Below, piece by piece: positions 1 to 64,000 of a DNA stretch of 64,000 bases (the stretch's first letter is position 1; the number at the start of each line of letters is the position of its first letter). The stretch spans positions 128,481,799-128,545,798 of the forward strand of contig OW121740.1 of the NCBI GenBank assembly GCA_933228675.1, written 5' to 3'. A program made the position numbers and the translations under genes. The stretch is from Stomorhina lunata. Taxonomy: Eukaryota > Arthropoda > Insecta > Diptera > Rhiniidae. Below the pieces are notes generated by a model, which ran no database searches, had not been told where the DNA came from, and was given only the letters and a program-made list of their open reading frames with translations.

Positions 1-150
1 AGAAATAGAAATTTTTTGAAAAATTTTGCATAAAATAGAAAATTGTTGTAAAATTTCTTATAAAAATTTAAAATTTTTAAAAAGTTTCCTATCAAAATTT
101 AAAATTTTTGAAAAATTTCCTATTAATATAGAAAATTTCTTAGAATATTC
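1..150. repeat. degenerate AT-only tandem repeat, window edge
   Basis: Imperfect repeats of an A/T module (AAAATTTTT, then GAAAAATTTCCTAT) at roughly 30-bp spacing, continuing off the window's left edge. Composition and spacing resemble the block at 4483-4690, so I treat both as decayed relatives of the 31-bp superfamily. The exact monomer cannot be fixed because copies differ at many positions. Confidence 0.6.
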
Positions 151-1689
151 GGTTCTAAATAAATGAAAAAAATTGGTGTCTTAAGTCTTTTGTTTTTATG
201 TCTTCAGTTAAACTATTTGTGAGGTTATAAAAGATTGGATGAATTAATATAAAAGAAAATTCTTGCAATAAATTTAAATTTATGAAATTACCGCTATAAA
301 GTTTTTTTGTCATGGAGCTTTTAATAAATATTAACATAACATTAACATGATGTAGCTAAAAGCTCTTAACATTATAAATGCACAACTTTATAAAAAGCAT
401 GAAGCATAAATATGGCTTGGGAAAGATCTAGGGGAACATTTCGCTGCTGGGAAGCAAAAATCTTAAAATTCATTAAATATTAATATTTCAAAATGAAAAT
501 CTGTACGTAACTTAAACGCTTAAAGTGTGACTAGAATTTTAGAAGAAAATTGTTAAAACCAAAACAAATTGTTTTGGCTAAATAAATATTTTAATTGCAT
601 TTTTTAACGAAAGCCAAGCTTCTTTCTCACTTCTAGTTTCCTTTCTTTTTTTTCAAGAAATTTTTGTAATTCATTTAGTTTTTCTTATTCTGTTCAAGAA
701 TTGTTAGATCTTAAGTCTAGATCTTGTTTGGCTTAAATGGCTTTAAACAGTGGAATATGTCATTTAATCAGTCCCCCTCCCTCTTGAAATAGAGGTTTTG
801 TAACTTTTTTATGTTAATTTTTTTCTTTCGATTTTCTGCCTTTTATGTAGTTAAGTTTTTCTTTCGTTAAACCAAAAACAGTAAAACGAGTAAAATGTTT
901 TAAATATTCCTAGAATTGTTTTTTGTTTTTTGTAAAGCTGAGAATTTAAAAGTTTAACTGACTTTAAAGTGACACCAGACAAGTGTATTAACGTTAAATG
1001 GTTGGCTGCCTTTTCCTAAAGATGGAGTTGGAGTTAAAGTTTATATTTCTACTTTATTTTTTGGCCAAAATGAAACTAAAAAGCATTGTTAGCTAAAAAG
1101 TGAATTAGATTAAAATAAGGCATTGATTTCTTTCTAAGGTAAACTTTTTTTAAATAAATACAATTTGAGGGAGAATAAATAGGAAAAGAAAATTCCATTT
1201 TTTCTTTATTTGAAAACTAAAAACTACTGTTAGTTTTTAGTCTTTTAGTGTCATGTTAGTGTATATTTTTCTATTTTGAAAACATTAGAAGACATAAATC
1301 GTGACTGAACAAGGCTTTTGAAAAAAATATGTTAAAATTTAACAATATTCAATACAAAAATATTGGGAGCAACAAGGGAGGAGCTATTTCTATATTTAAA
1401 TCATTCAAAACTTAAAACAAACATGAATATAAATTAAGTGTAGGAGGAGGTATAAATGGTGTCAAACTGATCTATGTTAAACCAAAAAGATATTTAATGC
1501 TAAGCCTCATATGTTAAAAGATGGTATATCCGGTTTTCTGGTTTTCTGGTACTCTGTATATTTGTTTAAGTTAATGGGAAGTTCCCTTTATCAAATTTAC
1601 TAAATAGAGATTTTTAACCATCTTTTACATATGCAAATGTTTAAGCTCTGGCAGGCTTCTTAAACTATCGCCGTTTCATAAAATTGATT
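151..1689. other. AT-rich single-copy DNA, no gene recognised
   Basis: No convincing coding region, RNA gene or terminal repeats. Short open frames here have low-complexity composition typical of AT-rich noncoding DNA. The last ~20 bases run into the first diverged monomers of the array that follows. Confidence 0.6.
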
Positions 1690-2585
1690 ACATTTCCATC
1701 GAAAACTACCCACACTGTCAACTTTTCTAAAGAAAACTAGTCACACTGTCAACTTTTCTATAGAAAACTAGTCACACTGTCAACTTTTCTATAGAAAACT
1801 AGTCACACTGTCAAACTTTCCTAAAGAAAACTAGTCACACTGTCAACTTTTCGAAAGAAAACTTGTTACACTGTCAACTTTTCTATAGAAAACCTGTCCC
1901 ACTGTCAACTTTTCTATAGAAAACTTGTCCCACTGTCAACTTTTCTATAGAAAACTTGTCCCACTGTCAACTTTTCTATAGAAAACTTGTCCCACTGTCA
2001 ACTTTTCTATAGAAAACTTGTCCCACTGTCAACTTTTCTATAGAAAACTTGTCCCACTGTCAACTTTTCTATAGAAAACTTGTCCCACTGTCAACTTTTC
2101 TATAGAAAACTTGTCCCACTGTCAACTTTTCTATAGAAAACTTGTCCCACTGTCAACTTTTCTATAGAAAACTTGTCCCACTGTCAACTTTTCTATAGAA
2201 AACTTGTCCCACTGTCAACTTTTCTATAGAAAACTTGTCCCACTGTCAACTTTTCTATAGAAAACTTGTCCCACTGTCAACTTTTCTATAGAAAACTTGT
2301 CCCACTGTCAACTTTTCTATAGAAAACTTGTCCCACTGTCAACTTTTCTATAGAAAACTTGTCCCACTGTCAACTTTTCTATAGAAAACTTGTCCCACTG
2401 TCAACTTTTCTATAGAAAACTTGTCCCACTGTCAACTTTTCTATAGAAAACTTGTCCCACTGTCAACTTTTCTATAGAAAACTTGTCCCACTGTCAACTT
2501 TTCTATAGAAAACTTGACCCACTGTCAACTTTTCTATAGAAAACTTGTCCCACTGTCTACTTTTCTATAGAAAACTTGTTCCTGG
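1690..2585. repeat. 31-bp satellite array A1
   Basis: About 28 monomers of 31 bp: 17-bp partner CTTGTCCCACTGTCAAC plus 14-bp palindromic core TTTTCTATAGAAAA. The left part (about 1690-1880) is a diverged version with CTAGTCACACTGTCAAC and TAAAG or CGAAAG changes in the core. The centre (about 1900-2500) is almost perfectly uniform, and single changes reappear in the last two or three copies. Divergence at the edge and uniformity in the centre are expected from unequal exchange. Confidence 0.95.
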
Positions 2586-3659
2586 TATTAAATTTCTCAT
2601 TTAAGCTACGACTAAAATGTAAATAAATTTTGTTTCTTAAATCTTTTGTTTTAAATTTTGCAGTAAAAGACTTTGTGAGGATATAAGACCATTTCGTTAG
2701 AAAGCTCTTGATTTACAAGGGAAATCTTAGCATATTTTTCAGTTTTTATTACTTCCTGTTAAAATCTCTATAAAGCCATAAAAATTTGTAATTCTAAGTG
2801 TATTTTTTAATAAATTTTTTATTAGTCCATAAACAATTTTTTAATGCTAATACGTCGAACATTTAAAACATTTTTGTTATTTTAGCATAAATTGTTTAAC
2901 TTCGAAATTAGGTCAATCACATATAAGAATGAAATTTATTTAAAACTATTTACCACAATCATAATTTCTTAGATTCTGTTCAATTTCTTAAAGTTATTGT
3001 TATTGTAGCTGATTTGAAATCTAATCATACAATAAAAATCTAGATTTCTTTGCCTTAAGCTAGAAATTAACAAACACCGCAAATCAATACGGCCCATTTT
3101 TTTCAAGTAAGTTATAATAAAAAAAAATTAGGATAATCAGTTCTATTCTAAAAACATCTAATGATTTCATTAGAGTGTTAGCTGTCATCACATTTTTGAC
3201 TAGAATTTGTGATACGTCTAAGTAGTTATAGGATTTTAAAATTAAATATTTGAGCTCATAGTAGCTCAAATATTTACTAAACATGATTTTTAAGTAATTG
3301 ATTATTCACGCCTTAACATTTTTTTTTTCATCAAAAACACTCAAAGCGAAAACAGAATGTTTTGCTTTTTTGGTATTAGAGGTATTTAGCCTAAATATTT
3401 TCCAACAAATTGCTTAGGTAAATAACTAAAGTCTGGCGTTTGATTAGTTTATTTAAGAAGTTTATGCTCGAGAGCTTAATATCATAAGCTCAAATAAGAT
3501 GGAGGTGTGACTAAGATAATGCTTGAATTTTGTCAGCTTAGTTAAAGAGTTGTTGGTAATAGAGAAAACTTAGAAATTAAGAATAAATACGTATTATTAA
3601 ATTACGGGGACAAAAATTCTTATATTTTGAGGACAAACAATTATGTTTTCTATTAAAGT
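2586..3659. other. AT-rich single-copy DNA
   Basis: No gene or element recognised. The only structured feature is the short perfect hairpin at 3243-3276, listed separately. Confidence 0.55.
3243..3276. other. perfect 14-bp stem hairpin
   Basis: TAAATATTTGAGCT, six-base loop CATAGT, then the exact reverse complement AGCTCAAATATTTA. No flanking U-run or gene gives it a function; it may be a chance or template-switch inverted repeat. Confidence 0.6.
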
Positions 3660-4482
3660 AAACCTAAAGGTGAGAAAAGTTACCTCTAGAAAAGATGGAA
3701 AAAAAATAGAAAATTCTATAAAAGTTTAGGTTAAAAAAAATGTTTATAGAAAAGCTGACAAAAGTTTGCTATAGTAAAACTTGAATCCGAGAAGAGCTTT
3801 TTATAGTAAGGCTAAATGTGAGAAGAGTTTTCTTAGAAAAATTTGAAGTGTGAAAGTTGTAAGTGATAAGAGTTTTCCATATATGTATAGAAAAGTTGTC
3901 GGTAAGATAAGTTTTCTATAGAAAAGTTGTCGGTAAGATAAGTTTTGTATAGAAAAGTTGTCGGTAAGATAAGTTTTCTATAGAAAAGTTCTCGGTAAGA
4001 TAAGTTTTCTATAGAAAAGTTGTCGGTAAGATAAGTTTTCTATAGAAAAGTTGTCGGTAAGATAAGTTTTCTATAGAAAAGTTGTCGGTAAGATAAGTTT
4101 TCTATAGAAAAGTTGTCGGTAAGATAAGTTTTCTAAAGAAAAGTTGTCGCCGGGATAAGTTTTCTATAGAAAAGTTGTCGGTAAGATGAGTTTTCTATAG
4201 AAAAGTTGTCGGCTTTCTATAGAAAGTTGTCGATAAGATAGGTTATTTTACCGACAACCTTTCTATAGAAAACTTATCTTACCGACAAATTTTATATAGA
4301 AAACTTATCTTACCGACAACTTTTCTATAGAAAATTTATCTTACCGACAACTTTTCTATAGAAAACTTATCTTACCGACAACTTTTCTATAGAAAAGTTG
4401 TCGGTAAGATAAGTTTTCTATATAAAATTTGTCGGTAAGATAAGTTTTCTATAGAAAGGTTGTCGGTAAAATAAGTTTCTAA
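3660..4482. repeat. 31-bp satellite array A2 with orientation switches
   Basis: Monomer: 17-bp partner GTTGTCGGTAAGATAAG plus core TTTTCTATAGAAAA. About 3660-3880 holds strongly decayed copies; regular copies run from about 3888. Orientation is direct to about 4240, reversed from 4243 to about 4390, and direct again to 4482. Within the array TAAAGATAAG-like and CGCCGGGATAAG variants occur singly. The reversed segment and the last direct segment are mirror copies (see 4243-4474). Confidence 0.92.
4243..4474. repeat. inverted duplication inside satellite A2
   Basis: About 90 bp at 4243-4332 are the reverse complement of about 4385-4474, around an axis near 4358.5, with a roughly 52-bp non-mirrored centre. 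The match includes private variants: TTATTTTACC at the start, ACCTTTC, and a CAAATTTTATATA monomer, mirrored at 4419-4431. Shared private changes show copying of a particular stretch, not merely inversion of a generic repeat. Confidence 0.85.
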
Positions 4483-4690
4483 AAATTTCGATAAAAACAA
4501 GAAATTTTTAAAAAATTTCTTATAGAAACAATAAATTTTTCAAAAATTTCCTATATAAATTAAAAAATTTTTTAAAATTTTCTATAAAATAAAAAATTTT
4601 TAAAAAATTCCCCATAAAATAATAAATTTTTTAAAAATTTCCTATAAAAATAAGAAATTTTTAAAAAATTTCCTACAAAAATAAAGCAGT
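4483..4690. repeat. degenerate AT-only tandem repeat
   Basis: Six or seven imperfect copies of an A/T unit of about 30 bp (TTTTTAAAAAATTTC, then CTATAAAAATAAGAAA). It abuts array A2 without a unique spacer and resembles the block at 1-150. Confidence 0.7.
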
Positions 4691-4714
4691 TTGTGTCTTA
4701 AGTCTTTTGACTGT

Positions 4715-4855
4715 GGGATAGAGTTTCTATAGAAAATTTGTCAATGGAATAAGTTTTCTTTAGAAAACTTGTCGCTGTGATAAGTTTTCTTTAGAAAACT
4801 TGTCGCTGGAATAAGTTTTCTTTAGAAAACTTGTCGCTGGGATAAGTTTTATTGG
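4715..4855. repeat. 31-bp satellite array A3, short
   Basis: Four to five copies: partner CTTGTCGCTGGGATAAG plus core TTTTCTTTAGAAAA, a core with one palindrome position broken (T-T instead of A-T). The partner is intermediate between A1 (CTTGTC start) and A2 (GATAAG end), supporting common ancestry. Confidence 0.88.
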
Positions 4856-4859
4856 GATG

Positions 4860-5955
4860 AAAAAGTTGCCGTAGGGTTGAGTTTTCCGAAAAAAATTAGG
4901 TATAGGGACAGGGTTAATAATAGCGGTATGTTCAGATTATATTAAAATCTAATGATAGTGTCATTTTGATAATGTTACGGTGTTCAATTAATTGCTTTAA
5001 ATTGCTAATTAGTCTCTAGTTTTAATTTATTTTCAACATAAGTTTCTTATTTTTTTCAAAATTTATCTTTGGGATCTATTTATTTACTTACACACAAAAA
5101 CCTGCTACAACACCTCGTCCAAACAACTTAAATTCCTTTGAAATTAAAATAATATTCTAATTAATTTTCCACAAATACTTAAGAGACGGATAAAATATTT
5201 GCCACATGTTAATGTCACTGTTTACATTTAAGCATATTCCACTCTCAAATGATCATTTCCAAGAAATGATAATCAAATGAATCCTTAAATAGAAAAGCCT
5301 AACTAAAATTAAACCGATTTAAGATATTTCCTAAAACTTTCCTTAGTTTAGATTTCCTTTCTAACAAAATCACTTGAAATTCTACTGACTATTCTGGCTT
5401 TCTCATTAATCTAAATTTACTAACATGAGTCGTTTAAGCACGCGCAAAATGTAAAAATTAGACGTTAGAAAAACTTAAGAACAAAACTAAAAATAATTGT
5501 AAAAATCCTGAAAACAACCGTTTAAATATCAATCTTGAAAGACCAGTTGTAAGTTAAAGTTTTTGCCTGAAATGATGACGAAGAAGAACTGCAACCAGAA
5601 CCAGGGAAATTGCGGTGAAACGACTGAACAGGAAGACATTTGTAAAAAAAAATAAATGTATTGAATGGATTCAGAATCTTAGTTAAGATCTTCAAAGTTT
5701 GAGCCAACACACATTTAGCTAAAAAAAGTTGGCTTTTATAAATACGAGATATTTTTTGTGTGTTCAAACATTTGAGTTAAAATTTGGAAAAAAGACCAGA
5801 TAAAAATTTAAGGAACATTTCAAATATAGACAAGATTTGTATGAGATACGATTTAGGGGTATTCGGAAGTAATAAGGAAATATTTATAGCTTAATTGAGT
5901 TTTTCAGGGGAAATTAATTTCTGAACAAAGCATGGAAAAGTATCGCTATCGCCTA
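4860..5955. other. AT-rich single-copy DNA
   Basis: No gene recognised. An 81-codon open frame on the minus strand at 5522-5767 contains a serine run and no familiar domain; I do not call it a gene. Confidence 0.55.
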
Positions 5956-8346
5956 CTAGGCTATCGCCTACTTTTCTATAGAAATCTAGGGCTGTCGGCT
6001 ACTTTTCTATAGAAAACTAGGGCTGTCGCCTACTTTTCTATAGAAAACTAGGGCTGTCGCCTACTTTTTTATAGAAAACTAGGGCTGTCGCCTACTTTTC
6101 TATAGAAAACTAGGGCTGTCGCCTACTTTTCTATAGAAAACTAGGGCTGTCGCCTACTTTTCTATAGAAAACTAGGGCTGTCGCCTACTTTTCTATAGAA
6201 AACTAGGGCTGTCGCCTACTTTTCTATAGAAAACTAGGGCTGTCGCCTACTTTTCTATAGAAAACTAGGGCTGTCGCCTACTTTTCTATAGAAAACTAGG
6301 GCTGTCGCCTACTTTTCTATAGAAAACTAGGGCTGTCGCCTACTTTTCTATAGAAAACTAGGGCTGTCGCCTACTTTTCTATAGAAAACTAGGGCTGTCG
6401 CCTACTTTTCTATAGAAAACTAGGGCTGTCGCCTACTTTTCTATAGAAAACTAGGGCTGTCGCCTACTTTTCTATAGAAAACTAGGGCTGTCGCCTACTT
6501 TTCTATAGAAAACTAGGGCTGTCGCCTACTTTTCTATAGAAAACTAGGGCTGTCGCCTACTTTTCTTTAGAAAACTAGTGCTGTCGCCTACTTTTCTATA
6601 GAAAACTAGGGCTGTCGCCTACTTTTCTATAGAAAACTAGGGCTGTCGCCTACTTTTCTATAGAAAACTAGGGCTGTCGCCTACTTTTCTATAGAAAACT
6701 AGGGCTGTCGCCTACTTTTCTATAGAAAACTAGGGCTGTCGCCTACTTTTCTATAGAAAACTAGGGCTGTCGCCTACTTTTCTATAGAAAACTAGGGCTG
6801 TCGCCTACTTTTCTATAGAAAACTAGGGCTGTCGCCTACTTTTCTATAGAAAACTAGGGCTGTCGCCTACTTTTCTATAGAAAACTAGGGCTGTCGCCTA
6901 CTTTTCTATAGAAAACTAGGGCTGTCGCCTACTTTTCCACAGAAAACTAGGGCTGTCGCCTACTTTTCTATAGAAAACTAGGGCTGTCGCCTACTTTTCT
7001 ATAGGGCTGTCGCCTACTTTTCTATAGGGCTGTCGCCTACTTTTCTATAGAAAACTAGGGCTGTCGCCTACTTTTCTATAGAAAACTAGGGCTGTCGCCT
7101 ACTTTTCTATAGAAAACTAGGGCTGTCGCCTACTTTTCTATAGAAAACTAGGGCTGTCGCCTACTTTTCTATAGAAAACTAGGGCTGTCGCCTACTTTTC
7201 TATAGAAAACTAGGGCTGTCGCCTACTTTTCTATAGAAAACTAGGGCTGTCGCCTACTTTTCTATAGAAAACTAGGGCTGTCGCCTACTTTTCTATAGAA
7301 AACTAGGGCTGTCGCCTACTTTTCTATAGAAAACTAGGGCTGTCGCCTACTTTTCTATAGAAAACTAGGGCTGTCGCCTACTTTTCTATAGAAAACTAGG
7401 GCTGTCGCCTACTTTTCTATAGAAAACTAGGGCTGTCGCCTACTTTTCTATAGAAAACTAGGGCTTTCGCCTACTTTTCTATAGAAAACTAGGGCTTTCG
7501 CCTACTTTTCTATAGAAAACTAGGGCTGTCGCCTACTTTTCTATAGAAAACTAGGGCTGTCGCCTACTTTTCTATAGAAAACTAGGGCTGTCGCCTACTT
7601 TTCTATAGAAAACTAGGGCTGTCGCCTACTTTTCTATAGAAAACTAGGGCTGTCGCCTACTTTTCTATAGAAAACTAGGGCTGTCGCCTACTTTTCTATA
7701 GAAAACTAGGGCTGTCGCCTACTTTTCTATAGAAAACTAGGGCTGTCGCCTACTTTTCTATAGAAAACTAGGGCTGTCGCCTACTTTTCTATAGAAAACT
7801 AAGGCTGTCGCCTACTTTTCTATAGAAAACTAAGGCTGTCGCCTACTTTTCTATAGAAAACTAAGGCTGTCGCCTACTTTTCTATAGAAAACTAAGGCTG
7901 TCGCCTACTTTTCTATAGAAAACTAAGGCTGTCGCCTACTTTTCTATAGAAAACTAAGGCTGTCGCCTACTTTTCTATAGAAAACTAAGGCTGTCGCCTA
8001 CTTTTCTATAGAAAACTAAGGCTGTCGCCTACTTTTCTATAGAAAACTAAGGCTGTCGCCTACTTTTCTATAGAAAACTAAGGCTGTCGCCTACTTTTCT
8101 ATAGAAAACTAAGGCTGTCGCCTACTTTTCTATAGAAAACTAAGGCTGTCGCCTACTTTTCTATAGAAAACTACGGCTGTCGCCTACTTTTCTATAGAAA
8201 ACTAAGGCTGTCGCCTACTTTTCTATAGAAAACTAAGGCTGTCGCCTACTTTTCTATAGAAAACTAAGGCTGTCGCCTACTTATCTATAGAAAACTAGGG
8301 CTGTCGACTACTTTTCTATAGAAAACTAGGGCTGTCGCATACTTTT
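5956..8346. repeat. 31-bp satellite array A4
   Basis: About 77 monomers: partner CTAGGGCTGTCGCCTAC plus core TTTTCTATAGAAAA. Two subfamilies occupy blocks: CTAGGG up to about 7800, CTAAGG from about 7800 to 8280, then CTAGGG again in the last two copies. Two adjacent 23-bp units (starts near 7000 and 7023) lack eight bases between two TAG triplets. The array is otherwise very uniform and has the highest GC of the family. Confidence 0.97.
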
Positions 8347-9270
8347 CCTTAATCCTTTTCTTAGTGAACACCCCTAATATTACTCCAATCAAAGCCTACA
8401 CATTATAATATCTATATCATCTCATACAATTTAAATCGAAAAGTTCATTCAATTCTTCATACATTTATCAAATCACAAAATACCATCCAATAAATAAAAC
8501 ATCCGTCCATTGGCCATTGAAAGAAGAAATCTTAACAATATTTACATATTCCATATAAATATTCATTTATCCTGCTTTTTAGAGGACAGAATTCTTTCCC
8601 AATGTCGTCTTTTCAATTTATCTAGAATTTTTTTTAGTTACCTTTTTTCTACAATTTTATTATTTTGTGATTTTAGAAAATTGAACAAGTTTAGCTTGTT
8701 TTTTTCTTTAGAACATCATCATCATACGTTTAACGATTTACTTCTATTTTGCATTTCATTTACGGTAATTATTAGACAAAGTCTCCCTGAAATCAACCGA
8801 AGCCAACTATTTTCTTATGCAAATAAATAAATAAATACAATTTTCTTTAATGTCAAATACAAGTCACAAAACTTTAAATTGTGCTGGCTGTTGGTTTATT
8901 CAGGCTAATTCATAAAACCAGCATTGTTTTTGTTTAGTTCTGCTATTTGCATTTATATCTCCGTTCGTCTGTCTGGTTGCCTTCCTGATTTGGTTGACTT
9001 TTTTTTTGGTTGTGAGCTAAAGATATTATCAATGCCAAATGCCGCTTATAAAAAGCTACTTAAAATACTTGGGTCCAAGTCCTCTTTAAACAATATTAAT
9101 ATATATTGCTCATAACTGTGCTATGGGAGGCTTGAGGTAAGAAAAGGTTGTACCTGGAATAGGGTTTACATTTTCTAATACAAATGACAATCCAAAAAAA
9201 ATATTTCGAATTATATTTTTTGGAAATCTTGACTTAGTCCATGACTAGTTCTATACCCATCTCTAAGCTC
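8347..9270. other. AT-rich single-copy DNA
   Basis: Two open frames on the + strand (106 codons at 8510-8830, 63 codons at 8924-9115) are hydrophobic or low-complexity and show no domain; the second has a cysteine-rich stretch but nothing recognisable. A short AAAT run is at 8821-8837. No gene is called. Confidence 0.5.
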
Positions 9271-11540
9271 ATGTCTTAGATTTTGTCGTTTTTTGTGTCT
9301 CAGTATATTTGTTAGTATATGTTTTAGTCTATCTCTTATTATAGGTTTCTATCACAATAAAATGTAAATAAAAAACAAAAGACTTAGGAAACGAACTTAA
9401 TAACGTTATGTCTGAGTCTACGTCTTAAGCTATGTCTTAGTCTATTTCTTAGTCTATGTCTTAGTCTATGATTTAGTCTATGTCTTAGTCTATGTCTTAG
9501 TCTATGTCTTAGTCTATGTCTTAGTCTATGTCTTAGTCTATGTCTTAGTCTATGTCTTAGTCTATGTCTTAGTCTATGTCTTAGTCTATGTCTTAGTCTA
9601 TGTCTTAGTCTATGTCTTAGTCTATGTCTTAGTCTATGTCTTAGTCTATGTCTTAGTCTATGTCTTAGTCTATGTCTTAGTCTATGTCTTAGTCTATGTC
9701 TTAGTCTATGTCTTAGTCTATGTCTTAGTCTATGTCTTAGTCAATGTCTTAGTCTATGTCTTAGTCTATGTCTTAGTCAATGTCTTAGTCTATGTCTTAG
9801 TCTATGTCTTAGTCTATGTCTTTGTCTATGTCTTAGTCTATGTCTTAGTCTATGTCTTAGTCTATGTCTTAGTCTATGTCTTAGTCTATGTCTTAGTCAA
9901 TGTCTTAGTCTATGTCTTAGTCTATGTCTCAGTCTATGTCTTAGTCTATGTCTTAGTCTATGTCTTAGTCTATGTCTTAGTCTATGTCTTAGTCTATGTT
10001 TTAGTTTATGTCTTAGTCTATGTCTTAGTCTATGTCTATCTCTAAGTCTATGTCTTAGTCTATGTGTTAGTCTATATCTTAGTTTATGTCTTAGTCTATG
10101 TCTTAGTCTATGTGTTAGTCTATGTGTTAGTCTATGTGTTAGTCTATGTGTTAGTCTATGTCTTAGTCTATGTGTTAGTCTATATCTTAGTTTATGTCTT
10201 AGTCTATGTCTTAGTCTATGTCTTAGTCTATGTCTTAGTCTATGTCTTAGTCTATGTCTTAGTCTATGTCTTAGTCTATGTCTTAGTCTATGTCTTAGTC
10301 AATGTCTTAGTCAATGTCTTAGTCTATGTCTTAGTCTATGTCTTAGTCTATGTCTTAGTCAATGTCTTAGTCTATGTCTTAGTCTATGTCTTAGTCTATG
10401 TCTTTGTCTATGTCTTAGTCTATGTCTTAGTCTATGTCTTAGTCTATGTCTTAGTCTATGTCTTAGTCTATGTCTTAGTCTATGTCTTAGTCTATGTCTT
10501 AGTCTATGTCTTAGTCTATGTCTTAGTCTATGTCTTAGTCAATGTCTTAGTCTATGTCTTAGTCTATGTCTTAGTCAATGTCTTAGTCTATGTCTTAGTC
10601 TATGTCTTAGTCTATGTCTTTGTCTATGTCTTAGTCTATGTCTTAGTCTATGTCTTAGTCTATGTTTTAGTTTATGTCTTAGTCTATGTCTTAGTCTATG
10701 TCTATCTCTAAGTCTATGTCTTAGTCTATGTGTTAGTCTATATCTTAGTTTATGTCTTAGTCTATGTCTTAGTCTATGTGTTAGTCTATGTGTTAGTCTA
10801 TGTGTTAGTCTATGTGTTAGTCTATGTCTTAGTCTATGTGTTAGTCTATATCTTAGTTTATGTCTTAGTCTATGTCTTAGTCTATGTGTTAGTCTATGCC
10901 TATGTCTTAGTCTATGTCCTAGTCTATGTCTTAGTCTATGTCTTAGTCTATGTTTTAGTCTATGTTTTAGTCTATGTCTTAGTCTATGTCTTAGTATATA
11001 TCTTAGTCGATGCCTTAGTCTATGTCTTAGTCTATGTGTTAGTCTATGTGTTAGTCTATGTGTTAGTCTATGTTTTAGTCTATGTCCTAGTCTATGTCCT
11101 AGTCGATGTCTTAGTCTATGTCTTAGTCTATGTCTTAGTCCATGTCTTAGTCTATGTCTTAGTCTATGTCTTAGTCTATGTCTTAGTCTATATCTTAGTC
11201 TATGTCTTAGTATATGTCTTAGTATATGTCTTAGTTTATGTCTTAGTCTATGTCTTATTCTATGTCTTAGTCTATGTCTATCTCTAAGTCTATGTCTTAG
11301 TATATGTCTTAGTTTATGTCTTAGTCTATGTCTTAGTCTATGTCTTAGTCTATGTCTATCTTTAAGTCTATGTCTTAGTCTATGTGTTAGTCTATATCTT
11401 AGTTTATGTCTTAGTCTATGTCTTAGTATTTTTGTTAGTCTATGTGTTAGTCTATGTCTTAGTTTATGTCCTAGTCTGTGTCTTAGACTATGTCTTAGTC
11501 TATATCTTAACCTATGTCTTAGTCTATTTCTTAGTTTGCT
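9271..11540. repeat. 12-bp satellite array B1
   Basis: Tandem TATGTCTTAGTC, about 175 copies, regular from about 9410, with decayed copies from 9271 (CTTAGATTTTGTCG, CTCAGTATATTTG). Many variants: TATGTGTTAGTC, TATATCTTAGTT, CAATGTCTTAGT and an 18-bp unit TATGTCTATCTCTAAGTC. The 18-bp unit marks higher-order structure: copies start at 10035 and 10701 (666 bp apart), a third at 11277, and a TATCTTTAAG form at 11355. Long open frames through the array arise because 12 is a multiple of three; they are not genes. Confidence 0.97.
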
Positions 11541-12510
11541 ACAGTCCATCATTTAAGCTAACAAAATATTCGTTCACAGCCTTTCTTTATCGTAAGCAGC
11601 TGTAATTGTGTTTGTCATAGTCATTATCATTGTCATCATTGTATTTAAACGAAAAAGCTCTCGTATGTGTTAAATATGCTGCTGGTATTAGCTTTTGCTA
11701 AAGCCTAAACGACTTTAAACCATGAGCTGAATATTTATTTATTTGTTAGCCTCGCTTTAACCTGTCTCGGTTCATATACATACATAAACTGGTAGATTCT
11801 GATAATTGTCTTAACAAATGTTTTATATGTTTATTTAAACACATAATAGTGAACCTGAACATGTATGAGTTGAAAATAGCCAGCCATAAAGTTGAGAAAA
11901 TTAGGCCAAACAATTTAATAGTGAATTGTTAGAAGAAAAATAAAAAAGTCATATAAGCTATAGCTCCAGCTTAGTTGTGGCCAACGTTCGAGGTAGTTTG
12001 TGGCATACGACTAACTACAAAATCAAACATTTTTACTAGTTTTCCTCTAAATTTACAGAGTTGTTTGTTTATTTTATTACTGACAATTAAATGCGTTTTC
12101 TTCATTTTTTTTTTTACTTCATCTTCGAAGATTTTAGATTATTCGCTCTGCATTATCCAATTCTTGGGGAAGACTAGAAGAACATTTCTTTTTATTTCCT
12201 TTAAAGTGAAAGACTTTTTTCGTGCTCTGCTGGACGTATTGATTTAATTGTAAAAGAGCCAGATTCTGGTTTCATATTAATTAGCAGGAAGTAAATTTTC
12301 TAATTAAAAGAAATTAATTTGAGAAGATATTGAACAGGTTGTCTAAAAAGACAAGTGGTACGAGGAGTCTAAATTAGGTGCTGACAGTGTTTGAAAAGTG
12401 GTTGGAAGCAGGTTTAAAAATAGCAACAAACTAAACTATTTGGTGTCAGGAAGAATTAATAGGAAAGATACAAATTAGGTAAAGTGTAGCACATGATTTA
12501 CTTAGTTTAT
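11541..12510. other. AT-rich single-copy DNA between two 12-bp arrays
   Basis: No gene recognised. A 90-codon open frame (+ strand, 11975-12247) is phenylalanine and serine rich with no motif. The last bases grade into decayed 12-bp units. Confidence 0.5.
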
Positions 12511-15500
12511 AGGATCAGTCTAAGTGTTAGTCTATTTGTGAGTTATGTTTTAGTCCATGTTTAAGTCGTTTGTTCATTAGACAATGTCACAGTCTATGTC
12601 TTAATATATATCTTAGTCTACGTCTTAGCCTATGTCTTAGTCTATGTCTTAGTCTAGGTCTTAGTTTATATCTTAGTCTATGTCTTAGTCTATGTCTTAG
12701 TCTATGTCTTAGTCTGTGTCTTAGTCTATGTCTTAGTCTATGTCTTAGTCTATGTCTTAGTCTATGTCTTAGTCTATGTCTTAGTCTATGTCTTAGTCTA
12801 TGTCTTAGTCTATGTCTTAGTCTATGTCTTAGTCTATGTCTTAGTCTATGTCTTAGTCTATGTCTTAGTCTATGTCTTAGTCTATGTCTTAGTCTATGTC
12901 TTAGTCTATGTCTTAGTCTATGTCTTAGTCTATGTCTTAGTCTATGTCTTAGTCTATGTCTTAGTTTATGTCTTAGTCTATGTCTTAGTCTATGTGTTAG
13001 TCTATGTCTTAGTCTATGTCTTAGTCTATGTCTTAGTCTATGTCTTAGTCTATGTCTTAGTCTATGTCTTAGTCTATGTCTTAGTCTATGTCTTAGTCTA
13101 TGTCTTAGCCTATGTCTTAGTCTATGTCTTAGTCTATGTCTTAGTCTATGTCTTAGTCTATGTCTTAGTCTATGTCTTAGTCTATGTCTTAGTCTATGTC
13201 TTAGTCTATGTCTTAGTCTATGACTTAGTCTATGTCTTAGTATATGTCTTAGTCTATGTCTTAGTCTATGATTTAGTCTATGTCTTAGTCTATGTCTTAG
13301 TCTATGTCTTCGTCTATGTCTTAATCTATGTCTTAGTCTATGTCTTAGTCTATGTCTTAGTCTATGTCTTAGTCTATGTCTTAGTCTATGTCTTAGTCTA
13401 TGTCTTAGTCTATGTCTTAGTCTATGTCTTAGTCTATGTCTTAGTCAATGTCTTAGTCTATGTCTTAGTCTATGTCTTAGTCTATGTCTTAGTCTATGTC
13501 TTAGTCTATGTCTTAGTCTATGTCTTAGTCTATGTCTTAGTCTATGTCTTAGTCTATGTCTTAGTCTATGTCTTAGTCTATGTCTAAGTCTATGTTTTAG
13601 TCTATGTCTTAGTCTATGTCTTAGTCTATGTCTTAGTCTATGTCTTAGTCTATGTCTTAGTCTATGTCTTAGTCTATGTCTTAGTCTATGTCTTAGTCTA
13701 TGTCTTAGTCTATGTCTTAGTCTATGTCTTAGTCTATGTCTTAGTCTATGTCTTAGTCTATGTCTTAGTCTATGTCTTAGTCTATGTCTTAGTCTATGTC
13801 TTAGTCTATGTCTTAGTCTATGTCTTAGTCTATGTCTTAGTCTATGTCTTAGTCTATGTCTCAGTCTATTTCTTCGTCTATGTCTTAGCCTATGTCTTAG
13901 TCTATGTCTTAGTCCATGTCTTAGTCCATGTCTTAGTCCATGTCTTAGTCTATGTCTTAGTCTATGTCTTAGTCTATGTCTTAGTCTATGTCTTAGTCTA
14001 TGTCTTAGTCTATGTCTTAGTCTATGTCTTAGTCTATGTCTTAGTCTATGTCTTAGTCTATGTCTCAGTCTATTTCTTCGTCTATGTCTTAGCCTTTGTC
14101 TTAGTCTATGTCTTAGTCCATGTCTTAGTCCATATCTTAGTCCATGTCTTAGTCTATGTCTTAGTCTATGTCTTAGTCTATGTCTTAGTCTATGTCTTAG
14201 TCTATGTCTTAGTCTATGTCTTAGTCTATGTCTTAGTCTATGTCTTAGTCTATGTCTTAGTCTATGTCTTAGTCTATGTCTTAGTCTATGTCTTAGTCTA
14301 TGTCTTAGTCTATTTCTTAGTCTATGTCTTAGTCTATGTCTTAGTCTATGTCTTAGTCTATGTCTTAGTCTATGTCTTAGTCTATGTCTTAGTCTATGTC
14401 TTAGTCTATGTCTTAGTCTATGTCTTAGTCTATGTCTTAGTCTATGTCTTAGTCTATGTCTTAGTCTATGTCTTAGTCTATGTCTTAGTCTATGTCTTAG
14501 TCTATGTCTTAGTCTATGTCTTAGTCTATGTCTTAGTCTATGTCTTAGTCTATGTCTTAGTCTATGTCTTAGTCTATGTCTTAGTCTATGTCTTAGTCTA
14601 TGTCTTAGTCTATGTCTTAGTCTATGTCTTAGTCTATGTCTTAGTCTATGTCTTAGTCTATGTCTTAGTCTATGTCTTAGTCTATGTCTTAGTCTATGTC
14701 TTAGTCTATGTCTTAGTCTATGTCTTAGTCTATGTCTTAGTCTATGTCTTAGTCTATGTCTTAGTCTATGTCTTAGTCTATGTCTTAGTCTATGTCTTAG
14801 TCTATGTCTTAGTCTATGTCTTAGTCTATGTCTTAGTCTATGTCTTAGTCTATGTCTTAGTCTATGTCTTAGTCTATGTCTTAGTCTATGTCTTAGTCTA
14901 TGTCTTAGTCTATGTCTTAGTCTATGTCTTAGTCTATGTCTTAGTCTATGTCTTAGTCTATGTCTTAGTCTATGTCTTAGTCTATGTCTTAGTCTATGTC
15001 TTAGTCTATGTCTTAGTCTATGTCTTAGTCTATGTCTTAGTCTATGTCTTAGTCTATGTCTTAGTCTATGTCTTAGTCTATGTCTTAGTCTATGTCTTAG
15101 TCTATGTCTTAGTCTATGTCTTAGTCTATGTCTTAGTCTATGTCTTAGTCTATGTCTTAGTCTATGTCTTAGTCTATGTCTTAGTCTATGTCTTAGTCTA
15201 TGTCTTAGTCTATGTCTTAGTCTATGTCTTAGTCTATGTCTTAGTCTATGTCTTAGTCTATGTCTTAGTCTATGTCTTAGTCTATGTCTTAGTCTATGTC
15301 TTAGTCTATGTCTTAGTCTATGTCTTAGTCTATGTCTTAGTCTATGTCTTAGTCTATGTCTTAGTCTATGTCTTAGTCTATGTCTTAGTCTATGTCTTAG
15401 TCTATGTCTTAGTCTATGTCTTAGTCTATGTCTTAGTCTATGTCTTAGTCTATGTCTTAGTCTATGTCTTAGTCTATGTCTTAGTCTATGTCTTAGTCTA

Positions 15501-16565
15501 TGTCTTAGTCTATGTCTTAGTCTATGTCTTAGTCTATGTCTTAGTCTATGTCTTAGTCTATGTCTTAGTCTATGTCTTAGTCTATGTCTTAGTCTATGTC
15601 TTAGTCTATGTCTTAGTCTATGTCTTAGTCTATGTCTTAGTCTATGTCTTAGTCTATGTCTTAGTCTATGTCTTAGTCTATGTCTTAGTCTATGTCTTAG
15701 TCTATGTCTTAGTCTATGTCTTAGTCTATGTCTTAGTCTATGTCTTAGTCTATGTCTTAGTCTATGTCTTAGTCTATGTCTTAGTCTATGTCTTAGTCTA
15801 TGTCTTAGTCTATGTCTTAGTCTATGTCTTAGTCTATGTCTTAGTCTATGTCTTAGTCTATGTCTTAGTCTATGTCTTAGTCTATGTCTTAGTCTATGTC
15901 TTAGTCTATGTCTTAGTCTATGTCTTAGTCTATGTCTTAGTCTATGTCTTAGTCTATGTCTTAGTCTATGTCTTAGTCTATGTCTTAGTCTATGTCTTAG
16001 TCTATGTCTTAGTCTATGTCTTAGTCTATGTCTTAGTCTATGTCTTAGTCTATGTCTTAGTCTATGTCTTAGTCTATGTCTTAGTCTATGTCTTAGTCTA
16101 TGTCTTAGTCTATGTCTTAGTCTATGTCTTAGTCTATGTCTTAGTCTATGTCTTAGTCTATGTCTTAGTCTATGTCTTAGTCTATGTCTTAGTCTATGTC
16201 TTAGTCTATGTCTTAGTCTATGTCTTAGTCTATGTCTTAGTCTATGTCTTAGTCTATGTCTTAGTCTATGTCTTAGTCTATGTCTTAGTCTATGTCTTAG
16301 TCTATGTCTTAGTCTATGTCTTAGTCTATGTCTTAGTCTATGTCTTAGTCTATGTCTTAGTCTATGTCTTAGTCTATGTCTTAGTCTATGTCTTAGTCTA
16401 TGTCTTAGTCTATTTCTTAGTCTATGTCTTAGTCTATGTCTTAGTCTATGTCTTAGTATATGTCTTAGTCTATGTCTTAGTCTATGTCTTAGTCTATATC
16501 TTAGTCTATGTCTTAGTCTTTGTCTTAGATTATGTTTTAGCTTATGATTTAGTCTATGTTTGGGT
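12511..16565. repeat. 12-bp satellite array B2
   Basis: About 335 copies of TATGTCTTAGTC. Edges are decayed (12511-12680 and 16480-16565). A 204-bp (17-unit) higher-order duplication is marked by TCTCAGTCTATTTCTTCG at about 13859 and again at about 14063, each followed by a run of CCATGTCTTAGT units. From about 14317 to 16411 I see no substitution. The 1065-codon minus-strand frame across this array, encoding Arg-Leu-Arg-His repeats, is a by-product of the period. Confidence 0.98.
14317..16411. repeat. perfectly homogeneous block of the 12-bp satellite
   Basis: About 2.1 kb (roughly 174 units) with no visible base change, bounded on both sides by the same variant, TATTTCTTAGTC (near 14311 and 16411). 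Either a very recent expansion or a region where the assembler filled a collapsed repeat. Confidence 0.85.
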
Positions 16566-18082
16566 GTGTGTCTTATGCTACATTTAGACCTATTTTTAAT
16601 TTTTTTTAGCTCTTTACTTATCTTAAAATTTTTATTCATCATTTTTTTTCGTTAAAGACATCTAACACACCCCAAGTCATCTGTTAATCCAACTTTCCAC
16701 CTAATCATGTGCTAAAAACGATCGTATTTATTTAATTACTTTCGCATGTCAAATTTCAATTTTACACTTTTCCAAGAATTTACCCATAAAGTTTACCGCT
16801 AAATATTTAGAAATTTAAAACACTTTTCTAAAAGCATAAAAGCTCTACTCTAAAAGCGATAAAATCTTACCTCACACACGTTGATGGAAAATTTTTATTG
16901 AACACTTTGAAAAGTGTTAGTTTTTTTACTCTAGTTCCCAATTAATCACAGTTTCTTAGAGATCGGTTTTATGGCGCTTAAAAGTGTTTAAAAGTCTTTA
17001 ATAAAAACCCCAAATTCCTGGGGAAATTACATTAATTGTTTTTTTTTTTTAGAGATAATCTTTAATATAAAGTTTTTCTATTAAGCAAACAATGGATGGG
17101 GCTTTTAAGAACGTAGACTAAGAAGTTGGTAGAGTGTAATAAATCAAGATTAATGAAGGCTATAAATTAGTTAGGAAAATTAATAAGGTTTAGGCAAACA
17201 AAGAACAATGTTTTTCACGTTAAATAAGTGGGGATAAAATTATGTATTTTAAGAAAGAAGCCTTTAAGCTTCATGTAGGTACTTTCTTTTTTATATAACT
17301 GATAAATTTGTGAAGTTTAATAACTCCCTCCCGAAAAGCTTTTATACGATTTTCTTTCAAAGTATGATTTGCCTCTAAAAAAATTTAAACAAATTCTTAG
17401 GCTAAGACAAGTATTTGTATAAGTTAAAAAAAATATGAACTTTAAGAATATCGTAATCACTTTAATAAGAAATGAGCTTTGGATGATCATACTATTATTG
17501 ATACCACCATTTTCTATCTTCAAGTGTATGAAGCCAGTTTTCCCATGAGTCCTTAGCAAGAACATTCTTTACAGGTTTCATGTCTACTAAAAAAATACAT
17601 TTTTTTATATTAAATTCTTTGTCTTAACCAAAAACCTAACACTTTATCTTAAATTAATGATAATAACAGTTACAGGCATTTTTTCTAATAAATTTCTTAT
17701 ATTAAATTCATTAATTGTTTAAGCCTGATAAAGCAGTAAAACAAACTTCAATAATGTCTTCAATAAATCGAGATTTTTCTTTTGTAATTCATAAAAGAAA
17801 ATTTTCCTTCACAAAATTAAGTGTCGGTTTTTGTAAAGGAAGATAGCTTCAGGTGGAAAATGGGGTCAATGTGATAATGATCCCATGTGTGGTGTAAGAA
17901 TCGGCAAGAAAAAAAGTGTTGAAAAAAACGAAATAACTTAAGTTGAGGACAATGATACTTTGATTAAGTATAAACGGTTAAATAAAATTGAAAATATTTT
18001 TCTTTTAAGGAAAGAGAAATTTTTAGTTTCCAATACAGGAAGATTTAGCAAACTACAATAATGGCAAGTGTTTGGAAAAATT

Positions 18083-18112
18083 GAATGGGAAATCTTGTGA
18101 CACATAATTATT
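18083..18112. repeat. 30-bp unique segment duplicated into array A5
   Basis: The stretch beginning GAATGGGAAATCTTGTGACA and ending CATAATTATT occurs here in single-copy DNA and again, exactly, at 18841-18870 inside the satellite. Both copies are preceded by GAAAAAT, a possible microhomology. Confidence 0.95.
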
Positions 18113-18228
18113 TTAAACTTTGGCATAAGCAAAGTTTGGTGATCAGCTTAAAAAAAGAGTTGCTTGAGAAGATAATTAAACTTTCAGATTTAAAAAATTT
18201 TTAATTTTTTTTATAAATATTTTTTAAT

Positions 18229-18257
18229 TTTACTTCTTTTCTTTTTTGCAGGTATGT
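18229..18257 (+). promoter_or_regulatory. candidate recursive (zero-exon) splice site
   Basis: A long pyrimidine tract (CTTCTTTTCTTTTTTG) leads to CAG followed directly by GTATGT, junction after 18251. This is the layout of a ratchet point that divides long introns in flies: a 3' splice site joined to a 5' splice site. Sequence alone is weak evidence in AT-rich DNA. It would support a + strand host gene running across the window. Confidence 0.3.
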
Positions 18258-18430
18258 TTTCTGTAGCAATATATAAACGAGCATAAGGTAAATTCACTTA
18301 AACCTTACTTGATTAATCGGTATGATAATTTAATTATATATAGTACTTATTTAATTAATTTGAATAACATACTCCTTACAAAGAGCCATCATTTGCTCTG
18401 AGTGCATTTTAGTTTTTGCAAAAACTTTCT

Positions 18431-21415
18431 TTATCAAAAATTTTTCTATAGAAAATTTTGCAATAAAAAATTTTTCTACACAAATTTTTTCATCAAAACT
18501 TTTTCTATAGCAAAATTTTTCGAAAAATATTTCTAGCGAAAATTTTTCTATAAAAAAATATTTCTAGCGAAAATTTTTCTATAGAAAAATATTTCTAGCG
18601 AAAATTTTTCTATTGACAAATATTTCTAGCGAAAATTTTTCTATAGAAAAATATTTCTAACGAAAATTTTTGTATAGAAAAATATTTCTAACGAAAATTT
18701 TTCTATAGAAAAATATTTCTAACGAAAATTTTTGTATAGAAAAATATTTCTAACGAAAATTTTTCTATAGAAAAATATTTCTAACGAAAATTTTTCTATA
18801 GAAAAATATTTCTAACGAAAATTTTTCTATAGAAAAATATGAATGGGAAATCTTGTGACACATAATTATTAAATAATATTAAATATTTCCAACGAAAATT
18901 TTTCTATAGAAAAATATTTCTAACGAAAATTTTTCTATAGAAAAATATTCCTAACGAAAATTTTTCTATAGAAAAATATTTCTAACGAAAATTTTTCTAT
19001 AGAAAAATATTTCTAACGAAAATTTTTCTATAGAAAAATATTTCTAACGAAAATTTTTCTATAGAAAAATATTTCTAACGAAAATTTTTCTATAGAAAAA
19101 TATTTCTAACGAAAATTTTTCTATAGAAAAATATTTCTAACGAAAATTTTTCTATAGAAAAATATTTCTAACGAAAATTTTTCTATAGAAAAATATTTCT
19201 AACGAAAATTTTTCTATAGAAAAATATTTCTAACGAAAATTTTTCTATAGAAAAATATTTCTAACGAAAATTTTTCTATAGAAAAATATTTCTAACGAAA
19301 ATTTTTCTATAGAAAAATATTTCTAACGAAAATTTTTCTATAGAAAAATATTTCTAACGAAAATTTTTCCATAGAAAAATATTTCTATCGAAAATTTTTC
19401 TATAGAAAAATATTTCTATCGAAAATTTTTCTATAGAAAAATATTTCTATCGAAAATTTTTCTATAGAAAAATATTTCTATCGAAAATTTTTCTATAGAA
19501 AAATATTTCTATCGAAAATTTTTCTATAGAAAAATATTTCTATCGAAAATTTTTCTATAGAAAAATATTTCTATCGAAAATTTTTCTATAGAAAAATATT
19601 TCTATCAAAAATTTTTCTATAGAAAAATATTTCTATCGAAAATTTTTCTATAGAAAAATATTTCTATCGAAAATTTTTCTATAGAAAAATATTTCTATCG
19701 AAAATTTTTCTATAGAAAAATATTTCTATCGAAAATTTTTCTATAGAAAAATATTTCTATCGAAAATTTTTCTATAGAAAAATATTTCTATCGAAAATTT
19801 TTCTATAGAAAAATATTTCTATCGAAAATTTTTCTATAGAAAAATATTTCTATCGAAAATTTTTCTATAGAAAAATATTTCTATCGAAAATTTTTCTATA
19901 GAAAAATATTTCTATCGAAAATTTTTCTATAGAAAAATATTTCTATCGAAAATTTTTCTATAGAAAAATATTTCTATCGAAAATTTTTCTATAGAAAAAT
20001 ATTTCTATCGAAAATTTTTCTATAGAAAAATATTTCTATCGAAAATTTTTCTATAGAAAAATATTTCTATCGAAAATTTTTCTATAGAAAAATATTTCTA
20101 TCGAAAATTTTTCTATAGAAAAATATTTCTATCGAAAATTTTTCTATAGAAAAATATTTCTATCGAAAATTTTTCTATAGAAAAATATTTCTATCGAAAA
20201 TTTTTCTATAGAAAAATATTTCTATCGAAAATTTTTCTATAGAAAAATATTTCTATCGAAAATTTTTCTATAGAAAAATATTTCTATCGAAAATTTTTCT
20301 ATAGAAAAATATTTCTATCGAAAATTTTTCTCTAGAAAAATATTTCTATCGAAAATTTTTCTATAGAAAAATATTTCTATCGAAAATTTTTCTATAGAAA
20401 AATATTTCTATCGAAAATTTTTCTATAGAAAAATATTTCTATCGAAAATTTTTCTATAGAGAAATATTTCTATCGAAAATTTTTCTATAGAAAAATATTT
20501 CTAGCGAAAATTTTTCTATATAAAAATATTTCTATCGAAAATTTTTCTATAGAAAAATATTTCTATCGAAAATTTTTCTATAGAAAAATATTTCTATGGA
20601 AAATTTTTCTATAGAAAAATATTTCTATCGAAAATTTTTCTATAGAAAAATATTTCTATCGAAAATTTTTCTATAGAAAAATATTTCTATCGAAAATTTT
20701 TCTATAGAAAAATATTTCTATCGAAAATTTTTCTATAGAAAAATATTTCTATCGAAAATTTTTCTATAGAAAAATATTTCTATCGAAAATTTTTCTATAG
20801 AAAAATATTTCTATCGAAAATTTTTCTATAGAAAAATATTTCTATCGAAAATTTTTCTATAGAAAAATATTTCTATCGAAAATTTTTCTATAGAAAAATA
20901 TTTCTATCGAAAATTTTTCTATAGAAAAATATTTCTATCGAAAATTTTTCTATAGAAAAATATTTCTATCGAAAATTTTTCTATAGAAAAATATTTCTAT
21001 CGAAAATTTTTCTATAGAAAAATATTTCTATCGAAAATTTTTCTATAGAAAAATATTTCTATCGAAAATTTTTCTATAGAAAAATATTTCTATCGAAAAT
21101 TTTTCTATAGAAAAATATTTCTATCGAAAATTTTTCTATAGAAAAATATTTCTATCGAAAATTTTTCTATAGAAAAATATTTCTATCGAAAATTTTTCTA
21201 TAGAAAAATATTTCTATCGAAAATTTTTCTATAGAAAAATATTTCTATCGAAAATTTTTCTATAGAAAAATATTTCTATCGAAAATTTTTCTATAGAAAA
21301 ATATTTCTATCGAAAATTTTTCTATAGAAAAATATTTCTATCGAAAATTTTTCTATAGAAAAATATTTCTATCGAAAATTTTTCTATAGAAAAATATTTC
21401 TATCGAAAATTTTTC
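18431..21415. repeat. 31-bp satellite array A5
   Basis: About 96 monomers: core TTTTCTATAGAAAA plus partner ATATTTCTATCGAAAAT. The partner is itself core-like (TTTCTATCGAAA), so the monomer looks like a diverged dimer of a 15-16 bp half-unit. Three subfamilies occur in order along the array: CTAGCG (about 18530-18650), CTAACG (about 18655-19375) and CTATCG (about 19380 to the end). Decayed copies mark both edges. One interruption, at 18841-18890. Confidence 0.97.
18841..18890. other. non-satellite patch inside array A5
   Basis: Bases 18841-18870 are an exact copy of 18083-18112, 758 bp upstream outside the array. Then comes AAATAATATTAAATATTTCC, which merges back into the monomer. The satellite has the CTAACG form on both sides, so the event occurred within an existing block. 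Confidence 0.92.
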
Positions 21416-23040
21416 GATAAAAATTGTTTCTATAGAGAAATTAAAATATATATATTTTTCTATAGACATGTTTTCTATTTAAATGATTTTCTTTAAAAAT
21501 AACAAAAATTTTTAATTTACACTTTATACATATATCTAATTTAAACCTTATCTTTAAATGATCACATAATCATAAAAACAAATCCTTTTAAAAAAACATC
21601 ACTGACATTTTAATTTATCTGCTTAAATTTCAAACAAATTCCTTACAAATTCCCACCCACTCTTTTAATGATTTCATACAACCTTAAAACTCTTTCCTAA
21701 TTTAGTTCTGATTATAGAAATAACACTTTAAAAATCACTTGACACCTCCATGACATTGCAACAAATTGTTGCTTTCAAAAATGTGACAATCACAACAAAA
21801 CTAACAAATTAGATTCACATAACACACATGCTCAATTTACTTTGTGCAACATGTTGCCAACAATTGTCACTAACAAGTGTGAAGGTGTGTGGGCTAAGAA
21901 GAAGTAAAACTGATTTTTCAATTTATTTTGGGAAATATAAGAAAAAAATACTTAATTCTGTATAAAAAGTAACAGCCAAATGACATCTGAGCTCAGTGGG
22001 ATACATTGGGAAAATAAATACATATTGCATGTTTATTATTTTAAAATTAGTAAATATGTTATAAAAATATTAGTATCAATCTATTTTTTTTTTTGTTTTT
22101 GTGAAGTTGCTTTTTCTGTTAATTTTTTTTAGTTATTTTCCACAAATTAATGTTAACACTTTTGTAGCTTTATCTAATATTAATGACTTTGTGTTGGTGT
22201 TAGAATTGTTTTTTTTTTTCGTACACAATAACTAAAGAAGGTTTTAGGTCATCTTAAAGGTTGGCAACTTTGCTCTTAATTTCTCAATTCTTGCCCACTT
22301 TAGTTTAGAAAAATAGGTTTACATTCTTAATAGACATTTTTACTTTCAAAAACATGTTGGCTTATGACAGAAAAGTATTAAAAAGCTTTAGGCTTTTTAT
22401 GATGTTCTTTCGTTCATTAAATCATAAAATATAGTAGAATGAAAATATGTTACCCATATAAAAGCACCTTAAAATTTTAAATAAAATTGTGAAAAAATAT
22501 TAAAGAAATAAAAATGTGATACAAGAAAATCACAATGTGAACACATTATGATCACGGCACCATTAATAATGCATCGAATCAAAGACTCCTTAATATAAAG
22601 TTGTTGCACTTCCATACATTGATTTGAAGTATGGTCGTTTTAAAAAGTCCCATAAAAATAAAATTATACCGCTTTTACTTTAATTCGGAGACAACTAATA
22701 GAGACGATTATTCAATGAGAGAAAGCTAAGGCATACACACGTGCACATGAAATGTATCTTGGTTTGTGAGATTATGTGTTTTCCATTGTTCCTTATCCAC
22801 TTTAATTTCACTTTTGACAGAAAAAAATGAATGATGTGCAATATCTTTATACTATGGAGTCTTTGATTGAATGAAAAGTCCAAGAACTAATTTAGAACAC
22901 AGAAATTATTAGTATCATTCAACATAATCCATATCGCTTTAATATTTCAATATCACTTTTGTAAAACGATATATCTTTTGCCTCAAAATAGGCCTCAGTT
23001 TCAACGAAAACTTGTTTATTGGTGGAAAATAAAGCTATTG
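21416..23040. other. AT-rich single-copy DNA
   Basis: No gene or element recognised. Around 21720-21900 base composition is more balanced, with CA-rich words and CAACAAATTGTTG-type short palindromes, but no coding frame. A 62-codon minus-strand frame at 22695-22883 has no motif. Confidence 0.5.
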
Positions 23041-23300
23041 ACCGAAACTGCAACGTCTGTTAAATATATAAGTTGCGGTTGCAAGCGGGCGTATGTCTCG
23101 GACCAAGCGGTTCGCTATGCGAACGTAGCTTAGCACTTACGATGTTTTAAGAATGGAAAGAAACAACATTACAGAATATACTACTCCAAGGGTTAATCAT
23201 GCGAGCAATCCCAATACTACGGCAGCTGGCACAAGGATTTTGAATAAGCCTAATCTATGCGAGAACATTCTAATAAATGAAACAAATTCAATCTGAAGAT
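23041..23300 (+). other. GC-richer fragment with a 47-codon frame, possible retroelement 5' end
   Basis: Clearly less AT-rich than its surroundings. It starts near GTTGCGGTTGCAAGCGGGCG, contains a perfect small hairpin (GTTCGC, TAT, GCGAAC at about 23110), and holds an ATG frame at 23153-23296 of 47 residues beginning MERNNITEYTTPRVNHASNP. Composition (Asn, Thr rich, few repeats) looks more like decayed coding DNA than intron. It could be the leader and start of a retroelement ORF cut off by a stop; I cannot assign a family. Confidence 0.25.
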
Positions 23301-24231
23301 ATCGGACCATAAAACTTAATATAGGTCTGAAGAAAGCTTGAAACTTGCGACGAAACTGAAAAATTAGAATAGCTTAGACGTCTTTGACCCCGGAAAAAAG
23401 GGTTAAGTCTACCAAATTTTTAAAAAGAAAATCCGTTTATATTTTCCATAGTATGAGTAATTTTATTCCATAGAAACATTGTTAAAATTAAACATAAATA
23501 AGATTAAACATAAATAAGATCAAATTATGATCAAAAAATTACCTTTTTTTGCGAAATTCGCCGAATTCTAACACAAGGTAAGGGGAATTGGTTAACATAT
23601 CGACCTCAATTTTTTGAGTTTTATTGTCTTATTTATCTATTTGAACACACCGATGAGCAAACTTCAAATTTGTAATATTTGTTTAACAAAATTTTCGAAA
23701 AATTAAAAAATGAGCCCACCTGAAATAAATGACAAATTTTCGAATATGAAAAAAACTAAGTAAATATTTTTATATTTTAACAAAATTTAACTATTAAGTA
23801 CTTACAAGTCTTGAAATGATAAGTCATGTCTGACTTTGCCAGTTTTTGTCTCACGTAATTTTTTTGGCGGTTTATCCTAAGGCGTGTTGTCAAGGACACG
23901 AATTTTAGGGGAGAAATAGCAATAACTCCAAAACTGTTTTATGGATTTCAAATTTTTATGACTTCAAGGAAAGTTTAATTAGTTCGCTTTTAGATTGCAT
24001 TGTCTTTTCTTTTACAAATATATCAAAAATAGTTGAAATGTAGCAAAAGCTGAAAATACTCTAATTTTTCCCCATACAAATGGGCTCAAAAACTTTTGGG
24101 CCCGTTGCGCGGACTCGTATCCTAAAAAAAAAATCTATAATATTTTACCCACGTCCGTTTGACATAATTTGGCCATATAATTTATCTATTAGAAGTCAAT
24201 TAGAGACTAAAGTCAAAAAACGACCTACCCT
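23301..24231. other. unassigned DNA, perhaps old transposon debris
   Basis: Moderately AT-rich, no open frame of note. Text such as ATAACTCCAAAACTG followed by ATGGATTTCAAATTTT resembles the style of the neighbouring inverted-repeat elements, but I found no terminal repeats and no second copy in the window. Confidence 0.35.
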
Positions 24232-24363
24232 AATATATATCGTCACCTAAAGTGCAAAAGGGCGTAACTATACTTCTATTTTCTTGCAGGAGAAGCAAAA
24301 AACGTTATAACTTATAAACCTTAAGGAACATTAAATCCAAGTTTTGGAATTGGCTTAACAAGC

Positions 24364-24368
24364 CATCA
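24364..24368. repeat. target-site duplication, left copy
   Basis: CATCA directly before the CACAGTGG end of the foldback element; repeated at 28255-28259. The empty relative at about 42930 has a single CATCA between AGC and GCAAAG. Confidence 0.85.
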
Positions 24369-25885
24369 CACAGTGGTTTACGGACGCTTTTTTTTGGAAA
24401 TAATTCTGTAACTTTTGAACGACTGGAGATATTTGAATGAAATTTGGCATGGTGATAGTCAAGGAGTATTCGAGTTGGTTTTCAAAAGCACTGGCCCATG
24501 AGGGGTCGGGAGAGTGATTGATGGACCTTCAAAGTTGGTCACCTCGGGTGTTCGACTTTTTTAAAAATTCGCCAAAAATCCATTTATGAATGGATTGAAA
24601 AGAAATTTTAAACTTAAGTTCTCCTTCAGAAGGTCTACAAAAAATACGCTTACATGTGTAGCTTATCTCCTTTGGGTTTCGAGATATTTGGATAAAAAGG
24701 AATTTTTGGGTTGATTTTTTACCTATTTTTTTAAGCTTTTTTTGATCTGGTGGACGCATTTGAAGATTAAAATTTTTTTAAGAATATTCGTTAAAATTGT
24801 AACAAAATTCTAAATAATTTTTGTGCAAGTTGGTTATAGATATCTTCTTTCGTTTAAAAGTTAAAAATATTCAAAATTGAAACTTAAAAAAATTTTCGCT
24901 TTTTTTTTTGAGTTTTTCCTTAAAAGATAGCTATATTTTTTCACTAATAAAAAAATATTTTCTTAAGAAACATAAAAATATTTTTAAAGTTTTTCAAAGA
25001 AAACATAATGAGAATGCGTATAAAACAAATTTCTTGCCAATTAGACTTTTGGTCCTCGCACATGCCCTCTCCAAAAAATGCCAATTTGTAACAAAAAAAT
25101 TTGGTTTAAATAAAAATTTCTCAAATAGAGTCAGTGTTGCCATTTTTGTAAAAAAACTCATTTTTTGAAACCCTTTTTCCCCGAGTTGGGAATTGGGGAA
25201 TTTTTTAGTTAAAATTGGGAATTTTTTTTAGTCTATTGCTTTTAGATCTTATTGGTCTACATGACTACAAATTTTCATTGAGATATCTTCATCTATGTCA
25301 TTTCTACAAAATATCAAAAATTGAAATTATTTTCCTTCTAAAAGTAGAAAAATAATATTTTTTTGTTTTACGATACAAAGTGTAAAAATATTAACTCACT
25401 AAAAAAAGATTTTCAATTGGTATTCATCTCCTGGACTTTCCCGATCCAATGATACTAAACACGTGTATCAAGCTTTAATACATAGCCTTTAAAAGCTCTG
25501 AAAACTTTGCCTCCCATAGCATTTTTAAGCTAAATATTGGAGTATTGGAGAGTAATGTGTGCAAATAAAGTTAATGGTGCACAGTGGTATTAACTCTGCA
25601 ATTTCTAAACTACTAGACGGATTTTGACGAAATTTGGAACGTCAATAGAAGAGGTGTGAGGCTTTTAGATCAATGTTTAAGAACGTATTTGGCGGTAGCA
25701 CAGTGGGCTCTACAGTGGGCCAAAATTGCCTACCACGGGTATATAAAACATTTGGGGGCGTATAACTTTCCTCAATTGGGTCCGATCTAAAATATTTTTG
25801 CGTTTTCGAAAACTTCTTAAAAAAGTTAAGAAAAAAACATGCTTACCTTACTACCTTATCTCTTATAGTTTAAGAGATATTTGAC

Positions 25886-26642
25886 TCCATAAAATTTTAG
25901 TATAATATTTTAACATTACTTTGTAATTTTTCGCAAAAATCTCTAAAACTAAACAAGGTATTGCGACTATTTTTGTACATAGTATGGACCTGTGTATGCG
26001 AAAATCAGAAATATAAATTTCGGAACAAGTTCTGAAATGTAAATGAAAAGTTTTGAATACAGAAGAGTATTCTTTTCGCAAATTTGAGTTTTTTTAGAAT
26101 AGCGGCCCGTGTGACCCGATTAATAGCCGGGCTCTATCAGATTTTTGCACAGATATTAAAAACATTATACTTAATACAATTTTGTTAAAAAAAAGTTTTG
26201 AGATAAAATAAACAATTTTTTTACAGTCACAAAAAACACAAGTTTTGTTAAAAAAATGGCTGATTTTCGACTACCGCTGGTTGTAGGGTGCATGTCCAAA
26301 ATTTTTAGAAATATAGTTTATACTGATCCCTCAAGTCCAGCCTTTTAGAAAATGTAAAAAACGAATTGAGTCTTTTGAAAAAATTTTTTAAAAATATTGA
26401 AAAAATAATATTACTTTTTTTGAAAAAAAAAAATAATTTTTCAGGCTTTTTTCGGTACACAAACTTTGAAGAATTTTTCTGTGTTATTAAGTTTACATAA
26501 TAAAGAACTTGTTTCCTCCAGTTCATTTAGAAATTTATCAGCAATCTTGCAGTATTTTTTTTAAATTTAACGTAGTACAAGAAAAGATAAATAGGCCAAA
26601 AAAAGGCCAGAAGACATACCATAAAAAGCAAAAAAAAAAATT
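25886..26642. other. single-copy spacer between foldback arms
   Basis: About 757 bp not mirrored. Open frames on the minus strand (72 and 73 codons) are Lys and Phe rich and show no DDE-type motif. No sign of a transposase remnant. Confidence 0.6.
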
Positions 26643-27406
26643 TGGATTCAAATATCTCTTAAACTATAAGAGATAAGGTAATAAAGTAAGCATGCTTTTT
26701 TCTTAATTTTTTTAAGAAGTTTTCGAAAATGTAAAAATCTTTTAGATCGGACCCAATTGAGGAAAGTTATACGCCCCCAAATGTTTTATATACCCGTGGT
26801 AGGCAATTTTGGCCCACTGTAGAGCCCACTGTGCTACCGCCAAATACGTTCTTAAACATTGATCTAAAAGCCTCACACCTCTTCTATTGACGTTCCAAAT
26901 TTCGTCAAAATCCGTCTAGTAGTTTAGAAATTGCAGAGTTAATACCACTGTGCACCATTAACTTTATTTGCACACATTACTCTCCAATACTCCAATATTT
27001 AGCTTAAAAATGCTATGAGAGGCAAAGTTTTCAGAGCTTTTAAAGGCTATGTATTAAAGCTTGATACACGTGTTTAGTATCATTGGATCGGGAAAGTCCA
27101 GGAGATGAATACCAATTGAAAATCTTTTTTTAGTGAGTTAATATTTTTACACTTTGTATCGTAAAACAAAAAAATATTATTTTTCTACTTTTAGAAGGAA
27201 AATAATTTCAATTTTTGATATTTTGTAGAAATGACATAGATGAAGATATCTCAATGAAAATTTGTAGTCATGTAGACCAATAAGATCTAAAAGCAATAGA
27301 CTAAAAAAAATTCCCAATTTTAACTAAAAAATTCCCCAATTCCCAACTCGGGGAAAAAGGGTTTCAAAAAATGAGTTTTTTTACAAAAATGGCAACACTG
27401 ACTCTA

Positions 27407-27504
27407 TTTGCAGCTCGTTTCAGAAAAAACTTTTTCAATCAATAACAGATATATTAGAAAATACGGACATTATTATTTTTTTCAAATCGGTGCTTTGCCT
27501 TTTG
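27407..27504. other. 91-bp insertion in the right foldback arm
   Basis: The right arm has about 91 extra bases relative to the left arm (joint near 25121), bounded by TTTG at 27407-27410 and 27501-27504. Either an insertion with a 4-bp duplication, or a deletion in the left arm between TTTG repeats. Confidence 0.8.
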
Positions 27505-28254
27505 AGAAATTTTTATTTAAACCAAATTTTTTTGTTACAAATTGGCATTTTTTGGAGAGAGCATGTGCGAGGACCAAAAGTCCAATTGGCAAGAAATTTA
27601 TTTTATACACATTCTCATTATGTTTTCTTTGAAAAACTTTAAAAATATTTTTATGTTTCTTAAGAAAATATTTTTTTATTAGTGAAAAAATATAGCTATC
27701 TTTTAAGGAAAAACTCAAAAAAAGCGAAATTTTTTTTAAGTTTCAACTTTGAATATTTTTAACTTTTAAACGAAAGAAGATATCTATAACCAACTTGCAC
27801 AAAAATTATTTAGAATTTTGTTACAATTTTAACGAATATTCTTAAAAAAATTTTAATCTTCAAATGCGTCCACCAGATCAAAAAAAGCTTAAAAAAATAG
27901 GTAAAAAATCAACCCAAAAATTCCTTTTTATCCAAATATCTCGAAACCCAAAGGAGATAAGCTACACATGTAAGCGTATTTTTTGTAGACCTTCTGAAGG
28001 AAAACTTAAGTTTAAAATTTCTTTTCAATCCATTCATAAATGGATTTTTGGCGAATTTTTAAAAAAGTCGAACACCCGAGGTGACCAACTTTGAAGGTCC
28101 ATCAATCACTCTCCCGACCCCTCATGGGCCAGTGCTTTTGAAAACCAACTCGAATACTCCTTGACTATCACCATGCCAAATTTCATTCAAATATCTCCAG
28201 TCGTTCAAAAGTTACAGAATTATTTCCAAAAAAAAGCGTCCGTAAACCACTGTG

Positions 28255-28259
28255 CATCA
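28255..28259. repeat. target-site duplication, right copy
   Basis: CATCA directly after the CCACTGTG end of the foldback element, followed by GCAAAGAAAGCTCTAAAA, which continues the interrupted host element. Confidence 0.85.
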
Positions 28260-28550
28260 GCAAAGAAAGCTCTAAAATAGTAAAAAGCGTTTAGTTTTCG
28301 AGCAATTGCGAAAAAAGCCAAAGGGCATTACTACAAGTTGAATATTTTCTGAAACCAAAAGGCCTTATATACAATACAAATTTTGAGCAACATTTTTAGT
28401 GAATAAAATCACTGTTTTTGACCGTATGCATTAAAAATGTTGTAGCTAGATGTATATTGGGTTGCTGTGTCATAATCAATTAAAAAATCAATTTTAGTTG
28501 TTGTGTTAGTTACGTCCTTTTGCATTTCAGGCGAGGATATACTTAAAGGA

Positions 28551-30284
28551 TTCAGGCAAATCAATATTTTTAGACATTATTATGGTTAGCCTTTCCAACA
28601 TTTGAATAAATTGCAATTGGGTTAAAATTGAACTATTGAATCTGTCTTTTAAGCTTCCTAATCAATCATTTTGTCCATCCTGTCTGCTGCGTTCAGACTC
28701 TAGAAGTAATCGCTTGACATCAAATAACAGTTTCTCTTATTTCAAATTCCTTGCAAATCATTTAGACATTGCTAAAATATCTGATATCCTAACATATTTA
28801 CATCTTTTATTTCTTTAAAACAAAAAAAAAAAAAAAACAAAAAAATAGAATCCAAACAAAATGAAAGTATGGCACTTGACATTTGAAACTGTTTTCCCAA
28901 AATGCTAAAGCAAATGCAAGAAATAGGTATCATGTAGCATCTAACATCTATCATCTATCTAATTTATATTTAGTTTTTCAGTTTATGTGTCAGACTCTAT
29001 TTGACCACATTAGTATTCCATGATTTCAGGCCACATAAAAATCCTTGATATGAATTATAAATGACAACCAACATGTGACACATTTTGTTCAAAACAGAGA
29101 AAAGAATCTAACCAACAGATAGACAGAGGCAGACAGACAGACACAAATAACAAAACCAACAAGAAAATGAGAACATAGTGGTTAAAGTCGACAACTTGTT
29201 GAGCACAAGGGGGAAAAACCAGGAAAAGGAGTAAAGAAAAACTTTCAAAACATAAGAAAAACTAGGTTAAATTTAATATTTTATTTAGCCACTGCTTTGG
29301 CTTATCATTCTGGGTCTTACATGAGGCAACAGACTAAAATCTTCTGGGAACAAAACAGGCAAAGGACATAAAACATTCAAAAGTTTGAGAAAAAATAGAC
29401 ATACATGAGCAGCAACAGCAATGAAAAATATTATGTATGTATGAATAGCAACAGTCAGCAACTGTTGCTGCAGTTGAACTAAAACATAACTTAATGGGGA
29501 TGTTGTTGCTTACATATGAAAACATCTTTGTATGTCTGTCTGATTGTCGGTCTTTGCTGGTATGTAAGCCCACATTTCATAGTTTAAACATGTAGTAAAG
29601 TATGTTGCAGCAACATGTATGAAAGCTAGAATTTTAAAGACTAAGTTTGAACTGAACAAAGATGAAGCTTAAGAAGACGATGAAGAAAAGTCTTGTGGCA
29701 GAAATTTACATTATTAGATTAATGTTTAATAAACATTGCTGTCTTGTATTCTTTCTTTAGAGTTTTATTGTTGCAAAACTTTTGCCACTATTACGATCAG
29801 GCCAGGCCGTATGTTCTACATGACTCAGATTTCGAGATGATGGGATGGAACGACTTCTGCTCTCATTGTCCATTGGTTCAGCTTTAATTCATAAGGCAGG
29901 AAATTTTGATTTGGCAGACAATGTGCAACGAATTTATTCAGTTTTTAATAAATAAAATGAAAATAAAAATGCTAATATTTGCCACACACACGGCTCAGTT
30001 TTCGTGAAGCGAAATTAAATCAAAATCGAGAATAAAGTAGAATTTTTGTGAAAGAAAGAATTGTTGAAAAAATCAAAATCCTAAGATGAAAACCAAAATT
30101 AAGTTCGAAAATATAAATAACAAAATTGGCTCAAAAACAAAGATCTTGCTTTACATTTCCTTGGTAAAATGGACTAAATTTCAAAATGATTAAATTTAAT
30201 TATTTCATTTAAATGAAAATTAATCAACATAACTTTTAATTGAAATAACAACAATTTTGATTGATTCAAGCAAAGTCTAAGTTG
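28551..30284. other. single-copy DNA, more balanced composition
   Basis: No gene recognised. Contains a short A-run at 28820-28836, GACA-type repeats near 29118-29142, and CAGCAACAG words at 29405-29475. The stretch 29795-29930 is GC-richer than average but has no long frame. It resembles ordinary fly intergenic or intronic DNA. Confidence 0.5.
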
Positions 30285-30474
30285 ATTCCAGTTCACTTTA
30301 ATCGAATCTTTCTTAGCTTATGTTTTTGTCTGTGACTTAAACTGCTATAATATACAAAGTATTTTAATAGATTTAATTGTTTATATATAAAGGGTGTCCA
30401 AAAATGAGGTATGATTTGAATTTTATTAAAAATGAAGAATTTTTCTGATATTACAAATATTAATACCCTACACC
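30285..30474. mobile_element. left-end fragment of the AAGGGTG inverted-repeat element
   Basis: From TATATAAAGGGTG (about 30385) through AAAAATGAAGAATTTTTCTG this matches the start of the element at 31208. The ~100 bp before it (ATCGAATC, CTTAGC, TTTTAATAGATTTA) also match 31126-31207, so part of the flank was duplicated too. The fragment stops where a family-F1 repeat begins. Confidence 0.65.
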
Positions 30475-31090
30475 ACGCATAGAAATATTGGTAACGCATA
30501 GAAATATTGGTCTGAGACCTACATTTTAGTATACCAGTCGACTTAGAATCACCGGTTATCCATGTAAGCTTGTTATCACTAAATTTGTTACAACTAAATT
30601 TGTGGCTGTAAAAGAGTAAAAACTCTTTTCCGGGAAGGCATTCCTATGGGAGGTAGCCGAAATAGTAATCCGATTTCGCCCAAAAAGTATAGGGATCGTC
30701 CTTGGATCAAAATATGAACTTGAGTCAAATTTCATCAAATTATCTTTAAAGTTACGACCTGTAGGTAACTTTAAAGATAATTTGATGAAATTTGACACAA
30801 GTTCATATTTTGGTCCAAGGACTTGATTAATAAAACTTTACACAGATAAATATTTTGTAAATATCAAATAATAACCAAAATTTTGTAATAATCGGTCCAC
30901 AATTGACCCTCGCTCCCATATCAGGCCCTTAGCCGGAAATGACATAAATCTCGAAATTTCGGGAAAATAGCACATAGTATATGTCTGTATTTCTCCAAAA
31001 CTTAAGAAAAACTTGTTTAATTGTTGGTCCATATTTGACGTTAGTAGTGAAGGTTATGATATAGTCGGGCTTTCTTACTTGTTTTTATTT
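30475..31090 (-). mobile_element. dispersed repeat family F1, copy 1
   Basis: Reads on the minus strand from TCGGGCTATATCATAACC (near 31070) to GGTGTAGGGTATT at 30475. Shares with the copies at 46945 and 51480 the words for 'grey box' sequences such as CGGTCCACA..TTGACC, CATAGAAATATT and the final AGGGTATTA-type end. No coding frame; class unknown (non-autonomous). Includes a long internal hairpin at 30700-30820 not seen in the other copies. Confidence 0.65.
30700..30820. other. 56-bp near-perfect hairpin
   Basis: Arms 30700-30755 and 30765-30820 are reverse complements with two mismatches visible (30705 region and 30723 region), loop GACCTGTAG. The left arm starts CCTTGGATCAAAATATGAAC. The RNA of either strand would form a long duplex. 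Confidence 0.88.
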
Positions 31091-31229
31091 AACTTTTAGT
31101 TAATTTTATTAAGCTTTCAATCGAATCAATCTTAGCATATGCCTTAGTGTATGTCTATGTCTTTAAAAGCTATTTAAAATGTTTTTTAATAGATTTATTT
31201 TTTTTATATATAAAGGGTGACCAAAATTA

Positions 31230-31740
31230 AGGTAAAATGAAGAATTTTTCTGATATTAAAAATATTTTCATTTCAAATTTGAGGAAGTGCAGGTAATGTG
31301 GTTTACCAATTTTTATTAGATTGACAAATATTTAGTTTTGTCCGATGATTCTATTCAAAATTAAGTATTTTTTTGATATAAAAACTATTTAAATTTCAGA
31401 TAAGAGGAAGTGCGGGTAATGTGGTATACCTATTCGTTTTTAGATTAACAAGTTTTGTCCCATGATTTGATTAAAAATGATGGATTTTTCAGATATTAAA
31501 AGTATTTTTATCACAGATTAGAGGAATTGCGGGTAACGTGGTATACCTCTTTGTTCTAAGCTTGCAAAATTTTGGTCTAAAATTTAGGTACGATTTTAAT
31601 TCTACTAAAAATTACAAATTTTTTAGACAATAAAAATATTTTTATTTCAAATTAGAGCAAGAACGGGTAATGTGGTACACCTTTTTCTTTTAGATTAACG
31701 AATTTTTAGTTTTTCCCATGATTTTATTAAAAATGAAGAA
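31230..31740. repeat. about 125-bp degenerate tandem repeat
   Basis: Four copies marked by GAGGAAGTGCAGGTAATGTG at about 31281 and related forms near 31401, 31522 and 31651, each preceded by GATATTAAAAATATTT and followed by TTTTAGATT-AAC. A related fragment is at 44525-44620. Confidence 0.75.
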
Positions 31741-31744
31741 GTTT

Positions 31745-33546
31745 TCCATATATTAAGTTGACGATAGTTAGTCATTTCTATAGAAAAGTTGACGATAGGA
31801 AGACATTTCCATAGAAAAGTTGACGATAGGAAGACTTTTCTATAGAAAAGTTGACGATAGGAAGACTTTTCTATAGAAAAGTTGACGATAGGAAGACTTT
31901 TCTATAGAAAAGTTGACGATAGGAAGACTTTTCTATAGAAAAGTTGACGATAGGAAGACTTTTCTATAGAAAAGTTGACGATAGGAAGACTTTTCTATAG
32001 AAAAGTTGACGATAGGAAGACTTTTCTATAGAAAAGTTGACGATAGGAAGACTTTTCTATAGAAAAGTTGACGATAGGAAGACTTTTCTATAGAAAAGTT
32101 GACGATAGGAAGACTTTTCTATAGAAAAGTTGACGATAGGAAGACTTTTCTATAGAAAAGTTGACGATAGGAAGACTTTTCTATAGAAAAGTTGACGATA
32201 GGAAGACTTTTCTATAGAAAAGTTGACGATAGGAAGACTTTTCTATAGAAAAGTTGACGATAGGAAGACTTTCCTATAGAAAAGTTGACGATAGGAAGAC
32301 ATTTCTATAGAAAAGTTGACGATAGGAAGACTTTTCTATAGAAAAGTTGACGATAGGAAGACTTTTCTATAGAAAAGTTGACGATAGGAAGACTTTTCTA
32401 TAGAAAAGTTGACGATAGGAAGACTTTTCTATAGAAAAGTTGACGATAGGAAGACTTTTCTATGGAAAAGTTGACGATAGGAAGACATTTCTATAGAAAA
32501 GTTGACAATAGGAAGACATTTCTATAGAAAAGTTGACGATAGGAAGACATTTCTATAGAAAAGTTGACGATAGGAAGACATTTCTATAGAAAAGTTGACG
32601 ATAGGAAGACATTTCTATAGAAAAGTTGACGATAGAAAGACATTTCTATAGAAAAGTTGACGCTAAGAAGACATTTCTATAGAAAAGTTGACGCTAAGAA
32701 GACATTTCTATAGAAAATTTGACGATAAGAAGACATTTCTATAGAAAAGTTGACGATAGGAAGACATTTCTATAGAAAAGTTGACGATAGGAAGACATTT
32801 CTATAGAAAAGTTGACGATAGGAAGACATTTCTATAGAAAAGTTGACGATAGGAAGACATTTCTATAGAAAAGTTGACGATAGGAAGACATTTCTATAGA
32901 AAAGTTGACGATAGGAAGACATTTCTATAGAAAAGTTGACGATAGGAAGACATTTCTATAGAAAAGTTGACGATAGGAAGACATTTCTATAGAAAAGTTG
33001 ACGATAGGAAGACATTTCTATAGAAAAGTTGACGATAGGATGACATTTCTATAGAAAAGTTGACGATAGGAAGACTTTTCTATAGAAAAGTTGACGATAA
33101 AAAGACTTTTCTATAGAAAAGTTGACGATAGGAAGACTTTTCTATAGAAAAGTTGACGATAGGAAGACTTTTCTATAGAAAAGTTGACGATAGGAAGACT
33201 TTTCTATAGAAAAGTTGACGATAGGAAGACTTTTCTATAGAAAAGTTGACGATAGGAAGACTTTTCTATAGAAAAGTTGACGATAGGAAGACTTTTCTAT
33301 AAAAAAGTTGACGATAGGAAGACTTTTCTATAGAAAAGTTGACGATAGGATGACTTTTCTATAGAAAAGTTGACGATAGGAAGACTTTTCTATAGAAAAG
33401 TTGACGATAGGAAGACTTTTCTATAGAAAAGTTGACGATAGGAAGACTTTTCTATGGAAAAGTTGACGATAGGAAGACATTTCTATAGAAAAGTTGACAA
33501 TAGGAAGACATTTCTATAGAAAAGTTGACGATAGGAAGACATTTCT
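31745..33546. repeat. 31-bp satellite array A6
   Basis: About 58 monomers: partner GTTGACGATAGGAAGAC plus core TTTTCTATAGAAAA. Two core forms alternate in blocks, GACTTTTC and GACATTTC (the latter mainly about 32480-33060 and after 33475). A three-monomer haplotype (CTATGGAAAA, then GACAATAGG two units later) occurs at about 32461 and 33453, exactly 992 bp or 32 monomers apart. Confidence 0.97.
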
Positions 33547-33640
33547 GGGAAACATTTCTTTATTACAAAAAAACTTTTCAATAAAAAGAATTCAAATTCA
33601 ACAAAATTATATTATACCCCAATTTTGCACACCCTGTATA

Positions 33641-34308
33641 GTCTAAAAACTTAATATTTAGTCAAAAATTAAAACAATCAAGTGATGTCTTGCTAACATT
33701 CAATTTTCCAAACAATTTCACGACGCCAAGTTTACAAGTTCAACACTTGACTTTAAAAGCTCACCACTAGATTCCCAAAATACAAAAAGCCTCTTCAGCA
33801 GTCCACCGAAAAAGTAATATTGAAATAAAAAAAATTATAATGCAGAGGCTGCATTATAAATACATTAATATTATTCCTTTAATTTTTTTCTATAAAGAAA
33901 TAACTAAAACAATTCATATCTATCGGGTTATGGCAAAAATAAAATTAGGAAAAAAAAAATCAACAAAAAATCTATGTGAAAATCTTTGGATGATGTTGGG
34001 AGCAAGTTGCACCAAAGTACCAAAATCGTGCCCAAAGAAAGTTTGTTTTTCTTTCAAAAAATTTTTTTTTTTCAAATAGTTTTTACTTTAGTTGAATTTA
34101 TTAGGTGGTTACAGTTTTTTTCTGTATTTTAGCTTCTTTATTGCATTATGAACTTTGTTGCCAGACCTAATCAGTTTTTTAAATTTTTTATTAAAAAGAA
34201 ATAATGTAGCGAAACTAGAACGTGTGATTAAAGAAAAAAAAGTTTAATGAAGTTGATGTTGAAAAAAAAAATTAAATTAAATATAAAATTTTATTTAATT
34301 TATTTATT
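33641..34308. other. AT-rich single-copy DNA
   Basis: A 79-codon + strand frame (33840-34079) is Lys and Phe rich, with no domain. The boundary with the next satellite is abrupt, at TTATTTATTTATTTA. Confidence 0.5.
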
Positions 34309-35323
34309 TATTTATGTCTTAGTCTATGTCTTAGTCTATGTCTTAGTCTATGTCTTAGTCTATGTCTTAGTCTATGTCTTAGTCTATGTCTTAGTCTATG
34401 TCTTAGTCTATGTCTTAGTCTATGTCTTAGTCTATGTCTTAGTCTATGTCTTAGTCTATGTCTTAGTCTATGTCTTAGTCTATGTCTTAGTCTATGTCTT
34501 AGTCTATGTCTTAGTCTATGTCTTAGTCTATGTCTTAGTCTATGTCTTAGTCTATGTCTTAGTCTATGTCTTAGTCTATGTCTTAGTCTTTGTCTTAGTC
34601 TATGTCTCAGTCTATGTCTTAGTCTATGTCTTAGTCTATGTCTTAGTCTATGTCTTAGTCTATGTCTTAGTCTATGTCTTAGTCTATGTCTTAGTCTATG
34701 TCTTAGTCTATGTCTTAGTCTATGTCTTAGTCTATGTCTTAGTCTATGTCTTAGTCTATGTCTTAGTCTATGTCTTAGTCTATGTCTTAGTCTATGTCTT
34801 AGTCTATGTCTTAGTCTATGTCTTAGTCTATGTCTTAGTCTATGTCTTAGTCTATGTCTTAGTCTATGTCTTAGTCTATGTCTTAGTCTATGTCTTAGTC
34901 TATGTCTTAGTCTATGTCTTAGTCTATGTCTTAGTCTATGTCTTAGTCTATGTCTTAGTCTATGTCTTAGTCTATGTCTTAGTCTATGTCTTAGTCTATG
35001 TCTTAGTCTATGTCTTAGTCTATGTCTTAGTCTATGTCTTAGTCTATGTCTTAGTCTATGTCTTAGTCTATGTCTTAGTCTATGTCTTAGTCTATGTCTT
35101 AGTCTATGTCTTAGTCTATGTCTTAGTCTATGTCTTAGTCTATGTCTTAGTCTATGTCTTAGTCTATGTCTTAGTCTATGTCTTAGTCTATGTCTTAGTC
35201 TATGTCTTAGTCTATGTCTTAGTCTATGTCTTAGTCTATGTCTTAGTCTATGTCTTAGTCTATGTCTTAGTCTATGTCTTAGTCTATGTCTTAGTCTATG
35301 TCTTAGTCTATGTCTTAGTCTAA
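34309..35323. repeat. 12-bp satellite array B3, left part
   Basis: About 84 copies of TATGTCTTAGTC starting sharply. Only two variants are visible, close together near 34588-34610 (TTTGTCTTAGTC and TATGTCTCAGTC); the rest up to the LINE is uniform. Continues after the LINE at 37156. Confidence 0.97.
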
Positions 35324-36994
35324 GTCTTTAACTCGTGTCTCGAAACTGGATCGTTTCCAGTTAAATGGAAAATACAGAAATTAGTCTTGTTGCAAAAGGG
35401 AAATAAACCATTAAATGAGCCTAGCTCATATAGGCCACTTTGTATGTTGGACTCATTGGGAAAACTTTTAGAGTATGTAATACTATCAAGACTTGAAGAA
35501 TGCGTGGAAAATCGGGGGGGTTTATCCCCTATGCAATACGGTTTTCGAAAAGGGAAAAGTGCAATAGACGCCATTAGCGAAGTCTGTAACAAAGCTTTAC
35601 AAGCAAAAGCAGCAGGAGAATACTGTGCAATAATAACACTCGATGTTAAGAACGCGTTTAATACCGTGAAGTGGAATGTAGTTCTTAAAGCTTTCAAAAA
35701 TAAAGGTGTTGAGAATTACCTATACAACATAGTTGCAGATTACTTGGATGAAAGAATTCTGTTATATGAAACCGAAAGTGGCATCAAGAAATACAAAATT
35801 ACTGCCGGTGTACCTCAGGGCTCAGTATTGGGACCTTTCCTTTGGAATGTCATGTACGATGGCTTACTAAATTTGGACCTTCCAGATGGAGCAAAACTAA
35901 TAGGCTATGCTGATGATATAGCTCTTGTTATTAACCAGCGAACCGCGGAATTAATTGAAATAGTGGCAAATGACTGTTTATGTCGTTGTGACAGATGGTT
36001 GTGGAGAAATGGATTGCAACTGGCTGCATCAAAAACTGAGACAATATTAGTAACAAATCGAAGACTCTTTAGAATGCCAAAAATTAGACTTCAGGCGACA
36101 GAGATAAGTTTCCAGCGCAATTTATGTTACCTTGGTGTACAATTAGATGACAAATTTAGCTTTAAACAACATGCACTGAACATTCGTGACAAAGCTATGA
36201 GGACGGCCTCCCTACTGTCCAGAATAATGCCTAATTGTGGCGGCCCCAAATCATATATAAGAAAACTTATAAACAGTGTTGTACACTCACAGCTTTTGTA
36301 TGCTGCACCAACATTTGCAAATGCTTTGAAATGCAACTACATCATACGTGAATTGCAAAAACCGCAAAGAGCCAGCGGTCTACGAATCATATCAGGATAT
36401 CGTACCGTATCCACAAGTGCAGCTTTGGTACTTGCAGGCGTACCACCGATAGACCTTTTAATACTCGAGAGAGAGGAAATATATCTCAAAACGAAGAACA
36501 TAAACTGGAGTAACTACAGCCCAACAGAACGAATTACAAAAACACAGGAGATAAAGAAAAGTGCTAGAGAAAACATATTAAACAAATGGCAAGAACGGTG
36601 GACACAAGAAAAAAATGGGAGATGGACATACAAACTGATTCCAAACATAAGAAATTGGATTCAAAGAGAGCATGGAAATATGGGTTACTATTTGACTCAG
36701 GTTATGACAAACCACGGTTGTTTTAATAAATATCTACAAAGATTTAAACTGAGAGAAATAAGCAGCTGTAATGCTTGCGGCGCGCTTGAAGAAGACGCTG
36801 AGCATATAGTCTTTGAATGTGAAAAATGGCTTGATTTGAGGACAGCCCTTAATAGCAGGTTAGGGATTACCCTTACACCCGAAAATATGATAAATACTAT
36901 GCTACTATCAGAAACTGCATGGAAACACTGTGAAGGTTTCATAAACAAAATAATGAAATATAGATGCACAGAAATTCCGAACCTCCTTAGCTAG
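35324..36994 (+). CDS. LINE reverse transcriptase, 5'-truncated, R1-like
   Basis: An RNA-templated DNA polymerase fragment. The frame is open from a stop at 35321, so the true start lies upstream of the truncation; the TTG at 35387 is used here only for numbering (535 residues). Upstream in-frame residues LETGSFPVKWKIQKLVL are the usual entry of the R1-type polymerase domain. Seen in order: YRPLCMLDSLGKLLE (15-29), catalytic Asp in LDVKNAFN (about 86), GVPQGSVLGPFLWN (141-154), catalytic YADD (174-177), and a C-terminal zinc knuckle C-x2-C-x8-H-x4-C at 461-478. The YADD box, GVPQGSVLGP and the C-terminal knuckle together point to the R1 clade (R1, Waldo, TRAS, SART). No stop or frameshift. 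Without the endonuclease and ORF1 it cannot move on its own. Less AT-rich than its surroundings. Confidence 0.92.
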   Translation, partial: VFNSCLETGSFPVKWKIQKLVLLQKGNKPLNEPSSYRPLCMLDSLGKLLEYVILSRLEECVENRGGLSPMQYGFRKGKSAIDAISEVCNKALQAKAAGEYCAIITLDVKNAFNTVKWNVVLKAFKNKGVENYLYNIVADYLDERILLYETESGIKKYKITAGVPQGSVLGPFLWNVMYDGLLNLDLPDGAKLIGYADDIALVINQRTAELIEIVANDCLCRCDRWLWRNGLQLAASKTETILVTNRRLFRMPKIRLQATEISFQRNLCYLGVQLDDKFSFKQHALNIRDKAMRTASLLSRIMPNCGGPKSYIRKLINSVVHSQLLYAAPTFANALKCNYIIRELQKPQRASGLRIISGYRTVSTSAALVLAGVPPIDLLILEREEIYLKTKNINWSNYSPTERITKTQEIKKSARENILNKWQERWTQEKNGRWTYKLIPNIRNWIQREHGNMGYYLTQVMTNHGCFNKYLQRFKLREISSCNACGALEEDAEHIVFECEKWLDLRTALNSRLGITLTPENMINTMLLSETAWKHCEGFINKIMKYRCTEIPNLLS

Positions 36995-37127
36995 AGCACA
37001 TAAGGAGGACGTAGGAATGACACTGAACTAACTACCCATCCTGATGAAATGCTAACGTAGTGCCGGGGTGGTTTAGTGGAGATATCGTGGGGCCACTAGT
37101 TGATAGCGAGCTATCACTACGTCCAAC

Positions 37128-37155
<28 letters not shown>
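36995..37155 (+). other. LINE 3' UTR and poly(A) tail
   Basis: About 133 bp of UTR, GC-richer than the flanks, containing GTGCCGGGGTGGTTTAGTGG, then A28. The tail gives the element's orientation and 3' end. Confidence 0.85.
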
Positions 37156-37159
<4 letters not shown>

Positions 37160-38378
37160 ATGTCTTAGTCTATGTCTTAGTCTATGTCTTAGTCTATGTC
37201 TTAGTCTATGTCTTAGTCTATGTCTTAGTCTATGTCTTAGTCTATGTCTTAGTCCATGTCTTAGTCTATGTCTTAGTCTATGTCTTAGTCTATGTCTTAG
37301 TCTATGTCTTAGTCTATGTCTTAGTCTATGTCTTAGTCTATGTCTTAGTCTATGTCTTAGTCTATGTCTTAGTCTATGTCTTAGTCTATGTCTTAGTCTA
37401 TGTCTTAGTCTATGTCTTAGTCTATGTCTTAGTCTATGTCTTAGTCTATGTCTTAGTCTATGTCTTAGTCCATGTCTTAGTCTATGTCTTAGTCTATGTC
37501 TTAGTCTATGTCTTAGTCTATGTCTTAGTCTATGTCTTAGTCTATGTCTTAGTCTATGTCTTAGTCTATGTCTTAGTCTATGTCTTAGTCTATGTCTTAG
37601 TCTATGTCTTAGTCTATGTCTTAGTCTATGTCTTAGTCTATGTCTTAGTCTATGTCTTAGTCTATGTCTTAGTCTATGTCTTAGTCTATGTCTTAGTCTA
37701 TGTCTTAGTCTATGTCTTAGTCTATGTCTTAGTCTATGTCTTAGTCTATGTCTTAGTCGATGTCTTAGTCTATGTCTTAGTCTATGTCTTAGTCTATGTC
37801 TTAGTCTATGTCTTAGTCTATGTCTTAGTCTATGTCTTAGTCTATGTCTTAGTCTATGTCTTAGTCTATGTCTTAGTCTATGTCTTAGTCTATGTCTTAG
37901 TCTATGTCTTAGTCTATGTCTTAGTCTATGTCTTATTCTATGTCTTAGTCTATGTCTAAGTCTTAGTCTATGTCTTAGTCTATGTCTTAGTCTTAGTCTG
38001 TGTCTTAGTCTATGTCTTAGTCTATGTCTTAGTCTATGTCTTAGTCTATGTCTTAGCCTATGTCTTAGTCTATGTCTTAGTCTATGTCTTAGTCTATGTC
38101 TTAGTCTATGTCTTAGTCTATGTCTTAGTCTATGTCTTAGTCTATGTCTTAGTCTATGTCTTAATCTATGTCTTATTCTATGTCTTAGTCTATGTCTTAT
38201 TCTATGTCTTAGTCTATGTCTAAGTTTTAGTCTATGTCTTAGTCTATGTCTTAGTCTTAGTCTGTGTCTTAGTCTATGTCTTAGTCTATGTCTTAGTCTA
38301 TGTCTTAGTCTATGTCTTAGTCTATGTCTTAGTCTATGTCTTAGTCTATGTCTTAGTCTATGTCTTAGTCTATGTCAT
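37156..38378. repeat. 12-bp satellite array B3, right part
   Basis: About 100 copies. Variants concentrate towards the far end: a 6-bp-shifted unit TATGTCTAAGTCTTAGTC at 37951 recurs at 38215, 264 bp (22 units) later, together with TCTTATTCTA at 37931 and 38195, so a 264-bp block is duplicated. Ends at GTCATGGTCC. Confidence 0.96.
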
Positions 38379-39440
38379 GGTCCAATATCATTAACTGGAT
38401 AGAATTTTATTAGGGGGTAGAAAGAACATTTTGCATGTTTAATAATTAATGATACACATTTATCTTTATCACTTTCTTTTTTAAATCCAAAGACGAACGA
38501 TCAAATTATTTATAAGATTAAAAGTTTAAAAAATATATCTTTAATTTAAATCTTTAAAGCAAATAAAACTTTATGACTAATTTCTTAATTTGTTTATATC
38601 TTTTGCAGAAAACCTTAACAAGCAACACTTTCTCTCAGCTGATAGGAAACAGGTAATTTGATATGATAAATCAATAAAAATTTAAATTATTCCAAAATTT
38701 ATTAGAAAAAGGAGGAGAGTGATCAAAAATAATACAATCTCATTAGCGGATACAAATGAAATATAAAAATGTCAAACAAATATTTAGTTACGAAAAAAGG
38801 TCACTGGGTTTATCGTTACTATTTTCAGAATCGAAATCATAATCAAAAGTAAAATGAAATTTATTAAAAATAAAATTTAAACTGAGTATTAACATAATTG
38901 AAAGATTGAATGAATGATAAAAAGCCTTAAGCTGTAAAGACACAGAGACAGGCGTAGCGAGGTAGAAAAGGTAGCAAAACGTAGACTATATAAAATAATA
39001 TTAAAAATAACTTTTAAAAAGCGGTAGTAAAAATAAAATATACAAAACGTACAATAAACACGTGCGAATTTTTTCATATATTTTAATAAAAAATTTCTTA
39101 CTTATGTTTTTCTTCAGGAAATTCCAGTAGTTAACCAGTTTCTAGTTAAGAATATATGAAAAAATATACATTCATTATTAATTAATAAAACGTGAGGGAA
39201 ATCTTATTGTTGAAAGCAAGTTTTACTTATAAAAAAAAGATTAGATTAAGCGATAAGTTGCTGTTGTAGAGGTAACGATTTTTCTAGCCTCTTTATTTTA
39301 ATTAAACTGATAAAGTTGACTGTAAAATAAAAGAATGAGAAAAAAGTCTGGTCTGAAGTGGAGTATTGAGAGTTTTTTTTTTTTTTTGGAAAAAAATAAT
39401 TGTTTTGTTGTTAACAGTTAATTAAAGGAATTAGTTAACT
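38379..39440. other. AT-rich single-copy DNA
   Basis: Nothing recognised except the candidate micro-exon at 38609-38652. Confidence 0.45.
38609..38652 (+). other. candidate 44-nt micro-exon
   Basis: GACTAATTTC (possible branch site) and a pyrimidine tract lead to TTTTGCAG; 44 bases later ACAG is followed by GTAATTTG. Two of three frames are open (KTLTSNTFSQLIGN or NLNKQHFLSADRKQ). GC is about 41%, well above the flanks. Both open phases are compatible with the candidate exon at 63454. No homology recognised; the donor is not the best consensus. Confidence 0.25.
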
Positions 39441-41395
39441 AAAGGAGATTACATCTGAAAAATTTTTGATAACAAAATTTTGTATAAAAAAAAAATTTAT
39501 AGAAAAATTTTTATACTTTTAATAAAAAAAAATCATATACAAAATTTTTTTATCAAAAATGTTTCTTTAGAAAATTTTTCTATACAAAAATATTTTTTTC
39601 GAATTTTTTTTTATAGAAAAATATTTTTATGAAATACTTTTTTATAGAAAAATACTTTGATAGAAAATTTTTCTATAGAAAAATTTTTTTATTGAACATA
39701 TTTTTATAGAATTTTTTTATCGAAAATTTTTCTATAGAAAATTTTTCTATCGAAAATTTTTCTATAGAAAAACTTTTTTAACGAAAATTTTCCTATAGAA
39801 AATTTTTTTTATTGAAAACTTCTCTGTATAAATTTTTTCTTAATGACAATTTTTCTGTAGAAAACATTTTTTATGAAGATTTTTCTTATAGAAATTTTTA
39901 TATCGAAAATTTTCTATAGAAAATTTTTTTTATCGAAAATTTTTCTAAAAATATTTTTTTTAAAAAATTTTTGTAAACAAATTTTTTTATTTAAAATTTT
40001 TCTATAGAAAAATTATTTTATCAAAAATTTTTGTATAGAAAATTTCTTTAAAGGAAAACTTTTTTATCTACAATTTTCTTATAGCAACATTTTTTAATCG
40101 AAAATTTTTCTATAGAAATATTTTTTTATCGAAAATAAATAAAATAATATAAAATTTTTTAATGAAAATTTTTTTATAGAAAATTTTTTTTATCAAAAAT
40201 TTCTCTATAGAAAAATTTTCAATAAAAAAAATTTTCTATAGAAAATTTTTCGGAAACAAATTTTCGATAAAAAATTTTTCTACAGAAAAATTTTCGATAA
40301 AAAATTTTTTCTATAGAAAAATTTTCAATAGAAAAATTTTAGAAAAATTTTCTTTAAAAAAATTTTCCTTGAAAAAATTTTTCTATACAAAAATATGCTA
40401 TAAAAAAATTTTATCGAAAATTTTTTCATAAAAAAATTTTTTATAGAAAAATTTTCGATAAAAAAATTTTCTATAGAAAAATGTTCGATAAAAAAATTTT
40501 TCTATAGAAAAATTTTCGATAAAAAAATTTTTCTATAGAAAATTTTTTTCTATAAAAAAATTTTTATATAGAAAAATTTTCGATAAAAAATTTTTTTTTT
40601 ATAGAAAAATTTTCGATAAAAAATTTTTTTATAGAAAAATTTTCGATAAAAAAAAATTTTTCTATAAAAAAATTTTCGATAAAAAAATTTTCTATAGAAA
40701 AATTTTCGATAAAAAAATTTTCTATAGAAAAATTTTCGATAAAAAAATTTTTCTATAGAAAAATTTTCGATAAAAAAATTTTCTCCATAGAAAAATTTTC
40801 GATCAAAAAAATGTTTCTATAGAAAAATTTTCGATAAAAAAATTTTTTCTATAGAAAAATTGTCGATAAAAAATTTTTTCTATAGAAAAATTTTCGATAA
40901 AAAAATTTTTTCTATAGAAAAATTTTCGATAAAAAAATTTTTTCTATAGAAAAATTTTCGATAAAAAAATGTTTCTATAGAAAAATTTTCGATAAAAAAA
41001 TTTTTCTATAGAAAAATTTTCGATAAAAAATTTTTTCTATAGAAAAATTTTCGATAAAAAATTTTTTCTATAGAAAAATTTTCGATAAAAAATTTTTTCT
41101 ATAGAAAAATTTTCGATAAAAAAATTTTTCTATAGAAAAATTTTTGATAAAAAAGATTTTTCTGTAGAAAAATTTTCGATAAAAAAATTTTTCTATAGAA
41201 AATTTTCGATAAAAAAATTTTGTGTAGAAAAATTTTCGATTAAAAAAAAATTTCTATAGAAAAATTTTCGATAAAAAAAATTTCTATAGAAAAATTTTTG
41301 ATAAAAAAACTTTTTCTGTAGAAAAATTTTTGGATAAAAAAAATGTTTCTATAAATTTTCGATAAAAAAAATTTTTCTATAGAAAAATTTTCGAT
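39441..41395. repeat. degenerate AT-only array A7
   Basis: About 60 units of 30-32 bp: core TTTTCTATAGAAAA plus ATTTTCGATAAAAAA. Length of the A and T runs varies from copy to copy. The left third is very decayed, the right part (40560-41395) fairly regular. The last monomer runs straight into dispersed repeat F2. Confidence 0.9.
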
Positions 41396-41530
41396 GAAAA
41401 AACCGACTTTGCTAACATACGAATCCCAACTGAGTTTCAATAATGATCGTGATATTTACGAAAATTACAAAATGTCTTCGGCTTCTGCTGGTATGGGCTG
41501 CCTACTCCTGGGGATAATGAAGTTACGAAA
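41396..41530 (+). mobile_element. dispersed repeat family F2, copy 1
   Basis: CCGACTTTGCTAACATACGA, then AATGATCGTGATATTTACG, AAAATTACAAA and CTTCGGCT. Matches 46077-46200 and, in part, 52065-52135. An open frame through it (to 41669) includes DRDIYENYK, conserved in the other copies, so it may be decayed coding DNA of a retroelement; class unknown. Confidence 0.55.
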
Positions 41531-42795
41531 ACAAATACTTAAGGTGTGTACTTTTCGAAAAAAGCACTACAATGATTTTGTACAAGTTCAAAATCTTAAA
41601 CGAACAAAAATAATGAATTTAAGATATACGGGTATGGGTCATCAAGATCACAAATTTGAGCTTTTCTAGTGTCTTAATTGGGAAATTTAAATTAAACCTA
41701 TAAAAATCGAAATAATTTTTCTAGAAAGCCCTTTAAATCTCTGTCATCCTTTAAGGTCGTTAAGGAAATAGTACCTTTTTTCCTATAAGCTGCAGTTTTG
41801 TTTATGGAAAAAATAGTAGCCTTTGATATAATAAATTTAGTATTCACCTGCTTTTCCAGACAAGTTTTTCTTTTTTGTTTGTTACAGCTAATGTTAAAGA
41901 TGTTGCAACAAACAACTGCAACCTCAAGTTAAAAAAAAAAACTTGCACTAAAATCTAACTTGTCTGTGATATGTTTGAGATGATGCCAATGTTGCCAATG
42001 ATAGTTAAAAGATCTGAAAAACCCCTTTGCCTCCTAAACGAAACTTCAACACAACATCGAAAATCACGTTTTGTATATAAACTGTGGAGCACATATGGGT
42101 TGTTCTTTGAAGAAAAGAAATAATAAGGGTAATCAGTTGTTGAAGAAAAAGTAAAAAATTAAAAAAATATAAATTTTTGTTAAAAAAATGTATATACATT
42201 TTTTTATAAAGGCCTTATTGAAAATATTTCCCATTTAATTGAATGACCCTAATAATTTTTATTTCTTTACACCTTTCCTCTATGTAAGTTCAGTTATTTA
42301 TTTGCTTTAAACTTGCTACAATTTTCATATAAATTATTTCGCTTTTCATTTGTTTATTTATTAATGTCTTCCTTTACCAAGAAATCCAATCGAAATAAAT
42401 TGTTTTAAAACGTTTAATTTTTTTTTGTTGCAAAAAGTGTGGCAGACAAATTGTGCTGAAAAAGGCAACATTATGATTTTTCTAATTATTTAAAAAAATG
42501 TTTGTAAACAAGTTTTATTGAAAGGAAATGTTCACATTTGAGCATCATTAGAAATGCAGGCAGTTAGGCAGACGTTATGGAAAAGTTTATTTCCTTTAAG
42601 AAATTAAGTATTTAACTTAAGGCTAATTTTTACTTGTTTTGCTTAACAAAAATAACAGTTTTAGATATTTACATATTTCAACTTTTCCGTTACCAGAAGC
42701 CATCAATATGTCATAAATAAAGAAAATCTTTTAAGACTGCTAAGGAAAAAAATACATTTGAATAAGTTCAAATCATGCTACTAGATATTATAAAG
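41531..42795. other. AT-rich single-copy DNA
   Basis: No gene or element recognised. TTGCCAATGATGCC-like short words near 41980-42000 are not structured. Ends at the next element. Confidence 0.5.
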
Positions 42796-43737
42796 CAATA
42801 TATCGTTGCCTAAAATGCAAAAGGGCGTAACTACACTTCTAGTTTTTTTTTTTTTTTGAGGAGAAGCAAAAAACTTTATAACTTCTAAACTGCAAAGAAC
42901 ATTCAATTCAAATTTTGAAATTGGCTTAACAAGCCATCAGCAAAGAAAACTCTAAAAACTGAAATGGTAAAAAATGTTTAGTTTTTGAGCAATTGCGAAA
43001 AAAGGGCTTAGCTACAAGTTGAATATTTTCTGAAACCAAAAGGGCTTATCTACCATACAAATTTTGAGCAAAAATTAAAAAAAAAAATGCACAAAGTTTT
43101 AGTCAATAATAAAGGGATGGGTCCTAAAAATAGTAACAGTTTATTTTCGAAACATAATTTAATGAAAAATAATAAGTTTTAAATAATTTAAAATTGGAAA
43201 TACAGAAGTTTTTTTAAGAGTTATTTCAGAAATAACCCCGTATCTTTTAGACGGTTAAAGATACTTAAATGAAATTTCATATAGATAGAACAGAGGAGCT
43301 TTAAAGTTGATTTGTAGATAAACAGGTCAATGTATGGTAGAAAAGCTAATTTATAGCCTTTCAAAAATCTTAGTCCCGGATTATAATTCTTTATATGATG
43401 AGCATAAAACATTATAACTTTTAAACTAAATCAAATATTAATTCCAAATTTAAAAATTTGGTCAACAGCAAAGACATTCCTGAAAACTTGATTGACAAAA
43501 ACGAGTAATTTTTAAGTAATTACGAAAAAACAAAAGGGCTTAGCTACAAGCTGAATATTTTCTGAAACCAAAATGGCTTAACTACAATACAAATTTTAAA
43601 CAAAATTTAAAACCTTTGGTTTTTAGTGAATAAAATCGCTAGATGTATTTTTGGTTGCTGTGTGATAATCAATCAAAAAAATCAATTGTAGTTTTTGTGT
43701 TAGTTACGCCCTTTTGCATTTCAGGTGACGATATAAT
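42796..43737. mobile_element. inverted-repeat element MITE-B, related to MITE-A
   Basis: Left end ATATATCGTTGCCTAAAATG, right end CATTTCAGGTGACGATATA. It carries the intact site GGCTTAACAAGCCATCAGC that MITE-A has interrupted. It is about 500 bp longer than the reassembled MITE-A because part of the inner text (AGCTACAAGTTGAATATTTT, AAACCAAAAGGGCTT) occurs twice, near 43010 and 43540, with different DNA between. No coding frame. Confidence 0.75.
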
Positions 43738-43749
43738 CTTTAATTGGCT

Positions 43750-44149
43750 AAAGATTTTTCATTAATTCATTTTCTGTGTGATTTATACATTCCTTGGAAA
43801 TATAAAAATTTCGGAAAAATTTGGATCCGATATTAGCAAAATTCTAGGCCTTAGTAGTCAAAAAGTTGAAAATTTTTTTTTCGTAGTCGAATATCTCATA
43901 AACTATGGGAGATAAACAATGTTTTTTGTAGATCTGAGCTAGAAGATTTCGTAAATATATTTTTTATCGGATCAAAAATGTGACTTTTTGATCGTTTTTA
44001 ATTTTCGAAAAACCCGAGGTACCACACTTTGAGGGCACATAGCTCCCCGTCTGATAAATCTGCAGACTTCAAATTCCAAACTTATGCTCGAATGCTTTAA
44101 GTTTAAGGTTCTTGACTTATTTCCCTAAACTTTTTTTCAACCCACTGTG
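43750..44149. mobile_element. diverged end of a foldback-family element
   Basis: Resembles the outer right arm of the 24369-28254 element: CGAATATCTCATAAACTATG, AACCCGAGGTACCACACTTT and terminal CCACTGTG at 44142-44149. The left part and partner end are missing, so this is an old fragment. Confidence 0.55.
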
Positions 44150-44179
44150 CGTCACCAGAATGCTCGTTAATCTGAAGAT

Positions 44180-44440
44180 AGTGACAATATTATGTTCATT
44201 TGTTGCACTTAAAATTTGTGTATAACCTGTAATCAAATTTCTAAATTTCGTGACAATCGGTCCACATTTGACCCAAACTCTCATACAAGGCTTAATAACA
44301 GAAATAGCTTAAGAAAATGTTTGTATGATGACAAAATTTTGCAGATATGCAAGAAAATGAAAAGACATTTGTACTCAGTGATGAAGGGTATCACATGGTC
44401 GGGCTTGACCGACTATAACACTTCCTTGCTTGTTTTTCAG
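44180..44440 (-). mobile_element. dispersed repeat family F1, copy 2, partial
   Basis: Minus strand reading starts GTTATAGTCGGTCAAGCCCG and continues with GTGATACCCTTCATCACTGA, the same opening as the copy at 46945. The distal half is missing. Confidence 0.65.
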
Positions 44441-44640
44441 AAAACATTTTTTTCAAAATTTTTATAACGAAAAATTTGGTATCAGAGAAATTTATATTGA
44501 ACACACTGAAGAAAATTTTGTAACAAAAATATTTCTGAAAATAAATTATAGAGCAGATGTGGGTAACGTAATATAACTATTTCTTTATTTATTGGCAAAT
44601 TTTTAATTTTTTTCTTGCGTTCACAAAAAAAAAACTAAAC
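44441..44640. repeat. fragment of the ~125-bp repeat of the AAGGGTG element
   Basis: GAGCAGATGTGGGTAACGTA, ATATAACTATTTC and TGGCAAATTTTTAATTTT match the repeat at 31230-31740, with more divergence and no terminal repeats. Confidence 0.5.
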
Positions 44641-44960
44641 CACAATTTTTAATAAAAACAAATCAAATCGAGTTATCAGCTCAAAAAATTTTATTGTAAT
44701 TTTGATTTTTGCATTGCCATTTTCGTCTTGTATAATATTATGGTAGTTATGGTACTTTTTAAAAGGAGCAAACTTCAGCCGTTGTTTTGTCTAATGGCTG
44801 AAGTTTGTGTGTTGCAGAGCTTTGTACTTTTATTTAGGTGACTGTAACATCCGGATTCGTATTATATAACTATTCACAATAGCTGGACTTGTGTTTACTG
44901 AAGATATATATTTATTTAAAAAAATCTGCTATATATAGATTAATTGCTTATATTTTTCCT
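44641..44960. other. single-copy DNA with a 12-bp stem hairpin
   Basis: CAAACTTCAGCC at 44769-44780 is exactly complementary to GGCTGAAGTTTG at 44796-44807, loop of 15. Otherwise nothing recognised. Confidence 0.55.
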
Positions 44961-44962
44961 TT

Positions 44963-45290
44963 GTTTAGTTGTTGCGCATGAGCCGACAAAGGTTTCTAAA
45001 TTGGTATGACAAATGTCCGACAGGTGTCGTCACTGAAAATTACATAGATTAAATTGTTAACTGTATATTTGATCATGCGTGAACTTTTGCAAAGTTCTTG
45101 CGCATAAACCGACGAAGGTTTCTAAGTTGGTATGACTAATTTCCGACAGGTGATGCCAGTGAAAATTACTCAACAGAATTAAATTGTAAACAGGCTATCA
45201 CCTTTAGCAAAGTTGTTGCTCATAAGTCAACAGGGGTTTCTGGTATAATTAATTTCCTATAGATGGCGACACTGAAAATTATTAAAAATG
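44963..45290. repeat. three diverged ~115-bp tandem repeats
   Basis: Copies at about 44968, 45085 and 45200 share TTGTTGCGCATGAGCCGACA, AGGTTTCTAAATTGGTATGA, then CCGACAGGTG and CACTGAAAATTAC. Divergence increases to the right. No coding frame. Confidence 0.75.
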
Positions 45291-46076
45291 AATTGATTCG
45301 TAAAGTGTGCAGTGTTGATGAGACAAAATTAATAAAATGACTCAAAATTAATTGGATATTCCTTCAAATTCATTTTAGTTGGTAGTGCAACAACGACCAC
45401 AGGGTACAGCTAGTATGAAATAAAACTAAAATTAAGATTCTATTAAGACTATACAAATTTTTTGATGAAAATTAAAAAAAAAGGAATAGAAAACTTTTTT
45501 ATCACCAGAACTACACATTTAAAAATACCAATTTTTGTTAAAAGATAAGCAAAGGCAACTCTGCCTACGATTTTCAAGTTCTTTTTTCTTCGTGCCTACC
45601 ACTGGTATAACAGACCAGAGTCTATGGTAATAATCGAACTCCCGGCTCACACTAGCTCTCTAGCACACTTTTCACTAGATCACGCTTTAAATTTGAGCCA
45701 CTGGTTTTTACGAATCTGGCAACACTTATGTCATTATGTATTATCTATCATAAAATTTTGTATATTATTTCCACTAAACGAAATGAATCGATTTAAGCTT
45801 GCGTAACATTGGGATTCAATGAATTTTTTTTTTTCCAAAACAAAGATAATTATAATTGGTCGGAAACTGCAATTTTAACAAAGAAGAATCATTTATAAAA
45901 AAAAATTTAATATTTGGGGCTCAGAAAAGCCACAGGTGGTCTTACAGAATACAACGCAACCATAACGAGTAACTGTTTAGATCGGCTTGTGGATCGGAGG
46001 CATTATTGGAGGCGGAGCGAATATTATGGTCATTAGAGACACCAATCACTCTATGATAACCGAAAACTGGCGCAAG
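45291..46076. other. unassigned DNA; possible tRNA-derived SINE fragment on the minus strand
   Basis: On the minus strand about 45700-45600 reads GATCTAGTG.AAAGTG (A-box-like), a CTAG..CTAG stem, then GGGAGTTCGATTATTAC (B-box-like GTTCGA). A tRNA-derived SINE head is possible, but arms do not pair fully and no A-tail or second copy is seen. Confidence 0.2.
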
Positions 46077-46200
46077 CCGACTTTGCTAACATCCAAATCT
46101 TAATTGAATGATTTTAATACTCATTTTCACGAGTTGCATTAATAATCGTGATATTTACGAAAATTACAAAAAGTGTTCGGCTCCTGGTGGTATGACTTTC
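46077..46200 (+). mobile_element. dispersed repeat family F2, copy 2
   Basis: GCCGACTTTGCTAACATCC, AATAATCGTGATATTTACG, AAAATTACAAAAAGTG, TTCGGCTCC. Preceded by unrelated DNA (AACCGAAAACTGGCGCAA), so the family boundary is near CCGAC. Confidence 0.55.
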
Positions 46201-46944
46201 TTTGATTTAGTGTAATATAAAAATTGTTCTTATTAGTAAATAATCTTACGTTTAATAGGAACTTTTTCTATTTAGAAACAAGTACACTCAGAATATTATG
46301 TAAGTAAAATTCAAAAAATATTTCAATTAAATTTAACTGACAAATATTTAAACTACATTTTCAGTTTTAAAAACGGAATATTCAGTTGTTTTCAAAAAAA
46401 TTACTGACAAAAATTTAAGCTACATTTTTAGTATAAAAAAAACGGAAATTTTCATTTATTTTTAAAAAATTGAATGGTAAAAAACTACGTAAAATTTCAG
46501 TAAAACGGACATTTGTTTTTGTAATTAACGTAACATAAAGGAAGAAACCATAAAAGGTTATATCCTTTAAGGCATCAAAAAACCAAACAGACAAAACAAA
46601 GTTTGTTGTTTGCTTAGGCCATACCCCGTGATAGGCGGCCAGTATTATAAAAAGTTTCTTTAGTAAGCAAACCTTTGATACTTAGGGAAAACCAATAATT
46701 AAACAAATACGAATTATATTTGATACAATTATTGAAAAAATTTATAAAAACTAAACAACTGATATTTTCAAATGTTACGGATTTTCAGTATTTTTTGTAG
46801 GTTGTTTTTTAAACAAATGTATAAATATGTTAAAAATTGATTTTCATATAAATTTAAATGAATGTTCATTTGAAAACAACATAACCGAAAATTTCCTAAA
46901 CAACATACAATCAGTTACTGTAATAATTTCCTGAGTGTAAGAAA
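46201..46944. other. AT-rich single-copy DNA
   Basis: Short imperfect repeats of TTTTCAGTTTTAAAAACGG-like text at 46320-46520. No gene or element end recognised. Confidence 0.45.
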
Positions 46945-47720
46945 GTGCTATAGTCGGTCAAGCCCGACCATACGATACACTTCACCACTAAGATCAAAGT
47001 TGTTCATTTTCCCGTATAAAGACAAATATTTGCTAAATTTTGCCATCATACAAACATTTTCTCAAAACTTATGGATTTAAGCTGTTTCCGTCATTTGGAC
47101 ATATATGACAGCTAGAGTCAAATGTGGACCGATTATCTCGAAATTGATTACAGTTGCTACAAAAATTATGTTCGCCAAAAATAAACTTAAAATTTTCATT
47201 ATCTTCAGATTTACGATCGTTTTAGTGATTTTTGTCTCATTTAAGACGTTTTGACAGAAGAGTTTGTATGCGAGCTATGATCAAATGTGGAACGATTTCA
47301 ACGAAACTTGTTACAGTAATTTCGACTTACATAAGCAGTATTTTTAAATTTCATGAAAAAATATTGATATGTGTGGCCAAAATATCAATTCCAGAAAGTG
47401 GAACCTATGGAAGGTATCATAAATAATGAACCGATTTTGACGAATTTCAGTAGTTATGGTCCCATTATCAAAAAATGATCTGTGCCAAATTTCATCGAAT
47501 TATTTTTGGAATTGCGACCTGTAGTTTGATTACAAGTTTTACATGGGGGTCCAGCCAGCCAGACGGACGGACGGACGAACATCGCTAAATCTACTCAGGA
47601 AGTGATTCTACATCTATTGGCATATTAAAAGGATGGTCTAAGACAAATATTTCTATGCGTTACATACATCAGCACAAACTTATAATACCCTTTCCATCTA
47701 TGGTGGTGAAGGGTATAAAT
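46945..47720 (+). mobile_element. dispersed repeat family F1, most complete copy
   Basis: Begins TATAGTCGGTCAAGCCCGAC and ends GGTGGTGAAGGGTATAAAT. Contains CCAGCCAGACGGACGGACGG near 47555, CAAATGTGGACCGATT, and TTTCTATGCGTTACATACAT. About 775 bp, no coding frame (a 64-codon frame at 47232 lies in repeat text). No terminal inverted repeats seen; class unknown. Confidence 0.7.
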
Positions 47721-49290
47721 AGAGTTTTGTATTGGGAATTTAATAAACTAAATAAATACCACAATTAAGAAGCAGATTAAAGAAGCTCCTATTATAGGTC
47801 AAGCTTTTAAGAAATTTAGTTTTTCTTTCTTTTGTTTCCCTTTATTAAAGAGGCAAAGGATTTCTTCTTAACTTAAACAAAACCATTAATTTTGTACAAT
47901 AGAAATTTCTCCCTTAATTAATAGAATAAAAAAATTTTTAAATTTATTTTAACAGCTAATATTTCTTATCCTAGTTCCAATATTTTCTCTTCTTATTTAC
48001 AACAAAACGTATAACTTGTTTGTTTCACCTGTTCTCCATTAGTTTTATGACCCATAGTGTTGCCTTTATTTTGTGGCCAGTAGATAATGACGTTGTTAAA
48101 TGTTAAAAGTGTATCTTAACCATCAACAAACAACAAAATCTCTTTAAGGCAGTTTAAAACCAGAATTGCTGGATTTTTCCTATCAAATGAAAAACTAAAC
48201 GCAAAACTTTAAGTAACAAAAATTTACGCATTTCCCAATGCCACATCACAAAGGCGAACGAACGAAAGAACGGACGAACGAATGAACGTAACATACAACA
48301 TGCAAACAATTCAACCATTCATACTTCAATTTAAGATTTATTTTCATTTGGTCATCATCAATTTTCCCAGTTTGAAATGTTTGGAATGAACGAAAGAAAG
48401 AAAGAAACAACAGCAGCAGCCAAGAAGATTTGGAAATAAAGAAATGTGTCACTAATGTTAACAATTGAACTGTTTATTTAAATTGTGGCCCCTGTAACAA
48501 ATTCGCATTTTTTTCTGTCTGTAAGTCTATTTTAGATTTAGCTGACATTATGGCTATTTAAGCGTGTAATTCTTTCAATGAATTTGAACTCTTAAGTCTT
48601 TTGGAAAACAATATGTGTCCATTTGTTGGATGTTAATGTTAAACTTGTCCTCTTTTTTCCGTTTGGGTTCCTTTGTATGTGGTTTAATGATTTAGTTGGA
48701 GTCTATTCTAAAAATTCTTAAATTTTTTTTTATTTTATTTTATTTTATTTTATTTTATTTGGGCTTTTTTGTGGTTGTTTCCCCACTTGAAGTTGATGCG
48801 GTTAATTGCTGGTAATTATATGTTTTTTTTTTTCTTTAGTTAAATATATTTATTGCTTTAAAACGTTTTTAAATGCTTCCCTTGTTCATGTCGATATCTT
48901 TTGTTATTTCTTGAGATATTTATGTTATTAAAATATTTCTCTGAAGGTGGACATGTAAAGATTGGGGTAACATGTAGTAGATTTCTTTTTTTTTATTATT
49001 TTACCTTTAAATTATAGAAAATTATGTAGTATCATATGTTGTTTTGTGCTAAATTAAAAATCTTTAAGAAATCACAAATGCTAGATTAAGTAAAGTTAAA
49101 TTTCATCAATTGCTTTACATGAGAGTTGATCCATTACAATATTTTCAAATTGGATGGTTTTAGATGAAGTTTATATCAATGGTTGTTTCATTTATGTACT
49201 GATATTAAACGGAGTATTATTTTGTATTAAAAATTTTTCTATGTAAAAATTTGTTAATATTCACATCTTGAAAATTTTGTTATTTTTTGA
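47721..49290. other. single-copy DNA with microsatellites
   Basis: A (TATTT)8 run at 48731-48770, degenerate GAAC and GAAA repeats at 48250-48290 and 48388-48408. No gene recognised; a 72-codon minus-strand frame (48246-48464) overlaps the simple repeats. Confidence 0.55.
48731..48770. repeat. TATTT pentanucleotide microsatellite
   Basis: Eight uninterrupted copies of TATTT preceded by a T run. Confidence 0.95.
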
Positions 49291-51030
49291 AAATTTTCTT
49301 ATCAAAAATTTTTTCTATAGATAATTTTCTTCTCAAAAATTTTTTTATTAAAAATTTTTTTATGAAAAATTTTTCTATAGAAAGTTTTTTTATCAAAAAT
49401 TTTTCTATATAAAATTTTTTTATCAAAAATTTTTCTATATAAAATGTTTTTATCAAAAATTTTTCTATAGAAAAATTTTTCTATAGAAAATTTTTTTATC
49501 AAAAATTTTTCTATAGAAAAATTTTTCTATAGAAAAATTTTTCTATAGAAAATTTTTTCTATAGAAAATTTTTTTATCAAAAATTTTTCTATAGAAAATT
49601 TTTTTATCAAAAATTTTTCTATGGAAAATTTTTTTATCAAAAATTTTTCTATAGAAAATTTTTTTATCAAAAATTTTTCTATAGAAATTTTTTTTTTATC
49701 AAAAATTTTTCTATAGAAAATTTTTTTATCAAAAATTTTTCTACAGAAAATTTTTTTTTATCAAAAATTTTTCTATAGAAAATTTTTTTATCAAAAATTT
49801 TTCTATAGAAAGTTTTTTATCCAAAATTGTTCTATAGAAAATTTTTTTAATCAAAAATGTTTCTATCAGAAACTTTTTTATCGAAAATTTTTCTATAGAA
49901 AATTCTTTTATCCAAAATTTTTCTATCGAAAATTGTTTTATTAAATATTTTTCTAAAGAAAATTCTTTTATCAATAATTTTTCTACAGAAAATTCTTTTA
50001 TCAAAAATTTTTCTATAGAAAATTTTTTTATTAAAAATTTTTCTATAGAAAATTCTTTTATCAAAATTTTTTCTAAAGAAAATTCTTTTATCAAAAATTT
50101 TTCTAAAGAAAATTCTTTTATCAAAAATTTTTCTATAGAAATTTCTTCTGTCAAAAATTTTTCTATCAAAAATCTTTTTATCAAAAATTTTTCTGCAGAA
50201 AATTTCTTCATTAAAAATATTTCTAGAGAAAATTTTTTTATTAAAAATTTTTCTACAGAAAATTTTTTTATCAAAAATATTTCTATGGCAAATTTTCTTA
50301 TCAAAAATTTTTTTATCAAAAATCTTTCATAGAAAGTTTTTTAAATTGTTCTATCAAAAATAAAAAAATTTTCTATCGGAAATTTTTTTTATCGAAAAAT
50401 TTTCTATCGGAAATTTTTTTTATCGAAAAATTTTCTATAGAAAAAAACAGATTTGTGATCAAATGCGAATAGTTATTCTTTTTGAAAATTCTTTTATTAA
50501 AAATTTTTTTATTAAAACTATTAAAATTTTTTTTTATCAAAAATTTTTCGATAGAAATTTTTTCGATAAAATTTTTCTTCAGAAAATTTTTTTATCAAAA
50601 ATTTTTTCGATAAAATTTTTCTTCAGAAAATAAATTTTTTTTTTACAAAAATTTTTCTATTAAAAATTTTTCTGTAGAAAATTCTTTTATAAAAATTTTT
50701 TTTATAGAAAAAAAAAATTTTTTTTCTACTGAAATTTTTTTTGTTAAAAACTGTTCTATAGAAAATCTTTTATTATTTTTGATAATTCTACAGAAATTTT
50801 TTTCATAGAAGTTTTTTGTATCAAAAATTTTTCTTTAGAAAATTTTTCTATAAAAAATTTGTTTATCAAAACTTTTTCTTTAGAAAATTCTTTTATCAAA
50901 AATTTTTCCAAAGAAAATTTTTTCTATTAATTAAATTTAAAGTTCGAAAAATTATTCCCAACTAATGAAAATTCTTTTAACAAAAATTTTTCTATAGAAA
51001 ATTTTTTTTTATCAAAAATTTTATATAGAT
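49291..51030. repeat. degenerate AT-only array A8
   Basis: Units of about 30 bp: TTTTTCTATAGAAAATTT then TTTTATCAAAAA. Regular at 49290-49800, increasingly varied (TCTAAAG, TCTACAG, TCTATCG) to 50330, then very decayed, with unique text at about 50440-50480 and 50930-50960. A 192-codon minus-strand frame (49741-50319), rich in KFLIKEFS, is a reading of this repeat, not a gene. Confidence 0.88.
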
Positions 51031-51035
51031 TTTTA

Positions 51036-51142
51036 TAAATCAAAGGAAAAAGCTCAGATTATCGGCTGAACAAAAGTAAACACAAATATTTTTCGTCACT
51101 TCCCGCATTCAGCCGATAATCTAAGCTTTTGCCTTTGATTTA
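51036..51142. other. 34-bp stem inverted repeat next to the hammerhead motif
   Basis: Left arm 51036-51069 (TAAATCAAAGG to TTATCGGCTGA), right arm 51109-51142 (TCAGCCGATAA to CCTTTGATTTA), two mismatches, 39-base loop. Probably the edge of a retroelement remnant that includes the motif 76 bp downstream. Confidence 0.8.
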
Positions 51143-51217
51143 CAAATATAATTCGTAATTATTGTGTTTGTTAAATAGGAAATAATGTGAGGTTTTCGAT
51201 CTGTCTAAAGAGGATGC

Positions 51218-51264
51218 TCCTCCTGAAGATGATGGCCTAACCAACCATCGAAACGCGTCGAGGA
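51218..51264 (+). ncRNA. small hammerhead ribozyme-like motif
   Basis: Read on the + strand: stem I 5' strand TCCTC (51218-51222); core CTGAAGA (51223-51229, fits CUGANGA); one extra T (51230); stem II GATGG (51231-51235) with CCATC (51245-51249), loop CCTAACCAA; core GAA (51250-51252); minimal stem III ACGCGT (51253-51258), a palindrome; C at 51259 as the cleavage-site base; stem I 3' strand GAGGA (51260-51264), exactly complementary to TCCTC. Small hammerheads with a reduced, palindromic stem III are known from Penelope-like elements and cleave as dimers. The extra T next to stem II departs from the classical core, so activity is uncertain. Confidence 0.65.
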
Positions 51265-51308
51265 ATTGCTTGTCTCTACAAACATTTTTTATCTTTTATT
51301 AATAAATT

Positions 51309-51340
51309 GTCTATTACATTAATCAATAAATGTAATAGAC
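51309..51340. other. perfect 12-bp stem hairpin
   Basis: GTCTATTACATT, eight-base loop AATCAATA, AATGTAATAGAC. Lies 45 bp after the hammerhead motif, perhaps the end of the same element. Confidence 0.75.
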
Positions 51341-51479
51341 TGGGATCAAGTGCAAATATTTTTTCTTTTTAAATTGAAATTTTTTTATTAAAAATTTTGT
51401 TAATAGAAAATTTTTGTAACCAAAAATTTTTCGATAGCATATCTTTTTTATCCAAAATTTTTCTGAAAAAATTTTATCT

Positions 51480-52064
51480 CGATATTTGGCAAATTGATTA
51501 CAGTTTTCACAAAAATTAATCACGTAAAAAGTAAACTCAAAATTCTCATTGTCTTCAGATTTGCGAGCGTTTTAGTGATGTTTGTCTCATTTGGCGCGTT
51601 TTGACAGAAGAGTTTGTATGGGAACTATGGTCAAATGTGGACTGATTTCAACGAAATTTGGTACCGTGATTCTGGTTTATATGAGCAGTATTTGATTTAA
51701 ATTTCATGAAAAAATATTAATATTTGTGGCCAAAATATCAATTCCGGGAAGTGGGCCCTATGGGAGGTACCACAAATAATAGGCCGATTTTGACGAATTT
51801 CAATAGCCATGGTCCCACTATCAAAAAAATGATCTGTGTCAAAATATCATCAAATTATCTTTAGAATTGCGACCTGTACTTTGATTACATGGTTTACATG
51901 GGGGTCCAGCCAGCCAGACGGATGGACATCTCTAAATCGACTCAGAAAGTGATTCTAAATCTATTGGTATACTTAAAGGTGGGTCTAAGAAAAATATTTC
52001 TATGCGTTACCAACATCAGCACAAACTTATAATACCCTTTCCACCTATGGTGGTGAGGGGTATA
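51480..52064 (+). mobile_element. dispersed repeat family F1, copy 3, 5'-truncated
   Basis: Corresponds to the second two-thirds of the 46945 copy: TTGATTACAGTTTTCACAAA, TGACAGAAGAGTTTGTATGG, CCAGCCAGACGGATGGACAT, and final GGTGGTGAGGGGTATAAAA. Lacks the GTCGGTCAAGCCCG start. Confidence 0.7.
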
Positions 52065-52135
52065 AAAATCGTGATATTTACGAAAATTACAAAAAGTCTT
52101 CGGTGGTATGGACTGCCTATCTTTGTGTTATACTA
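52065..52135 (+). mobile_element. dispersed repeat family F2, copy 3, partial
   Basis: ATCGTGATATTTACGAAAAT, TACAAAAAGTCTTCGG, TGGTATGGACTGCC. It starts where the F1 copy ends, so one inserted beside or into the other. Confidence 0.5.
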
Positions 52136-54319
52136 CTAAGATGATATATTCTTCGTCATAGCGCTTGGAATATTTAGAATATAAATTAGTTTTGTGTTGC
52201 ATAAATTATGTAATTTTAATTCTTAATTTTTTAAGAATTTTACAATTTCTTATTTTAAAGTGTTACCCTTCTTTCATTTTGTAAATACTTTAGCACTTTC
52301 CTCCTCCTATTCCTAACATGATAAACAAGCCAAGATAAGTATTAAATTTTCTTTTGAGGTTTTTCGACAATTACTCAAAAAAATACAAAGATTTTGAGAC
52401 GTCATATTTTGTATAATTTTTATAGAAAAACAAATTTTTGTTTATAACAAATTCTGATAATGATCATTAGCCATTAGCACACAACATTATTAACTTCAAG
52501 CGCAAATTCTTTTGGTGTCTACTTATCTCTCTTAACCACATGACGATCAAGCCAAAAATGAAGACGAAGAAGATTCACAACTTTTTTGTTTTTGGTTTGT
52601 GCCTGTTTTAACTCCTTGAAAAAAAGTGGAAAAAAAGCCTTTTTTTTCTTATTTTTTTATATTTCTAAGACTTAAAAATTCCATTGTAAAATCTATACAT
52701 ACACACGGTCTTGCGGTCTTTTCCTCTATTTTCTATATTTTATTTTTTTAATTTTTTTTCTATTTTCCTTGAAAATTGGTGTCTTAAACTTGATTTTGTA
52801 ACAGTTCTTTCATTCTTGCCTAACTGTGTCTGTCCGTCCTTTATGTATGTATGTATGTCTGTCTGTCTGTTGCTGGTGTTTGTCGGTTTTCAAGTCTGTA
52901 TTAGGCACAAGTAATGCAACTTGTTGCCAGTTATTGCCTGACTGACTGGCTCAATTGCTGCTGCAATAGGAAGAAAATCCAGCCAGCATCTTCATCTTTT
53001 TTTTTTATAAATTCTACTGTCTATATTCTTATTAGGCTTAAGAGAATTTCTGGCTTAAAAAAATGATCACATCATTGTGGACTTGTTGTTTTTTTTTTTT
53101 TTTTGTTTTATTAAATTTTACCGCATAACACTACTTTTCAGTTTGAGTATGAGTGAGTTTAACTTTTGCATAGTTCCAAGTTGTTTTTCTGGCCATCAAC
53201 GTTTTTGGTTATAAGGTGTGAGATTTGGGTTGTGTTCCATATTGTCACCATAAGTTAGTTGTTGCGCATTAGAAGACTCGGTTTGAGCTGTTGTTTGTGT
53301 GGTGACTACAAGAATTTGCGGTGTATCGTTGGAATACACAGAACGTATGCGTTTTTTTGAGGAAGCGTTTTTAAAAATATAAACAAAGTGACTTGTTGTG
53401 ACACTAAATCCCGGTTTTTATGACAAGTTTTTATTTCTTTTCGCAAATTCCTTCTCTTCTTTATGTTAAGAAAAACACGTTTTTTAGAGGAGTTTCTGTC
53501 TAGTTGCGTATAGAGATTTTTAAGGAAATTTGATAATTTTATAAAATATAGAGAAATTATGAAAATACTAATTATAGCAGTAATGGACCTCGATTTTCTT
53601 TATAGCTTTTTCTTACTGTTTTCTTTAGATTACTTTGAATACTTTGTAAAATATAGGTCACCATTTCATTTAATTGCTTGTTTTGCTATTCATTTGTATT
53701 AAAGAGTCAGTCACCTAATTAAAAAGTTTTTAATGGACCATTACAAATTTTATTGTTTCTTTTACTTATTTATTGTGATAAGTGGATGCCTATTCTCCAT
53801 TTGGCATTTAATTTCCATATTAAACGTTTATCTGTTAGAATCTTTAAAGTTTTCTGTTATAACATCATTTTTGATAACCGTAAATTTTGTTTGAAAGCGC
53901 CGCTTATCTTAATTAAAGATTTTAATTGATTTTTAATGACTTGAAGATTTATGTAAAGAAGTTAAGAAGAATTTTATTAGAATTTAATGAATGAAGTATT
54001 TATGTAATACTGTGTCAGAGAAAGGTTAGTTTTATAAATAACAGAAAGAAAATTTTAAATAGCATATAAAGGGTGCGCCATTTAAAAGTTTAAATTTAAA
54101 AATTGAACAAAAAAAAAAGGCTTGTATTTTTTGCCAAATTTTATTTCATTCATACGGCTCCAGCTTCAAGCCTCACAGTACCCCATTTATTCGGAAGAAT
54201 TTTCGATCTCGACAATTTGTCATCTCGACAATGACGAATGTTGTTCTTCAAACGAATAATTGTCTCTAGTATGTCGGCATAAACTTTTCTTAAACAGAAA
54301 AAATTTGGTGGTCGACACA
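52136..54319. other. single-copy DNA
   Basis: No gene recognised. A mixed TATG and TCTG tetranucleotide run is at 52841-52870. The 67-codon + strand frame at 52711-52914 reads through it. Composition is like ordinary fly noncoding DNA, with long T runs. Confidence 0.5.
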
Positions 54320-56110
54320 ATTTTTTTTTTTAATTTGATGGTCGTCAATGTTTTCTTTAGAAAATTTGAGAATCATCAAAGTTTTCTTTAGAAAATCTGA
54401 GGATCATCAAAGTTTTCTTTAGAAAATCTGAGGATCATCAGAGCTTTCTTTAGAAAATTTGAGGTTTATTAAAGTTTTCTATAGAAAATTTGAGGATCAT
54501 TAAAGTTTTCTTTAGAAAATTTGAGGATCACCAAAGTTTTCTTTAGAAAGTTCAAGGATCATTAAAGTTTTCTATAGAAAATTTGAGAATCATCAAAGTT
54601 TTCTTTAGAAAATTTGAGGATCATGGAAGTTTTGTTTAGAAAATTTGAGGATCATCAAAGTTTTCTTTAGAAAATTTGAGGATCATGAAAGTTTTGTTTA
54701 GAAAATTTAAGGATCATCAATGTTTTATTTAGAAAATTTTAGGATCATTTAAGTTTTCTTTAGAAAATTTTACGTTCATTTAAATTTTCTTTAGAAAATT
54801 TTACGATCATTTAAGTTTTCTTTAGAAAATTTGATGATCATCAAAGTTTTCTTTAGAAAATTTGAGGATCATCAAAGTTTTCTTTAGAAAATTTGAGGAT
54901 CATCAAAGTTTTCTTTAGAAAATTTGAGGATCATGGAAGTTTTGTTTTCTTTAGAAAATTTGAGGATCATCAAAGTTTTCTATAGAAAATTTGATGATCG
55001 TCAAAGTTTTCTTTAGAAAATTTTACGATCATCAAAGTTTTCTATAGAAAATTTGATGATCATCGAAGTTTTCTATAGAAAATTTGATGATCATCGAAGT
55101 TTTCTATAGAAAATTTGATGATCATCGAAGTTTTCTATAGAAAATTTGATGATCATCGAAGTTTTCTGTAGAAAATTTGATGATCATCGAAGTTTTCCTT
55201 AAAAAATTTGAGGATCATCAAAGTTTTCTTTAGAAAATCTGAGGATCATCAAAATTTTCTTTAGAAAATATGAGGATCATCAAAGCTTTCTTTAAAAAAT
55301 TTGAGGATCATCAAAGTTTTCTTTAGAAAATTTGAGGATCATCAAAGTCTTCTTTAGAAAATTTGAGGTTCATCAAAGTTTTCTTTAGCAAATTTGAGGA
55401 TCATTAAAGTTTTCAATAGAAAATTTGAGGATCATTAAAGGTTTCTTTAGCAAATTTTACGATCATTAAAGTTTTCTATAGAAAATTTCAGGATCATCAA
55501 ATTTTTCTTTAGAAAATTTGAGAATCATCAAAGTTTTCCTTTGAAAATGTGAGGATCATCAAAGTTTTCTTTAGAAAATTTGAGGATCATCAAAGTTTTC
55601 TTTAGAAAATTTGAGGATCATCAAAGTTTTCTTTAGAAAATTTGAGGATCATCAAAGTTTTCTTTAGAAAATTTGAGGATCATCAAAGTTTTCTTTAGAA
55701 AAGGATCATTAAAATTTTCTGTAGACAATTTAAAGATCATCAAAGTTTTCTATCGAAAATTTGGGGATCATCAAAGTTTTCGTTAGAAAATTTTTTGATG
55801 ATCGTCAAAGTTTTCTTTCGAAAATTTGATGATCGACAAAGTTTTCTTTGGAAAATATGATAATCGTCAAAGCTTTTTTCAGAAAATTTGATGATTAAAA
55901 AATTTCATGATCGTTAAAGTTTTCTTTAGAAAATTTTATGATCGTCAAAGTTTTCTTTAGAAAATTTTATGATCGTAAAAGTTTTCCTTAGAAAATTTGA
56001 TGATCCTAAAAGTTTTCTTTAGAAAATTTGATGATCGTCAAAGTTTTCTTTAGAAAATTTGATAATAGTCAAAGTTTTCTTTAGAAAACTTGGTAATCGC
56101 CATAGTTTGT
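54320..56110 (+). repeat. 31-bp satellite array A9
   Basis: About 57 monomers: core TTTTCTTTAGAAAA plus partner TTTGAGGATCATCAAAG. Variants include TTTGATGATCATCGAAG with a TTTTCTATAGAAAA core (about 55020-55190), TTTTACGATCATT and TTTGATGATCGTC (after 55790). More varied between copies than A1, A4 or A6. Same family as A10, opposite orientation. Confidence 0.95.
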
Positions 56111-57430
56111 ACCACTTTTTTTAACTTCCAATGGTCCGCCTTTGTACCTCCCTCCCACTTTTTTTAATTTCACTTATGATGTCTATTTTCATTTTGCATT
56201 CGTTTTAGCTATTAAAATCGCCGTCACCATTTCGGTCATCAATTTCACTCATATGTAAAAAGAAAAATAATCATGACAATATTTTCTAAAATAAAACATA
56301 ATCAAATAAATCTTCCAACATTAACAACTAACAGTCATGAACCAATGCCACAGACCAGGTTAACTAGACAATGATATAGTGGAAATCTTTATATTATTTA
56401 GGTCAAGAAGAAACATTTACGAGCCACAGAGCAAACAACAACAAGAGGAATAAATACAAAAACGTTATATTTTACCAACAAACGGAGATGAAAAGTAGAT
56501 TTTTCCCCATGACATAAAAAATAGTAAAAATTGAAAATTAACTTTATTTTGCTTTGATATGAAAAGCTAAATAACATATTAAAGCTAAATGGGAAAATGA
56601 AAAATAACTTAGCCTGAGAAAAAAAATAAATTAAACATAAGAAAGAAAATGCTGATGTTATGAGTAGTAATCCAAAGTAGACAAATGAATTAAAGGAAGA
56701 CAGACCAAGACAGACAGACAGACACTCAAACGCATGTTATCTTAATCAAAAGCACATTTGAACATTTTTGACCATAAACATTATTATAAATATATATAAG
56801 TAAAGTAATTTGAACCAGGCAAACAAAAAAGAAAACTACAAAGAATCAGCGCAAGAAAATTACCTACAATTTAGATGTTAAGACAAAAATAGAATAGCTA
56901 CAGTTTAGATCTATTATAAAGAATATGTGTAAGTATAGAACATCAGCAACTTTGATAGCAACTAATAACAATAATATTAAGCACATTAACAATATTAAAA
57001 CAATACACGAGCAAAGGAAAACTTAAATAATCATAGACTGAAAAGAACAGAGTAATCATAAATAGTTGATGTACCCACTCTAATGGCCAAATTAAGGCAT
57101 GTGAGATTTTCTTGTCCATGATTAGATCGCATTAAGTTTCTACGTTGTTCTGGATTCCAAACAAGAACATCTTAATTTCAAATTATTTATATATCTTTAT
57201 AAATTAATATAAGTATGGAAAGGGGTCAATTGCAAAATCCTAGTGGGATCATGTTTAATAAACAGCCTCAAATTGAGTCAACTGGTTGGGGTGTTAGAAG
57301 ATTGATCGGAATAATAAGAAACTTATGTATGTGTGAAAATTAACAATTTAATACGGCATAAAAGCTTTTTTTTCATATAAGTGTGATATAGTTAAAAAAA
57401 GGTTGAAACTATTTGTCACAGAAATATTTT
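56111..57430. other. single-copy DNA between inverted satellite arrays
   Basis: About 1.3 kb, AT-rich but not repetitive; GACA-type repeat near 56701-56725. No gene recognised. Confidence 0.5.
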
Positions 57431-59140
57431 ATTTCAAAAACTTTAATGATCATAAAATTTTCTAAAGAAAACTTTGATGATCATCAAATTTTCTAAAGAA
57501 AACTTTGACGATCATCAAATTTTCTAAAGAAAACTTTGACGATCATCAAATTTTCTAAAGAAAACTTTGACGATCATCAAATTTTCTAACGAAAACTTTG
57601 ACGATCATCAAATTTTCTAACGAAAACTTTGACGATCATCAAATTTTCTAAAGAAAACTTTGATGATCATCAAATTTTCTAAAGAAAAGTTTGACGACCA
57701 TCAAATTTTCTAAAGAAAACTTTGACGATCATCAAATTTTCTAAAGAAAACTTTGACGATCATCAAATTTTCTAAAGAAAACTTTGACGATCATCAAATT
57801 TTCTAAAGAAAACTTTGACGGTCATCAAATTTTCTAAAGAAACCTTTGACGATTATCAAATTTTCTAAAGAAAACTTCGACGATCATCAAATTTTCTAAA
57901 AAAAAACTTTGACGATCATCAAATTTTCTAAAGAAAACTTTGACAATCATCAAATTTTCTAAAGAAAACTTTGACAATCATCAAATTTTCTAAAGAAAAC
58001 TTTGACAATCATCAAATTTTCTAAAGAAAACTTTGACAATCATCAAATTTTCTAAAGAAAACTTTGACGATCATCAAATTTTCTAAAGAAAACTTAGACG
58101 ATCATCAAATTTTCTAAAGAAAACTTTGACGATCATCAAATTTTCTAAAGAAAACTTTGACGATCATCAAATTTTCTAAAGAAAACTTTGACGATCATCA
58201 AATTTTCTAAAGAAAACTATGATGATCATCAAATTTTCTAAAGAAAACTTTGATGATCATCAAATTTTCTAAAGAAAACTTTGATGATCATCAAATTTTC
58301 TAAAGAAAACTTTGATGATCATCAAATTTTCTAAAGAAAACTTTGATGATCATCAAATTTTCTAAAGAAAACTTTGATGATCATCAAATTTTCTAAAGAA
58401 AACTTTGATGATCATCAAATTTTCTAAAGAAACTTTAATGATCATCAAATTTTCTAAAGAAAACTTTAATGATCATCAAATTTTCTAAAGAAAACTTTGA
58501 TGATCATCAAATTTTCTAAAGAAAACTTTGATGATCATCAAATTTTCTAAAGAAAACTTTGATGATCATCAAATTTTCTAAAGAAAACTTTGATGATCAT
58601 CAAATTTTCTAAAGAAAACTTTGATGATCATCAAATTTGCTAAAGAAAACTTTGATGATCATCAAATTTTCTAAAGAAAACTTTGACGATCATTAAATTT
58701 TCTAAAGAAAACTTTGACGATCATCAAATTTTCTAAAGAAAACTTTGACGATCATCGAATTTTTTAAAGAAAACTTTAAAGATCCTCAAATTTTTAATAA
58801 ATTTTGGTAAACCCTAATTTTTTAAAGAAAACTTTGATGATCCTCAATTTTTCTAAAGTAAACTTTGATGATCCTCAAATTTTTTTTAAGAAAACTTTGA
58901 GGATTCCTCAAATTTTCTAAAGAAAACTTTAATGATCACCAAATATTCAAAAGAAAACTTTGATGGTCCTCAAATTTTGTAAAGAAAACTTTTATGATCA
59001 TGAAATTTTTTAAAGAAAACTATGGCGATCACCATATTTCCTCTAGAAAACTTTGAAGATCTCCAAATTTTCTAAAGAAAATTTTGACGATTACCAAATT
59101 TTCTAAAGAAAAGTTTGACGATCACCAAATTTTCTCCAGA
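57431..59140 (-). repeat. 31-bp satellite array A10, inverted relative to A9
   Basis: About 55 monomers; on the + strand core TTTTCTAAAGAAAA plus partner CTTTGACGATCATCAAA, the reverse complement of A9. Left half mostly GACGATCATC with some GACAATCATC; from about 58210 mostly GATGATCATC. In the latter the partner contains TTTGATGATCATCAAA, a perfect 16-bp palindrome. The right end (58760-59140) is strongly decayed. Confidence 0.95.
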
Positions 59141-59990
59141 TTCAAATTCCTACTCTCTGACTTTTTAAGTTTTTACTCTTCTTTGCTTTGATATGATCTA
59201 TTTTTGTTACTTTTAGAACTAGATTCCCCAAAAAATGTTCCTCAAATTGCAATAAATTAACCATAACTTGCTTAAAAAACCTCAAACAAAATAACTAACA
59301 TCATCATGCCTTCATGGCAGTATTTGTTTATTTATTTCCAACCATGAGTATTTGCTTGCCCAGCACGTTTTCCATTTAATCATTTTTAAAGGTATGTGAG
59401 GAGTTGGATGCTTCAAAGGTATCCAAACTTTTCATATGATATCGAGAAGTTCGACATAAGGCGAGTCATGTTTCCCATCTTTCATACGTGTCTAACAAAC
59501 AAAATGAGTGAGTCATACAATTGCAATTACAAACCAAATATTATTTGGCCAAAGAAATAAAAAAACATGAAAAGATTTTGAAGCCGCTTTGGTTAAATAA
59601 AGATTTCAAAGAATGAACATTAAAGTAAAGCAAATAGATAGGATAGGTATGAGCATGTATGTATCTATTAGATACAATGTAAAAATAAAAATAAACACAT
59701 GGGAGAAATATATGGTATTTTCTTTTAGGGTCAGTTATTTGTATTTAAGAATGCGGCGTGTTTGGATTTATTCCAACCTTTTCCCTGGGAGATGTTTACT
59801 TTCTCGTTAACCAAGATTTTCTTTATTTAATTCTTTTTTCTCTGATTTCTTTCTCTTGCTGGCTGAGTATGCTAAAAAGCGAAATTTACTTTAACATTTT
59901 ACCATGACCCAAGAAAATGAAAGAGGAAAGATGCAACTGAAAAAAAGTTGTCTTCTTACTAGAGAAGACAAGACAATAATGCACAGTGGA
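59141..59990. other. single-copy DNA
   Basis: No gene recognised; a 65-codon + strand frame (59613-59810) has no motif. Confidence 0.5.
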
Positions 59991-62020
59991 GCTACTTTTT
60001 CTATAACTTTTTAATTCGAAATTTTTTTACAAAAAATTTTTTGGTTTTTAGAATAAAATTTTTCTATACAGAAAATTTTTGAAATGAAATTTATTCTATA
60101 GTGAAAAAGGTTTTCTTTATGAATTTTTTTCTCTAAAAAAAAAAATTTCCTAATAAAATTTTTCTCTAAAGAAAAATTTTTTAAAAATAATTTTTCTTTA
60201 AAGACAAATTTACTTAAAAAAAATTTTCTCTAAAGAAAAATTTTTTTTACGAAATTTTTCTCTAAAGAAAAATGTTCTTAATGAAATTTTCTCTCTAAAG
60301 TAAAATGTTCTTAATAAATTTTTTTATAAAGAAAAATTTTTTTTGACGTTTTTTCTCTAAAGAAAATTTTTTTTATGAAATTTTTCTCTAAAGAATAATT
60401 TTCTTAATGGAATTTTTTCTCTAAAGAAAAATTTTCATAATGACATTTTTACTCTAAAGAAAAATTTTCTTAATTATTTTTTTTAAAGAAAAATTTTCTT
60501 AAGAAATTTTTTTTAAAGAAAAATTTTCTTAAGAAATTTTTTTCCTAAAGAAAATTTTTTTAATGAAATTTTTCTCTAAAGAACATTTTTCTTAATGGAT
60601 TTTTTTCTCTAAAGAAAAATGTTCTAAATGACATTTTTTGTCTATAGAAAAATTTTCTTAATGAAATTTTTTCCCTAAAGGAAAATTTTTTTAATGAAAT
60701 TGTTTCAATGAATGAATTGTTTCAATTTTCTTAATGAATTTTTTTCTCTAAAGAAAAGTTTTCTAAATAAAATTTTCTTTATGAAATTTTTTCTCTAAAG
60801 AAAAATTTTCTTAATGAAATTTTTTCTCTAAAGAAAAATTTTCTTATAACAATTAATCTTAAAGAAATATTTTCTGAATAAAATTTTTTCTATATTTTTT
60901 CTTTAAAGAAAAATTTTCTTAATGAAACTTTTTCTCTAAAAAAAAAAATTCCTAATGAAATTTTTTCTTTAAAAAAATTGTTCAAAAATTTTCTTTATGA
61001 AATTTTTTCTCTAAAAACAAAATTTTACTAATGGCATTTTTTCTCTAAAGAAAAATCTATTAATCAAATTTTTTCTTTAAAAAATTTTCTTAATGAAAAT
61101 TTTTCTTTAAAGAAAAATTTTTTTATTGAAATTTATTATTTATGTAAAGAAAAATTTTCTTAATGACATTTTTTCTCTTAAGAAAAAATTTCTTAGTGAA
61201 ATTTAAAAAAAAAAATTAATAAAATTTTTTCTCTAAAGAAAAATTTTTTTAATGAAATTTTTTCTATAAAGAATAATTTTCGAAAAATATTTTTTTCTCT
61301 AAAAAAAATTTCTTAATACAATTTCTCCTCTAAATAAAAATTTTCTTAATTAATTTTTTCTTTAAAGAAATATTTTTTTAAGGAAATTATTTCTCTAAAG
61401 AAAAATTTTCTTAATGAAATTTTCTTGATAAGATTTTTCTCTAAACAAAAATTTTATTAATGAAATTTTTTCTCTAAACAAAAATTTTATTAATGAAATA
61501 TCTTCTCTAAAGAAAAATTTTCTTAATGAAATTTTATACCTAAAGAAAAAATTTCTCAATGAAATTTTTCTCTAAAGAAAAATTTTTTAATGCAATTTTT
61601 GCCCCAAAAAATACATTTCTTAATGAAATTTTATCTCTAAAGAAAAATTTTCCTAATGAAATTTTTTCTTTAAAGAAAAATTTTATTTATAAAACTTTTT
61701 CTCTAAAGAAATATTTTCTTTATACAAATTTTTTATATACAAAAATTTTCTTAATGAAATTTTTTCTTTATAGAAAAATTTTCTTAATGAAATTTTTTCT
61801 TTATAAACAAATTTTGTAAATGCAATTTTTTTTCTGAAGAAAAATTTTCTTAGCGAAATTTTTTATCTTAAGAAAATTTTACTTAATGAAATTTTTCTTC
61901 AAAGACAAATTTTTGAATGAAATTTTTTTCGAAAGAAAAATTTTCTTAATGAAACTTTTTCTGTATAGAAAAACTTTTTTATATAGAAAAACTTTTTCTA
62001 TGTAGAAAAATTTTCATTAA
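59991..62020. repeat. degenerate AT-only array A11
   Basis: About 60 units of 31-33 bp: TTTTTCTCTAAAGAAAAA followed by TTTTCTTAATGAAA. Both halves follow the plan TTTTCT..A.GAAA, as if the monomer were a dimer of a half-unit. A- and T-run lengths vary, copies are decayed throughout. Confidence 0.88.
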
Positions 62021-63453
62021 GTATTAAATTGTATACAATTTTTCTTGACAAAAATTTTTTTTGTATGAATTGTTTTATGGAATATTTTATATACCCCACT
62101 GTGCAATCTTGGTTTTTAGTTGAAGCTCCAAATGCAATCTTTATTTTCTTCTTTTTTCACAATTATAAGTACGAAAGCATAATGATTTCCTTCTCTATAG
62201 TAAAAATTGCGCATTTTAAGCAAATGCTTAGCACTAGATACTACCAGCGCAAATAATTCTCACGATTCGTTTTGGCCAGAATTATAAAATACGAAAAAAA
62301 GGTATAAGCGCCGAGACCAATATCTAGGTTATTTGGGCGTAAGTGAAATTGAACAATTGCCGAAGAAAACAGCATCAAACAAACAATTTTCAAATAAATA
62401 GTGAAACTTTTGCTGAGGATAGCAACAATTCGACGCCTGATCGCCAAATGGCAAAATAGTGTAAACAAAAATAATTTAAATTATAGTTTAGGCTAAAAGT
62501 TTTCCAAAACATCTTATTATAGTCGACAACATCTTAATCATTATTGCCAAGACTGTCTTGGTAGACCTATTACCTATCGCTAGACATTTTTATGACTATG
62601 ATTTGGCTTTAATAAGTTCTTGAAGTTGGCTTTAAATTTGAAGAAAAGCAAGCGGCCTTCTCTTATTTAAATTAGAAATCTTTGCTTTAAAATGTGGGTG
62701 TTTAAATTGCCGGCACTATTGTTTTATAATAAAAAAAAATTTTCTTAATGACAAATTGCGTGTCACAGTAATAATTTCATGTTTTTTCTTATCATAACCC
62801 CTTTCTTTTTTCCATTTAAAAAATATTTAGGTTAATATTTCTCTAAAAACTGTCATTTTCTTCAACATTATTGCCTCAATTGTCTTAATCTAGTAAATGC
62901 TTTTAAGTTTAAGTAATTTAGTTTTTGACCTTAATATTATCTTGGAACAGGTGTCTCTTGTCTTGGTTTCATCTATCGTCTTCATATTTTATCATAATCT
63001 TTTACTTACTCATTCATTTGCTGATGATGATGATGACCATTAACAAGAACAAATGTAGTATAGGTCAGTTATGCGTAATTTATAGAAGACAGAACGACAG
63101 ACAGAATATCTTGGTTCCATAATCGGTATCATGAGAACTTACCTGAAATGAGAGGAAACCAGTTAAAAATATACAATAAATATATAATTTGTCAACTTTA
63201 TTATTCTCATGATCATGCAATTATTAAGCAAATTATGGACATGTTTTGAAATAAATAATTACAAATTACAAGAAAGTAAAAAAATAAACTAAAAGTTATG
63301 GATATAATTGAAATAGAATTTACATGTGAAGAAATTTAACAAAAGTCAGTTAAAAATAATTAGAACACAGATTTTCCATCATAAGTTTTTCAAATAAAAA
63401 TTTAAGCATTTTTTTGTCATTATTAAATTCTTTATATTTTTTATCTATTTCAG
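62021..63453. other. single-copy DNA
   Basis: No gene recognised. GATGATGATGA at 63022-63032 and GACAGAACGACAGACAGA near 63088 are short simple repeats. Contains a minus-strand splice-like motif at 63131-63160. Confidence 0.5.
63131..63160 (-). promoter_or_regulatory. candidate recursive splice site, minus strand
   Basis: Minus strand reads TTTCCTCTCATTTCAG followed directly by GTAAGT, junction between 63143 and 63142. A textbook ratchet-point layout, but on the strand opposite to the other splice-like signals here, which lowers confidence in all of them. Confidence 0.25.
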
Positions 63454-63495
63454 AATATCTTCAAAAGCACTTCGACTCGACTCCAAGGTAGACTG
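63454..63495 (+). other. candidate 42-nt micro-exon
   Basis: TTTTTTATCTATTTCAG precedes; 42 bases later GACTG is followed by GTAAGTTT, a strong fly donor. Two frames are open (NIFKSTSTRLQGRL or ISSKALRLDSKVD). GC about 43% against a very AT-rich background. No homology recognised. Satellite A12 starts a few bases beyond the donor, so if real the next intron opens into satellite. Confidence 0.3.
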
Positions 63496-63499
63496 GTAA

Positions 63500-64000
63500 G
63501 TTTATATGCGAAAAATTTCATTAAGATTTTTTTCTATGTATAGAAAAAAAAAAATTATATAGAAAAATTTCATTAAGAAAATTTTTCGTAAGAGAAAAAA
63601 TTTCATTATGGAAATTTTTCTTAAGAGAAAAATTTCATTTTGCTTTAGAGAAAATATTTTATTAAGAAAATTTGTCTTAATAGCAAAAAATTTCATTAAG
63701 AAAAATTTTCTTAGAAAAAAAATTTCATTAAGAAATTTCTTCTTCAGAAAAAAAATTTCATTAGCAAAATTTTTCTTAAGAGAAAAAATTGTAATAAGAA
63801 AATTTTTCTGTAAAGAGAAAATTTCACAAAGAAAATTTTTCTGTAGAGAAAAAATTTCATTAAGAAAACTTTTCTCCAGTGAAGAAATTTCATTAAGAAA
63901 TTTTTTCTTAGAGAAAAAATGTCATTAGGAAAATTTTGCTTTAGAGAAAAAATTCTATATAGAAATAATTTTAATAAGAAATTTCGGTATTTACAGAAAA
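63500..64000. repeat. degenerate AT-only array A12, runs off the window
   Basis: Units of about 32 bp: AAAATTTCATTAAGAAAA then TTTTTCTTAAGAGAAA. Similar in plan to A11 in the opposite orientation (TTTCATTAAGAAAA is the reverse complement of TTTTCTTAATGAAA). Open frames of 64 and 106 codons are readings of the repeat. Confidence 0.85.

What the first reader, a model, noticed from the sequence alone, without database searches (positions are those of the whole stretch)
1690..59140. Modular 31-bp satellite superfamily: constant palindromic core, array-specific 17-bp partner
At least eight separate arrays share a 31-bp period and a 14-bp core (TTTTCTATAGAAAA or a one-position variant), while the other 17 bp differ between arrays but are uniform within each: CTTGTCCCACTGTCAAC, GTTGTCGGTAAGATAAG, CTTGTCGCTGGGATAAG, CTAGGGCTGTCGCCTAC, ATATTTCTATCGAAAAT, GTTGACGATAGGAAGAC, TTTGAGGATCATCAAAG. 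Several partners align with each other (G/CTTGTC start, GATAAG end). A fixed core with divergent partner suggests the core is under constraint, such as protein binding or phased bending (31 bp is about three helical turns), or is the recombination point that seeds new arrays. I know of no described family with this plan.
Basis: partly seen in the sequence, partly recalled or inferred. Interest (0 to 1): 0.88.

Follow-up and report, generated by a model that had tools for sequence, protein, structure and literature searches.

The report
Fly satellites sharing one palindromic core
A fly genome holds many short tandem-repeat arrays that keep one 14-base mirror-like core while the bases between the cores differ from array to array, and the core seems to be where arrays begin, end and get copied.

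Summary
[quoted passage not shown] Nine 31-bp arrays and one 30-bp array share TTTTCTATAGAAAA or a one-base variant. Genome-wide, exact core-N17-core occurs at 381,929 places. In 89 listed rows over 12 Mb of chromosome 1, 40 of 41 17-bp partners are distinct, yet they are diverged relatives of one sequence near ATTTTCGATAAAAAAAT. The period is not fixed (21, 23, 29-31, 33, 34, 36). In 21 arrays with GC-containing partners, core mutations appear as often as expected (125 vs 130.4) but are found in several copies less often (84 vs 107.2; 0 of 5000 permutations). Array ends fall inside the core in 26 of 34 cases, about 42% expected. Shared bending and maintained hairpin pairing were tested and not supported. 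Best reading: a conserved-box satellite superfamily whose core is a cis-acting site for copying and exchange. A like plan is described in Meloidogyne nematodes (PMC3694981): a new variant of a known kind. The factor acting on the core is unknown.

The parts
1713..2579 (+). 31-bp array, core TTTTCTATAGAAAA, partner CTTGTCCCACTGTCAAC
3886..4478 (+). 31-bp array, partner GTTGTCGGTAAGATAAG; runs into a core-less AT-rich 31-bp array at a core
4481..4685 (+). degenerate 31-bp array of the second family (F2, TTTCCTATAAAAAT...)
4724..4850 (+). short 31-bp array, core TTTTCTTTAGAAAA, partner CTTGTCGCTGG(A/G)ATAAG
5955..8347 (+). 31-bp array, partner CTAGGGCTGTCGCCTAC
18432..21442 (+). 31-bp array, AT-rich partner ATATTTCTATCGAAAAT
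31755..33546 (+). 31-bp array, partner GTTGACGATAGGAAGAC; 43% of copies differ at core position 1
39555..41402 (+). degenerate 31-bp array, partner ATTTTCGATAAAAAAAT
49289..50923 (+). degenerate 30-bp array, partner TTTTTTTATCAAAAAT
54332..56108 (+). 31-bp array (two rows), core TTTTCTTTAGAAAA, partner TTTGA(G/T)GATC(A/G)TCAAAG
57437..59135 (-). same family as 54332-56108 in inverted orientation
60045..62020 (+). 33-bp arrays, core TTTTCTCTAAAGAAAA (4-bp centre), 17-bp partner ATTTTCTTAATGAAATT
63561..63954 (-). 33-bp array of the same family, inverted

Best explanation
This is one dispersed satellite superfamily of the Stomorhina lunata genome with a two-speed monomer: a slow palindromic box (TTTTCT-n-AGAAAA, usually TTTTCTATAGAAAA) and a fast partner, usually 15-18 bp. 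Shown: a shared core, related but diverged partners, array ends concentrated in the core, and core mutations that arise about as often as expected but are found in several copies less often. Inferred: the box is a cis-acting site that arrays need in order to be copied or exchanged (strand exchange, or a bound protein that promotes it). Copies with a broken box tend to be left behind, and new arrays begin and end at the box with whatever partner variant was there. Because one altered 31-bp copy can hardly affect the fly's fitness, I think this filter acts at the level of copying (molecular drive) rather than through organismal selection.
For: Core-N17-core at 381,929 places, reversed-pattern control 0. 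Core-anchored rows: 40 of 41 17-bp partners distinct; after orienting, mean 12.0 of 17 identical to their consensus. Partner-anchored reciprocal: 100 places listed of 193, 61 with letters, 45 arrays; one random row per array, about 30 with a 14-bp middle, 92.8% identical to the core and 43% exact. Spread test, 21 GC-partner arrays, sites permuted within array and base type: singletons in core 125 vs 130.4 expected; variants in more than one copy 84 vs 107.2 (0 of 5000); variants at 10% or more 17 vs 29.2 (1 of 5000); second set alone 57 vs 66.9 (200 of 5000). It holds without any one array, at most 5 of 800 permutations. Array ends inside the core: 14 of 19 and 12 of 15, against 0.421 and 0.411 from simulated ends on real window flanks; together p=3.8e-5. 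AT-partner arrays show no depletion: 122 vs 125.3.
Against: A first comparison of A/T sites over 21 arrays was not significant (13 of 21 lower in core, p=0.26). In the first nine arrays an unstratified Fisher test fell from p=0.007 to 0.069 without L029. The core-less F2 family shows a slight depletion at the corresponding sites (85 vs 95.6, 244 of 5000); the 33-bp arrays show none that is significant (26 vs 29.0). Core variants can take over: three window arrays have a fixed one-base core variant and 43% of copies in 31755-33546 differ at position 1. Of the 39 arrays of the chromosome 1 sample 28 differ from the core by two or more bases. L014 (36 bp) pairs a partner that by eye resembles that of 31755-33546 with the core TTTTCTTTATAAAGAAAA; one partner-anchored array has a 9-bp middle (C2:37.3 Mb). 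The two anchored searches are not strictly comparable: the partner used as anchor is one sub-family. Copies within an array are not independent. No protein, other species or recombination assay was available.
Confidence: 0.6

Rival explanations
1. The core is a binding site for a chromosomal protein (AT-hook, satellite-binding or homodimeric DNA-binding protein) and is kept by selection on chromosome function; recombination at the core is incidental.
For: 14-bp palindrome, as expected of a dimer site, shared across a superfamily; core variants spread less.
Against: The gap between the half-sites TTTTCT and AGAAAA varies among families (2, 4, 5, 6 bp), unusual for a rigid dimer site. Organismal selection on single copies would be very weak (inference). 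The array-end bias needs a further cause. The CENP-B box pattern (recalled) is not enriched in the window (42 vs 35.3 expected, 15 of 100 shuffles as many).
Confidence: 0.25
2. No constraint: the fixed core is ancestry plus AT-richness. Recent amplifications descend from a few monomers, partners drifted, and ends look core-located because T and A runs match AT-rich flanks.
For: Partners are related; AT-partner arrays show no spread difference; a core-less AT-rich family is similarly abundant in the sample.
Against: Simulated ends on real flanks give 41-42%, observed 26 of 34. Base-stratified depletion in two sets. Fixing the core leaves the partner at 71%, fixing a partner leaves the core at 93%, with the caveat on anchors given above.
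Confidence: 0.1
3. The arrays are the tandem-repeat arms of foldback-type transposons and spread with them.
For: Three inverted pairs: window 54332-56108/57437-59135, window 60045-62020/63561-63954, L038 1669-2293/3586-4001. Drosophila FB elements have arms made of short tandem repeats (recalled).
Against: The three interiors (1.3-1.5 kb) give no BLAST match to each other. Among masked 300-bp flanks of the core-bearing arrays of window and sample, those of GC-partner arrays gave one weak match (72 bp, 76%, right flank of 1713-2579). The other GC-partner arrays have no inverted mate in the stretch held, though stretches are short.
Confidence: 0.05
4. Structural role: phased bending or cruciform formation conserves the palindrome.
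For: Some members are predicted to be strongly curved (L018 21 bp, L001; also the core-less L016).
Against: End-to-end/contour ratio runs from 0.09 to 0.96 among members (wedge values recalled). No covariation across the dyad in 1003 cores: 63 doubly changed copies vs 61.1 expected over the seven pairs.
Confidence: 0.05

Closest known systems
Meloidogyne chitwoodi/fallax satDNA library with Box 1 and Box 2 (PMC3694981; abstract and passages read)
   Same: Divergent satellites share a short conserved box; junctions between monomers lie at the boxes; the authors propose that the boxes promote array rearrangement.
   Different: Monomers about 170 bp, also mixed in higher-order repeats; Box 1 resembles the CENP-B box. 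Here units are 21-36 bp, the box is an AT palindrome without CENP-B likeness, arrays are dispersed along chromosome 1, and nearly every 17-bp partner in the listed rows is different.
Primate alpha satellite with CENP-B box (recalled, and as cited in passages of PMC3694981)
   Same: Short protein-binding box kept while the rest of the monomer diverges.
   Different: Centromeric monomers and a known protein; neither shown here.
Drosophila foldback (FB) element arms with short tandem repeats (recalled)
   Same: Tandem repeats of similar length, here sometimes in inverted pairs.
   Different: No shared interior between the three inverted pairs.
Scattered satDNAs of the oyster Crassostrea gigas (PMC8268682; search listing and start of abstract only)
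   Same: Satellites scattered across a genome (title).
   Different: No sequences were compared.

Membership tests
Conserved-box satellite library (Meloidogyne type) | Divergent satellite monomers share one short conserved box | tested here: met
   with the core fixed, partners are 71% identical to their consensus; with a partner fixed, the core is 92.8% identical to canonical
Conserved-box satellite library (Meloidogyne type) | Array or monomer junctions lie at the box | tested here: met
   26 of 34 array ends in the core, about 0.42 expected
[quoted passage not shown]
   the core has no CG; recalled CENP-B pattern with up to 2 mismatches 42 vs 35.3 expected in the window
Foldback transposon | Arrays as inverted arms around a shared interior | tested here: not met
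   three inverted pairs, interiors without BLAST match to each other
Foldback transposon | Target-site duplication at outer ends | not tested
   no empty site sought for these pairs
Centromeric satellite | Confined to the centromere and bound by CENP-A | tested here: inconclusive
   arrays within one base of the core lie in 8 of 20 stretches spread over chromosome 1, so not confined; CENP-A not testable

The most novel reading that the evidence does not exclude
The core is a selfish cis-acting amplification or exchange box: array copies multiply only if it is intact, so it is kept by selection at the level of DNA copying, while partners turn over so fast that almost each array in a 728-Mb genome has its own. 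The many arrays would then give replicate measurements of molecular drive.
Probability: 0.35. Interest if true: 0.75.

Novelty: new variant of a known kind. Interest (0 to 1): 0.6.

Why it matters
Whether short conserved boxes in satellites are kept by protein function or by the mechanics of array copying is an open question, and few satellites are usually at hand to test it. Here one genome holds many small arrays with one box and different partners. Two tests (spread of new variants, position of array ends) can be repeated on each array, and both point to the box as part of the copying process. It is also a large component: 18-40 bp arrays made up 37,111 of 190,920 bases sampled on chromosome 1, those within one base of the core 16,806.

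Tried and rejected
Bending: wedge-model curvature (parameters recalled, Bolshoy type) varies from 0.09 to 0.96 among members. Hairpin or cruciform maintenance: no dyad covariation. The partner's weak dyad symmetry: 66 of 120 pairs vs 37.5 in 15 partners and 32 of 64 vs 16.3 in eight GC-containing ones; 189 of 328 vs 121.1 in 41 partners, but 23 of 64 vs 17.1 (171 of 3000) in the eight GC-rich ones of that set. The families are related, so I build nothing on it. Single-copy core seeds: no exact core in 175,420 unmasked bases. Spatial clustering of partners: 17 pairs nearer than 150 kb mean 10.59 identical, 803 farther pairs 9.67, not tested further. A 411-bp MITE-like element (L027 4203-4613, relative at window 51108-51358) lies beside AT-type 30-bp arrays at two loci; it was not found beside the GC-partner arrays compared. 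CENP-B box: not enriched. Literature: I saw only the listings (0, 3, 0, 2, 0, 3, 1 and 0 papers); none of the titles or abstract starts describes such a satellite; one search covered the core letters and returned two papers on other subjects. The genome note PMC11109694 has no occurrence of satellite, repeat or heterochromatin.

Rows and parts dropped: one search printed 100 places; I kept 89, dropping 11 further hits in arrays already listed (a few same-array pairs remain). One search printed 100 places, 61 with letters; a first tally used 43 rows chosen by hand and left out the C2:37.3 Mb array, so I redid it with all 61 and quote that. In one search the core variant used to find L032-L040, and the substitution that mirrors it, were left out for those loci; L033 1021-1989, L035 3465-3686, L037 868-1441 and L040 2167-2793 (mixed or more degenerate parts), window 4724-4850 (four copies) and the 21-, 23- and 33-bp arrays were not used. 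In the end tests L033 left, L035 right, L037 left, the right ends of the second L038 array, L039 and L011, and the 21- and 23-bp arrays were not examined. The L029 left end (971) is doubtful; without it 25 of 33. The sample filter (18-40 bp units) leaves out L015 3-1984, TRF periods 15 and 118, in a stretch with 25 exact cores.
Full report
WHERE IT IS. The window is C1:128,481,799-128,545,798 of a 728,027,400-base genome. Its mitochondrial ND2 is nearest to blow flies, 94%. The genome note of Stomorhina lunata (PMC11109694; first of three parts of the text, plus passages) gives a longest scaffold of 186,698,790 bp and a mitochondrion of 16.49 kb, the lengths of C1 and C104 here. I take the organism as settled: the locust fly, chromosome 1.

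THE OBSERVATION. Searches confirm ten arrays with the shared core, and 266 exact cores in the window. Of the 53 arrays of window and sample, 21 come within one mismatch of the core; shuffled monomers give 0.03 on average.

GENOME SCALE. Exact core-N17-core occurs at 381,929 places (the pattern is its own reverse complement), the reversed pattern at none. The first 100 listed places of the partner-anchored pattern lie on contigs C1, C2, C7 and C10. In 20 stretches of 10 kb along chromosome 1 (all 20 analysed), 39 arrays of 18-40 bp unit and at least 150 bp were found in 17 stretches, 37,111 of 190,920 bases. Seven have the exact core and four more are one base off, in 8 of the 20 stretches; their periods are 21, 23, 29, 30 and 31. 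A second family (F2, AAAAATTTCCTATAAAAATAAGAAATTTTTG, 29-31 bp) keeps most of its monomer across distant stretches, unlike the core family. One 5-kb stretch on C2 held no such array.

CORE AGAINST PARTNER. A search for core, gap of 3-32, and a core with one rare substitution gave 2552 + 2315 places. From the 100 listed (chromosome 1, 1.86-14.08 Mb) I kept 89 rows: gap 17 in 41, 16 in 17, 15 in 12, others 19. Of the 41 17-bp partners 40 are distinct up to reverse complement; oriented to fit, their consensus is ATTTTCGATAAAAAAAT with mean identity 12.0 of 17; pairwise best identity is 9.69 against 6.93 for shuffled partners. Nine GC-containing partners from window, L001 and sample are likewise related, 7.56 against 5.28. 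So the partner is homologous but fast. The reciprocal search, anchored on a common AT-type partner, found 86 + 107 places; 100 were listed and 61 printed with letters, from 45 arrays. One random row per array, where the middle is 14 bp (about 30 arrays), it is 92.8% identical to the core and exact in 43%. That anchor is one sub-family, so the comparison is indicative. Exceptions: a C2 array with a 9-bp middle, and L014, whose 36-bp unit holds a partner that by eye resembles that of 31755-33546 next to TTTTCTTTATAAAGAAAA. In the 33-, 34- and 36-bp members the half-sites TTTTCT and AGAAAA stay, the partner stays 17-18 bp, and the centre grows from 2 to 4, 5 or 6 bp.

DO CORE CHANGES SPREAD? Each array was aligned to its own unit without favouring the core. 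A first comparison of A/T sites over 21 arrays was not significant (p=0.26). I then split variants into those seen in one copy and those in several. Unstratified, nine GC-partner arrays gave Fisher p=0.007 (0.069 without L029). Permuting sites within array and base type: singletons in core 59 vs 61.1, spread variants 27 vs 40.4 (2 of 5000). Other groups: ten AT-partner arrays 122 vs 125.3, three 33-bp arrays 26 vs 29.0, thirteen F2 arrays 85 vs 95.6 (244 of 5000). Twelve further arrays (L001, and eleven from nine loci chosen from the list for GC content in the partner before their sequence was read): 57 vs 66.9 (200 of 5000). All 21: singletons 125 vs 130.4, spread 84 vs 107.2 (0 of 5000), at 10% or more 17 vs 29.2 (1 of 5000). 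No single array carries the result. Copies within an array share history, so these permutation figures are guides, not exact probabilities. Core variants are not barred altogether: 4724-4850, 54332-56108 and 57437-59135 have a fixed one-base variant, and 43% of copies in 31755-33546 differ at position 1.

WHERE ARRAYS END. For arrays with GC-containing partners the register of each examined end was compared with simulated ends placed uniformly and joined to real flanks of the window. Inside the core: 14 of 19 (null 0.421, p=0.005) and 12 of 15 in the second set (null 0.411, p=0.0026); together 26 of 34; 17 of 34 lie in the first six core bases met (null 0.193). Two ends pass directly into core-less AT-rich 29-31 bp repeats at a core-like box (window 4478; L036 3302). 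The left ends of 3886 and 31755 are both followed, outside the array, by ATATATGGAAAACT, perhaps an old, altered core.

WHAT WAS DISFAVOURED. Shared curvature, pairing across the dyad, single-copy core seeds, CENP-B box, a common foldback interior.

MECHANISM. Shown: fixed box, fast partner, core-located ends, core variants that arise but spread less. Inferred: the box is needed for copies to be multiplied or exchanged, by strand exchange or through a protein bound there. I prefer selection at the level of copying to organismal selection because one altered copy among tens in one of very many arrays can hardly matter to the fly. A protein is not excluded and may be the agent.

KNOWN KINDS. Meloidogyne satellites (PMC3694981, abstract and passages) share a 17-bp Box 1 among satellites of 32-64% identity, with junctions at conserved boxes, and the authors propose that the boxes promote rearrangement. 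The plan is therefore known. Different here are the tiny unit, the palindromic AT box unlike the CENP-B box, dispersal along a chromosome with almost private partners, and the spread and end tests. No description of this fly's satellites showed in the listings; most subscription papers are not in that library.

Noticed in passing
window 24367-28254; L021 1982-7523: DNA transposon with about 1.5-kb terminal inverted repeats in the window (98.5-98.7% alike), ends CACAGTG, 5-bp target duplication CATCA, and an empty-site relative near 42911-42960. The L021 copy encodes pieces matching the transposase of 6pqn (E 4e-33 and 7e-42) and weakly RAG1L (E 0.017); no Pfam match. I recall 6pqn as a Transib transposase, whose terminal repeats are usually short.
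   Followed up: partly
window 34313-38376: A reverse transcriptase reading frame (PF00078, 35327-36994) with a poly-A tail sits between two blocks of a 12-bp satellite TATGTCTTAGTC, which also forms 9407-16559. It may be a satellite-targeting non-LTR retroelement (recalled parallels: TRAS/SART).
   Followed up: no
window 54332-59135, 60045-63954; L038 1669-4001: Three inverted pairs of same-family arrays about 1.3-1.5 kb apart, with unrelated interiors. In L035 a short array in the opposite orientation adjoins directly (3465-3686).
   Followed up: partly
L027 4203-4613; window 51108-51358: MITE-like element with 102-bp perfect inverted repeats in L027, and a relative in the window, next to 30-bp AT-type arrays about 15 Mb apart.
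   Followed up: partly
L013, L016, L017, L020, L022, L027, L028, L030: Second abundant 29-31 bp family (AAAAATTTCCTATAAAAATAAGAAATTTTTG), most of the monomer shared between loci; the L016 unit is predicted to be strongly curved.
   Followed up: partly
L033, L034: Partners containing TATCGATA, which I recall as the DREF/BEAF recognition sequence of Drosophila.
   Followed up: no
window 3840-3886 and 31740-31755: Outside the left ends of two arrays with different partners the same stretch AGTTTTCCATATAT occurs, perhaps a remnant of an older altered core copy.
   Followed up: no
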